Shown: in pieces, positions 1 through 64,000 of the stretch
Numbering within the stretch: the stretch's first letter is position 1
How the letters are laid out: every line of letters begins with the position of its first letter
Assembly (NCBI GenBank): GCA_026874595.1
Contig: CM049306.1
Span: 17,629,019-17,693,018 of the forward strand
Direction of reading: 5' to 3'
Source: Sipunculus nudus
Taxonomy: Eukaryota; Annelida; Sipuncula; Golfingiida; Sipunculidae
Length of the DNA stretch: 64,000 bases
The notes under the pieces: generated by a model
Told to the model about the DNA's origin: nothing
Database searches by the model: none
What the model saw: the letters and a program-made list of their open reading frames with translations, nothing else
Made by a program: the position numbers and the translations under genes

Positions 1-1558
1 TCAAGAAATAATTAACAGATTCACTTGGAAAAACAAACGAGCTAAGGTGAAATTTAGTACAGCAGTGGGTATGTATGAAGATGGAGGATTAAAATTACCA
101 AACATAGAGATGAGATACAAGACCCAACGAGTAATTTGGGTAGTTAATTTATTAAACAAGTTTAATGGAACTGTTAAAATTCTCTTGAATGCAATGTGTA
201 GTAATGTAGGTGGATTACAATGCATTCATAAAGACTTTGATATCAACTGTCTTTCAAAGGATTGTGCACCATTTTATATATCTTGCTTTAAGGAATGGAT
301 TTTATATTGGAAATGTACATTAAAAGAGAAGGATGTCAGATGTCAATTTATTTGGAATAATCGAAACATATTGATTGATGGGTATTCTGTGTTTAATCCT
401 ACTCTATTTAAAATGAATGTTCAATATATTAATGACATGTTAGATTGTGATAGTAACTTTAAAACAGTGGAACAAATTGTTAAGGATTATTCAGTTACTT
501 GAAAGGATTTATTGTGTCTTCAATGGAACAGCCTTATTAGTGCAATACCGAAGGAATGGAAAAGAAAAATAAAAGATGGACTTGTTTCAGATATGGTGCC
601 TGATAATATTTTAGATTTGTCAAAACTGAACAGTCGTTCGGTGTACAAGGCACTTATCAATACAATTTATCAGGTACCGACAAATAGTACTATACTTGGT
701 GATATTGGATATAGCAATTGGCACAATGTTTATGAAAATGTCTATCAATGTACTCTTGATACTTATCTACGTGAATTTCAATTTAAGATTATTAACAATT
801 ATCTTCCTGTAAATAAGAATCTTTTTAAATGGAAATTGATAGACAGCCCAAGATGTAGTTATTGTTTTATTTACAATGAGTCAGTAAGTCATCTGTTCTA
901 TTATTGTCATACAACAAAAAACCTTTATATCAGGTTGAAAAAGTGGATTGAAAGTACAAGCTATATTTTACCGGAGTTTACAAAATCAAATATTATGTAT
1001 GGTCAGTTGCCGGATAGTAGTAACAGTAGGCTTAATAATACAATTTTTCTCATTTTCAAATATGTAGGATTCCTTAAAAGGGAAACTGATAACCCTAATT
1101 TGTTAGAAATTATAAAGTTCAAGCTAAAAGAGGTGTATAACATCGAATATCTCTTGGCCTTCAGGAAGGGAAAACTGAATGTACATATGGAAAAATGGTC
1201 ACAAATTATGGACATAATCTCAACGTAATTCTAACCACGATGTATGTGTCTTGTTCTAGTGTTTATTTAATTTTTTTTTTAAGTGCATATGTCTCATGTA
1301 AAGAGCTCACTTTCATGTGTACTCTATTTGTCATTTAGAAAGGTATTGGTGAACAAGCGGAGGGTGTTGATGAACTGTTCTCAACAAACATTTTCCTTTA
1401 TTCTTAACAAACATTACATTCAGAAGAATATGAAAGACTAAAATATGCACTTTTGTCTGTACCTGTACTAATTTATGTATATCGCTTATTTTGTTATGCC
1501 ATGTATGTATATGTACGTGTGTATCATCTTTTTGAATAAATATTGTAAAAAAAAAAAA
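1..1558 (+). pseudogene. 3' part of an L1/Tx1-type LINE (ORF2 C-terminus) with poly(A) tail
   Basis: This is the 3' end of a non-LTR retrotransposon whose reverse transcriptase and endonuclease lie beyond the left edge. Reading frame 2 runs from the first bases to the TAA at 1226-1228, broken by one in-frame TGA at 500-502. Early residues show the post-RT pattern F-x-W-x-x-K followed by GGLKLPNIE, typical of L1-like ORF2 proteins. At about nt 853-905 there is a zf-RVT type knuckle (CSYC, then H and C). A 3' UTR of about 320 bp follows, with AATAAA at 1535-1540 and an A-run at 1547-1558. The TGA and the missing 5' part make it a dead copy. The clade (L1 or Tx1) is inferred from motif style only. 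Confidence 0.85.
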
Positions 1559-2405
1559 CACTACTGAAGGTCATAATACATAAATATAGGTCAATGTGAC
1601 TTAATTTGGGGTTTGCAAGAGTTTACCAGAACCTGTCTGCATATCAAATTTGATCAATATGCCCATAAAATCTGGTGATCATAGCCTCTGCAGTTCCTGC
1701 AGTAGCAATTCATATTCAGTTAACTACCATTTCTCTAATGAACAGCTGACACTGAAATGAACGCTAAAGTGCTAAATTTTCTGAATTACCTGGGAAAATG
1801 TGACATTTGGCTTACAGAAACCAGGTCAACACAACTAGTGCCATCTATATCTTATACACATGTATACCAGTCACATGATCCATATGAATGGATCAATATT
1901 AGGAGCTGATAGTTACAACCGTTCCAGAAATATTTAGCAACAGAGATAACATTAAGTCTGCATGCATACGCCTAATTACATTCATATCTTCAAATACTGC
2001 TATCAACCAAACTCATGGAATATTGGTCCAGTTGTTTTCAAACATTACATGCTGATATTCTTATATGTGTATATAAAGCATATTATTTAAATTTTATGAT
2101 CCAATGCAAAATTATGTTCAGCAACCTATCAACCCCATAAAGAGTCTTTGAGAGAGTTCCAATCAAGTTTTTGCCAAAGGGCTTGCAGAATATATGTAAC
2201 AACATGTGACCTAATTTCAGGTTTCCAAGGATATTTCCTCAGTACCTGCCTGAATGTCAAGTTAGAGGTTTTTGAGTTCAAGCAGTTATGATTTGTGCCC
2301 TGTTAACAGAAAGAAACTAGACCATACAACCCAGAGACTGGATGACAGACAAAAGCCCAAGCCTACATATAACTTGGGCAACTTTCAGTCAACTGATCTA
2401 AAAGT
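1559..2405 (+). repeat. Degenerate family B-like repeat with decayed 3' end
   Basis: The phrases resemble the family B core seen at 19440-19560: a 'gtgacctaatttcaggtttccaagg' type sentence at about 2207-2232 and 'gatttgtgccctgttaacag' at about 2289-2308. At about 2385-2404 there is TTTCAGTCAACTGATCTAAAA, a decayed form of the family B 3' hairpin arm. No 5' end is visible; the stretch begins right after the LINE poly(A). Confidence 0.5.
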
Positions 2406-3844
2406 CACATCAAAGGGCTGCATTTACATAAACCACAGTATTTTTTATTATACAAACAGGGAAACTGACATCTAAACATCTGTAAAAGTCATGCTATGTT
2501 TGGAGTGTCCTCAATCTATGTCCCAATGACATTGTTTCAAGGTTTAAGTAATACATTCACACAAGTCCCTAAATGGTTAAATATAATGACAACTATGGAA
2601 GTTCCATTTAAATCCATTAGTACCATATGAGCAGTGTAATGCTATCCTGTAGTGACAGAAATCAATACCTACAAATACTGTAGGGATTTTTCCAGTGTTT
2701 AACTATTAAACCTTTAAAATCTAGATCCTGCGATGATTTAAGCACCAAATTACAAAGCCTGCAACTGAACACGCACTTGACAAATTAAGGTTGTGGAAAC
2801 AGGTTTATCCAAATAACCAGACACTGAAAGTTGTAAATGTGAAGAATCGGGAACATACCATTATTTATCTGATAACTGACTCTACATAATGTGTCACCCA
2901 GTATTTGTATAATTGATGGCCAAGTATGTGGCTCAGCTCTTCACCTCACTAGTTTATTTTGCAGTAAGTGTTTTATTCCTTGGATGATCTGAGCAGGGAG
3001 TGGTGGGCTTTAATGTCTTAGATAACAGTAAAATAAAATGTGACACAAAGTTTACTTAATTCTGATTTTTTAAACTTTCTGTGGATACCATACAAAAACT
3101 AAATCTTCAAAATACTCATTGTTTTAAAACCTATTAATATCATACTAGCTGATAAACCCAGTATACAGGGCTTTTTACCCAGGTTGGGGACATATTATTA
3201 ACTGAGATGTAAAAGTTGGCTCATTTTTTATTCTTAAAGTTAAAAGGTTACAAGATTAAAGTTGACTGGATTCTATCTTTTGACATATAAGAAATAGAAT
3301 GATATGAGGAACACATGAATGATTTATTAAATATAAGTTACAAGGAAACTGTTCCTGAAGAAAGAAACAGAAATATGCATACCTTGTAAGTAGCTTTAGT
3401 GGACCCAATGGGACTCCATGTAGAGGGTCTGTATCCAATTTTTAGCTGCCACAAACTTTTTTTCATTGTATAAGACCAATTTTGAGGTCTGAAACCCCCG
3501 CTACCACCCCACCCTATTCCTGAAATTGGGACCTTGAATTATGTTTTGTCATTTATTCTCCTGGGTTGAACCCTCCATTTCATAAGACGAGTAACATGTG
3601 TTTTTCACTTTTACTGACCACAGGTGTGAGCCTGGGTCAAATGTAAGGCCAGACATGCTCAAATCCCTCACTAAAAGCAAGAGTTATTCATATGAAGAAT
3701 AGTCCTTAATTGTGTGTTTGAGGTTGAGTGACCACTATGCATGCATTCTGGTCATTTTCTAAGGCAGTATATATGGCTGTGCTGGGTCTAACCTCCGCTC
3801 AAGTCAGTGAAAATAGGTAAATCACTCAAAATTATAGGTACATT
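2406..3844. other. Uncharacterised intronic/intergenic DNA
   Basis: AT-rich sequence without a convincing coding frame, splice-flanked exon or clear repeat end. The small reading frame at 3256-3438 is not similar to anything recognised. Confidence 0.6.
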
Positions 3845-5167
3845 AACAAGGGACCCATGGGTCACGGTGCTCAGCTGAAGTTTGAAATTTCAGCAAATGC
3901 AAAATATGCAAAATATTCTATTGTAATGTTTTCATATAATATAAGCAAATGAGAGACTAAATGGAAAAGGACCCTCCCTTGGTTATAGTAAAGTTCTAAA
4001 TATATGATTGCAAAACTAAAACTCTGACAAGACTGTCATGAAGAAAAACAGTAAAGGTTTTGGGATACTGTGATAAATATGAAAAATTTGTGTACAGAAG
4101 TGTACAGAATGGATTGATACCCCTATTTCACTTTCAAGGAAATAATGCATTTAAGATTATATTAAAGCCTATATTTTTGGCATATCAACTTTTTCCATTT
4201 ATAGGTTTTATCAGATTCATTTTTTTTATTAACAAGTTTTGTAAATTTGGTATAAAAAATCCTGAAAATATAAGTTAAACTATCAGAATTCTAAGTTGCA
4301 ATCACAGAAAATTATAACATTCATCTAGTTTATGCACTAACTTTTGGGGGGGGGGGGGGAGCATGGCAGAGAGGAAGCCTGCCAGTAGTGGCCAGGCTGA
4401 GTCAAGGCAAGCTGCCTGGAGTGGGTTATATAACACAGGTGAAGGCTGTACTACTAGGTGGGCTTGATGTAAACAACACTTGACATGGTGTATGAAAACT
4501 TGAATAAAAGCTACCCTTATCAATCAATTTCTTTAAAATTAAGATTTTAAAAGATTAAATACTTGTGTATATATGCTGTGAAAATTTAATCAACAGTGCT
4601 TACAGGGGAAAAACGTGCTGTGGCCAAATATGGACGAAACTTTGAAAAATTGCAAAATTCAGATCTAACTTTTGGTAAACAATTGAATATTGATCAAATG
4701 AAGTTATATAACTGAAAAAGTCTCCAGCTTCAGCAAATCTCATGTAGAGTGAGTAATTTTATTTCCCAATTTAAAAAAAAAAATGCATTATGTTTGGGCC
4801 TATCACTTCAAAACAATACACAATACTGACCTAATATTTGGAAAGTACATGGAAATGTATGGAAGAATATGCATACTAAATATGATAAAAAAAATATCAA
4901 TGGTTTTGATATTAGGCAACCTTGAAGAGTAACAATTGCTTTTTTTATGGAAAACAGAGGTTTTTCCTTAATATCTCGAAGGAACATAATCCTGGTGACC
5001 CTATATATAGTATGGTAGGAGATTTTGGGGACATCTAACTGTATGCCAAAATTTTGGATTCATAGGTCCAAAGGTTTAAAATGTGCCCTGTTAATGGCCA
5101 GCCGGCAAGACGAAGGACAAAGGACCATGATTAAAGCTAGGATGACCTATAGTCAGCTGAGCTAAAA
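3845..5167 (+). mobile_element. Family B element, copy 1 (Helentron/Pearl-like, non-autonomous)
   Basis: The 5' end is AACAAG at 3845, followed by the palindrome-like GGACCCATGGGTCA and the subterminal GCTCAGCTGA. The 3' end at about 5150-5167 is TAGTCAGCTGAGCTAAAAA, which carries the reverse complement of the subterminal motif. A decayed CpG tract (gccggcaagacg) precedes the 3' end. The whole is collinear with the copy at 44406-46305, apart from a segment present only there. A G-run lies at about 4346-4359. No protein is encoded. Confidence 0.75.
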
Positions 5168-6775
5168 ATTATTCATTTTCATATCGCCTATGTCACTGCA
5201 AGGACAATAACCTTTAAAATGAGGTATGGCACAGTGTCATACGCAATGCGGTTTCAGAGAACATTGAGGACACAGGTGGACTGAATTCCTTTTACAAGTT
5301 TTAGATATGCAGCAAACTTTTGATTTTTATTACATATGGAACAAGCAGATTATACTGATAACAGTGTAAATGTTTACTGAAGAGGAATTGAAAACAAACT
5401 ATAACATAAATTAAGGAAATATTCGCAACATAATGGATATTTGTACATTATATACTGAACATGTTCTTTAGTACAGATTTAGAAATATCCACTAACCATA
5501 ATTTTCCCAAACTGTAAGGTATCTGTGCAAGGTGTTAATTTCAAAGAAAACAGTGTCCTTATAAAAAAATTCAAAACTACTTTTGATCTTGACTATCACC
5601 AGATACATACAGTGCTTGAAAATAGCAAAATTTTCTACCTAACAGCTGGGAGCATGGAAGAAATTTTACTATAGACCATTTCACCACCTACTGTCCACCT
5701 GTTTTTTGTAGATGATTTACTTAAAAGTCTATATTTTTCAATATTTTCCAAAAAAAACAATGTATGGAAGTGACAACCTAATATGGCAGTTACAAATTTT
5801 ACAAGAAATCCCCCATTTATGCTTCGCAACATTTTAGTCTCTTTATCATGATCTGGCAGATATGAAGTGTCCCATGAGTGTTTACATGAGATCATCCAAT
5901 CAGGAGCTGTCAGTTGAGCCTGTTTTTGCATGTGACCAATGACCTTGACCACCATAAGTGGGTCTGATATGTTGTAGAATGTAGACTGATTTCTCATATT
6001 TTCAGAAAATTCTGTTACTCAAATAAGGCATAAGGTAGGAACTTAGTTACCCTGTTGAAAATAGGTCCTGTAATCCTCTCCTCTATACTTTAATTGTTTC
6101 CCTTGAAATGTAACTAATAAAAGTATTCATAGCAAAAAACAAGTGGACATTAGGGGATGAAACGGACTATAGACCCAAAGAAATTAATTTTTTTTTTTAA
6201 TTGAAAAACCCTGAAAAATGTCTGTATGATGTAAAGAGTAATGTATTACATGGCATTGTACACATTTAGCTATAATGTTAAGTCTGAATTAAAGAAGGAG
6301 CATTCAGACAGGAATTACTATGCAATTATTCTTTTATTGCACAGCGAATGATATGAGTGGTTTCAATGGATAAAATGACTTGTCTAGCAAGTGGTCTAGC
6401 ACTAATTTCTAAACATGACATATCTGTATCTGTAATCCTTCCATTAATGAAAAATGTGGTTTATTATTTTCAGCAGATTCACAAATATTTACCTTGGCAC
6501 TCATTTGCCACTTAAACATTTAAACATGTCCCACAGCATAATCTTTAAAATAAAAAGTTCCAATATGAAACAATGAATTGTGCCACAGAGACATAACAAA
6601 ATTATAATTTCCTTGGCGCTCATTTGCTGCATACAAATCAAAACATATCCTACAGCATATATTGTTTAACATAAAAACGTCCTTAATATAAAACAGTGAA
6701 CTGTATAAGAGAGGTATAGCAAAATTAATGTCACAAATTTACATCAATTTATGTATTTTGCATTAAGGAGGGTGT
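5168..6775. other. Uncharacterised DNA with one unrecognised minus-strand ORF
   Basis: A minus-strand open frame at 5997-5635 (120 codons from an ATG) is fairly long for this base composition and has a protein-like composition (for example SWDTSYLPDHDKETKM), but no family could be assigned. Nothing else in the stretch was identified; it may be an eroded mobile-element ORF. Confidence 0.35.
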
Positions 6776-7040
6776 CATGCCAGATGTGACACTTTCATTT
6801 GCGTGAATGTCAGTTATGCCACTTTCAAATGTGCCAAATTCCAGTTGCACGACATGCCATGTGCGCAACAAAGCTATAATAAGCCATATGAAGTTATATT
6901 TCATTTTGGTTATAGTATTCGTTAATCTGTTCCACATGGCATCTTCAACATTTTTTAAAATGTGGTATATTATTGCAACAAAATACAAGCAAAGGAACCC
7001 TTTCAATTTTGAGCGACATGGTTTAGTCACGTCACGCGCG
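6776..7040 (+). repeat. Dispersed ~265 bp repeat, plus-oriented copy
   Basis: Nearly the whole segment is recognisable as the reverse complement of 11800-12060, with many substitutions and small gaps. Shared phrases include ATGCCAGATG at one end, the 'acaaaatacaagcaaag' block, and TGGTTTAGTCA at the other. No terminal inverted repeat or target duplication was found. Confidence 0.7.
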
Positions 7041-7394
7041 ATTATCACCATGCATGATGGAGTCCCTCATCTGGACAAGAATAAATACACTGCAAGTGTT
7101 AATGAAAATACAATAAAAGCTAAAGTAGTATCCTTTTCTTAAGAAACACTAAGAATTATCTTTCATTAAGATAAAATTTATCAAGGGCAATACTTATAAT
7201 GTGCCATATTGTCCAGCCTTCTATACTCGTCAATAAAACCCTGCTAAAATTTCAATGTGTTCGTTAGTGAAAAAATTGAGAAACTCATGAATTTACTAAA
7301 CAGTCTGCCAACAGGAGTTGATGACCACCTCTACATTGAGGTGGAATATAGTACTCAGATAAAAATTTTACTGTTTTGCAACCATAACTCCTCG
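7041..7394. other. Uncharacterised spacer before CR1-like LINE
   Basis: No coding or repeat end recognised. It ends where RT-like translation begins, around 7395-7440. Confidence 0.4.
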
Positions 7395-8122
7395 CCTTGC
7401 TACTAAGAGCTGTGAGCTGGACCTGTTTCCTACTCATCTCCTTAAATCAAATCTTGAGGATGTAATTCCTATTATTTGTCTAACACTCAATAAACCATCG
7501 AGTGAAGGAGTGTTCCCTGAAGATCTCAAAGTAGCTATAGTGCCACCTCTTCTGAAGATGGCTGGATTAAACACTAATGAACACATAAATTTTAGACCTG
7601 TCTCAAATTTACCATTTCTTGGAAAAATAATTGAAAAAGCGGCCTGTTATCAGATTGTATCGCATGCCAAGAAAACTGGAAACATGGAGAAATATCAATC
7701 AGCATATACCAGGAATAGGAGTACTGAGACGGCTCTCTTGGATGTGATGAACAATGTTTACCAGGAAGCAGATACAGGAAGAGTGGTCTGTCTTATTATG
7801 CTGGACGTATCAGCCGCTTTTGACATGGTGATTCATGACTTGTTGCTTAATCGTCTGAAATATCCCTTTGGAGTTTCAGGTACTGTTCTCTCATGGATGA
7901 GGTCATAACTTACTAGTAGAAAACAAAAAGTGGTTATAAACGGATTGTTTTCATCAAAGGAGTTTATTAAGTACAGAATACCACAGGGTCAATTCTGGGC
8001 CCTTTTCTTTTTACTCTTTTCATCACTCCCCTAGGGGATATCTGCAGGAAATATGATGTAAACTTTCATGGTAACGCGGACGATCAGCAGTTATACTGCT
8101 CATTTGATCCCAAGGACAAAAT
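7395..8122 (+). pseudogene. CR1/Jockey-superfamily LINE reverse transcriptase, part 1
   Basis: Translation from about 7400 gives a reverse transcriptase of the CR1/Jockey type. Visible blocks are FRPVSNLPFLGKIIEK (fingers), SAYTRNRSTETALL, and LDVSAAFD (palm motif A, catalytic Asp). After a stop at 7906-7908 come IPQG and, near 8070-8085, NADD where family members have YADD. The reading is broken by the TAA and by a frameshift after IPQG, so the copy is dead. It is interrupted at 8122/8123 by a family A element. The protein resumes after 10632 with the residues expected next, so the two halves are one LINE copy. Confidence 0.85.
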
Positions 8123-10632
8123 AACAAGGCCAACAGGCCTAATGCGAACCTGTGCAACAAGATTACACAAGGTATAATGCTTCAATGCTGGACCATTACT
8201 TTTCAAGAACATGTGTAACATGTATATGAACAATGCAAGTACTAAACACTAAACGGACGCTGTGCAAAAATGGTGGCAGGTGGCACCACCAATTTTGTGT
8301 ATGAATAAGAGCTCTGTGAGATCTATACACATGCAAAATTTCAGAGGGATCTCAGTCCTGAGATAAAGGCCTGAATGTCTGCAGCATATACATAAATGTA
8401 GGTGGTGCCACCAGCCACAAAATCCAGAAAGCTATCCAAGATGTATAAACCTGCAAAATTATAGGCAGATATGTCAAACCACTGCCGAGATATGAGTGAT
8501 TTTATCTCACGGCAAACAAACAGACGAATGCTGTGCAAAAATGTTTGCAGGGGGCGCCATCGCTTTTGCGTATGATAAAGAGCTATGTGAGGTCTATAAA
8601 CATGCAAAATTTATGCCCAATCGGTCAAATGGTTCCTGAGATATGAGCTTGGAAGTCTGCAGGGTAAATTTGAATGTAGGTGGCGCCACCTGTCATAAAA
8701 TCAAGAAAGCTGTCAAGGATGTATAAACCTTCAAAATATCAGGTGGTTAAGTCAAACCACTGCAGAGATATGAGTGATTTTATCCAAAGGCAGATGAACA
8801 GATGGATGCTGTGCAAAAATGGTTGCAGGTGGCGCCACCATTTTTAGTGTATGTTATAAACTTTCCAAGGGCTACATTTGGGCAAAATCTTTAGCCTTAT
8901 CGGTCAAAAGGTTTATGTGTGGAAACAGACGCACAAATGGATGCTGGGCAGAGAGGAAAGGTCAGAGGTCAACCAGAAAGAGGGCGCAGCAGTCCACATG
9001 TGACCGATCATAATTCCTAATTTTAAAAAATTCTGCCCAGTGGTTATGGAGGAGTTCTCCGGAAACCTATGCGGCGATGGCGGCAGCGTAGGCGTCCAAC
9101 TGAAAACATAGTATCCGCAAAACTCTGTTTTGGCGGATACAATGATGGGACAATGGGCACTGGGCAGAAATTTATTTTCCCAATACAAAATGCTTTTCAG
9201 CTGACTTTTTATAAAAAAGAAATCAGGAATATATGTAAAATTATTACAGATGCATACTGAATGCAAAATTAAAATACAGATATATCTCACTGATGGCAAA
9301 TTCTTGAATTAAGTTGAGTAGGGATACCAATAATTTATAATCCATGTACAGTTGTCTTTATATAGCCACAGAGAGCTGAATATCCATGATTGTGACATTG
9401 CCTGGTATGATGAATAACTTAAATCAAAATTCTAAATTTTTTAAAAGCTTTTAAAAAAACTTTCTTGTCAATATTTACCAAAGATAACCTGAAATCTAAA
9501 TGTCTAGTGGCATGATGTAATAGATGCTGATAAACTGGTGCCAGGCTAGATACAACAGCATAACATATATGGTAAAATTACTCAATTTAATCTCCATAAT
9601 TCAGCAAAAAATCATTCATGTGGAACCATTAATGACAATTATTATAAGAATTATTGTAGGGATTATTCTTGTAAAATATTTAACAAACTGGCTTCAGTCT
9701 CATCAGTCGAAAAATGTTTCGCAGGTTTATAACTCATATAGGAAGATACAGCAATCTGGCTATGTTCAGCTTCCTGTAACTCAGCCAAAAAGCACTGAAC
9801 CAAAACCATTTGAACAAACTTGAATTATCAACATCTGAGGATAATTAATGTGTGAGATTTAAGAATTTGGCCCTGTGGTTTTTGAGAAGAAGATCTTTGT
9901 AGCCACTGAGCTCAAATCGGCTGTTTTGGCATATAACTAAATTCAGCTTCCCATAACTTAGACAAAAGTCACTGAAAAGAGACCATTTGAACAAACTCAA
10001 GAAAGCACTACCCTAGGATCATTTCTGTGCAATATTAAACATTCTGGCCATATGGTTTCAGAGAAGAAGTTTTTTGTAGCCCTCAGTGGGATACAGACAC
10101 TGATGACCCTGTACAAAAAAGGCTGATGCAGGTGGCACCACCAATACCTCAATTTCAGATATGACCTATGTGACCAACATTGGCATAAAATTTGGTGATG
10201 AAAGCTCCAGCCGTTTCTGACATTTAAATTTTAATATGCTTTTTTGCACAATTAACAAAGTTCAACCTCCTGTAACTCAGCCAAAAATCTCTGAACTGGA
10301 ACCATTCGAACAAACTTGAGAAAGATTGTTCCAAGAATAATTTCTGTGAAATATTGGACAATTTGGCTGGACAGTTTTGGAGAAGAAGATTTTTAAAGCT
10401 TTTTTAGCGTTTTCCCTATAAAATCTAAGAAAATGCAGTTAGAAAAAAATAAACAAAATCCGATATAGTTTTTTGGATGACTGATTATTTGCAAAAAATT
10501 TGGTGAGATTTTTTAATTTGCAAAAAAATTTTTGAGATAGCTATGGTTAACGTACAGACGATGCACGACGCACGACATACGACGCACGACACACGACACC
10601 GCACCATCGCATAAGCTCACAGGTTCGCTAAA
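8123..10632 (+). mobile_element. Family A element, copy 1 (A/D composite), inserted in a LINE
   Basis: The 5' end is AACAAG at 8123, then an AGGCC-type palindrome and subterminal GCGAACCTGTG (8144-8154). The 3' end has the exact reverse complement CACAGGTTCGC (10618-10628) then TAAAA. An ACGACGC-type CpG tract (10558-10600) sits just before the 3' end. The internal part 8276-9142 is a family D core plus D 3' hairpin; 9160-10550 is family A right-flank sequence with degenerate repeats of an 'aactcagccaaaaa' phrase. The small ORF at 9524-9823 is repeat-derived and not considered a gene. Confidence 0.85.
8276..9142 (+). repeat. Family D tandem core and 3' hairpin inside family A copy 1
   Basis: Core units alternate about 130 and 147 bp apart. 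Exact GGTGGCGCCACC sites are at 8679-8690 and 8828-8839, with imperfect ones near 8278 and 8401. A CGGCG-rich tract near 9070-9092 is followed by the hairpin GTATCCGC...GCGGATAC (9111-9140), the D family 3' terminus. No D 5' end (AACTAG) is present. Confidence 0.8.
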
Positions 10633-11400
10633 AATTCATGAGACTGTTTCTAAATTAGAAGTGTGTATATTATCCATAGGATCATGGACGAGGGAAAACA
10701 GACTTGAACTGAATGAAGACAAGACTTAAGTTATTATGGCTGGTACCAAATTTAATCTTAAGAAAATGCAGAATCTTAGAGTTAAGATTGGTGATGATAT
10801 AATCCAGGCAACTTAATGTGAAAGAAACCTTGGTTTTTATATGGGTAGTACACTCAGTGGTAGAGAGCATATAAATAAAGTATGCTCCTCCTCATATATC
10901 ATGTTAAAACGACTGTGTAACAAGGAAAGTTTTAGCTCAAGCATAAGTCATGAGTAGAGTCGATTAATGCAACAGTCTACTCGTTGGTGCATCCCAGAAG
11001 GAAATGAACCGTTTGCAGTGTATTCAGAATATGTGTGCTCGCCTTGAAACAGGTCTAAGAAAGTATGACCACATCACGCCCTGGCTGAAAGCCCTTCACT
11101 GGCTGAAAATTCCATACAGAATTAAATATAAGATTCTAGTATTAACTTTTAGGTGTATTAAGGGAGCAGCACCTGAATATCTTATTTAAGCTCTTAAATT
11201 AAAATAAATGGTTAAGGTAAGCCACAGCTGGCAAGGTACAGATCCCTGCCAGGCATAATATGTCTTTAACTCTACAAGGTTGTTTTGTACAGGTAGCTCC
11301 TAGGCTTTGGAATGCTTTACCTTGGAACCTTAGAAACACAGATGAAATGTCTGTTGAATTATTTAAGTCAGGACTAAAGACTCAATTCTAACTCTTTTGT
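10633..11400 (+). pseudogene. CR1/Jockey-superfamily LINE, part 2 (C-terminal region)
   Basis: This continues the RT copy at 7395-8122. The translation first gives IHETVSKLE and then ENRLELNEDKT, the usual connection after the YADD block. Further on it shows ARLETGLRKYDHITPWLKALHWLKIPYR-type sequence (11040-11130) and APRLWNALPWNLRN-like sequence near 11295-11330. Several stops and frameshifts are present. The 3' end of the LINE is around 11400; no poly(A) is obvious. Confidence 0.85.
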
Positions 11401-11799
11401 TACTTTTCAGGGCCTTTGACTATAAGAGTATAAAAGTGTGCTACACTAAGTGATAATTGTAAAATTGTATGTTGACGTATTAAGGAAATAGGTGTGAATG
11501 ACAGGTGTTGTTTTCATTAATAATGTGGTCATATTTGATACCTGATTTTATTTATGCCATATCAAGCATTATTTAAAAGAATATGTTAAATATCATATGG
11601 TTATCAATGATATGTCACTGATTAACAGGAAACCACTCACCACAATGACTTAGATGACTTGGAAAACCCCACCAGGTTTGGTCTTTGAGCATCAAAGGGA
11701 AAGTGCTAGACGCTCTATTGTTAATGAACTAAATAAAAGGAATATGATCCGTTAAACATCCGCACTTGTTATAACTGTGATGTAATAAAATCATCAACT
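11401..11799. other. Uncharacterised spacer
   Basis: AT-rich; no gene or repeat boundary identified between the LINE end and the inverted repeat copy. Confidence 0.5.
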
Positions 11800-12060
11800 G
11801 CGCATGTCATGACTAAACCATATTGCTCAAAATGGAAAGGGTTTCTTTGCTTGTATTTTGTTGCAATAATATAAGGCATTCAATAAAATGTTGAAGAGGC
11901 CGTGTGATACAGATTCACTATAACCAAACGGAAATATAACTCCATATGGCTTATTATACTATTTATAGCTTTGTCGCACATATGGCATGTCGGGCATCTG
12001 AAAGTGGTGTAACTGACAGTTGTGTAAATGAAAGTGGAGCATCTGGCATGGAATCTTAAG
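11800..12060 (-). repeat. Dispersed ~265 bp repeat, minus-oriented copy
   Basis: Reverse-complement homologue of 6776-7040. The pair flanks the CR1-like LINE in inverted orientation. Confidence 0.7.
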
Positions 12061-12191
12061 TAGTATCTGGACATTATATGAGTGTTTGCAGTCCTTATTC
12101 ATTTATATGAATGGTCATGACCAACAAATGACCAATAAGAATTGCCTAAAGGTGTCTATGTATGTGTGTGTATATGAATATATATGAATAA

Positions 12192-12633
12192 AACAAGCAA
12201 TTTAAAGAAATTTATGTCCCCAGCTTTCACCTCCAGGTCTAGGAAGATTTTAAAGTATGTTGTAGGTACAAATAGTTTAACCATGCTCAAAAGATGGCAG
12301 CACCTGGCAGTTACTGCAAAAATTCATGTATTTTATGTCCATTGCCAGCAACACCAGTTGGTGATTAGTGAAACTAAATGTGCTGATTCATTATATAAAA
12401 AAACAAAATATCATATTGTATTATTATCTTGTGAGACAGACACTCCAAAACCAATTCCAACCAAGGTAAGCATGAGAGCAATCACTGACCCAAATCTGAA
12501 TGAAATTGGATAAAATTTAGGAAAGTTATCACACAGAAATGAAAACCTGACAGACGGACAGACAGACAGACAGATGCACAGACAAACCCAAATCAATGTT
12601 CCCCATTCCTTCCAAGGAAGCAGGGGACAAAAA
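12192..12633 (+). mobile_element. Family E element (compact, ~440 bp)
   Basis: AACAAG at 12192-12197 is followed by subterminal TTTATGTCCCCAGC (12211-12224). Near the 3' end a GACAGACGGACAGACAGACA tract (12548-12575) precedes a hairpin with arms GTTCCCC and GGGGAC (12598-12628). The last arm with its flanks (GCAGGGGACAAAAA) is the reverse complement of the 5' motif at most positions. It is the shortest complete example of the plan shared by families A-F. The open frame inside (12184-12513) is not gene-like. Confidence 0.65.
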
Positions 12634-13785
12634 GTCATTGTCAGGTAAGAATTATGTATGTCTGAATGTTTGAAACTTAATGAAAGGCTAAAACAACCAT
12701 AAATCTTATGATTTTCATGACAAATATATATATATATATATATGATTATATCCGATATCATTTCCATGACTATTTATATCCTCAGTATGAATATGATTTA
12801 TATTTATGGGAAAATATGGAGAAAACCCCAACCCCTTAGGGACACACTTGGCAACATTTAACCAAATTAGGCATTTCATAGGCATCACCACAGAGGTTGC
12901 ATGACAAAAGTCGAGTGGTACCACCGTCAATTATAATATAGATATAAATGGTATCTATTTTTAAATTACGGTACACTGACCGGAGTTCATGATGGATAAA
13001 TGTCAGGTCAATGTACAACAAGTTCCTTACTTTATTTCCTGGGTGTTCAATAATCCAACATAAGGGTTTTAGTGTTGTAAGGGCACCTGAAACAGATGGC
13101 TCATAATCCAGTCTTAATTTACACCACTGGGTAGACAGCAGCCAGGCTGTGTCTGACACCCAGGTAGAGAGTGTTAATTAAGAGAGATTAACTCTGAGTT
13201 CTGAACAACAGCTATCAGAGACCAAGCACTCCAGCAGTTACACAGCTACCACCCATATTCATTTAATGATATAGATCATCCTTAATGTGCATTGCCTCAG
13301 AACTGGAAACTGGACATTTTAACAATTTTCTTATGTAGATAATTAATCAAGTACCTGGCTTATGGTTCTGTTATTATCCCTAGCAGGAAGTCAGCCAATG
13401 CACAGATTTCTATGTTTAAACTTAGTAAACCTGAAAGGGTGGAGACCTATAGTTATTTAAAATAGCAGTGAAATATTTTCCAAGTGAGACAGTAAATTCC
13501 AAATATATCTTTTACATTTGACAAGGATTAGATATGACACATCTTAACAAAACTCATGCACAAAACCCATTTCCTAAACTTTGATTGATCTGTTTATTTT
13601 TTTTAAAGGATAGGTCCATGGCCTGTTGGTGGCACTGTCTGTTGAATGAGGATAAAGGTATCCGTAAAAGTTACCAAATGTAAGATAGAGTAGAATGGAT
13701 ATTACCATTGATATTTAAGATAGTGTGTTACAGGTGGTGCAGAGTTAAACTTACTGGAGGCCAGTGGATGGAAGATTTGATATAA
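12634..13785. other. Uncharacterised DNA; TA microsatellite and a weak exon-like frame
   Basis: A (TA)n run lies at about 12723-12743. On the minus strand at 13159-13032 an open stretch ends in a good donor (AATAAA|GTAAGG), but the encoded residues match no family recognised, so it is not called an exon. No other structure was seen. Confidence 0.45.
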
Positions 13786-13915
13786 GGTGGACGGACGTTT
13801 TGGACACAGACGTTTTGGACACAGACGTTTTGGACACAGACGTTTTGGACACAGACGTTTTGGACTAGGACGTTTTGGACTAGGACATTCTGAACTAGGA
13901 CATTTCGGACAGGCC
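13786..13915 (+). repeat. 15 bp minisatellite (ACGTTTTGGACACAG units)
   Basis: About four perfect copies of ACGTTTTGGACACAG are followed by ACGTTTTGGACTAGG variants that decay to the right. The unit is divisible by three, so a frame with repeated RFGHR stays open; this is a by-product, not a gene. Confidence 0.9.
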
Positions 13916-14948
13916 TTTTTGCAAGGGAGGACGTTTAAGACAGATCAATATTATTACCAGAAAATTACCTTTTGTTATTATGATTTTAAGTGTATTAATG
14001 TAACCATATGTATAATAATATTATATTCAGGCAGTTTTTGTAAAGAAGCAAACTGTGAAAACAGAATAGAGTGAACCAGTGACAAGAGAAGATTTTGTTT
14101 AATAAAACTTTGAAAACTACAAAAATATAATAATCATGCACTAATATTAATGGCTATTAACAGGAAATATGCCTTTCTGTTAAAAGATTGTATCAGTAAA
14201 CATATACATTGATACATTAAAAAAGGATATTTTAAATGTTATATAATAATCATATATTTAATTCCTTTTTTTATGCAAATGAATATTATATCAATAAATA
14301 TTTATGAATGCACTTAAACATTCACGATAATATTTAAGGTTATTTTATGGCAATAGTATGATCATGAGGGAAAAAATGTATCAGTTAACATATATATTGA
14401 TTCATTCAAAAATGATATTTTAAATGGTATAATAATCATATGATCTTTATTGTTCCTTTATTTTAAACACATTTTATGTAATCATTGTTAAGGAGAAATT
14501 AGAAAATAAATGTTTATTAGTTACCCCAATACTTTGGATAAATCAATCTGACAAATGTTATCCCTGCAATGGATAAACAAGGAAAAGCATTTTATGAATT
14601 ATATGGCTTTCATTTGAATGAATAAAGTGTTCAGGCCAAAATGTACTCAATACTATGGATTATTACAGGAAATATCTATTTATAAATGATACCTCTGATT
14701 ATCCAGGATTTATCTTTAAGCAACAAATTTTGATCACTGTTTTAAATATAGTTTAAATATACTGCAAGGAAAGTATTATGGTTTCCCCTTGGTTCTTTAG
14801 TTGGTTGATTTGTCTGTTAGTAATTTTACACAAACAGTTATAAACAGATATTGATGGAATTTTTTTGTGTATGTTTAGTTTAACACCCAAGGAACAATCA
14901 ATTAAAGTTTTGAGGTATCTAAATCATCATAATATATCTTTAATTCAG
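13916..14948. other. AT-rich uncharacterised DNA with a weak direct repeat
   Basis: The phrases around 14170-14290 ('tgtatcagtaaacatatacattgat') and 14375-14470 are similar, suggesting an old ~205 bp direct duplication. No coding signal. Confidence 0.4.
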
Positions 14949-15111
14949 AGCATTATAAACCATTGTGACCCAGGGCAATTCCACACTGATAGACTGCTCC
15001 ATTCACAGGAATTAGGGCCAGCTTTTTTCAGCAACTGACTGGGTGAACCTGTGTTACTGAAGCATGACACTGTGCACAACAAACAGGAGAGCTTACTTAA
15101 GGAGATCCTGG
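14949..15111 (+). pseudogene. Exon-like plus-strand fragment with one in-frame stop
   Basis: A stretch with codon-like composition lies between a plausible acceptor (TTTAATTCAG, ending 14948) and a good donor (ATCCTG|GTAAGG at 15112). It reads SIINHCDPGQFHTDRLLHSQ, then ELGPAFFSN, a TGA stop, then LGEPVLLKHDTVHNKQESLL. The frame stays open past the donor to about 15160. The family was not recognised. The stop suggests a retired exon or a fragment of a processed copy; a sequencing error or mobile-element ORF is also possible. It lies downstream of NCKIPSD exon 3 on the opposite strand. Confidence 0.35.
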
Positions 15112-15468
15112 TAAGGTATCTAGATAGTCGAAAAACTACCCAGACACCTTGTTTATAATGTTTCATCAATCATATCATTATTTGCGATTAAATATCAGCT
15201 TCACCAAAAAAAATCATCACTTATAGATGTTATCAATTCATTACCATTAAAATAGTCCCATCACTGAATGCCTGGATAGTAAAAAGTATCCTTTGTGTTT
15301 GTACATATGTGAACATTGCTGGGGACTGAAACACTTTTCAATAAATGCTGTTGTTTTTGTGGATTAAATATAGTATTCCACTTGTGTTATCAATGTAATT
15401 ACAACTAATCCTGGTGATCTAAAATGCCACTGATTCCAGTGTAGAAGTGGCAATGTAAAGATACTGAC

Positions 15469-15611
15469 CATGGACAGTGTGGCGGTTCCTAGCAACCCCT
15501 GCTTGCCTGTCAGGTGGCCCTGGTGCCTGGCGCTTGGGCTGCTTAGGTACGCTGTTTGACCTCTGTACCTTGCTCTCTTTTGCCATGACCTCCCGGTGCT
15601 TCACCAATTTT
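15469..15611 (-). CDS. NCKIPSD: NCKIPSD (SPIN90) coding exon 3
   Basis: The exon starts after acceptor CTTTACAG (AG at 15613-15612) and ends at donor CATG|GTCAGT (15468-15467). It is 143 nt long. Its first base completes the split Gln codon from exon 2, so the joined reading is ...ENLQKLVKHREVM, matching the QKL-x-x-HR segment that follows the SH3 domain in NCKIPSD. The rest is basic and proline-containing (RSNSVPKQPKRQAPGPPDRQ), as expected for the linker between the SH3 and the C-terminal armadillo-like Arp2/3-binding region. It ends in phase 1. Further exons would lie to the left or outside the window; none was found. Confidence 0.8.
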
Positions 15612-15619
15612 CTGTAAAG

Positions 15620-16739
15620 CAGACAGAACAAACATAAAGACAGAAGTGAAAGCAGAGAGAAATAATATTAATCCAAGGCTAATTGAAAGGATAATCAGTT
15701 TTCTAGTAATCAATTGACTGGATGGAGAAAAAGTTCAAATTAAGCAAATGTATGCTTATACATCAAGTTCCAAAAATAAAATAGATCATTCTGATTCAAT
15801 TTTGGATTTCATAAAAAAATATCAAGACTGAATTTTCCCAGTCTCAAATGTATGGATTAATTAAAATTTAGTAGTAAATTTGAAGCAAGACAGTTGTTGG
15901 ACAAAGACTGATATCACCACTTACAAAACTTTTAAACTAAACACACAAATTCTATTTTGAACATTCATCAGTTTATGCTGATAGGCCAACATACTCGTGG
16001 TTGCTAAGCAACCAACAGGATTTGATATCATACAACTACAATCACTAAAATACTTCCGGTCTTGCATGGATTTTGCTATTCAACACCAAGGCAAGTTTTG
16101 GGTAATAGCAACCACAACAGCCTCTTTTACGAGTAATACAGATGATAGGGAATATCGACACAGACTATTGTTCCTGTGCTGCATACTAAGTGCTTTAGAG
16201 ACCATGTCCGTACAAAAAAAATCATTCAGAACAACTTTATAATCTTTTAGAGACATAAAATAACCTATCAGAGTTTGTTAGCATAGATACTTTCAATCAA
16301 TGGACAGGCCTATGAGAATAAACACCCTGAAGGTGAATTTACTCTTACACATAGCTGATACTTTAATAGTATCTGTAGAACAGGGGCTGGTTTCTTCAAG
16401 GGGAAGGTTTAATCCATAATGAAATGCCCCTAATCATTCTAAGTGTAGGCGGAGACCAGTGACTACTTCCCCATGATTTCTCAAGCAGATTTCAAGTCAG
16501 TTATAACCCCTTGTCTGTCATCAGTCTATTTCTCAGTCTGCCTGTCCAGTCTTCCATTAACAGGCCAAAAAATATAAACATTCCACCTTGATGCTTCAAA
16601 TTATTATCCTAGGGGTCTTGGGGGAAATCTGTAAAACTTTAGGTAAGGTCAATGTGGCCTATTCTTGGAGTTTTGGGCTGAAATTTAAGGTTTCACGGCC
16701 TCAGGAGTTGGGTGTCTTGTTAAACCCACAACGTTGAAG
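15620..16739. other. Uncharacterised intronic DNA
   Basis: No exon, RNA gene or clear repeat end recognised. The ORF at 15997-16242 has no GT/AG context or recognisable motifs. Confidence 0.5.
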
Positions 16740-17310
16740 TGCTGCATATATTTGTCTTCAGATTTGATACACCATACTCCTTTGAGAAACTGGTACAAAC
16801 ACCCTGTGAACCCAATCTGAGGGAAAAATGCAATACTTTGAAATTATAGGGCTCCAAATCCTATATTTTAACTGAAGTGACTCTGAAGATCAAGGTCAAT
16901 GTCACCAGTTTTCAAACTATTCCGAGACATTGTTGAAACAATATGTGAATAAAATTTGATAAAAAAAAGAAAACTTTAAAGTCCTGGTGTTCACAAGAAA
17001 TCCTTAATTTCTGAAGGTATGGTAACTTAAATCTCACCAGTCTCTGAATTTCTCAGAAAAACTGGTTGATGCAATCTGTATATTCAATTTGAGGAAACAT
17101 GCAACACTTTAAACACTAACTGGTAAAAAGCCTTGCCTTAATGGTACTCAAATGGATGTTTTTGCATAGTAGCTTGCAGAATTATGGTTACTGTGACCTA
17201 ATTTCAGGTTATCAAAAAGATTTTACCAGGATATTAAACAAAAATTTTTGAGGTCTAAAGGTTACGATTTAGGCTCAGCAAACTGATTAATTATCAGCTT
17301 TGCTTTATTA
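16740..17310 (+). repeat. Fragments of family F-like and family B-like cores
   Basis: 16850-17100 carries 'gatcaaggtcaatgtcacc' and 'ttcaaactattccgagacat' phrases like those in the family F core at 21750-22090. 17190-17290 has 'gtgacctaatttcaggtt' and 'aaaggttacgattt' phrases like the family B core. No termini are visible. Confidence 0.5.
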
Positions 17311-17590
17311 TATTCCTCTGGATGCCACAATTTTATGTCGCCCATGTTTGAATGACTTTCTATGAGCCCTTGCCAGCTGCAGCACTGCATCACTGATATT
17401 ATTATTCTCATATTATCAGCCATGTTTACCACTGCATAGCAATGGCTCAGGTGTCTTGCCTACATGGTTTCACACATGTAGGCAAAGTACTTGACGTCTA
17501 TATGAAAACATAATGTGTTATCTTAAGAACGTTCCAATAATTACATTAAATGCTCAAGACTAATATAAGGAAAACCTAACTTAACTGACA

Positions 17591-19981
17591 AACAAGTGAC
17601 CCATGGGTCATGACGCTCAGCTGACTGGGAAGAGATTCGCAAAAGGAAATTTTATCATCAGAATGGTAGTATATACCCATTCAAATGAAGCATCAAACAG
17701 ATTAACCAACAGGCCAAGATTTAGTCTGTATTTATATATCTCAAAAATAGAGAAAAATGTGTAAACTTTTAAAACTAGAATACGGGTAACCGACACGTGA
17801 CTACATGTATCTGCCAAAATCGTATAGTGAGGCATGGATTGAGTGGCAAGGGGAAATAGAGTGAGGTATGTTGCATATTAGCATGGATGTCTGCAGCCTA
17901 AATGTGTATGTAGGTTGTGCCACCTACCACAAATCCAGAAAGCTGTCCAAGATGTATACACCTGCAAAATTTTAGGCAGAAAAGTCAAACCACTACATGT
18001 ATATGAGCGATTTTTGCCCATGGCAGACAAACAGACAAACACTGTGCAAAAATCTTTGCAGGTAACCCCTCCAGTTTTGTGTATGATAAAGACCTATGTG
18101 AGATCTAAACACATGCACAATTTTGGCCCAATCGGTCAAATGGTTCCTGAGATATGAGCTTGGATGTGTGCAGCGTTAACTAGAATGTAGGTGGCGCCAC
18201 CTGTCATAAAATCAAGAAAGCTGTCCACGATGTATAAACCTGCAAAATTTTAGGCAGTTATGTCGAACCACTACAGAGAAATGAGTGATTTTAGGCCACG
18301 GCAGACTAACAGACAGACGCTGTGCAAACATTGTTACAGGTGGCGCCACCATTTTTTGTGTATGTTACAGAGCTATCAAAGGGCTACATTTGTATAAATT
18401 TTATTTCCTGATCGGTCAAACGGTTCCCAAGATATAAGCTTGGATGTCATCAGCGTGAACGTGAACGTAGGTGGCGCCACCTGTCATAAAATCAAGAAAG
18501 CTATCCTGGATGTATACGCATGACGAATTTCAGGTGAATCAGTCAATTCACTGCAGAGATATGAGTGATTTTAACCAAAGGCAGATGAACAGATGGACAC
18601 TGTGCAAACATGGTTACAGGTGGCGCCACCATTTTTTGTGTATGTTATAAAGCAATCCAAGGGCTACATTTGTATCAATTTTATTTCCTGATCGGTCAAA
18701 CGGTTCCCGAGATATGAGGGTTTATGAGTGGAAACAGGCCCACAAATGGACACTGGATAGAGAGGAAAGGTCAGAGGTCAACGCAAATTGGTTAGGCACC
18801 AGTTCACATGTGACCCAATAATAGGTGTAAGTTTGGGAAAAATCGGTCCATTAGTCTCCGAGGAGCTCTCTGGAAACGAACGCCGCCGCGGTGGAGGAAC
18901 TCGGTCAAAAACATAGTATCCGCAAAACTTCGTTTTGGCGGATACAAAAATACAGGTGGCTCCACCAGTCTGCAGAAACTAATAAAAACACTTAATGGTC
19001 AATATCCATGCAAAAAATCATGGTGATCTCTGCATTAGTTGTTCAGATACTTCAGTTTTTGTATCAAATTGTCCATTATTCTGAGGGATACTTCGGAGTC
19101 CTATAGCTTGAAGGATATGGGTAACAGAGACCTAATTTCAAGTTTCCACAGGCACCTTTCATGGGCCTCCTTGCATGACAAGAATGAAGATTCTAGGTCC
19201 AGTCATTACGATTTGTGCCACGCTAACAGATGACAGCATCCTCAAAGGTCTCAAAAATAGAGGAAAAAATCGTAAAAAATCAAACAGTACAGGTGGCGCC
19301 ACCAGTCTGCAGGAACTGATCGAACATCTCATGATCAATATGTATGCCAAAAATGAAGACCATCAGTGATGTAGTTATTGAAATATTGAAGTTTTTGTAT
19401 GAAATTTTTTACTATTCTGGGGGGTACTTTGGGGCCCCATAGCTCGAAGGATATGGGTAACAGAGACCTAATTTCTGGTTTCCAAGGAGATTTTTCATGG
19501 ACCTCTCAATGTGTCAAGAATTAAGATTCTAAGTCCAGTCTTTATGATTTGTGCCTTGTTAACAGATGTTCACATTTTTAAAGGTCTCAAAAATAGAGAA
19601 AAAAATTCGTAAAAAATCGAAAAATACAGGTGGCGCCACCAGTCTGCAGGAAGTGATGTAACATCTCATGATCAATATGTATGCCAAAAATCATGACCAT
19701 CAGTCAAGTAGTTTATGAGATATTGAAGTTTTTGTATGAAATTTTTGACTTTTCTGGGGGGTACTTTGGGGCCACATAGCTCGAAGGATATGGGTAACAG
19801 AGACCTAATTTCTGGTTTCCAAGGAGATTTTTTATGGACCTCTCAGAATCCCAAGTTACAAGGTTCTAGGTCCAGCGGTTACGATTTGTGCCTGGTTAAC
19901 GGACGGACAGACGGACAGACGGATGACGGACAAAGAGTGATCGCTATAGCTCAGATGACTTTCAGTCAGCTGAGCTAAAAA
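17591..19981 (+). mobile_element. Family B element, copy 2, with a nested family D element
   Basis: AACAAG (17591-17596), then the perfect 14 bp palindrome TGACCCATGGGTCA (17597-17610), then subterminal GCTCAGCTGACT (17615-17626). The core after 18948 consists of ~335 bp units with GGTGGCGCCACC at 19292-19303 and 19629-19640. A GGACGGACAGACGGACAGAC tract (about 19900-19920) precedes the hairpin TAGCTCAGaTGACT / AGTCAGCTGAGCTA. Its last arm AGTCAGCTGAGC (19964-19975) is the exact reverse complement of the 5' motif. Family D (17773-18947) is inserted near the left end. Confidence 0.85.
17773..18947 (+). mobile_element. Family D element nested in family B
   Basis: The 5' end is AACTAG (17773-17778) followed by subterminal GTATCTGCCAAAATCG (about 17810-17825). 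The core has exact GGTGGCGCCACC at 18190, 18339, 18470 and 18619. A CGCCGCCGCGG tract (about 18880) precedes the 3' hairpin GTATCCGCAAAAC / GTTTTGGCGGATAC (18916-18945). The last arm is the reverse complement of the 5' motif, then AAA. Confidence 0.85.
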
Positions 19982-20207
19982 ACCTTATCCCTGGTCCAAA
20001 ATTATGCTCAAGGCACAATTCTGGCACTGCATCAACTTTATCAGTGGCATCTTTCTGTGCCTTTGACATGCAAGTTTCATGGCCCTCTTCAGCAACATTT
20101 GACAGGGCCAGACCAGGAGTTCGGTCTCCATTCTATATGCTACTTGTCTCGACAGACAAAGAACCATCACTGTAGCTTAGTGTATCTAAAAGTCAGCTAA
20201 GCTAAAA
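19982..20207 (+). repeat. Second, decayed family B-type 3' end
   Basis: About 220 bp after the family B terminus, CTGTAGCTTAGTG...AAAGTCAGCTAAGCTAAAAA (to about 20207) repeats the B hairpin in decayed form. It is either the end of an older B copy that hosted the younger one, or a partial duplicate. Confidence 0.45.
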
Positions 20208-21561
20208 ATATCCTTGAGAAAAATAGATCCCTCTAATATGAAGATGTGCTGACATGTTTAAGTAGCTTTATCAAAACTGAATGTAGCTTTAAAAATAATT
20301 GTTAAAAGCTTTTACAAGTTAATACAAACAAGCACTCTGAGATGATGGTGTACCACTGGTTGCTATGAAACCAACATGGTCTGGCAGGTTAAAAATACCA
20401 CACTATTTACAGGGTCTCTCCTGTGATCATTAATTTTTTCTTAACAATTCCTTCAAACAAGATCTGTCTAAACTTGGTGTGATGTAACAGACTGATGATG
20501 CGCGTGTGATGGAAAAGACATTGATTCAAGTAATTGTGCTTTAGCTGGAAGCTGTAATGTTTATGTGGTAGCCACGCAACCATGACTGTTTGAATATACA
20601 GTTTTCTGATAGACAGTAAAATCTGATGCATTTGACCTTTACCATTAATATCATCTCTATAAAAAACATCTTACACACATAATTAGTTATCATGCTCAGT
20701 TGGGTAGCTATTTAATTACCATTCTACTTTAAAGACTATCACATAGAAGCTGATGTATTTTTTTTCTAATACCCAGTCATAGTCAAACCACCAACACCTA
20801 AAATCATTGTTTAGAAGCCTCAACTTTGTATTACCTTTTGTGGCCTTAAATCCATGATCATGGCATAGAAATATTAGTGTGACAGCACAAATTAAGCCAT
20901 TCAGTAATAATAAAGATGAATCTTAATATTGAATGCATATCCCTCCTTTTTTAAAAATAGTTATAGATCCTACAAAATCCTATCAAAATTTCATCACTAG
21001 TTCTTTCCAACTGCTATATATAATATTTTTATGTAATAAAATACTCAATCATGCTGTCTATAAATCTGTTTGAAGCATTTTCAGGCAGAGATAAATGCTC
21101 CCTTAGGCTCAAAATATGTCTTAAAACAGTAGAGAATCTTTCTTGGTAAGTGATATACCCGACCAGTAAACACGCCATTTTTCATTCTATTTGATCACAA
21201 TCTAATTTACACTCAAAATAGTGTTAAAATTAATTGATATTTCTTTCAGACAATCTGTTAATTTACTTTTACCATAATTTTCCAGGAAATATGAGAATTT
21301 ACTTTAATCAGTCTATGGCATTATTTCATAGCATTCTTTTTACATAAAGTAGTTTATGTTTTTGTTAATATTATTATTATTATTCTGTTATCAGATTTAT
21401 TAGTAATTAATTTAATATTGTTCAATTAAATGGTATTTAGAATTTTTTTTCATTTTTGTTGTCATTGCTATTTAGATACTACCGGTAGGTAGGTAATGAT
21501 GCACCAGTGCACTAATATGACATAACACAAAGTCAAATGGAATAGCTTTATTTTTGCAGAG
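20208..21561. other. Uncharacterised intronic DNA
   Basis: AT-rich with no recognised exon, RNA gene or repeat terminus. Confidence 0.5.
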
Positions 21562-22248
21562 CAAAAACAGATATATGTCTCCCCCTTATAGGCCATCCCA
21601 AAACATTAGGGGTAAAATATGCACATTCTCAAAATAATAATTCTAGATTTCAGCAGATTTGACCTTGAGGGTCATGGACAAGATCAATGCTAGATAAAAA
21701 TTGTCAGTACTTCCAGTGTATTGGGTACACAATCATCTTAGAATTGTATTAATTTGACCTTGAAGATCAAGGTCAAGTTCACTGGATTTCAAACTCCTCT
21801 GCGATTTTGGTAGGAACAATGAATGTTTAAAATGTTGGAGTAAAATATGCAGCCCTTCAAAAGTTATTGTGTTCACATGACAATAACTATAATTTGTCCA
21901 ATTTGATCTTGAAGTCATCAGGTTTTAAACTCATCCGAGAACTTGGTAGGAACAATTGGTGTACCAAATTTGAGGAAAAAATGATAAGTACTTCAAAAAT
22001 TATAAGGTTCACAAAAATTGTACATTCCGGCAGATTGGACCTTGAAAATTAAGGTCAAGGTCACTGGGTTTCATACTTGTCCGAGATACTGGTAGAAACA
22101 ATAAGTGTTTAAAATTTTGGAGGAAAATATGCAGCCCTTCATAAGTTATTGCGTTCACAAGAGAATCCTACAGACAATGACAACAACAAACAAACACAGA
22201 CCATGGCACTGAAAATAACGTCTCCCCTGGAGGGGGGAAACATAAATA
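21562..22248 (+). mobile_element. Family F element
   Basis: Near the 5' end AACAG is followed by ATATATGTCTCCCCCTT (about 21571-21587). The 3' end is a hairpin (TCTCCCCT / AGGGGGGA, about 22220-22237) followed by AACATAAAT. Reverse-complemented this reads ATTTATGTTTCCCCCCT, a close match to the 5' motif. The core is ~170 bp units beginning 'gaccttgaagatcaaggtca'. The tract before the hairpin (ACAATGACAACAACAAACAA) could be a CpG-decayed form of the tracts in other families. Confidence 0.6.
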
Positions 22249-24195
22249 TTGCATGAGTACTACTATATGTACCCCATTTAATTGAGTCTGATCATTACAT
22301 TTATCAGATATTAAGTTAACAGCATCTACACCTTATTAACACCCAACATCACTGTATTTTTCTCGTGAATAAAATCATAATGCTAATATATTTCCCAGGA
22401 AATGTTATTACACAACTGATTTGTTCTTCCATATGACCTCACTTGGGTGGGGATGCTATTAGTAAGGATTAACAAACTGGTTCCCGGAGCTACGTGAGAG
22501 CATCCATTCATCACCAGTACCTACAGTTCTGGTTATCCTGTTCATCTGATATCATCAACCTAGCCCTTTCCGTACTGATTAGTCTCACGCCTGATATAGT
22601 GATAAAGGTAACAGCCTGAGTATAGAACCACAATAACATGATCAAAGAGGACCTCTCCTCAGGCCGAGACACATACATTTTTAATTTCTCGCATGATATG
22701 TTAATGTTGATATCTATGACAAAAACTCTTGTAAATTGTAAAATGAGGTAATTTGGAACATGATCATTGCTGAATATGGCAAATACCACTTTGGCCTCTC
22801 ATAGCCTTCTTATTTTCAAGGAAATAATTTACATGTTAATTTACAAAAGAAGGAGAAGTTTTAATTACATTTAAGTTCTTCATAGTATTTATACTGCTAA
22901 CCATCTTATTTTATGAGCATGTACAAGGTAATGATCAAGTATTAATGTCTGACTCATTGGTTATTTCACTGAATGCACACCAGGGGGCACTGAGAGGCAA
23001 AAGGGGTGTGACCATAATTAATAATGAAGACCTTAAATGTTCCTCATCAGACTGTTATTTTATTAGTTATACTGTTACGTGGTAACAACCATCAGATGTT
23101 AATGACATTTAAAAAAATAATTAAGGTGTAACGTAACATACAAATTTCCATCTTGGATCCCAATAATTTATCATCACCCAAATTCTTTATCTGACATGAC
23201 ATGGAACAAGTCGTCTGAGGACAACAGAACTCACCAGTACGTGGCATTCAGAAATGAAAGAATACGCCCGTCATATTTCTTGTTACCTCTGACCTCATCA
23301 AATATGCATAAACTTAGGCAGGAATCAAACTTATGTGAGATATTATACTGATTAATATTTCTGAGTTTCATGCAAATCAATTATTTCCTGTTATGTGATA
23401 GCAGTGACACAAAAAATAGGCTGTTGACCTCTGACCTCATTGAATATGTGTGGATTTTGCTGGGAATTAAATATAGATCAGATATTAAACTGGTTAATAT
23501 TTCTACTGAGTTTCAGGAAAATCTATTATTTCCTGCTAAGTTATCGCACCGACACCATAGAGTAGCTTGGTGACCTCTGATCACTTAAAATATGTGTGGA
23601 TTTTGCCAATAATAAAACTTGACCTAGTTAATCTATTGGTAATGTCACAAAACATCAGTATCAGTTTAACAAAATATCTTCATTAGTAATGGAGCAATAA
23701 TCCTAACAAAAAGCTTAAACCTGATGTTATCATGAACAAAGGTGATGTGTGACCTTGACCTTTAACCCCAAAATTAAATGAATGATTCCTATCCCCCCCC
23801 CCCCCAATAAAAAACATACATGAAAAATTAAAACAATAGGGTGAGTGGTTGTTGAGTTATAAAGAGTAATCCGAAAACTTTAACCTGTGCTGAGTTGGGA
23901 TCTGTACAAATTTGTTCGTTAAGTGCTAATTACTGGCCAAAATATTAAAATATGGGGAAAATGCTATTAGCTGTGATAGGTATTATCACTGTTCATCAGT
24001 GTACTAGGTTTAATTGAAATATCTTCATTAGCAATGGAGCAAAGGGCCTCACTAGAAAACTTTAACCTGACTTGTTCATGAACAATGGGGTGACCTTGAC
24101 CTTTCACTGCCAAATCATAAGGAGGGATTCCTAACTCCTAACTCTTATATTAAAATATGGGGAAGTTTTAACAGCTGTGCTTGGTATTATCACTG
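22249..24195. repeat. Degenerate tandem-repeat-like DNA, boundaries unclear
   Basis: From about 23270 to 24190 the sequence repeats loosely. Two or three ~150 bp units carry 'gacctctgacctca' and 'atgtgtggattttgc', then two ~350 bp units carry 'atcttcattagtaatggagcaa' and 'gtgaccttgacctt'. 22249-23260 shows nothing recognisable. Confidence 0.45.
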
Positions 24196-24560
24196 TTAAT
24201 CAGTGTACTCGATCTGTAACTGGTCAAAAGCCAACCGCACACCAAAAGTCAAGTTATTATCTACAGGCCCTGCAAAAAAGGCATTGAAAACAAACGTCTC
24301 TTCAAGTGCATTTATCATGAAATTTTCCTTTTTATTCATGAAATTTTCTATGTTCAGGAGCCGCCATACCGTCAAAAGTAGGATGAAACACGAACTTGAT
24401 CTGTAACTGGTTATCATCCATCCACACACCAAAAATCAGGCCAATATCTGCAGGGATTGAGAAGAAAAGTCTGTACAACTGTTTGGATTTTGGAATGACA
24501 GAAGGAGGATGGGGAAAACTACACGGCCCGGCCACTTTATGGCGTGGCATAAATATTTAA
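24196..24560 (+). repeat. Decayed repeat with possible hairpin 3' end
   Basis: Two related ~190 bp stretches contain 'gatctgtaactggt...ccacacaccaaaaatca' and 'atctacaggccctgcaaaaaag / atctgcagggattgagaagaaaag'. The stretch ends in a GGCCAC...GTGGC hairpin near 24533-24550, preceded by a decayed GACAGAAGGAGGATGGG tract. This suggests a seventh family of the same plan; the 5' end is not visible. Confidence 0.4.
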
Positions 24561-24716
24561 CTTGGGGTATCTACAGATGCGCTGCTGCCACAGGGGGCAT
24601 GGTATAAGCTCTCCTAAACTTCAGTTTGGTGAGCTTAAAAAATTGACACAGTTTTAACTAGACCATTTTTAGTCCCTCAGTACTTGAGTCTAAATAATGA
24701 GAATCTCAATCATCCA

Positions 24717-26340
24717 AATTAGATATTTCTTGGCACCGCAGGTGCCATAGTATCCCCAGACTATTTATCCCACCCCCTTTAAGAACAGGCCCCCCATCTT
24801 CAGCAACAATTAATATCAGACCACACTCATATAAAAGGTCACTCTCATAGAAAAGGTCATGACCCCGATTTCAATATACATCATCCCCTTACCCATATCT
24901 ATGTGTATGCATAATATGAAAGAAATCTGTCCATTTGTTTTTGACTTACAATGCTCACAGTACTGTTAAGTGGCAATGATGGGGTGTTAAACAGCACAAA
25001 AACAAGTAAAAGGATAACAGGTGGCGCTGTCAGTTTCTGGTATATGACAACACTATTCAAGATCTTCGGTCAAGTTGATTTTTGGACTAATCAATGCATC
25101 CCTTATTGAGATATTAATGATTTTGTGTGTTTTTTATCATATATGGCAATATTCAAGGTCAAGGCCACTCTCATAGGAAATGTCATGACCCTAATTTAAA
25201 TAAACATCATCCAATAACCCATATCTATGTATATGCATAATATGAAAGAAATCAGTCCATTAGTATTTGACTTATTATGCTCACAGTACTATTAAGTAGC
25301 AATGATGGTGTATTAAACGGCACAAAAACAAGTAAAAGAATAACAGGTGGCACCACCTGTTTCCGGTACATGACAATAATATCCAAGACCTTTGATCTAG
25401 TTGATTTTTGGACCAACCCATGCATCCCTTATTGAGATATTAATGATTTTGTGTAATTTTCACCATATAAGGCAATATTCAAGGTCATGGCCACTCTAAT
25501 AGGAAAGGTTATGACCCCAATTTTTATACACATCATCCCATAACCAATGTCTATGTATATGCATAATATGAAAGAAATCTGTCCATTAGTTTTGGACTTG
25601 TAATGCTCACAGTACTGTTAAGTAGCAATGACGGGGTATTAAACGGCACGAAAACAAGTAAAAGAATAACAGGTAACGCCACCTGTCTCTGGTACATGAC
25701 ATTACTATCCAAGATCTTTGGTTAAGTTGATTTTTGGACCAATCCATGCATCCCTTATTGAGATATTAATGATTTTGTGTGATTTTCACCATATATGGCA
25801 ATATTCAAGGTAAAGGCCACTCTCATAGGAAAGGTCATGACCCTAATTTAAATAAACATCATCCCATAACCCATATCTATGTATATGCATAATATAAAAG
25901 AAATCAGTCCATTAGTTTTTAACTTATATTGCTCACAGTACTGTCAAGTAGCAATTTTGGGGGTATTAAACAGCACGAAAACAGGTTAAGAACAATAGGT
26001 TGCTCCACCAGTTTCTGGAACATGACAACCCTATCCATGATCTTCCATCAATTTGATTTTGGGATCAATCCATGCAAGATTTCTTGAGATATTTAAGAAT
26101 TTGTGTGATTTTCCCAAAAATTGGACCTATTCAAGGTCAAGGACACTCTCCTAGTCAAGGTCATGACCTCATTTTAAATAGGTGTTGTCCTCTCACCCAT
26201 ATCTATACATATACCAAGTTTGGTAAAGATCCATGAAATATTTTTTGAGTTATCACGCCAACAAGATTTATATGTGGCGGCGGTGGCGGCAGGACCGGTA
26301 TGAAAACATAGTATCCCCCCACTTAGTCTGGGGATACAAT
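24717..26340 (+). mobile_element. Family C element, copy 1
   Basis: The 5' end is AATTAG (AACTAG with one change), then the stem TGGCACC-GCA-GGTGCCA and subterminal GTATCCCCAGAC (24750-24761). The core is ~325 bp units, each with a GGTGGCGCCACC-like site (near 25020, 25346, 25670, 25995, all imperfect) and AGGTCATGACC. A GGCGGCGGTGGCGGC tract (about 26276-26290) precedes the hairpin GTATCCCC / GTCTGGGGATAC (26311-26337). Its last arm is the exact reverse complement of the 5' motif. Confidence 0.85.
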
Positions 26341-26351
26341 TAACTGCCCAA

Positions 26352-27632
26352 TTGTATCCGCCAAAATGAAGTTTTGCGGATATTATGTTTTTGACTGGGT
26401 TCCGCCGCCCCCGCCACCACCTCCGGTTCATTCCCGGAATAGAACTCTGAGACCACTGGACAGATTTTTCAGAAACTTAACATGAATATTGGGTCACGTG
26501 AACTGGGGCCAAAATATTTTGCGTTGACCTCTGACCTTTCCTCTCTCCAGTGCGTCCATCTGTGTGTGTGTTTTGACACATTAATCCACATATCTTCGGA
26601 CTCGTTTGACCAATCAGGAAATATTTTTGCACAAATGTAGCTCTTTGATAGCTTTATAACATACATTGAAAATGGTTGTGCCACCTGCAACCATGTTTGC
26701 ACAGCGTCCATCTGTTACTCTGCCTTGGGATAAACTCACTCATATCTTTGCAGTGAATAGTAAATTTTGTAATTCAGTAAATTTTGCATGTGTATTCATC
26801 CTAAATAGCATTCTGGATTTGATGACAGGTGGCGCCACCTACATTCACGTTCAGGCTGCAGACATTCAGGCTTATATCTCAGGACTGGTTTGACATATCC
26901 TCCTGAAATTTAGCTTGTGGATATATCTCACATAGCTCTTTATCATAGACAAAACTTGGGGCGCCACCTACAAACATTTTTGCACAGGGTCTGTCTGTTG
27001 ATCCGCTGTGGGACAAAATCACTCATATCTCGGCAGTGGTTTGACTTCTCTGCCTAAAATTTTGCATGTATATACATCTTGGATAGCTTTCTGGATCTGA
27101 TGACAGGTGGAGCCACCTAATTTCATGTTCAGGCTGCAGACATCCAGGCTTATATCTCAGGACTGGTATGACATATCCTGAAATTTTGCATGTCTATAGA
27201 TCTCGCATAGCTCTTTATCATACACAAAACTTGGGGCGCCACCTACAATCTTTTTTGCACAAGTCCGTCTATTTGTCTGCCGTGGGATAAAATCATTCAT
27301 ATCTTGGCAGTGGTTTGACTTATCTGCATAAAAATTTGCATTTGTATACAACTTGGATAATTTTCTGGATTTTGTGGCTAGTGGAGTGACCTACATACAC
27401 ATATTGGCAGCAGACGTCCATGGTTGTATGCAACACACCCCTCTTTATTTCCCCTCGCCACTCAAGTAATGCCTCACTTCATCCGTCCCACTCTGGTTTC
27501 GAGTCATCCATGCTTATATGCAAAGCATCCTGTCTATTTCCCCGAGCCACTCAATCCATGCCTAACTTCACCGGTCCCACTCTGATTTTGGCGGATACAC
27601 GTAGTAGCTTGTCGACTATCCATATTCTAGTT
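26352..27632 (-). mobile_element. Family D element, minus-oriented, tail to tail with family C
   Basis: Read on the minus strand, it starts AACTAG (27632-27627) with subterminal GTATCCGCCAAAATC (about 27600-27586). Core palindromes lie at 26828-26839 (exact) and near 26960, 27108 and 27237 (imperfect). The 3' hairpin is at 26383-26354 after a GC-rich tract (about 26395-26425). Only 11 bp separate it from the family C 3' end. Confidence 0.85.
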
Positions 27633-28838
27633 TAATCCATAAAAATGTCTTAAATTAACAAACAATAATGAAAAGTTGTATAAAAATGTATAGGTAAATC
27701 ACTTTTGTATATCAATGATTGTGAATGAAACCTTCTTGTATAAATATGTGACATAACTAAATTTCTCAGTTTCATAAAACTACAATTTATTTAAAATATA
27801 GGTAAGCAAAGATTATAGGATCCTTAATTTGGCTGGTCCAGTTAAAAAAATCTGACTAGACAAGACAGCCAACATTTTTTTTAGTTTGAAGTTAACATGA
27901 CTGGATTGGAGTCTGTAATTGTAATATGGACTGGGTTCACGATCTAACATAAAGGGAAAGTAAAATTAGCATGGCTCAAATATCTCATAATAAAATTAGT
28001 GCTGTTTTTGTTTCAGTTGGGTATTCATGAATATAAAGACCAACATGAAAAGGACCTGCAATATTTAGAATATTATCAGATATTTAGGCCATGCCTTTCC
28101 TTTTAACCTAGGTTGAGAAAACCAAAGTATAGGCACATATTTAATGGTGAGAAAAACCTTAAATTTATTTTTGTTTCACAGCATTCAGTAATGGATTTAG
28201 GTAATTAACAAAGATCTTAATGCTTCTGCAGCACATAAAAAATTTGTATTTATTATTACAGAAGCAAGGCTTACATTTCTTTTTGTTACAAACAATACAA
28301 GTATAAATAAACTTTGTATCTATCTGTGTAAATGGCAACCATTGAGTTTTTATCATAAGATCTATAAGCTGCTATCTATCCATATAATCTTTGAATGAAC
28401 AAACTAATTATTCATTACAAACAAAGCGGGGTTCACACATTTCTCCCCTCTCAATCATGATGTATGTATTATCAGCAATACTGATCTTGTTATTCTTTTC
28501 ACACAGTATACATGTTATTTATGTTTATATTGATGTTTTCTGTTCTGAATTTTTCTAAATATGCCTACCTAAACACTAGAATACCCCGTCACAGCAATGG
28601 ACAGAATACTATAATTTATCATAAAGAAGGGTATTTATTTCTGGGAACAAGGTGGTATTCTGGGTCATTCCAGGGCATTCCCATGCTTAGGTAGAATGTT
28701 TCTGAACATTATATCTATAAAAATATCAGTAAAAAATAGAACATATTTTGTTTTGTCAGAAACTATTTAACTTGAGTGTGAACAATAAAATGTTTAAATA
28801 CATACCTTGTATGTCAATTAAAAGGATAACAAAGGAAA
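27633..28838. other. Uncharacterised intronic DNA
   Basis: No gene, repeat terminus or RNA recognised. The ORF at 28512-28694 has no supporting features. Confidence 0.5.
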
Positions 28839-28995
28839 ATCAAGTGACCCATGGGTCTTGATGCTCAGCTGACTGTCATGACATTTGGCCTTGTATTCAG
28901 AATTATTAATCATATTTCTGAAGAACAGTATATTTTGTCTCATAAAAAACATGAAGCTTTCCAAGATGTATTAAATGTTAAAGTTAATTTCATGG
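28839..28995 (+). repeat. Family B 5' end, apparently truncated
   Basis: ATCAAGTGACCCATGGGTCTTG followed by GCTCAGCTGACT (from 28839) is a family B left end with two changes in the palindrome region. No matching 3' end is found before the next B element, and an LTR begins at 29000. Confidence 0.6.
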
Positions 28996-28999
28996 CAAC

Positions 29000-29616
29000 T
29001 GTAACGTACACGGCCCCAGAACTATGCAGGTCCCAGCGCTGTAGCCGGTGCTGCCCTGCAGGGCCAGTTCTTACGTAACAGAGTCGAGGATGGAGCGCCC
29101 GGCCAGCGAAAGTCAGCCAGTGCACTTGGTCAGCTTTGACTAGGCGGACTCTGCTGTGGGGGGTCTAGTGCTAGCGGATACCGCCTGGGCGAAAGTCAGC
29201 CAGTGCACTTGGTCAGCTTTGGCTAGGCGGACTCTGCTGTGGGGGGTCTAGTGCTAGCGGATACCGCCTGGGCGGTATCTGCTCGGTCTTTAGGCTATTT
29301 AAGGAGGTGTCAGTCTGGCATCAGGAGAGTCTGTCTGTAAGTTTCCGACTGTTTCCATGGGGAGTACCTTTACAATAGGAATTAACCAGCGGGCACATCA
29401 TTCTTGTGACTTCACCGACAACGTAAGCACCTGCTCAACAAGCAGCGGCAACCTTTTGTAAGTTTATATTTGTGTATTAAACAGCTATCGTGTAGCCATT
29501 GGTTTTGCAGTATTAATGTGTGAATGTGTGTAAGAAAGTAAGACTGCTTGACATCCCCCCCCCCTTTTTTTTCCCTGGGCCCGAACTCACTTCTGGCAGC
29601 CCGCCAAGGTGTTACA
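29000..29616 (+). mobile_element. Solo LTR (Ty3/Gypsy-like)
   Basis: The unit begins TGTAACG and ends GTTACA, and is flanked by the 4 bp duplication CAAC (28996-28999 and 29617-29620). GC content is clearly higher than the surroundings. A TATTTAAGG box at about 29298 is followed by GTGTCAGTCTGGCATC, resembling a Gypsy LTR promoter and start. ATTAAA near 29476 could be the poly(A) signal. No gag-pol is present on either side, so it is a solo LTR. The superfamily is inferred from layout only. Confidence 0.7.
29108..29273 (+). repeat. 83 bp tandem duplication inside the LTR
   Basis: 29108-29190 and 29191-29273 appear to differ at a single base (gactagg / ggctagg). Each unit contains GCGGATACCGCC; the second is followed by GGCGGTATCTGC, forming an inverted repeat across the junction. 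It lies upstream of the TATTTAAGG box, as enhancer duplications in LTRs do. Confidence 0.9.
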
Positions 29617-29620
29617 CAAC

Positions 29621-30229
29621 AATGCATTAATCATTGTAACCCATAATAGGTCAATATTTTTGGTGAAATATCAAATCTTAAAGTAACATGTTTAATGACC
29701 AGAACAGGCATTTTTTTTTTCAAATTTTGCATGCTGACAGGGCATAAATTAAATATTTAGGTCAAAATCTGAATTATTGTTCAATGGCCTTGAACAGTCA
29801 ATGAGTCAGTGGAGTTTGACTTTTAAGTACTTGAAATCATATTTCTTTGGTGTATCTCACAGGATAAAGGTCACAGTGAAATGATTTCTGGTTTCCATGA
29901 ACAGATATATTTACAATAAATATATCTGTTCATGTTCAACTACTTATTTTTAATGACTTATACAGGTAAGTGATCCTGTTACCGGGAAACTATAATTCAG
30001 AATGGCCCCTTTTGGCTCTGCATGCATGTAATGAATGATTTCTTTATAAGTAAAATTAGTTAAAATGCTTTTGGAACCGCACCTGTGGTCCTGAGTGTGT
30101 AACATCTTTGCTGGACATACCACTGAGGTAACCATTAAAGGTGCACTTGTTTGTGAGTCAAACAAGACCATGGGGCACAATCTTCCCATTTAGCCAACTG
30201 AGCATGCACTAACCAGGGTGGGAGCAGAC
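29621..30229. other. Uncharacterised intronic DNA with a small inverted repeat
   Basis: An ATGAACAGATATAT...ATATATCTGTTCATG hairpin lies at about 29897-29935. No coding evidence. Confidence 0.5.
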
Positions 30230-30440
30230 CATTAGGAATCTAACCTCTCCTCAGGTTAGGTTTGATCTCACAATCTCTGGCTTTGAGTCCTGTGCTCTAC
30301 CCCTTAGATCACAGAAGTTCCCATTCCCAGTGAGTGAGTGGTAAGTATGTCTGACTACTGAGCTGGTAACTTGGGATAAAACATGAGTTAAACAGATGTA
30401 TATAAATGCTGGAGCTTCATCCAAACTCTTAAAATCTGGG
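30230..30440 (-). repeat. Possible tRNA-derived SINE, minus strand
   Basis: On the minus strand (about 30310-30260) the sequence TAAGGGGTAGAGCACAGGA resembles a tRNA D-arm/A box. AGATTGTGAGATCAAACC follows at B-box distance (a weak GRTTCRANNCC match). It does not fold into an intact tRNA, so a SINE head is the simplest reading. Confidence 0.35.
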
Positions 30441-31718
30441 AACACATCATGGAGGTCTGCTTTCTAATATAGGACAGGGCCCTTTTTTGTGGTGTTGTCG
30501 TGGGGGGGAGGAGGGATGGGGGCTATGGGTGGATATATTTCACTGTTTGACGGTGACTGTTACAGCAAATCCCTTTGGGAGGTTTTGATGACTATCCAAT
30601 ATTTCTATTTTCTAAACCAGTTGGTGGCTGGCTAAGGTTCACACCTGAAACAACACGGATATCACTGTAAAAATGTAGGGCCCTGACACCTGACAGGAAG
30701 GTGCTAAAGTGGCATGTGTATGAATACCAAATTTATGGCATCAGCTAGTTTAAAATGCATATAAAGGAAAGAAGGTCCACCACAGATAATCCTGATAAAA
30801 GTTAAAAATAATATAACCACAACCATGTATTAAAGTTCAACCATAATTTTTAGAATATATTCACATGTTCAAGATCAGCAAGTCTTTCACACTGATCAAT
30901 AATACATGATAAAACTGTGAAGAATGATTCTAAAGATAAACTGAAAAATCCAGTCATGTGGCCTATAATTCTCGGGTTTGAAACAGCAAGCACCTGGTTT
31001 CCCCAAAGTAGATGCAATGATTGATACTGCATCCTGATTGGTTGTATTGCTACATGCTGTTGCCTGATTGGTTGATAAATTTGCTGCTGTTACCTTGCAT
31101 ACTTTAGTCCCCTTATTGCAGTCACTGAGGATCAGGTGTTTGGATACATGACAGAATATCATATCAGGTAAGTCAACACTGCTTCTCTGGTTCGGTATTA
31201 AAAGATAATGCACTGTACTGCAGTGAATCAATACATGGTTTTCTGTCCCCACAGGCAGGTGGTATGTCAGTTTATATTCTATTTCATCCGTTTATTTTTT
31301 CATAACAAGGTGTATTTCTTTGACTGACTTTATTTCAAAAAGTAATATTTCATGTAACATACAACTGAAAACATCAAACTTAATTACAAAATATGATATT
31401 AATACTATTTTATATTAGTATTTTCTTTCAAAGCACATTGTATCAGAACACTATTTATCACAAGCACAATTTAATTTAAATTTGATTTTTATTTCATAAT
31501 CCTTGGCCAATTGGAAGTACAGCAGTTTGTATATTAAGATAATTTTCAAGCAATGACACCTGTGTTTACTGTAGTATGGGGTATTGTAGTGTGGTGTATT
31601 GTTGTTTAGATTCTTGTAGGGTGGTGTACTGTAGTGTAATGCTGACAAGTTAAACAAGAGTTCCAAACATCACAGAATACTTAAAGAAGAAAAGTCAGGG
31701 CCAGTGACCTAATTTAAT
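30441..31718. other. Uncharacterised intronic DNA
   Basis: No exon or repeat terminus. A short GTAGTGTGGTGTATTGT-type microrepeat lies at about 31570-31640. Confidence 0.5.
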
Positions 31719-31999
31719 AACAAGTGACCCATGGGTCATGACGCTCAGCTGCCAAGCATGACCTGCGACATCATGGGCTGCGATTCACAACTAGTAAAAT
31801 TGTTGCAGAACCTATATGCCAATTTTGTTTAAACTTTCTACAATGCCATAAATTCTTATCATGTATGTCTGGTTAAAACAGAGCGAACTAGATATTTCTT
31901 GGCACCGCAGGTGCCAGAGTATCCCCAGACACAGTAGGCCCCCCCATTTAAGAATAGGCCCCCATTTTTAGCAGCATATACTGACACTTGGCAAGCAAT

Positions 32000-32660
32000 T
32001 ATTGTTTCTTCCATCTAACAATCCACAATCTTTTTGAAGATGTTGGTCCTGTGACCTTGACCTTTGACCTCATGACCCAAAAATCAATTGGGGTCTTGCT
32101 TTTTCAATGAGACATATATAAGTCAAGTTTGAAATCTATACATCAATAAAAGCAGGAATTATCATCCAGAAACTAATTTTTGGACAGATGGCTCCTGTGA
32201 CTTTCACCTTTGACCTTGTGACCTCAAAATTGATAGGGGTCTTCCACTCTTGGCAAGTGATCTATATGTGCAAGATGAAAGGTCTGAGATGAAATGTTTG
32301 GCTGAAAATGCATCCACTATCTTTTTAAAGATGTGTCCTGTGACCTTGACCTTTGACCTCATGACCCCAAAATCAATTGGAGTCTTGCTTTTTCAATGGG
32401 ACATATATAAGTCAAGTTTCAAATCAATACATCAATAAAAGCAGGAATTATCATCCAAAAACTATTTTTTTTACATTTAGCTCCTGTGGCCTTGACCTTT
32501 GTTCTTGTGACCCCAAAATTGATATGGATCATCCACTATTGGCAAGTGAGCTATATATTCAAGATGAAAGACCTTGAAAGTTTGGCTTAAAATGCATCCA
32601 CAGTATCTTGTAAGATGCAAGTCCAGTGACCTTGAACTTAGACCTCATGACCCTAGAACC
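32000..32660 (+). repeat. Tandem units with AGGTCA direct repeats (DR1)
   Basis: Two to four ~140-290 bp units, each with 'gtgaccttgacctttgacct(c/t)'. Perfect TGACCTTTGACCT (DR1 of AGGTCA) occurs at 32058-32070 and 32347-32359; partly decayed ones are near 32200, 32480 and 32630. Confidence 0.75.
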
Positions 32661-33086
32661 TATAGAGTTCTTACTTTAGTAGTGGGCCATACATAAGTCA
32701 CGTTTGAAATCCATATGGCTATCAACACTGGAGATATCAAAAGAGGTGTGTGATTTTCACCAAATATGGACACATTAAAGGTCAAGGCCACTCTCATGGT
32801 AAAAGTCATGACCCAAATGTAAACAGACCTCATCCCATAGCCCATCTCTCTTCATGTGCATAATATGAAAGAAATCTGTCCATTAGTTTTTGACTTATAA
32901 TGCTTACAGTACTGTCAAGTGGGAATTATGGGGTATTAAAAGGCGTAAAAACAAGAAAAGGATAATAGGTGGCGCCACCAGTTTCCGGTATATCACAAGG
33001 CTATCCAAGATCTTCAGTCACCTTAATTTTTAGACCAGTCCATGCAAGCTTACTTGAGATATTTAAGAATTTGTATTATTTTCAGC

Positions 33087-34382
33087 AACTAGATATTTCT
33101 TGGCACCACAGGTGCCATAGTATCGCCAGACAATTAATCCCCCCCCCCCTTTAAAAATAGGCCCCCCATCTTCAGCAACAATTAATATCAGACCACACTC
33201 ATAGAAAAGGTCATTCTCATAGAAAAGGTCATGATCCAAATTTCAATATACATCATCCCCTAACCCATGTCTATGTATATGCAAGAAATCTGTCCATTAG
33301 TTTTTGACTTATAATGCTCACAGTACTGATAAATGGCAATGATGGGGTATTAAACGGCACAAAACAAGTAAAAGAATAACAGGTGGCGCCACCTGTTTCC
33401 GGTACATGACAATACTTTCCAAGATCTTCAAACATGTTGATTTTTGGACCAATGCATGCATCCCTTATTGAGATATTAATGATTTTGTGTGATTTTCACC
33501 ATATATGGCAATATTCAAGGTCAAGGCCACTCTAATAGGAAAGGTCATGACCCCAATTTATATATACATTATCCCAAAACCCATGTCTATGTATATGCAT
33601 AATATGAAAGAAATCTGTCCATTAGTTTTTGACTTATAATGCTCACAGGTTATAAATGTACTGTTAAGTGGCAATGATGGGGTATTAAACGGCACAAAAC
33701 AAGTAAAAGAATAACAGGTGGCGCCACCTGTTTCCGGTACATGACAATACTTTCCAAGATCTTCAAACATGTTGATTTTTGGACCAATGCATACATCCCT
33801 TATTGAGATATTAATGATTTTGTGTGATTTTCACCATATATGGCAATATTCAAGGTCAAGGCCACTCTCATAGGAAAGGTCATGACCCCAATTTAAATAA
33901 ACATCATCCCATAACCCATATCTATGTATTTGCATAATATGAAAGAAATCTGTCCATTAGTTTTTGACTTATAATGCTCACAGTACTGTCAAGTAGCAAT
34001 TTTGGGGATATTAAACGGCATGAAAACAAGTAAAGAATAATAGGTGGCGCCACCAGTTTCTGGAACATGACAACCCTATCCATGATCTTCGATCAACTTG
34101 ATTTTGGGATCAATCCATGCAAGTTTTCTTGAGATATTTAAGAATTTGTGTGATTTTCCCTAAAATTGAACCTTTTCAAGGTCAAGGTCACTCTCCTAGT
34201 TGAGGTCATGACCTCATTTTAAATAGGCGTCGTCCTCTCACCCATATCTATACATATACCAAGTTTGGTAAAGATCCGTGAAATATTTTTTGAGTTATTG
34301 TGTCCAAAAGAAATCTCTGCGGCGGCGGCGGCGCGACCGTGCCTAAACCATAGTATCTCCAGACTATGTCTGGCGATACAAT
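33087..34382 (+). mobile_element. Family C element, inner copy, inserted in another C copy
   Basis: AACTAG (33087), stem TGGCACC-ACA-GGTGCCA, subterminal GTATCGCCAGAC (33120-33131). The core has ~325-336 bp units with exact GGTGGCGCCACC at 33382, 33717 and 34042. The 3' end is a GCGGCGGCGGCGGCGCG tract, then a hairpin whose last arm is GTCTGGCGATAC (34368-34379). Both ends carry the same change (CGCC/GGCG instead of CCCC/GGGG). The outer copy resumes with 'atggacctattcaaggtcaaggtc'. Confidence 0.85.
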
Positions 34383-34597
34383 AATGGACCTATTCAAGGT
34401 CAAGGTCATTCTCCTAGCATAGGTCATGACCCCATTTTAAATAGGCTTCGTCCTCTTACCTTGTCTATACAAATGTAAAGTTTGAAAAACATCAGTGAAA
34501 TATTTTTTGAGTTATCCCACTCACAAGGTTTTTCTGCGGCGGCAGCGGGGGGACCGTCATGAAACCATAGTATCCCGACTTTGTCTGGGGATACAAT

Positions 34598-35740
34598 GAT
34601 GGTCTGAGGCAAAATGTATGGTTGTTGAGCTATCAGGAACTAATCCCACAGCTTGCTCGATACCTGTCAGTCTCAAAAGGAATACCACACAGGCCACATT
34701 TAAGATCAAAATATAGCAAAAGATCAAGGAAATCCATGCAAGAATTATTGTGAAACGGGTGCTTCCATATTAATTTTTATTCAATACAAGCCAACTGTAC
34801 TGAGCTTTCATAAATGATGGTCATATTTATTAAGAAATCTTTGACCCAATGCAATATAACATTAATATACATCCCACTGCATTCACTTTAATAGTTCTTG
34901 AGATAATATGTTCTAAAGGAATTTAAAGATGGCTTCCTGGTGGCCATATTGGATTCTGACAGGCCAGAAATTGAACAACAAACATCCTCTAAAAGGGACC
35001 AAACATCATAAAAAAATCACAGAAACTGCCCTGGCAAAAGGATTTCTAAAATGGCTACCTGGCAGACATAATGGTTTTCTGACAAGTCTGACATTTGATA
35101 TCACACATCCTCTAATAAGACACTTAACTTGAAGCAATTGCTTCAAAGAATGTAACAGTTATGAATGTCCAAAACAATTCAAAAGGTATGATCAGGTTGG
35201 AGAGCTCTCATATCAGATTTATGAACATGCAAATGTAAAAAGTGCAAGTCCAATTTGATTTAATTATCAGCTTGCTATTCAATGGGGTCAGCAGGGTAGG
35301 TAAACTGCAAAACCTAAAAGAAAAGAAATGCAGAAAGCATCACTAAGAGTCTTGTAATCAAATAAAGCCATTCTAAAATCCAGGTAAAGACCCACATATT
35401 ATCAGAACAAACACTTGCTGGTATATCTGATGATTTGTATAATAATATTCAGATATCTAGAAAACTAAGTTTATTGCTATGATTCCATGAAATAAGCTGC
35501 AAAATGTTCCCATCATTTTATAAATCAGTAGCTAAACCTTAACACTAAACTCTCTTGGTCTTAATGCCTGGCCAAAGCATGCCGGCAACAGTGTTTTTGT
35601 TATGCACTAATGATATATCCTTATCACTCCATGAGCTGATACAAAAGGGAGTCATATATCACAAGTGTCACTGACAATTATGAGCACATATAGTGAGATG
35701 TACCAGTTGTGAGTGCCATGGTTATATATACACGAAAACA
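34598..35740. other. Uncharacterised, possibly family B interior
   Basis: Loose repeats of 'ggcttcctggtggccatattggattctgac / ggctacctggcagacataatggttttctgac' occur at 34930-35090. No coding evidence or termini. Confidence 0.4.
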
Positions 35741-36630
35741 AGAAAAATAGATATGGTCTACAAAATAAGTTATTGTGAACATCCCTGACCTATGACCTTG
35801 GCCTTTTGCCCACATATCAACTGGATTCTTTCTAAATGATGGGTAACTACTTACCACTTACATCTGGCCGGGTGTAATTACTTGGCAACCAATGAGTGAA
35901 TAACTTAGACCTGCAACCTTTAACCTCCTGACCAGCTGACCTCAAAATCAATTAATTATTTCTTCATGCAAAAATACCCATAAATATGAAGTTTGAATCA
36001 AATTCAGTGATGCATAGATGTGGCATATGTGAAAAACTGAAGGTTTGGGTTGAACAGTTTCACTTGAAATATGTTCACAAGCATTTAGAACAATATTGTG
36101 ACCTTGACCTTTGACCTTTTGAACTCAACATCAATAGGCTTCTTCTCCTATTGGTAGGCAAGCCATATATGACAGATGGAAAGTATAGATTGAAAAGTTT
36201 GCCTTAAAATGACTCCACGCAAGAAGAGGGTGCTGTGAACTTGACCTTTGACCTCAAAATCAACAGGTCTTTTCCCCTGTTGGCAGAGAAGCGATATCAG
36301 TGCTGAAAGGTTTGGAATGAAAGGTCTAGCTTGAAATGTGTCCACAACCTTTTCAAAGAAGTGGATCCTGTGACCCTGACATTTGACCTTGTGACCTCAA
36401 CATCTATCGGATTCTTCTCCCACTTAGTAGGTGAGCTATATGTGAAAGATCAAAGAATTGGGATGAAAGGTTTGGCTTAAAATGCATCCTGAGGTTTTTC
36501 AAAGAAGTTGGTTCTGTGACCTTGACCTTTGACCTTGTGACCTCAAAATAATTATGGTTCTTCCCCTGTTGGTAGGTGAGCTGTATGTGAAAGATGGAAG
36601 GTTTGGGATGAAAATTTTGGCTAAAAGAAT
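35741..36630 (+). repeat. Tandem units rich in DR1 motifs
   Basis: Units of roughly 130-180 bp repeat 'gtgaccttgacctttgacct...tcaaaatcaa...ggttcttcccctgttggtagg...aaagatggaaggtttgggatgaaa'. Perfect DR1 sites (TGACCTTTGACCT) are at 36105-36117, 36242-36254 and 36523-36535. Related single units are at 38395-38520. Confidence 0.75.
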
Positions 36631-36863
36631 TATTTCTGGGGGGTGCAAACACACCCCATAACTTCGAGAATATAGGTCGCAGTGACCTAATTTCAGGTTT
36701 GCAAGGAGATCTTTTTAGAATCTCTAAGACTGCATAGGGTTCATGGCCCTAGCCCCTACGGTTACGATTTGTGCCCTGCTAACGGACGGACAGACGGAAG
36801 AACGCCGGACAAAGACCCATCGCTATAGCCCAGCATGACTGAAAGTCAGCTGAGCTAAAAACT

Positions 36864-37795
36864 TGACTATACTAAACAAAACTGTATATTTAACAAACAA
36901 GAATTCAAAAGCTTAATGCACAATAAAACTGTCTTAGAACTTGGGAGTCATGAAGGAAAGAATGAAACTGTTAATGGTACACAGAACTGTGTTTGTTATA
37001 TAAAATTATACAAAATCATGTTAATTTAAATGTACATAAAGAATGTATCTCATCTATATTTGTTTTTGGCTGACATTTTTATCTAGATCACCTTTCACAA
37101 TATCTTTAAGACTAAATACTTAAAAACACTGACGTAACATTTTTAAACCAGAGGCAACTGTTTCAAAATTCAAGTTACAATTATGAGTTGTCACAAACCT
37201 TGAAAACCAACCTTTACTTTAGTACTGCACTTGGCTGCTTCATGATATTCAGATGCTACCTGAGCCAAAACTAGTCCCATCAGAATTTAAAGTTTCCAAA
37301 TCTGATTTTTTTTTTGGTGCCTGTTCATCCTTTCTCTCAGAGGAGGAAGCAATCCAGGCAGAGGTCATAAGGTACCAAGTAATTGACCTATCCATAAACT
37401 CTATGCAACCTAATACGCATATTCATTCAATGAATAAACATAAGCATGGGACTAAGGAGCAACAATCAGGTGATCTTAAACATTGTAAAGCTTCAATCAT
37501 CTGGCAAAAACAAAATTTTGCATAATTTGACAGAGCTCTGTCAAACAGAACATGTGTAGTCTGTAAATACTACCAGTACCTATGTCGACATGTTTTCCGG
37601 GATATTTTATTATACGAAGGAGACAGTATAAAAAGTTTCTGGGCTATAGGTTGCGGGAACCATTCCTCTGACTACCGAGTGAATAATAATGTCTTACCTG
37701 GAACATAATTCGTATTGGACATATAATCCAATATATATTGCTACACAGTTCATATATGACTGCGATATAGTAAACAATGGTCAGGTGATACAAGT
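36864..37795. other. Uncharacterised intronic DNA
   Basis: No recognised gene, repeat end or RNA. Confidence 0.5.
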
Positions 37796-37798
37796 TGA

Positions 37799-37846
37799 TG
37801 ACGTCAGTTAATACAACGTCATGCTCCATCACCCTTTGTGACGTCA
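37799..37846. promoter_or_regulatory. Two perfect cAMP-response elements (TGACGTCA)
   Basis: TGACGTCA occurs at 37799-37806 and 37839-37846, with a half site ACGTCA at 37816. The position 3.4 kb upstream of the GPCR on its strand makes it a candidate promoter region for a 5' noncoding exon. No TATA box or start site could be pinned down. Confidence 0.3.
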
Positions 37847-39921
37847 TTATTATGTTACAATAAGTTCTCGCTACAACGGGAATGGAAGTCTATATGTGTA
37901 GGAGCGTTTTAGGGGCTTATTGTAATAAGTTAAAAGGGCGGAGCAATTTGGCTGTGGTGGATAGGTCAATTGATCATTCTACATTGTGTGCTGTGCATGA
38001 CCAGCACCCATTCATATCCTGGAAAAAGGATGTTCCCTTGTGGTACAAACCGTGGTTGGGAAGTTTTAAAACAAAGAGTGGTCCAGATGGGTTTTGAAAA
38101 CAAGTCTGGCACCCTGACAATGCCTTGCTCAACTTCTTCCTTTATAATTGCTCTAATAAAATCCTTGATGACAAGGTCATGAACTTCAAGAAATGATTTG
38201 GGGAGTATATGCATTCAGTAGCTTTGGCAGCCTTTGTTACTACAGTCACAAAGACCAATATGTCTCTCCCCACCCAATGGACCAAATTTGAGGAAAATAC
38301 AAGGGCACCACAAAGCTGAACATCCCCTCGCATGGGAAAATAATCATATGGGATTTATTACACAAGTCATACCATCTGTCTGTCTGTCCGGAACATAGCC
38401 TTGACCTTTGACCCTGTGATCTCAAAATCTGTCTAAAGGTCTTCATCTAGATGTAGGGGAGCCATATGTGAAAGATGAAAGGTTTAGGTGAAATGGTTTG
38501 GCTTAAAATTGATCCACAAGGCAATTCTAGCCGGACTTATGGAATGACGGACGAAAAGACTTTGTTGCTAGGGGAAAATAAGCAATTGCAAAATATCCAG
38601 TATTTACAGAAATCACATATTTTAACAGGGTTGACCTTAAAGATCAAGGTCACAAACTTTGAACTTCTCTGAGAACTTTGTTTAAACAGTTGAACTTGGT
38701 GTATAAAACTGGAAGGAAAAACTATGTTGTATCTCTAAAGGTGACTTAGAAAGTCAAAATTTTATTTTTTTTAACCTGTTAAAGACCTTGGATGAAATTA
38801 CTGTGTATCAAATCTGAGGAAGACAGGTGGTATTTCAAAATTTTCCACAGATTTTACCTTAAATATCAAGGTCAAAGTCCCTAATTTTCCAACTTGTCTG
38901 AAGTCTTGAAAGAAACCACTGGTAAGTCAACTTTGAGGAAAAGATATCTAATACTTCAAAAGTTATGGGATTCAAAATGTCCTAGATTTTCACAGATCTG
39001 ATCTTCAGGATCAATCCCTGGACTGAAAACACATAATCAGGATGCTTTACCGGATCAATCTAGTTTTCTTTTCATCTTTTTTTAAGAAGGATAATTTTAT
39101 CCACTTAGCTCTGATGGTATGGCTGTCTGGCTCACTCAGTAAATCAGCTGGCTTTGTTACTGTTTGTTTGTAATACTGCTCTAACTGGTATTACTTGGGC
39201 TTAGCAGGCTCTGCAGTGTGCTACAAATTTATCCAGTTTTTCATTCCTACGAGATATATTTCAATAGTTTAATGCCTTTTAATTAGCTTATCTGATGCCT
39301 TTTAAGATTACACAATAGAATGTTTCCTTTTATCTTCAAAATACTCAACTATAGCAGCTTCACTTTATACAAATCCATCTAATTATTGGCCACAACAGAT
39401 TAATCCCACACAAAAGTGCTCCACAAAATACCTCACACTTAACAAGTTCACTAAGCAAGTATTACCTTGATAAAAGTAGGTGATTGCACCAATAGAAAAA
39501 CCAGCAACTCAAAAGGCAGTAAGCCTCCAAAGGGAAGTGTTGTTAGATGTTCTCAACTTACAACAGGGGCTGAGGACATTTAAGTCCTATTATCACAGGG
39601 AAGATTATCTCTAAGGTGCAGGATAGCCACGGGATGTTTCAAAGTTTTACACATTACTGTCTAAAATGTTTCTCTTTAAACATTACATATATTTTTTACT
39701 TAAAGTAATTATAATACATGAAATTATTTAATAATGAATTCCTGATCTGCCTTTGGTTTGGATAAGATTCTAAGTGCCGAACCTGTTATCTACACAAGCT
39801 GTTTACTGTACCAAGATATACTATGAAAGAAAAATTAAATAAACCTCTAATTCCACTAAAAGAGAAAATTAAACTTATGTAGTTCAAGTGAGTTTAGTTC
39901 ATACAGCTAACATTAGAATAT
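37847..39921. other. Uncharacterised; family F-like core at 38585-39010
   Basis: 38585-39010 carries 'gaccttaaagatcaaggtcac' and 'aaatctgaggaagacaggtgg' units like family F, without termini. 38200-38340 has 'aatatgtctctccccacc' resembling an F left end. Overlapping ORFs on both strands at 37880-38215 were not recognised. 39011-39921 shows nothing. Confidence 0.45.
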
Positions 39922-40077
39922 GTTACGGGGTGACATAAAAGTTGACTGAACTGTCTCGTTAGTGAAGCTTGCTTTGCTAGCGAAGCAGTTGGTACGCCGG
40001 ACTTGTGCGCCACCAACATGGGTTCGAATCCGGGATCAACCCAATATTTTTTCCATGAGCAATTTGTCTTTGTAACA
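39922..40077 (+). mobile_element. Short element with tRNA-like body and inverted ends, copy 1
   Basis: It begins TGTTACGGGGTGACAT and ends TTTGTAACA, so the tips are short inverted repeats. Inside are an A-box-like TAGCGAAGCAGTTGG (39978-39992) and an exact B box GGTTCGAATCC (40021-40031) at normal spacing. The surrounding arms do not complete a tRNA cloverleaf. It could be a tRNA-derived SINE or a MITE that carries a tRNA-like Pol III promoter. Confidence 0.7.
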
Positions 40078-40194
40078 AATGGGGACCCTTAAACGTGATG
40101 GCAAACTTTGTGGCCCAGGGAATAAGCTCACTAAAGTGTGACTCCTATGATAATTAATCTTGTTCTGATAGCAGAATGCTCTTAAGAGGGGTTG

Positions 40195-40354
40195 TGTTAC
40201 GGGATGACATTAAAGCAGACCGAACTGTCTCGTTAGTGAAGCTTGCTTTGCTAGCAAAGCAGTTGGTACGCCAGAATTGTGTGCCATCCTTATGGGTTCA
40301 AATCCAAGATCAGCCCAATATGTTTTCCCCTGAAAAAAATTTGTCTTTGTAACA
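40195..40354 (+). mobile_element. Short element with tRNA-like body, copy 2
   Basis: Same layout, TGTTAC to GTAACA, in direct orientation 118 bp after copy 1. The B box is GGTTCAAATCC (40295-40305), with one change. The pair stands just before the putative GPCR leader. Confidence 0.7.
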
Positions 40355-40437
40355 AATAACAGAAACTAATTTTAGCAAGTGCTCATGATGCCGGTGGTTA
40401 ACACACCCCTAATAATACTGATGCTGTTTGTTTCAGA

Positions 40438-41219
40438 TATCCGCCATGCTTAGACTCCTACATGGACAATGAAGTCCCTGCAGTATCTCCATCAACTAGA
40501 TTACTACAGTTTCTCCATCTACTAGAGTACTACAGTGTCTCCAACAACTAGAGTACTACAGTGTCTCCATCAACTAGAGTATTACAGTGTCAGCATCAAC
40601 TGAGTACTACAGTGTCTGCAACATTTAGAGTACTACTGAGTCTCCATCAACTAGAGCACTACAGTGTCTCCACCAGCGAGAGTATTACAGTGTCTCAAAC
40701 AACTAGAGTACTACAGTATCTCCAATAACTAGAGTACTACAGTGTCTCCAAAAACTAGAGTACTACAGTGTCTTTAAGTACTAGAATTCTAGTGACTTTA
40801 ATAAACACTTTTTAACAGGGTCTCCAAAAACTAGAGTAATACAGAGTCTCTAACAACTAGAGTACTACAGTGTCTCCAACAACTAGAGTACTACAGTGTC
40901 TTTAAGAATTCTAGTGACTTTAATAAACACATTTTAACAGGGTCTTCAACAACTAGAGTACTACAGTATCTCTATCAGACAGAGTTCTGCAGTTCAACAG
41001 CCAAAGTTTTTGATAATCTATGAAATCTGGATATGGGATGATCCATATGGAAAATGGGTTATTTGGATCATCTTTTATATTTTTTTTGTGATAAAGGAAA
41101 AATCTGAAGACACAAGAAGATACTGCATTCTTAATGCCAGCACTGTCTGTGGGTACTACAAAGAGCACTTGATACAGTTAAATACTCTACAACACAAAAA
41201 GTAGTCAATAGTGAACAAT
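40438..41219 (+). other. Putative 5' leader exon of the GPCR, containing a minisatellite
   Basis: A pyrimidine-rich tract with TGTTTGTTTCAG ending at 40437 is a plausible acceptor. No convincing upstream coding ATG runs into the receptor frame, and TAG at 41202-41204 closes the frame. This stretch would thus be a noncoding leader of about 780 nt. It is inference from splice signals only; transcript data are lacking. Confidence 0.35.
40488..40985 (+). repeat. ~26 bp minisatellite (CTAGAGTACTACAGTGTCTC units)
   Basis: About 18 imperfect copies of a unit reading roughly CTAGAGTACTACAGTGTCTC plus CAACAA. They are interrupted twice by 'ttctagtgactttaataaacacattttaacagg' blocks (about 40785-40820 and 40908-40942). 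The array sits in the putative GPCR leader. Confidence 0.9.
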
Positions 41220-42257
41220 ATGAACAATACGACAGGGCAGACAGCAGAGGAAACCTGGCATGCACAGCAGAGGAAAATTGGACGAATAATTGAACTGACA
41301 GGGGCAGTTCTATTGCTGGTATTTGGTTTTATATTAAACATGGGTGCTATACTTATCATAAAAAGAAAGAGGAAGAAATTCTCTTGGCATGAAAAATTCA
41401 TCATAGTTTTGCTGGGTTTGAACTTGAGTCTGTGTTTGCTAATACTTCCTCTACAAATTGCGATAAAAGCTAGTGAGCGAGTGCTTGGTGTTGTGACTTG
41501 CCGGCTCTATGCATTTGCCTTTTTCTTTGTCCAGGGGACTACCATATTTAATCTGCTCATGTTGACTGTGCATAGATATATGAAAATTGTGCACACTGAT
41601 ATGGCCAGCAGGATAGAAGCCACACAAGCCTATCTTATTATAACAATTATAGCCTGGATAATCATCACACTGATACTGTTACCTCCGTCACTCAAAATTG
41701 GAGCTGAATTTGGTTTCAATGCCATTTCGCATGCATGCACATTTGTTGGAAAGCACAGCATCTTGTACAGGAACTTAGTGTATTCCTTCACTATTGGTAT
41801 ACCACTTGTGGTGATGATTACTTGTTACTTACATATCTACATCACGGTACGGAGACAAAATCGTAAAATGATCACACATCAAACTGAATCGCATCAAAAT
41901 CCTCAGGCTAAGCGAAGAAGAAAACGAGAGCTAGATATTACAAAGACAACAGTTCTTATCTGTGCAACATACATTATTGGGTTTGTCCCCCTGGTCATAT
42001 GCTCAGCAATGGGAATGGCTTTGAAAAATCCAGTAGTACAAGCCTTGGCAAGTACACTAGCACTAGTTCACTGTATCATTAATCCTTTAATCTATGTCCA
42101 CAGCAGCTACAAACAGGTGCTCAATACAATTAGAAATATATGCCCTTGTACCAGTAAAGTTACAGAAATAGAAGAGTTATCCATAGAGCCATCCATAGTG
42201 GGTACCAGAGCTGCTGTGCCACCCAATCATGAGATTCAAACTGTGACAAACACATAA
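41220..42257 (+). CDS. Class A (rhodopsin-like) GPCR, orphan, 345 aa
   Basis: A single-exon 7TM receptor at the cell surface. The start is the ATG at 41220. An upstream GTG at 41211 is in frame but is not a eukaryotic start, and TAG at 41202 closes the frame. Residue numbers from that ATG: N-glycosylation sequon NNT at 2-4; TM1 about 26-48; TM2 60-82; conserved ECL1/TM3 Cys94; TM3 ends HRY (118-120) instead of DRY; Trp146 in TM4; ECL2 Cys173; Pro195 in TM5; basic loop 3 (KRRRKRE); TM6 GFVP (254-257) instead of CWxP; TM7 NPLIY (288-292); Cys308/Cys310 for possible palmitoylation. The position of the usual TM2 Asp aligns with Leu73. The TM3-ICL2 style vaguely recalls melatonin/GPR84/Tre1-type receptors, but the ligand cannot be named. 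It lies inside the NCKIPSD intron on the opposite strand. Confidence 0.9.
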   Translation: MNNTTGQTAEETWHAQQRKIGRIIELTGAVLLLVFGFILNMGAILIIKRKRKKFSWHEKFIIVLLGLNLSLCLLILPLQIAIKASERVLGVVTCRLYAFAFFFVQGTTIFNLLMLTVHRYMKIVHTDMASRIEATQAYLIITIIAWIIITLILLPPSLKIGAEFGFNAISHACTFVGKHSILYRNLVYSFTIGIPLVVMITCYLHIYITVRRQNRKMITHQTESHQNPQAKRRRKRELDITKTTVLICATYIIGFVPLVICSAMGMALKNPVVQALASTLALVHCIINPLIYVHSSYKQVLNTIRNICPCTSKVTEIEELSIEPSIVGTRAAVPPNHEIQTVTNT

Positions 42258-42931
42258 CTATGGTGCTGTAACCAGACCTGATGCTGATTCTTTTGGCCAA
42301 TCATGGATTTCCTAGCAAAATATTGAGAGGGTTGAGTAACCTTAAATTTACTGTGATTGGCTGATAGTCAGAGCAGCCAAAATAATCTGTCTATTATGTA
42401 CATTGTATTTCCTTGGAAATACCAGGGCTGGGGTTTCCAAAGATACTATGAGTAATGCAAGTAAATTATGATTTGTCATTACATTAGTGCTAACATAAGT
42501 TGATTTCTCATTTCCAATTGATAAGTAAACTACTTAAAACTGAAGGGTGAGGTTTATCAAAATTCAGCCTTAAAAAGGTTTATCAAAATTCAGCCTAAAA
42601 AAAAGTCCAATTGTAGTGTGTCATAAATTTGTGTCTAACAGTCAAGTACAGTGGCACGGCATATGCTTCTATTACTGTCTAAAGACAATGCCAAGAGAGC
42701 CAGCCACATGTTAACAGAAGATTTATCTGATAAATCTATGCCACACTCTCATTTCATAACTGGTACTGCTGTGTGTTGCTAGTTTGCTACATTGGGCACA
42801 GTGGGCTACAGTATATGATTGGCTCACACTTGGCAGATACAGAAACTGCTTAACAGTGTATGTAATGAAAGACCTGGATGGAATTATATTAGTTGAACTT
42901 TTATGTATAAAGTGCCTCCACACTGAAAACT

Positions 42932-42933
<2 letters not shown>
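42258..42933 (+). other. GPCR 3' flank
   Basis: No clear AATAAA close to the stop. A tandem duplication of 'ggtttatcaaaattcagcct' lies at about 42551-42596. The 3' UTR extent cannot be defined from sequence. Confidence 0.4.

Positions 42934-43001
<68 letters not shown>
42934..43001. repeat. (AT)n microsatellite
   Basis: About 34 uninterrupted AT dinucleotides. The flanking open frames are by-products. Confidence 0.98.
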
Positions 43002-43003
<2 letters not shown>

Positions 43004-43141
43004 TGTGTGACACAGTATAGCTTGTCTTTTGATATGTAAGTCACCAGGACTGGTTTAGCGATCAGTTTAGTGATCAGTGGTGATCACAAGCAGAGATGCA
43101 TAAACTATATAAGCAGCAGAGAGTGTGTTGTGCATTAGATC

Positions 43142-43860
43142 TGCAGTGTACTCTTCATGAAGCAATGTCATTGCAGTGTACTCTCCATGAAGCAGTGTCA
43201 CTGCAGTGTACTCTTCGTGAAGCAATGTCATTGCAGTGTACTCTTCATGAAGCAATGTCATTGCAGTGTACTCTCCATGAAGCAGTGTCACTGCAGTGTA
43301 CTCTTCATGAAGCAATGTCATTGCAGTGTACTCTTCATGAAGCAATGTCATTGCAGTGTAATCTTCATGAAGCAGTGTCATTGCAGTGTACTCTTCATGA
43401 AGCAATGTCATTGCAGTGTACTCTTCATGAAGCAGTGTCACTGCAGTGTACTCTTCATGAAGCAGTGTCACTGCAGTGTACTCTTCATGAAGCAGTGTCA
43501 TTGCAGTGAACTCTTCATGAAGCAATGTCATTGTAGTGTACTCTTCATGAAGCAGTGTCACTGCAATGTACTCTTCATGAAGCAATGTCATTGCAGTGTA
43601 CTCTTCATGAAGCAATGTCATTGCAGTGTACTCTTCATGAAGCAGTGTCACTGCAGTGTACTCTTCATGAAGCAATGTCATTGCAGTGTACTTTTCATGA
43701 AGCAATGTCATTGCAGTGTACTCTTCATGAAGCAATGTCATTGCAGTGTACTCTTCATGAAGCAATGTCATTGCAGTGTACTCTTCATGAAGCAATGTCA
43801 TTGCAGTGTACTCTCCATGAAGCAGTGTCACTGCAGTGTACTCTTCACGAAGCAGTGTTA
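43142..43860. repeat. 30 bp satellite array, 24 units
   Basis: The unit is GTGTACTCTTCATGAAGCAA plus TGTCATTGCA, about 24 copies in exact 30 bp register. Because 30 is a multiple of three and the unit lacks stops in several frames, long ORFs exist on both strands (minus 43990-43067 with a ten-residue EEYTAMTLLH repeat; plus 43157-43861). No start context, splice or domain supports translation. Units come in two linked forms, CAATGTCATTG and CAGTGTCACTG. Confidence 0.95.
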
Positions 43861-44405
43861 ACATCACAAACACAAAGGTGACTATTAACATGTGATAGGT
43901 GCTGCTGTGGATGAACTTGTAATACAAAGAAAGAGATGTGTATTTGAATGTATTTCTCACACTCAGTGAAAAATTGGTGCTGATTGTCATTCATACTTAT
44001 ATGTATAACCCAACTGGATTGTAATATGGATAAGTAAATGGCACTTGTAGGTGCTTGCTTATTTGTAATACTTGATAAATACAATTATTTTACTAGATTT
44101 GCTATGTTTTATGCTCTGTGTAGAATATCTTGGGATTTTATGCAAGCTGAGACACATATAGGAACAGTTAATTCTTGTCTAACTCTGACAGACACAAGCA
44201 ACTCCATATGCCACACGAGTCAACCTTGACCGGTGACCCATTAAGCTTGGTATGGCCTTAAAGTATTTGAAGGAAATAAAAAACAAGGGCCTAGAGACCC
44301 AAGTAGTACCTCACCATATGCTTAACTAGGAAAATATGGGATCAATGATGCCCTTATATCCTGAAACCTTGGCAAGAACCCTTTCTTAATTCACAATACA
44401 TACAT
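43861..44405. other. Uncharacterised intronic DNA
   Basis: Nothing recognised between the satellite and the family B copy. Confidence 0.5.
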
Positions 44406-46305
44406 AACAAGGGACCCATGGGTCACAGCGCTCAGCTGAAGTTTGAAATTTTTACCAAATGCAAAAATATGAAAATATTCTATTGTCATGTTTTTCATTT
44501 ATATAAGCATATGAGAAGCTGAGAGGAAACTGGCCCTCCTACTTGGTTATAGTAAAGTTCTAAATATATGATTGCAAACTAATACTCTGACAAGACTGTC
44601 ATGAAGAAAAACAGTAACAGTTTTGAGATAATGTGATGCATATGAAAAATTTACAGATGGACAGGCAAGTGGACAGAATGGACTAATACCTTTATTTCAC
44701 TTTCAAGAGAATAATGCATTTAAGTTTATATATAAGTCTATTTTTTTAGCATATCCACTTTTTCCATTAATAGTTTTTATCAGATTCATTTTTTTATTTA
44801 CAAGTTTTATAAATTTGTAATAAAAAAACCTGAAAATATAAGTTAAAATATTAGAATTCTAAGTTGCAATCATTATATATCCAGAGTGTGGCTCATATTG
44901 GGTCATATTATGCATACACATCTATTTTATTATTTTAAAAACACAAATGTTTAAACTGAATTTAAAAGAAAATAATGCCACAACATGGCATCTACAAGAT
45001 TATTCCTTGAATCACTATTAACAAGTTTTGCACATTGGAGTTTTCAGTACATGCTTAATTTTATTCATTGAAATGAAATAAAATATTCAGTAAATTTGAT
45101 AAAATAAAAACATCTTTTCAAATAAAGTATACACACTGTTGGTTGAATGAGGAACAAACAATATCATTGTGCTAATTACTATCTCATATTTATTACTGGA
45201 ATTAATATTCAATTTCACACCTGGGGACGTTTTTACTCTTCTGAAGTAAGGAATTACTTATCTGATGAACATCCACACTTTCATAGCAATACACCACTTT
45301 GTGGACACAATTAAATACGCACTTAAATCACTGTAACCCTGGTGGTACATACAAAATCTAAAATGTAGCATAGCCAAGAATAAAATAAAATTCAGAAAAT
45401 TATAACATTCATCTAGTTAATGCACCATCTGGGGGGGGGGGGGGCGAGTGCAGGGCAGAGGGGAAGCCTGCTAGTAGTGGCCAAGCTGAGCCAAGGCAAG
45501 CTGCCTGGGGTGGGTTACATAATGCAAGTGAAGGCTGTACTACTAGGTGGGCTAGATGTAAACAACACTTGACATAGTGTATGGAATCCTGAATAAAAGC
45601 TGCTCTTTTCAATCAATTCCTTTGAAATTTCAGATTTTAAAAGATTAAATCCTTATGTATGTATGTTGTGAAAATTATATCGACAGTGCTAACAGGGAAA
45701 AAACATGCCATTGCCAAAGTTGGACAAAATTTAAGGTACTGATTTTTAATTTATGCTAATAACTTGACAAATTTGCAAAATTCAGATCTAATTTTGGGTA
45801 AACAAATGAATCTTGATTAAATAAAGTTATATTCCTGAAAAAATGTCTCCAGTTTCAGCAATTCTCATGTTAGGTGAGTAAACATATTTCCTGATTTTTT
45901 AAAAATTGCATTATATTTGGGCCCATAACTTCAAAATTATACACAATACTGACCTAATTTTTGGTATATTCATAGAAAATCTATGGAAGTATATGAATAC
46001 TAAATATGATCAAAAACAGATCAGTGGTTTTGATATTAGGCAGCCTTGAAGTGTAAATATGGCTTTTTTTATGGAAAACAGAAGTTTTTCCTTAATATCT
46101 TGAAGGAACAAAGTCCTAATGACCCAATTTTCGGTATGGTAGGAGATTTTGGAGACATCTAATGGTATGCACAGTTTTGGATTCGTAGGTCCAACGCTTT
46201 TAAAACGTGCCCTGTTAACGGATGGCCGGCCGGACTGCAGGACAGACGGACGAGGGACAAAGGACCACGACTATAGCTCAGATGACTTATAGTCAGCTGA
46301 GCTAA
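44406..46305 (+). mobile_element. Family B element, copy 4
   Basis: AACAAG (44406), GGACCCATGGGTCA, GCTCAGCTGA. The 3' part has a GGCCGGCCGGACTGCAGGACAGACGG-like tract (about 46224-46252) and the hairpin CTATAGCTCAGATGACT / AGTCAGCTGAGCTA. It is a close relative of 3845-5167; the segment 44873-45388 has no counterpart there. A G-run at about 45431-45443 matches the G-run of copy 1. Confidence 0.85.
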
Positions 46306-46321
46306 TAAAAACTGGTTTAAA

Positions 46322-48557
46322 AACAAGGCCTACAGGCCTAATGCAAACCTGTGCAATGGGATATATATCACATTAAATGTTTCCATGCTTAACCGTTACT
46401 TTTCATGTACATGTGTGGCATGTACATGTACAATTCAGGTACTAAACATTTTGAACCTTAGTATAAGCACCAATTTTTCAGCAAATTTATCTGCAAAATT
46501 ACAGGAAGAATCTTCAAACCACTCTCGGTCTATGTGCACAGATGCATGAAACCAAAAGCAATTGTAGGTGGCACAACAGGTTTTGTATACCACAAAATTA
46601 TCCAAGATGTATGGACACGCATAATTTCAGGCTGATTTGATAAACCACTCTTGAGAAATAAGCAGGAGCATACACAGTGCAAAAATTATTGTAGGTGGTA
46701 CCATCAGTCTTGTATATGACAAAGCTATCCAAATGTATGTATGCCTAATATCAGGCCTGCCGATGAGGAAAAAACTTGCTAAAACTTGCATAACTGGGAA
46801 ACCCGGTGAAATACAGCCCAAATGGCTGAAACTGCAAGTACAATGGCGATGGGTCTCGAAACAGTGTCGTTCACAAGATCGAGTTCGGCTCTCCAATGGC
46901 ATGGCTGGGTCTCCACTGCTGGGATCGGTAGAGGGAATGTGGGTTGCTTCTGGCTTTGTGGCTTTGGATGCTGTAGCTTTCTTAAAAGGTCACCTGCTCG
47001 GGATGGACGATGGCGGCCTTTGCGGCTCCCTGCTTGGCTTGGCGTGGAACTGCAACTGTTGGCTCAGAGAACATGCTTAAGGAGCGCACAGGGCTGAGGT
47101 CTTGACCGCAGCAACCTGTAGCTGCTCGATGAGCGTATACCTTCATTGGCTTGGCTAATTTCACGCTGACATATCAAATCCCTCCTAAGAAATAAGCAGG
47201 TATATTCACTGTGCAAAAGTCATTGTAGGTGGCGACATTAGTATAGTGTATGAGAAAGCCATAAAAGACTCATGGACAGGTCAAAACATCAGGCCAATAC
47301 ATCAAACTTCTCTTGAGTCAGGTGCACTGGGCTAACCAGGCTTATGTGAGAAAGGCAGTTGCCCCTAGTGAATTGGAACGAATTGCTGGCACCAGCTACT
47401 GCACTGAGTGAACTCTTGACCTGCACCTGGCTGAACTGAGTAAAGTCTTGATCTGTACCTGGGTCCACTGTGTGATCTCTTGACCTGTTGCATAATCTGA
47501 CACAGTAGGCAGTCTGCTAAAGCTATAAATAGATCCAGACTGACCATTGGCCTGTTGCCAAATCTGAAATAGTTGGCAGTCTGCAAAGCTATTTATAGAT
47601 ACAGACACAATCTTGGCCTGTAAGTAACATCTTTTTACACATTCTGAAAGACTTTGGCTAAAATGTTTTTTTTCAAGCTGACATATCCATAAGATTGTTT
47701 GATCTAAATGTTTAGAATAATAAAAGATGTAGTCCTTTCATTGTTAAAGGTCAAATAATTCTGCAAACAATCATTAATGTAAACTTGAACAAAGGCCTCC
47801 TGAGAATCATTTTGGTGCAATATTGTAGAAGGTGAAACAACAGTTTTGCAGAAAAAGGAGTATTGCAGTCCTCAGTTTGAAATAGGCTTACTAATGGCCA
47901 CAAGACCAATTTCATGCAGCTTTCTATGACTCTACCAAAAGTAAACCAAATCTTTTCTTATGCAATTGAAAGAACCCTACCCTAGGATATTTCTTGTGAA
48001 AAATTAAATGATTCAGCTTGACAGTTTCATCAAAAACCATTTTTAAACTAAAGAGGCTAAAATTATGAGAATGTTGCCTGTAAAAACAGGTTGATGTAAC
48101 CCCTCAAAAACTGCAATTTCAAATATGAGTCACGTGACCAACATTTGCAAAAAATTGGTGATGCTAGCTCCTGTCAATTCTGAGATTTTTATGTAAGTAT
48201 GATATAATGGCCAAATGACTAAGTTCAAATTCCTGTAACTCTGCCAAAATTCATCAAACCCAAACTATTTGAACAAACTTGAGAGAGCTTTTTCTCTGGG
48301 ATCATTTCTGTGAAGTATTAAACCATTTGGCTGAATGATTTCAGAGAAGATTTTCAAAGGTATTTTTTTAGCCTTTTTTCCTTATAAAATCTCAGTTTAT
48401 GCAAATAGCAAAAAAAGTAAATTTTTTAGATGACTGGTTTTTTGCATAAAATTTGGTGATGCTAACTCCAACCATTTTTGAGATTGCATGGGTTGAGGTA
48501 CGGATAACAGCGGAAGGACTACTCAGCGCCATCGCAAAAGGTCATCGGTTCACTTAA
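46322..48557 (+). mobile_element. Family A element, copy 2
   Basis: AACAAG (46322), then AGGCCTACAGGCCT, then GCAAACCTGTG. The native A core (46480-47320) has units with 'tgcaaaaattattgtaggtgg(c/t)...cca' and no family D insert. The 3' end is decayed (CATCGGTTCACTTAAA near 48543-48557). A GC-rich foreign segment (46757-47165) interrupts the core. It starts only 16 bp after the family B copy. Confidence 0.8.
46757..47165 (-). pseudogene. GC-rich insert with coding-like composition inside family A
   Basis: About 409 bp with higher GC and CpG than its host split the family A core phrase between 'atatcaggc' and 'ctgacatatcaaat', which are contiguous in the other copies. On the minus strand the first 180 nt are open and protein-like (KLAKPMKVYAHRAATGCCGQ, then PRQAKQGAAKAAIVHPEQ). 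A stop near 46980 is followed by another open frame down to 46760, suggesting a frameshift. No family was recognised. It could be a captured gene fragment or an inserted retro-element piece. Confidence 0.45.
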
Positions 48558-48758
48558 AGTAAACAAGGATGCATTATGTCTATCACATAAAAGGAAAGAC
48601 TCATAAAGGGTCATAAACTTGTCACAAAGCTGAGCTCTCTCATGCAATATCAAGTTAAACTCTCACATAAAGGCTGACAAAACTATGATATAATATTTTC
48701 ATATAGAAAAGATGGTGGGGACAGTGTTACAGAACAGGGACATTTTGAAGCCACTTAC

Positions 48759-48868
48759 TGTAAGTTTTCTCTCTGCTGATGGGTGTAGCTACCTCCAGCA
48801 CTGCTGGCAGCAAAGTGAATGGTTTCTATAGCCCTATCAATGGACCGCAGCACCTCAGAATAAGCCAC
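48759..48868 (-). CDS. NCKIPSD: NCKIPSD (SPIN90) coding exon 2
   Basis: The acceptor is ATACTAG (AG at 48870-48869) and the donor is ACA|GTAAGT (48758-48757). The exon has 110 nt: 36 codons plus CA, phase 2 out. It reads VAYSEVLRSIDRAIETIHFA then ASSAGGSYTHQQRENL. The VL-x-x-IDRAIE-x-xH block is a hallmark of NCKIPSD immediately after the SH3 domain, and the spacing from the SH3 YL motif (13 residues through VL) agrees with the human protein as remembered. In phase with exons 1 and 3. In vertebrates this protein binds Nck, Arp2/3 and diaphanous formins and controls actin nucleation. Confidence 0.88.
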
Positions 48869-49441
48869 CTAGTATACAAAATCAGCACCATCCTAAATAA
48901 AAGTATGAAATACAACAAATACAATCACCTAGAATTCAATATTAAAAATCATTGGAGACACAAAATACATAAAAATACTAAATGTAAATTTGGGTCACAT
49001 CAGTAGCAGATTCTTAATTATTGCTGGCCTAAAGTAATAACAATCAAATCTTAAGACACTACTAGGTTAAAACAAATAAAGCATTTAACAAGAACAAATT
49101 GAACAATTTATATGAATAATTTACACTCCTTTTACTGACATTAATACAAATAAACAAATAACATATCAGAAAGATCTGGAAATACTTGTATGTAACTTAA
49201 AAAAGTCCACTTCAAGTGGCTTGCTCTTACTGGACACCTAGAATAACTTATTTTTTTCAAAATGTTAAAATGGTGACATTTTTTTTAGACAGGTTGTTAG
49301 ACAGCACACAGCTGTAGGTTTGAAATGATAAACTGTTCATGAGATCTAATATAAAGATAAAACTACAGATTTTTTAAATAAAGAATTTTAAGCCATGGTG
49401 ACAAATTAAGGCTACATAAATAATAATTTAAGTTTCCTTAC
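48869..49441 (-). other. NCKIPSD: NCKIPSD coding intron 1 (573 bp)
   Basis: Bounded by donor AAT|GTAAGG at 49441 and acceptor TATACTAG at 48869; phase 0. AT-rich, no inserted repeat recognised. Confidence 0.85.
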
Positions 49442-49609
49442 ATTATCCTTTGACAGGTAGTTACACGGGACATATCCCACTTCTCCGAAGCCATTCTGAA
49501 CAAGCCACCAGTAATCATTGGAGGAGTCAAGGACAGTAAACTGGTCATTTGCTGAGAAGTTTAAGGCGTGTGCATCGGAATCTTTGAAGTCATACAATGC
49601 CCGGTACAT
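49442..49609 (-). CDS. NCKIPSD: NCKIPSD (SPIN90) coding exon 1, SH3 domain
   Basis: The ATG is at 49609 and the exon has 56 codons ending SKDN|, followed by the donor GTAAGG. The start MYRALYDF matches the unusual NCKIPSD start in which the SH3 domain begins at residue 1 (human MYRALYAF). Canonical SH3 positions are visible: ALYDF, the WW pair (residues 34-35) for the polyproline pocket, GYVP and the closing NYL. In vertebrates this domain binds proline-rich partners while the C-terminal domain engages Arp2/3. A 5' noncoding exon may join at ATGCAG|TCATTGCAACATG just upstream. Identification by motif only; another SH3 protein is unlikely given exons 2 and 3. Confidence 0.9.
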
Positions 49610-50041
49610 GTTGCAATGACTGCATGGGTTGGTCTACTTCAGCTGAGTGTTTCTGAGCTGTATCTCTCTACAGTGGAAATGTATACAAATATATATATAT
49701 ATATATAAAATATACTAAGGTGTGTGATGAATCTAAATCACTACCATCGGTTTCACCTCATCGGTTCATCAGGTGACTGCGGTTCAACTAATTGCAATAT
49801 TGGTTTTTATTGTTTCATTTTTGAACGGTTGGGTGCCCTTGGTCCATGGCGACAGGTGGAAACAATTTGAGGTTTCACTATCACCTGGTCTATAATCAAA
49901 CAGTAAAACTCATTCATGACCTCTTCACATCAGTGCAACTTGTATTTGGCAGAGAAACTAGCAATCATAAGCTCAAAACAAAAGAACCTATTCAACAAAC
50001 TTTTGGAAATGGTTTCCACCTGTTGCAAACCAAAATAATTT

Positions 50042-50107
<66 letters not shown>
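49610..50107. other. NCKIPSD upstream region with TA microsatellites
   Basis: (TA)n at about 49689-49708 and 50048-50107. No promoter motif could be assigned. The ORF at 49846-50211 runs through the microsatellite and is not supported. Confidence 0.5.
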
Positions 50108-50110
<3 letters not shown>

Positions 50111-51219
50111 TCAAGCCCGCTTATTGTCATGTCGGTGGTGCATGCATAAATTATGATAATAACCGGGATGTGATATTATGCGGGCTTAAACATCAATGTC
50201 CTTTTAAGTAATAGAAGAAGCGTTATGTCTAAAATGATATTAAATATATAGTCAATAAAAAAAGAAACAGGAACGTTTATATATTTATTGTACAACGGCA
50301 TATCAAATTACGTTTATGCACACCTGACAATTTATTTCCTGTAAATTTTGTGTTGCATGCCGCAATAACTGACAAAAATCTGACTTGCCAACAGAAAATG
50401 ATGTAGCGTCTGCATGGGTCGTGAGGTTATACGTCTGGAAATATGCAAGCGGCACAGTTAAAACGTTATGAAGTCAAACTATTTTACTAGATATAATTCT
50501 TTCCCCGACAATTGCACCTTATTTTCTCGATATCTTAATGACCCAAACTTCCCTGATCGTCTTTATGATAGGTCTGTTCAGGGATCGGGCATCGTCATGC
50601 CCTTGTCAACTTTCTGAAGTTTCGCCGCGATTGAGGTTTTGGACCGGGTATCTTCTCCAGTGCTTAACAAAACCTCCAGATTTCCGTAGACCATTCAAGG
50701 GGATTTCCAGTCGTAAGCAACATTTAGAGCTCGTGCTTCATATCATCTCAGCGAAATGTCACTGAAGTGTAAATCGCGACCTTTCAAAGGCCAGGAGTTC
50801 ATTATGTATGATATGTGATCGAAAACATCGTCCTTGTAAACGTACGAAGAAACGCAATGATTTGGATTACCTTGTTATTATAAGATGTTAATAAGCTAAG
50901 TGACGGGGTATACCCGCATGCATCACTCCACTTGCCTGCCACACACAGGTGGGAGATGCAATCGTTTGATACGCCTGACCAATCACAGGCACTTGGCCTC
51001 GTTGATCACCGTCTCGGCGTTTGATGTGATATTAACTGCGAACTGGTATCACTGCTGAAGGTTCAAAGCATGACAATAAAAGGGATTATGACAATATTCC
51101 ATGATATTAAACGGTCAGATTTACCATTGTCTATATAGGAAATGGTTTGGGATTTCAGATTTATGTGACAATAAACGGGATTTTCTATTTACCGATATGA
51201 CATAAAGTGGGCTCGTCTG
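50108..51219. mobile_element. pogo/Tigger-like DNA transposon, non-autonomous (~1.1 kb)
   Basis: The ends are inverted repeats: CAGTCAAGCCCGCTTATTG at 50108 and, reverse-complemented from 51219, CAGACGAGCCCACTTTATG, continuing to GTCATRTCGGT (about 28 bp total). The element is flanked by TA on both sides (50106-50107, 51220-51221), as for Tc1/mariner/pogo insertions, and sits inside a TA microsatellite. No transposase frame is intact; the ORF 50538-50765 lacks recognisable motifs. Confidence 0.8.
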
Positions 51220-51254
51220 TATATATATATATATATATATACATACATACATAA

Positions 51255-51288
<34 letters not shown>
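51220..51288. repeat. (TA)n / (CATA)n microsatellite
   Basis: Continuation of the TA target repeat on the right side of the Tigger-like element, with CATACATACATAAATAAA interruptions. Confidence 0.95.
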
Positions 51289-51294
<6 letters not shown>

Positions 51295-52612
51295 TTATGT
51301 ATATGCTCTGGGATTATTCGGCTTAGAAGACAACTTTTATTCTTTTTATAGGGAAAACTTTTTTTGCTATGCTTAAATAAGTGAAGCAGGGATTTTGGAA
51401 AACAATGAAGGGGGGAGGGGGAGGAGAGTTTTCAGAGGAAAATTTGCAGAAATAAGGTCTGTCAAAAGGGCTGGATAATCCCTCCACTTGCACTCTTTAA
51501 CTTTATGATATAATGTATTGAAAAGTACTAAAATTAATTAAATAATTTAAAACATGTATGATTTGTTTGCTCCCCAAAATAAACTTTCCTTTTCATGTGT
51601 GACATAGGCATCCACTAAATTACATATATGACCATAATCAATGCTTGCCATGAAGTGATTTGTGGAAAATGCTGAAAATACTTAGAAAGATTTAGATTAT
51701 ATCCCAGTAATCTAACCAACTAATTGTTTCATGTGAAGTATTTACATTTGCTTTATTCATTACAACCTCAGGAATGTAATTTTATAAACTGCACATTTGT
51801 ACAGAACTTGCTATGCTAGAGTCAATTAAAAATGTGCAACATCAAGGGCGTCCAATGGAGTACTAGTCATCAGAAATCTTAATGTTGCCTACCTCTATTC
51901 TCCAAATCTTAGAAACTAATATCACAGTATATGTCATCCCTGTTAAATTAAACAAGATAACTCTGTTTACATTTGTTAAAATATATATTAACATATTTTA
52001 TCTCTTATTCTTAAAAATGATGTAATTTTTATAGTAACTTATTTCCTTTTCTTTAAGGCAGAGAGAGATAATGCACAGTATGCTAAATTTCAGATTTGTC
52101 TATCCTTGCGTTTAAAAAGATACCTTGTTGACTGAAGTCTGGCCAGAAGGAAGGCAGATCAACCAGAAAAGGATGATCACTATACCTTGGATGACTTACA
52201 CTTATAGTTAGCTGAGCTTAAAAAAAAAGAGGGGAAAATATTCTTAAAACAGAAGTAATTAAAAAAAAAAAGGCCAACATGGGGATGCAAACCCTGTGCA
52301 AAAGATCCTGTTAAAAGTCAGTACCATGGTATGTTAATTAAGCCTGTGTTTTTCCTGGGAACTCTAAAACTGAAAATATTTTTAAAAACACCCTGGACAT
52401 CATGGTATTGCTGTCCTTGGCTATAAACATAAAGAACAACAACCATGCTGCCCTCCCCCCCCCCCCCCCCCACCCCTTAATGCACATTGGTGAATTTAGG
52501 AAAATAGCACGTGGAGTGATGTCATTGTCCTCTGTGACGTCATGACTCACACTCCAAAGATGGCCTTATCCTCACATGCTATGTCCTGGTGTAAACATAA
52601 TACATGTACTAT
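51289..52612. other. Mostly uncharacterised; decayed family B 3' end at 52160-52228
   Basis: CACTATACCTTGGATGACTTACACTTATAGTTAGCTGAGCTTAAAA (about 52178-52225) is a decayed B terminal hairpin without a recognisable 5' end. A C-run lies at 52450-52470. TGACGTCA lies at 52535-52542. No gene recognised. Confidence 0.5.
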
Positions 52613-55600
52613 AACAAGGCCTACAGGCCTAATGCAAACCTGTGCAATGAGATTACACCAGGTATAATGCTTCAATGCTGGACCATTACTTTTCAAGAAC
52701 AGGTGGCGCCACCTGCCAAAAAATTCCAGAAAGCTATCCAAGATGTATAAACCTGCAGAATTTTAGGCTGATAAGTCAAACCGATACTGAGATATGGGTA
52801 ATTTTAGCCCACGGCAGAAAAACAGACGGACCCTGTGCAAAAATGGTGGCAGGTGGCACCACCAATTTTGTGTATGATTAAGAGTTATGTGAGATCTACA
52901 CATATGCAAAATTTCAGGGGGATATATCAAACCAGTCCTGAGGTATAAGCCTGAATGTCTGCAGCATATACATAAATGTAGGTGGCGCCACCTGCCACAA
53001 AATCCAGAAAGCTATCCAAGATGTATAAACCTTCATTAGGCTGATATGTCAAACCACTGCCTATTATGAGTGATTATATCCCACGGCAAACAAACAGACA
53101 GACGCTGTGCAAAAATGATTGCAGGTGGCGCCACCACTTTTGAGTATGATAAAGAGCTATGTGAGATCTATAAACATGCAAAATTTTTGCCCAATCGGTC
53201 AAATGGTTCCTGAGATATGAGCTTGGATGTCTGCAGCATAAATTTGAATGTAGGTGGCGCCACCTGTAAAAAAATCAAGAAAGCTGTCAAGGATGTATAA
53301 ACCTGCAAAATATCAGGTGGATAAGTCAAACCACTGCCAAGATATGAGTGATTTTATCCCAAGGCAGATGAACAGATAGACGCTGTGCAAAAATGGTTGC
53401 ATGTGGCACCACCAGTTTGGGTATGATAAAGAGCTATGAGAGATCTAAACACATGCAAAATTTTGACCCAACTGGTCAAACGGTTCCCGAGAAATGAGAT
53501 TGGATGTCTGCAGCTTAAACGTGAATGTAGGTGGCACCATCTGTCATAAAATCTAGAAAGCTGTCCAGGATGTAAACACATGCAAAATTTCAGATGGATA
53601 AGTCCAACCAATGCAGAGATATGAGTGATTTTATCCCAAGGCAGATGAACAGATGAACGCTGTGCAAAAATGGTTGCAGGTGGCGCCACCATTTTTAGTG
53701 TATGTTATAAAGCTTTCCAAGGACTACATTTGTGCAAAATCTTTAGCCTTATTGGTCAAACGGTTCCTGAGATATGTGGGTTTATGTGTGGAAACAGACG
53801 CACAAATGGATGCTGGGCACAGAGGAAAGGTCAGAGGTCAATGAAAAATGAGGGCGCACTAGTTCACATGTGACTGATAATAATTCTGAATTTTAAAAAA
53901 TTCTGCCCAGTGGTTATAAAGAAGTTCTCCGGAAACCTATGCGGCGATGGCGGCAGCGTCAGCGTCTGACTGAAATCATAGTATCTGCAAAACTCTGTTT
54001 TGGCGGATACAATGATTGTAGCTGGCACCACCAGTCTTATATACAACGAAGAGATATATAAATATGCCCAATGTCAGACCGATATGTCAAACCCCTCCTG
54101 TGAAATAAGCAGGGACATACACTGTGCAAAAATTATTGTAGGTGGCGCCACCAGCCTTGTACACTATAAAGCTACCCGATATGTATAAACATGCCAAATT
54201 TTAGGCTGATGTATCAAATTCCTCTGTAGAAATAAGCAGGCGAATACACTGCAAAAGTCAATGTAGGTGGCACCACCTGTCTTATAAGAATACCAACATG
54301 TCTTATGAGAATACCATCAAAGACACATAGACAGGTCAAAATATCAGTCCAATAAATCAAACTTCCCAAGAGTTTGATGCACTGGGCTGACAAGGCTTAG
54401 GTGAGTAAGGCAGTTGCCCCCGAGTGACCTGTGACAAATTGCTGCCTCAAGCTACTGCACTGAGTGAACTCTTGACCTGCACCTGGCTAGACTGAGTGAA
54501 CTTTTGACCTGTACCTGGCTGCACTGAGTGAACTCTTGACCTGTTGCATAATCTGACAAAGTTGGCAGTGAGCCAAAGCTATAAATAGAATGCAGCTACT
54601 GCACTGAGTAAAATCTTGACCTATACCTGGCTGCAGTTCTTCCAATCCTGGCACTGTGCCAAAATTATTTATAGAGCTGACATCATCTTGGCTAATGGCC
54701 AACATCAAGGCACTGGCAATCTGCCAATGGTAAACCAAGTGCTGCCATCTGTACACAAAAGTGGTCCCTACTTGAAATAACTTTGAAATTTATTTTTCCA
54801 ATACAAAATGCTTTTCAGCTGACTTTTTATAAAAAAGAAATCAGGAATATATGTAAAATTATTACGGATGCATACGGAATGCAAAATTAAAATACAGATA
54901 TATCTCACTGATGGCAAATTCTTGAATTAAGTTGAGTAGGGATACCAATCATTTATAATCCACATTCAGTTGTCTTTATATAGCCACAGAGAGCTGAATA
55001 TCCTTGTTTGTAACATTGCCTGGTATGATGAATAACTTAAATCATAAATTTAAAATTTTTAAAAGCTTTTAAAAAAAACTTTCTTGTCAATATTAACTAA
55101 AGATAACCTGAAATCTAAATGTCTAGTGGAATGATGTAATAGATGCTGATAAACTGGTGCCAGGCTAGATGTAACAGCATAACACAGCTAACATATAAGA
55201 TAAAATGACTCAATTCAATCTCCATAATTCAGCCAAAAATCATTCATGTGGAACCATTAATGATAATTATTATAAGAATTATGGTAGGGATTATTCTTGT
55301 AAAATATTTAACAAACTGGCTTCAGTGGCATCAGTCGAAAAATGTTTTGCAGGTTTATAACTCATATAGGAAGATACAGCAAACTGGCTAAGTTCAGCTT
55401 CCCGTAACTCAGCCAAAAAGCACTGAACCAAAACCATTTGAACAAACTTGAATTATCAACATCTGAGGATAATTAATGTGCAAGATTTAAGAATTTGGCC
55501 CAGTGGTTTTTGAGAAGAAGATCTTTGTAGCCACTGAGCTAAAATGGGCAGTTATGGCATATGATTAAATTCCAAAAGTCACTGAAAAGAGACTATTTGA

Positions 55601-56238
55601 ACAAACTTCAGAAAGCACTACCCTAGGATCATTTCTGTGCTATATTAAACATTTTGGCCATATGGTTTCAGAGAAGAAGTTTTTTGTAGCCCTCAGTGTG
55701 ATACAGGCACTGTCAACCCTGTACAAAAAAGGCCGATGCAGGTGGCGCACCAATACCTCAATTTCAAAAATGACCTACGTGACCAACATTGGCATAAAAT
55801 ATGGTGATGATAGCTCCAGCCATTTCTGAGATTTAAATTTTAATATGCTTTTTTGAACAGTTAACAAAGTTCAACCTCCTGTAACTCAGCCAAAAATCTC
55901 CGAACTGGAACCATTCGAACAAACTTGAGAAAGATTGTTCCAGGGATCATTTCTGTAAAATATTGGACAAATTGGCTGGACAGTTTCGGAGAAGAAGATT
56001 TTTAAAAGCTTTTCTAGCTTTTTCCCTATAAAATCTAAAAAAAAAAAAGTTAGAAAAAAAGTAAACAAAATCCGATTTAGTTTTTTGGATGACTGATTAT
56101 TTGCAAAAAATTTGGTGATGCTAGCTCCTGCCGTTTTTGAGATAGCTATGGTTAACGTACAGATGACGCACGCCGCAGGACGCACGACACATGACGTACG
56201 AGGCCGCACCATCGCATAAGCTCACAGGTTCGCTAAAA
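52613..56238 (+). mobile_element. Family A element, copy 3 (full A/D composite)
   Basis: AACAAG (52613), AGGCCTACAGGCCT, GCAAACCTGTG. The family D core and D 3' hairpin fill 52702-54012; native A core units follow (54013-54300), then the A right flank shared with copies 1 and 2. The ACGCCGCAGGACGCACGACAC-like tract (about 56167-56190) precedes CTCACAGGTTCGCTAAAAA. ORFs inside (for example minus 56212-55886) are repeat-derived. Confidence 0.85.
52702..54012 (+). repeat. Family D tandem core and 3' hairpin inside family A copy 3
   Basis: Exact GGTGGCGCCACC at 52702, 52981, 53124, 53253 and 53679, with imperfect ones near 52850, 53402 and 53531. Spacings alternate near 130 and 147 bp, so the true unit is about 277 bp with two palindromes. 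It ends with a GCGGCGATGGCGGCAGCG tract and the hairpin GTATCTGC...GCGGATAC (53981-54010). Confidence 0.85.
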
Positions 56239-58002
56239 ACACATAAAACACTCACTTAGGGGTCATTAACACTTGGATTTACACCAAATTTGAACTTGTT
56301 TGACATTTGCACACAACCAACCTATATGGTAAATTTCAATTACATCGATTTGATAAGATATGGGGCAGACATGTACATACACACAAAATGAAGTGAAAGC
56401 AATAACTGTTCACTTCGCACATGGCTTGGTCCAGGAGACTAGCAAATGAACAGACTTAAAGGGACATAATCAGGAGTAATATTATGCCCATTCTTTCACA
56501 CTATCAGTTAAGTTTTGCTTTATACAAAAGTTTTTCCAGCAAAACCATCCCACCACAGTCTTAGTTCCTCCCATATGGCTTTTTAATGCATTTTTATGCG
56601 TCTGTGTTGGTAAAAATGTGTCTGTTTACCATAACAAGGCCGGTTGACCACAGGTCCAATTATGAGGAGCACGCATTGTTTCAGCCAGCAGAAACATGTA
56701 TTACATTTTTGGGCCAAGTCAGTCAGGGCATCTCCTCATTAATTGACATGTGATGTGTCTCTGCGCTGCAAACAGCCCCATGCACCATGTTTATGTTGAC
56801 ACCTGCTATTGCGCCGGGTAAATTGTTTTTAACACTCATTTACTGGAGTAAGCAAATAGTTTCATGGCAATATTTTAGAAGGTTACAGATTTATTTTAAA
56901 TAAAGGGAAGAAGATATTTGTCGTGTCAACTCAACATGCTTTATATGTGACTGGGCCTTTTTAAATTTTATATACACCCGTAACATTTCAAAATATAAAA
57001 GTAAAATACAATATGAATATGCATGACAATATTTTCATTCAAAAGACACTATCTGTTACAAGGTTGATCACTATCATTATAGTATCAATGTCAATGTTGC
57101 CCATTGTTGGTCAGCCCAGTGTCTACACCAGTGTGAAGACACCTTTAATGAATTTCTAAAAAGAAATGTGGGCAGAAACTGTGAGGATATTTAGAGGTTA
57201 ATGTATTACTGTATCACATAACTTATTACCAGCGCCAGTGGTATGTTTGTGTCTGGCACTGATTGTCTGCCTCCGTAAGGATCAAATGTAAACAAACCAC
57301 TGCCCCGTCCGTGATGCTGGCACCAGCTGTAGTTACTAAAATGGTCACCAGATGGCAGTACGAACCTTTGTGTCACGTAATTTGTCAGTCTTTGGAGTTT
57401 ATCCCAGGCTATTCATATCGGCCTGAAATTTTAACAAGAAATTATTATGTAACAGATAATCAGGAGAATATATTTCAAAACATGCTGGAAGCATCACTTT
57501 GACATTATATTTAAAACACTTCGAGAAAAATGTCCAGCCAGCCCAGATGTTTCCTAACCGATTTATTTCAACAAACAATAAATAATATATATCCATTTTG
57601 ATTTCATTTTTAAATCCATTGCCATTCAGTAAGTTTATACAAACATGTTTTATATTTTAGTATTAGGGTCTCAATATCGTCTAAAATCATAAAATGTCGT
57701 TTTTTCGGAAAATTTGTGAACTTAAAAGTCATTAATTAATTTATTATGCCACGTGGTAATAAAGTAGTGTTCGTCACAATATAGTGACGGTTCATTATTA
57801 CGAATAAGTAGCATTTTTTATCTGACTTATCTAATCAGTCCCACATTAGATGTGAGCAAACCCTCATGTCCATAGAGTACACATTCTTCAATTCTTGTCT
57901 GCTAAGAAAAAGGAACAACAAGATTTATCGGTTTTGGGCCCTTCAGTTTTAATTATGTCTTCAAGTTAAGGGCTTGAGCTAGTAGGCCAAATTTATTTAC
58001 AC
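56239..58002. other. Uncharacterised DNA
   Basis: No exon, repeat terminus or RNA recognised. The ORF at 57263-57502 has no supporting feature. Confidence 0.5.
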
Positions 58003-58156
58003 TGTTACGGGGTGACATAAAAACGGACCGAACTGTCTCACTTGGAGCTTGCTTTGCTAGCGAAGCGATAGGTACGCCGGACTTGTGCACCACCGACATG
58101 GGTTTGAATCCGGGATCGGCCCAATGTTTTCCCCTGAGCAATTTGTCTTCGTAACA
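58003..58156 (+). mobile_element. Short element with tRNA-like body, copy 3
   Basis: TGTTACGGGGTGACAT at the left and TTCGTAACA at the right. The B box is GGTTTGAATCC (58100-58110). ACAC flanks both sides (57999-58002 and 58157-58160), a possible 4 bp target duplication. Confidence 0.7.
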
Positions 58157-58899
58157 ACACTTAATTACAGCAACCCAGGGTAGCAAACCAGGTGACTAAA
58201 TTACTATTGATATTACCGAGATCATAAGATCTACTTAATTCCTTCAGAGATTTACACGTATAGCTATAGACATGACAGTTGGCATTATAAAAAACAACTT
58301 TAAAAAAATATAAATGATTATAAGAATAATCCAAGACAGAGTAATCCAAGACTGACTCGGGGATCCGAGGAAGAATCTAAACCGATAAAGTAGTACACAC
58401 GGCATCTTCGTCTACCGCCCTGCGGGTGGAAATCTAACGAACTTTCGGAAATTGAAATTTTAATTTAATATTAAATTAAAGTTTCTATAAATTTCAAGTA
58501 TAGGAAGCGGCCGGGGCGGCTTGATGAGCTCAAACTAGTTAATAAACCAAGACGGAGGTGCAAAAATCAGATGACAGTATGGATTCATGCTATAAACTCT
58601 CACTTCTATTGCATTTCTGTAAATCAACTAGGACTAATTACTCTTCCAAAACAGAGTTTGGTAATTTACTCAAAACACTATCTTAGGTCAGTAACACTAT
58701 ATCTTTCATAATTTTCATCAATCATCATAAGGAATAAAGGTTTTACTCATCAGTTTAAAAACATGGCATGTAAAACACATATATTTCTCTTTTTATTATA
58801 TCTTATTTCCACAGGTTATTTTTAACAAATAATCATTTGTTAATTTGTCAACTTTTTTTAAAAGGTAAAATTAAAGAGGGACAGATTTTATATATATAT
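58157..58899. other. Uncharacterised DNA
   Basis: No gene recognised. A small inverted AT repeat (TTTAATTTAATATTAAATTAAA) lies at about 58459-58480. Confidence 0.5.
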
Positions 58900-59214
58900 T
58901 AGTGGTGTGCCGATTGGTCGATAAAATCGATGCTAGTTTTTTTTCTTTCGAAACGATTAAATCGATTGCATTTTTTAATAATCGATTAAAAACGATAATT
59001 TATGTTCTAGGACTGCAGGGAGTACTCGAGTACTTGTGTCCGGGTAAAACTTACCGAGTACTCGAGTCCAAAATTTTGACTCGAGTACTCGTGTATGTAC
59101 ATATGCATATCTTAATTTTATTGCATATTTACGGGCAGTCTGTAGGCCTATTTTTTCATTATTGTAGCCTGGCATATAGCCTGGAATTGAACCGAAGTTG
59201 ACTGGAAAATTAAC

Positions 59215-60111
59215 CCTTGGATAGCTTTATAACAAACATAAAAATGGTGGCGCCTGCTGCAACAATTTTGCACAGAATCCATCTGTTCATCTGCCTTGGA
59301 ATAAAATCACTCATATCTCTGCAGTGAATGGAATTATCCACCTGACATTTTGCATGTGTATTCATCCTGGATAGCTTTCTTGATTTTATGACAGGTGGCG
59401 CTACCTACAATCACGTTCAGGCTGTAGATATCCAGGCTTATATCTCGGGACTGGTTTGACGTATCCTCCTGAAATTTTGCATGTGCATAGATCTCACATA
59501 GCTCTTAATCATATTTAAAACTGGTGGTGCCATCTGCAACCATTTTTGCACAGCGTCCGTCTGTTTATCTGCCGTGGGACAAAATCACTCCTATCTCGGC
59601 AGTGGTTTGACTTATCTGCCTAAAATTTTGCATTTATATACATCTTGGATAGCTTTCTCGATTTTGTGGCAGGTGGCGCCACATACATTCACGTTCAGGC
59701 TGCAGATATCCCGGCTTATATCTCTGGACTGGTTTGACGTATCCTCCTTGAATTTTGCATGTGTATAGATCTCACATAGCTCTTAATCATATGTTAAACT
59801 GATGGTGCCATCTGCAACCATTTTTACACAGCCTCCGTCTGTTTGTCTGCCGTCGGACAAAAGTACTCATATCTCGGCAGTGGTTTGACTTGTCTGCCTA
59901 ACATTTTGCATGTATACACATCTTGGATAGCTTTCTCGATTTTGTGGCAGGTGGCGCCACCTACATACACATTTCGGCTGCAGACGTCCATGCTAATATG
60001 CAACACACCACTTTCTATTTCCCCTTGCCACTCAATCAATGCCTAACTTCACCCGTCCCACTGGTTTCGGTTGCTACACGTAGACGCTTGTCGACTACCC
60101 GAATTCTAGTT
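59215..60111 (-). mobile_element. Family D element, minus-oriented, 3'-truncated
   Basis: Read on the minus strand, it starts AACTAG (60111-60106) with a GTAGTCG-ACAAG-CGTCTAC stem. Core palindromes lie at 59950-59961 (exact) and near 59810, 59672, 59525 and 59395. No 3' hairpin; the copy ends in the middle of a core unit at about 59215. Confidence 0.75.
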
Positions 60112-61500
60112 ATTATAATACTCTTGGTTCCCGTCGGCAAGGAAGTTGCACAAATCACAGTAAAGGGTAGGGGTGTGTGCAGTCTAAATGGTCCAATTTT
60201 AGGCTAGTTTTACTTAGCTGACCACCTGCCTATAACCATAAATTCTCTCAAAGGTAATATATTTGAAATCACACCAAAAATATATTTCATATCAAATACC
60301 TCTACACCTACTAAACTTCCGTCAGTCTTCCTAAGTGTGCCTATATTCATCTACCTTTTGAATAAGAATTCGTCTGTGTATCTATTAATTATCTGAGGGT
60401 AATTTTAATTGGTTGAGAACAGTTCTTATAAGGCCTTTGTGATGTATGTATGAACTTGTTTATCAATAAAAACAGCAATGATGACAAACGGGAAAAAACA
60501 TGTAATCTGTGGTGGTAGGTAGGATGCATTTATGCGGAGGTTGAAAGGTCACTTGTTGCTAAACGCCATTTTCAAAGCTCTGGCTTATCTGACTTGCTGC
60601 CTCTGCTGAATTTGTTTTAATTATTTGGCGGGCCCCCACAAATTATAAACACGTTGATATAAACAAAATAAGCAGCCTGTGTGCGGTGATATCCACGTTT
60701 TCTGGGCTTTTTCACGCGATTGGGCTCCTTTAAAGTATACGAAAGATGTTTAATTATATATCACTTTTGTCAAACATGTCAACGTGTAATTAATTCGGTT
60801 TAAATGAAGAATCCGTAGCCGTGACAATAGTTTAAATATGTCAGGTATTCAAAGTTCTTGAACGTAAACATTGCAAGATCTTCAAGAGAGAGGTGGAACC
60901 ATAGTTGATATCAGGTGTTAACCATGTTAAAAGTGCTCCAGTGTAGGGTTTTAAATATTTAAAATGTTTCGGGAATTTATCATATCGGTTGCCGTACCTT
61001 ATGTGAAACCAAAATCTGTGCTAAAACTTTGGCGCACATGCCGTTGAATTTCTGTTTTAAAGATCTTTGGTTCATTAAATGATATGATTTTAATTTAAAA
61101 CTATGTTGGTGATAAAGTGAGTTAAATAAAATTTGGTTTTAATTCACTGATTGATCGTTCTAAAGACTTACCTATTGCAAAATGTTTACTAAGAATCTCA
61201 GAAGTTCCCTAAAAAGTAACATTATTTATTACCATAATGGAGATAATTACGACTGGACATATATGGTCTGCATGAGATCTTTCATGTACCTGTTACAGAG
61301 TTGCCGAGCGATGAATGTCTTGAAATGTTCCTTATCCCCCCCCCCCCCCGGCGTAACAATATCCTGCATCAGATCTTCAAGACTCGTTGCTATAACAACA
61401 GCAATACTTTACCATTATTATCAGGTAGTTCATGGTCACATCCCCCTTGATTTTCAAGTTATGTTAAATTAAGATGGCATTAAGTCACATATTTATTCTG
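60112..61500. other. Uncharacterised DNA
   Basis: Somewhat richer in CpG around 60500-61050. No exon or repeat end recognised. Confidence 0.45.
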
Positions 61501-61533
61501 AATGAATAATCGAGGTAGGGAGAGATGGTCCCA

Positions 61534-61740
61534 GACTCCAGGGGCGGATCCAGGATATAGGAAAAAAGTGGGGGGGGGGGGGGGGTCCAACCAAGGAACA
61601 CTAATGAAACCCTAAAAAAAGGTAACCAGGTCTGGAAAGTGGGGGGTGGGCCCTTATAAAACGTTGTTTCTGATGGAAAGGGGGGGGGGGGGGTGGTGGA
61701 CCCCCTGGACCCCCCCCCCCCCCGATCCGCTTCTGGACTC
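61534..61740. mobile_element. Short MITE with GGCGGATCC-type inverted ends
   Basis: Left AGACTCCAGGGGCGGATCC (61534-61552); right, reverse-complemented, GAGTCCAGAAGCGGATC (61740-61724). The interior is dominated by G- and C-runs. No coding capacity. Confidence 0.6.
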
Positions 61741-61987
61741 GGTTTGAACGGCTTCATGTATAGCGTATGCATCTGTCTGTATCTACCTGTCAAATATGAA
61801 TATGCTTTCGCCGGGCCTGCGATGTACATATCAGACTATCTCAATATTTTTGGTACTAGTGCACAGCAGATTTCAAAATGTTATATATGTATATATATAA
61901 AATACTAAAATAATCGATTAATAATCGATTATCGAGCATTTTTATTTTTCAGTCATCGATTATGATTTTAAAACTAATTCCTACCAC

Positions 61988-61989
61988 TA

Positions 61990-62059
<70 letters not shown>

Positions 62060-62060
62060 A
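61988..62060. repeat. (TA)n(TG)n(TA)n microsatellite
   Basis: Compound TA/TG/TA repeat followed by GAGAGAGAG. Confidence 0.95.
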
Positions 62061-63143
62061 GAGAGAGTATATATATATGTTTTATCATTATGGCTAAATT
62101 TATTATAATATATATTTTAAAGCTAAATGAATCAAGGTAGTTTGTCAAAACTAAGACTTATAATTACTAAATAATTATATAAAACATCATATCAATTTTA
62201 TTATTAGTATTATAATGATTAATATAATTAATATAATTTTATTAATATAATTATTATTATAATAATTATTATTATTAAAATTAATTCTATAATTCATTGA
62301 AAAACTCCAATCTATTTTTAGTAATTTTTTTTCGTGCAAACTCGGAAATTCACACCTTTTCCATTTTTATTCTGTGGAATTAAATTACGCGACACCCTTC
62401 TGAAACAAGTTAGCAACAAGAAGGCGCGGTGCTTGAAGTTTTGACGGTGACGTCCCTGTGAAAATCACGCCTATATTTGTGGTCTTTGGCCAGAAAAAAC
62501 GAGGTAAAAGGTTCTGTAAGGTTGAGTGGACCAATAGTGTCCAGAGCGTAAAATTAAGACTGATGCTTTATCGGAAAAGAAGCACGGTATCTACTGGGTA
62601 CTGTCATAAAAGAAAGGGCGATAATAGAAAGACATTCCCAAACCATCTGTGACTTCCTATCAACACAACATGTATCTGGATAATAGGTCTGCTTTTGCTT
62701 CCTTACATTTTCCTCTATTTTCATTATTCTAGACTAGAAGAGTTAAAAGCTTGCATAAAAAATGATGTATACATTCGAAAATTGCCGTCCTTCCTACCAC
62801 CGGAGGGTCGCAGGAAGAAGGCCTCTTCCTGCAACCCCCCCATGTGACCAGTTACGCTTCAGTGCACTACAGTCCGTTCCACCAACCGTGAAACACTGTT
62901 TTTTCACGATCATTTTTAAAAGAATTGAGAACGAACAGAGATTTTTGGTACAGAGGTAATTGAGAACACCACCTAATTTTCTGACAGGAAAAATGCCACA
63001 TACCCGAGATGAATCAACTGACAGAATTCTGCCTCGCACACGCGTGACGTCATAAGCCATGTTCCATTTTGCAGGAGATAGAATTCCGCTGTCTGGCGAT
63101 GTGAGTTGGTCAAACAATAATAGCAGCTAGCATGTTACTATCA
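62061..63143. other. Uncharacterised; AT-rich then CpG-containing stretch
   Basis: 62100-62300 is a TTATTATAAT-type low-complexity zone. 62380-63120 has more CpG, a CRE (TGACGTCA, 63045-63052) and a strong hairpin at 62805-62837. No gene recognised. Confidence 0.45.
62805..62837. repeat. 14 bp-arm hairpin
   Basis: Arms GGGTCGCAGGAAGA and TCTTCCTGCAACCC around AGGCC, with one mismatch. Stable fold; probably the centre or end of a palindromic MITE. Confidence 0.8.
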
Positions 63144-63358
63144 TTAATATATGTATGTAGCCCCTGTTATATCATATGATTGTACATGAATGATGAATGG
63201 CACCACTGCTCTCTCCCTTTGATACACTGTTTCAGAGTCATAGGAGATTTTTTTAAGTTTGAAAAAACCTGATACATTTACATCAAGAATAACTGCAACA
63301 TCTCGGCTTAAAAGGTGTCGGTTTTCATCACAAAACAACCATGTATCGTCCGAATGTG
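63144..63358 (-). CDS. Candidate terminal exon of an unnamed small gene
   Basis: Open from a plausible acceptor (ATAAG|CA at 63359/63358) to a TAA near 63146. It reads HSDDTWLFCDENRHLLSRDV followed by AVILDVNVSGFFKLKKIS and further, a protein-like sequence without low complexity. If joined to the upstream candidate exon (phase 1 donor), the codon G|CA is completed and the total would be about 100 residues. No family recognised. The pyrimidine tract is weak, so this remains tentative. Confidence 0.3.
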
Positions 63359-63733
63359 CTTATAACAGTGACACAATACAAGTGTTTATTCCACCACCAC
63401 CACCCATAATTTAAATATCGATGGAAGATTACTATCCTTATGAACTTATCAGTGATTACAAGCAGTGTTAATAACATTCACATAATTAATGGTTAAAACG
63501 GCAAAACTTGGGTACACGTGTGTGCCCTTTAAATTTTCTCCAGGCACATCCCCACGCACCAACACCTTTTACAATGTATCACTGACAGCTTTCTGAGCAG
63601 AGTTATCATAGTCCATTCAATCCAATGTCAATTTCTAGCTCCACAGGGGTTAAAATTTTTAATTTAAGTAAACTCTTGTTTTCGTTAATTATAAATAAAC
63701 AATTCCTCAGTGACAGTCATTTGAATACATTAC
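63359..63733. other. Candidate intron / uncharacterised
   Basis: Lies between the two candidate exons. Contains no recognised repeat. Confidence 0.3.
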
Positions 63734-63821
63734 CTTTCCTGGCCAAGTTAACATAAATACTTCTGTCACAAGCACAATATTTGATTCGCCTTGCGTTGGT
63801 TTGTTTTGTACGATTTTCCAT
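63734..63821 (-). CDS. Candidate first coding exon of an unnamed small gene
   Basis: An ATG in a CCATGG context at 63821 opens 29 codons, MENRTKQTNARRIKYCACDR then SIYVNLARK, to the donor AAAG|GTAATG (63733-63732). The phase (1) fits the candidate exon at 63358-63144. Without a recognised domain or transcript it is a low-confidence call; the frame also continues to a stop 5 codons later if unspliced. Confidence 0.3.
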
Positions 63822-64000
63822 GGAAAAGGAAATTCTGGTGTTGCTAAAGGCCTGCTCTGAATTTATTGGTAATATCGGAAACACATATTCATTATCACTT
63901 CCTTTTTTAAATATGACGTAATTATACAGTGATTATGTCCACATACCAGAAAACATGATTTTATTTCTGCCTCAATTTAGGCATAATCTACGGGCCAGAA

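Follow-up and report, generated by a model that had tools for sequence, protein, structure and literature searches.

The closest described systems are Helitron2 and the Helentron-related HINE elements. In Helitron2, the 5′ hairpin includes the 5′ ATIR, which is 0–2 bp away from the 5′ terminus. The 3′ ATIR immediately precedes a second hairpin, at a distance of approximately 20–30 bp from the 3′ terminus. In the model that Bao and Jurka put forward in 2013, the two ATIRs pair with each other, which opens the 5′ hairpin and sets the endpoint of replication (PMC3627910). Thomas et al. 2014 already use the subTIR as a family-defining feature and describe, in mites and flies, non-autonomous copies that match their own autonomous partners (PMC4067079). 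In Vojvoda Zeljko et al. 2020 on Cg_HINE elements, related flanks with unrelated repeats occur, and the oyster HINEs could not be matched to an autonomous partner (PMC7492417).

We analysed a window of 64,000 nucleotides from Sipunculus nudus (assembly GCA_026874595.1, contig CM049306.1, positions 17,629,019 to 17,693,018 of the forward strand), in which six repeat families, A–F, had been described as sharing one terminal architecture. The elements are listed in Table 1; they extend from 3845 to 60111, beyond the span of 8123..56238 originally assigned to them. Our interpretation, with a probability of about 0.87, is that these families are HINE-type rolling-circle transposons, non-autonomous and belonging to the Helitron2/Helentron branch. 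The likeness to non-autonomous Helentrons (HINEs) and Pearl elements that had been drawn from the sequence fits. The end architecture is already known; the families themselves may be undescribed.

Table 1. Elements, solitary ends, and core module in the window, with ends named in the orientation proposed here.
Feature	Positions	Strand	Description
A1	8123..10628	-	both ends, the 3′ at 8123 and the 5′ at 10628
A2	46322..46358	-	A-type 3′ end only
A3	52613..56233	-	A element, both ends
B1	3845..5162	-	B element, both ends; without the GGTGGCGCCACC box
B2	44406..46302	-	B element, both ends; like B1, without the GGTGGCGCCACC box
B3	17591..19975	-	B element, both ends, 337-bp tandem core; host of nested D1
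B4	31719..36855	-	putative single element between a B 5′ end (36855) and a B 3′ end (31719), with C2 and C3 inside
B-type 3′ end	28839..28874	-	ATCAAG variant, solitary
C1	24717..26337	-	C element, both ends, 326-bp tandem core; AATTAG variant
C2	31886..34594	-	C element, both ends; host of nested C3
C3	33087..34379	-	C element nested in C2
D1	17773..18945	-	D element, both ends; nested in B3
D2	26354..27632	+	D element, both ends; opposite strand, adjoins the C1 5′ end
D3	59237..60111	+	D-type core and D 3′ end; left limit approximate
E	12192..12630	-	single copy; subTIR with 2/12 mismatches, weak 5′ hairpin, GACA-type microsatellite
F	21541..22243	-	single copy, weak; subTIR with 2/12 mismatches; putative end AATAG
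Core module headed by GGTGGCGCCACC (example)	18955..19640	.	B3 box sites at 18955, 19292, and 19629

Element ends and their boundaries

For families A–D, 14 AACWAG ends were placed in register, as were 15 hairpin ends. AACWAG was exact at 12 of the 14 ends, the exceptions being AATTAG in C1 and ATCAAG at the lone B end. The within-family pairwise identity was 0.95 (108/114) across AACWAG and 0.86 (311/361) across the 19 columns inward, and was 0.29 (28/95), 0.33 (31/95), 0.28 (53/190), and 0.27 (51/190) in successive blocks outward. At the hairpin end, the identity was 0.92 (300/325) across the 13 arm columns, 0.89 (67/75) in the next 3 columns, and 0.60 (60/100) in the next 4 columns, and beyond these it was 0.25 (43/175) and then 0.30 (112/375). 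Homology at this end was lost within 8 nt of the arm, the exact first base being ambiguous inside the T-run. The AACWAG end and the hairpin end are sharp element boundaries: identity drops at both, so homology does not continue past the termini in the window, in agreement with the initial annotation.

The AACWAG motif by itself is uninformative, since TAACWAG occurred 28 times in the window against 24.06 expected, a count reached by 18 of 100 shuffles; AACWAG sites numbered 110. Palindromes were recognized by sequence at the AACWAG ends of A, B, and C and were weaker in D–F; the B palindrome was exact at two of the five B ends and carried one mismatch at the other three. The motifs and palindromes described for A–D stand at real ends; E and F are single copies in the window. 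F lacks AACWAG and has a 7-bp stem and AATAG just outside its subTIR.

The 12 nt at the subterminal site matched the reverse complement of the same copy's far end with at most 2 mismatches in all 13 two-ended copies, as had been claimed, and perfectly in 5 of them. The cross-family comparisons gave 4–8 mismatches of 12 in 134 of 134 cases; own-end and cross-family matches alike were scored as the best of nine offsets at motif sites that we had picked. Because the ends were paired by matching motif, mixed-pair elements would escape the own-end count. Solitary AACWAG ends lie at 46322, 28839, and 60111(-), and solitary hairpin ends at 9140, 54010, 20202, and 52217. For A2, no A 5′ end was found in 47300–50500 at ≤2 mismatches of 11, and no 5′ end was seen for D3. 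One mixed element could in principle account for two of these, the A end at 46322 and the B hairpin end at 52217. We infer that the ends at 31719 and 36855 form one element, B4; the latter could instead pair with 28839.

A strict blind end-pair scan returned 15 pairs in the window against 0–2 in 12 Markov resamples. Four of these pairs were element ends, six lay in the core box, and five were others, among which two were of the AAGGTCA type and one, at 14610, had AACWAG 34 nt away. A loose scan for an AACWAG anchor with a hairpin partner was set aside as too permissive: it accepted 24 of 73 anchors on the plus strand and 10 of 37 on the minus strand, compared with 20–21% of all positions.

Polarity, folding, and pairing of the ends

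The AACWAG end had been labelled 5′ in the initial annotation. This label probably does not hold: the polarity is opposite in the published Helitron2 and HINE layouts, which fit only after the elements are reverse-complemented, so the 5′ and 3′ labels appear to have been swapped. Judged by the layout, the hairpin end is probably the 5′ end, and the end with AACWAG and the palindrome is probably the 3′ end. In this orientation, an element would begin with a T-rich 5′ flank, followed by a 5′ subTIR of 10–12 nt and an imperfect complementary arm that together make the 5′ hairpin (not in A). Downstream would follow a microsatellite-like tract, a core that is usually tandem, the 3′ subTIR, which lies 21–34 nt from the AACWAG end, the palindrome, and CTWGTT. 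The correction of polarity makes a puzzling set of families recognizable and supplies a search rule, namely a T-rich flank and subTIR hairpin at the 5′ end with a subTIR, palindrome, and CTWGTT at the 3′ end.

The tract behind the hairpin end was of the GGAC/GACA or GGC type. On visual inspection, it was obvious in A, B, C, and E but less distinct in D and F. A short-period tract inside the hairpin end reached the 95% level of the window (0.56) in 6 of 13 copies, F being just at this level, and inside the other end in 1 of 13 copies. None of the five C and D copies was at the 95% level for periodicity.

The folding of the end modules was expressed as z scores from mononucleotide shuffles. The 5′ modules, in the orientation proposed here, folded with z of -2.2 to -6.4 in 13 of 15 cases. 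The exceptions were two A copies, and both A copies had no hairpin at this end (z -0.8 and +0.6). For B2, B3, B4, C3, D1, D2, and the D-type end within A1, z was between -5.5 and -6.4. It was between -2.2 and -3.7 for B1, C1, C2, E, F, and the D-type end within A3, and the folds of E (z -2.6), F (z -2.4), and B1 (z -2.2) were weak. The far-end hairpin reported for B–F is therefore present in B, C, and D and is weak in E, F, and the B1 copy. Among the 3′ modules, only those of A and C folded beyond shuffles (z -2.4 to -3.2); those of B, D, E, and F did not (z +0.6 to -1.7).

We compared the match between the two subTIRs with the match between the 5′ subTIR and the hairpin arm. The core ten-mers of the 5′ and 3′ subTIRs were identical in 7 of the 11 hairpin-bearing copies and one edit apart in the other 4. 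The arm matched the 5′ subTIR perfectly in none of the 11 copies (1–3 edits), and likewise in none of the four partnerless hairpin ends (1–4 edits). When ten nucleotides were scored, the end-to-end match surpassed that of the arm in 10 of 11 copies, with a tie in D1. With twelve nucleotides, it did so in 8 of 11; B4 and D1 were tied, and in B2 the arm matched better. Copies within one family are not independent in any of these counts. A substitution in C3 is present in both of its subTIRs and absent from its hairpin arm.

A plausible mechanism is a strand exchange by which the 5′ subTIR is captured by the 3′ end. An autonomous Rep/helicase encoded elsewhere in the genome would nick the 5′ end and displace one strand. 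Once displacement arrives at the 3′ end, the 3′ subTIR would draw the 5′ subTIR away from its imperfect hairpin, and replication would presumably terminate there. The 3′ palindrome with CTWG may then mark the strand for cutting and for joining into a T-rich target without duplication. The presence of an imperfect arm beside better-matched subTIRs bears on the termination model proposed in 2013.

Core module, end lineages, and coding content

The bodies of many of the repeats are tandem arrays of 277–337 bp. The earlier statement that the cores mostly differ was half right, because one 12-bp palindromic box, GGTGGCGCCACC, recurs in the A, B3, C, and D cores. The box occurred 20 times exactly and 43 times at ≤2 mismatches, all inside element spans, and 0–1 times in five resamples. 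We compared the approximately 100 bp downstream of the box at 42 of the 43 sites (the one left out, 34327, lies in a GGC-rich tract) and at three divergent A2 sites added by hand. The mean scores, relative to block-shuffled sequences, were 136.5 vs 94.7 for A–D, 143.8 vs 110.6 for B–C, and 123.2 vs 94.7 for C–D. The likeness was weaker for A–C (99.8 vs 84.1) and B–D (113.4 vs 101.8), and A–B was no better than shuffled (100.7 vs 96.9). The fractions of pairs above the 99% level of the window were 0.48 for B–C, 0.33 for A–D, 0.08 for C–D, 0.04 for B–D, 0.02 for A–C, and 0 for A–B. When the box was masked, the similarity excess of D-C_25346, D-A1common, and D-B4tail was gone, and D–B was absent among the core pairs above threshold in the same separate core comparison. 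The cores of A, B3, C, and D thus share the palindromic box and, mostly, what appears to be a weakly related module. The sharing between A and D is in part due to nesting, since A1 and A3 each contain a D-type core and a D hairpin end (9111–9140 and 53981–54010, respectively); no D 3′ motif was found in either at ≤2 mismatches. A3 and A1 are 95% identical over 300 bp near the 5′ part of A3.

Visual comparison sorts the ends into two lineages or more, A/B having a CTTG 3′ end and C/D having CTAG. At the hairpin end, GCTAAAAA is present in 6 of 8 A/B ends and GATACAAT in 6 of 7 C/D ends. B ends stand both on cores without the GGTGGCGCCACC box (B1 and B2) and on a core with it (B3). A tentative and rather doubtful extension would be that ends and cores reassort, an old GGTGGCGCCACC module having entered at least four end systems whose subTIR pairs differ, and that the matched subTIRs and the imperfect arm act as a strand-exchange switch that times the end of the rolling circle.

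The initial annotation had suggested that one rolling-circle machinery mobilises all of the families through interchangeable recognition pairs. On this view, a single enzyme would serve every family, and base pairing would read the subTIR pair as an exchangeable address. The layout is kept in all families, with CTWGTT in A–E, and the differing subTIRs each match their own far end, as this proposal would predict. However, the ends belong to at least two lineages by eye, so a single machinery is not required, and no Rep/helicase was found among the frames scanned in the window. Four stop-to-stop frames of ≥200 aa were present; the two scanned against Pfam matched a reverse-transcriptase zinc-binding domain and a rhodopsin-family receptor, and the other two sit on a 30-bp array. 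In addition, the mite and fly copies match their own autonomous partners (PMC4067079), though the oyster HINEs were matched to none (PMC7492417). The single enzyme with interchangeable pairs is thus unsupported, and we consider it improbable.

There were no Rfam matches at gathering scores and no tRNA in the window. Three patterns gave no match in viral contigs, and the core module gave none in one scan of prokaryote genomes; neither collection holds animal genomes, so these zeros say little. A fourth pattern matched two viral contigs over the same stretch, with no hairpin by eye, and was taken as chance.

Insertion sites and comparison with known systems

The nested elements C3 and D1 provided two empty sites. 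For C3, which lies inside C2, the joined flanks align across the junction to 26057–26176 (in C1) and also match 34102–34221 in the array of C3 itself, 120 bases without gaps. For D1, which lies inside B3, the joined flanks match the B3 array at 19577–19678 and 19249–19341, apart from small gaps where the sequence is A-rich. Neither of these two nested sites showed a target duplication, and no paralogous site was found for the joined flanks of C2. The 5′ flank is T-rich, with TTTTTA at 6 of 8 A/B ends and ATT at 6 of 7 C/D ends; C/D insertion is at ATT and not at a long T-run.

These sites bear on two further explanations. MITE-like cut-and-paste DNA transposons (DDE) would carry short inverted repeats, which are present here at both ends, and Pearl-type elements have been classed as MITEs; the lack of target duplication at the two nested sites and the asymmetric placement of the inverted repeats nevertheless make this explanation very improbable. 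Satellite arrays with composition-driven terminal motifs, which would not be mobile, would account for the tandem bodies and for the lack of enrichment of AACWAG alone, but can be practically dismissed given the boundaries, the nested insertions with empty sites, and the excess of blind-scan pairs over the resamples, though only 4 of these 15 pairs are element ends. The reading as HINE-type rolling-circle elements is supported here by the ends, the own-end match, the two empty sites, and the imperfect hairpin arm.

Canonical Helitrons (Helitron1) have a 5′ TC, a 3′ CTRR, and no 5′ hairpin. The present elements lack the 5′ TC and have a 5′ hairpin in B–F, and the CTAG of C/D fits CTRR, whereas the CTTG of A/B does not. 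Helitron2 is similar in its 5′ T and in the lack of target duplication in copies with full ends (PMC3627910); here, by contrast, no RepHel protein is linked to the elements, A has no 5′ hairpin, and many cores are long and tandem. Among the features of HINE, DINE-1, and Helentron elements (PMC4067079), those shared with the present families are the matching subTIRs, of about 11–15 bp in HINEs, the 3′ palindrome, and the absence of target-site modification, together with the arm complementary to the 5′ subTIR of DINE-1 and the microsatellite or tandem repeats of some HINEs. Their insertion at T-rich or TT sites has a parallel at the A/B ends and a less clear one at the C/D ends. The 3′ subTIR of mite HINEs lies at 38–60 bp, compared with 21–34 nt here and approximately 20–30 bp in Helitron2, and the C/D ends, with 5′ TT and 3′ CTAG, resemble the proto-Helentron of the same report.

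In Cg_HINE elements of Crassostrea gigas and in Pearl elements (PMC7492417), the left flank consists, as here, of a subTIR, a complementary IR, and a microsatellite, of the GTCY type in several, and the right flank of a subTIR and a palindrome, with tandem repeats between. A Cg_HINE repeat cluster keeps one flank pair, whereas the box-headed module here is found under several end pairs. If confirmed genome-wide, the occurrence of one core module under several end pairs would differ from the consistent association of core and flanks in the oyster.

Palindromic box of the core modules
The repeated core module of the A, B3, C and D elements was headed by the 12-bp palindrome GGTGGCGCCACC, for which 43 sites with ≤2 mismatches were found from 8279 to 59950. 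None of these 43 sites in the window lay beyond the spans assigned to elements.

Possible composite and mixed-end elements
The A-family copies A1 and A3, both of which contain a D-type core and a D hairpin end, were 95% identical between 9561–9860 and 55189–55488, respectively, and their nested D parts were unequal in extent. This identity, despite the unequal nested parts, suggests that A1 and A3 may have spread as composites. A lone A 3' end (46322) and a lone B 5' end (52217) are separated by approximately 5.9 kb and could be the ends of a single mixed-end element.

Reading frames and tandem arrays
The uninterrupted ORF at 41205–42254 matched rhodopsin-family receptors (PF00001, E 9.5e-30), and 16 copies of a 26-bp unit were arrayed in tandem a short distance before it (40481–40901). 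Another array (43142–43858) comprised ~24 copies of a 30-bp unit, with reading frames open on both strands. At 503–1228 lies a frame that matches PF13966, the zinc-binding domain of reverse transcriptases, at E 4.4e-08; this frame is probably a retrotransposon remnant.

Second short motif
The motif TCAAGGTCA occurred 25 times in the window, both strands counted together, versus 0–1 times in 5 resamples.

Distribution of TCAAGGTCA sites
Region	Coordinates	Sites
B4 with C2/C3	31719–36855	11
C1	24717–26337	4
F	21541–22243	4
Outside B4, C1 and F		6

TCAAGGTCA appears to resemble a nuclear-receptor half-site.
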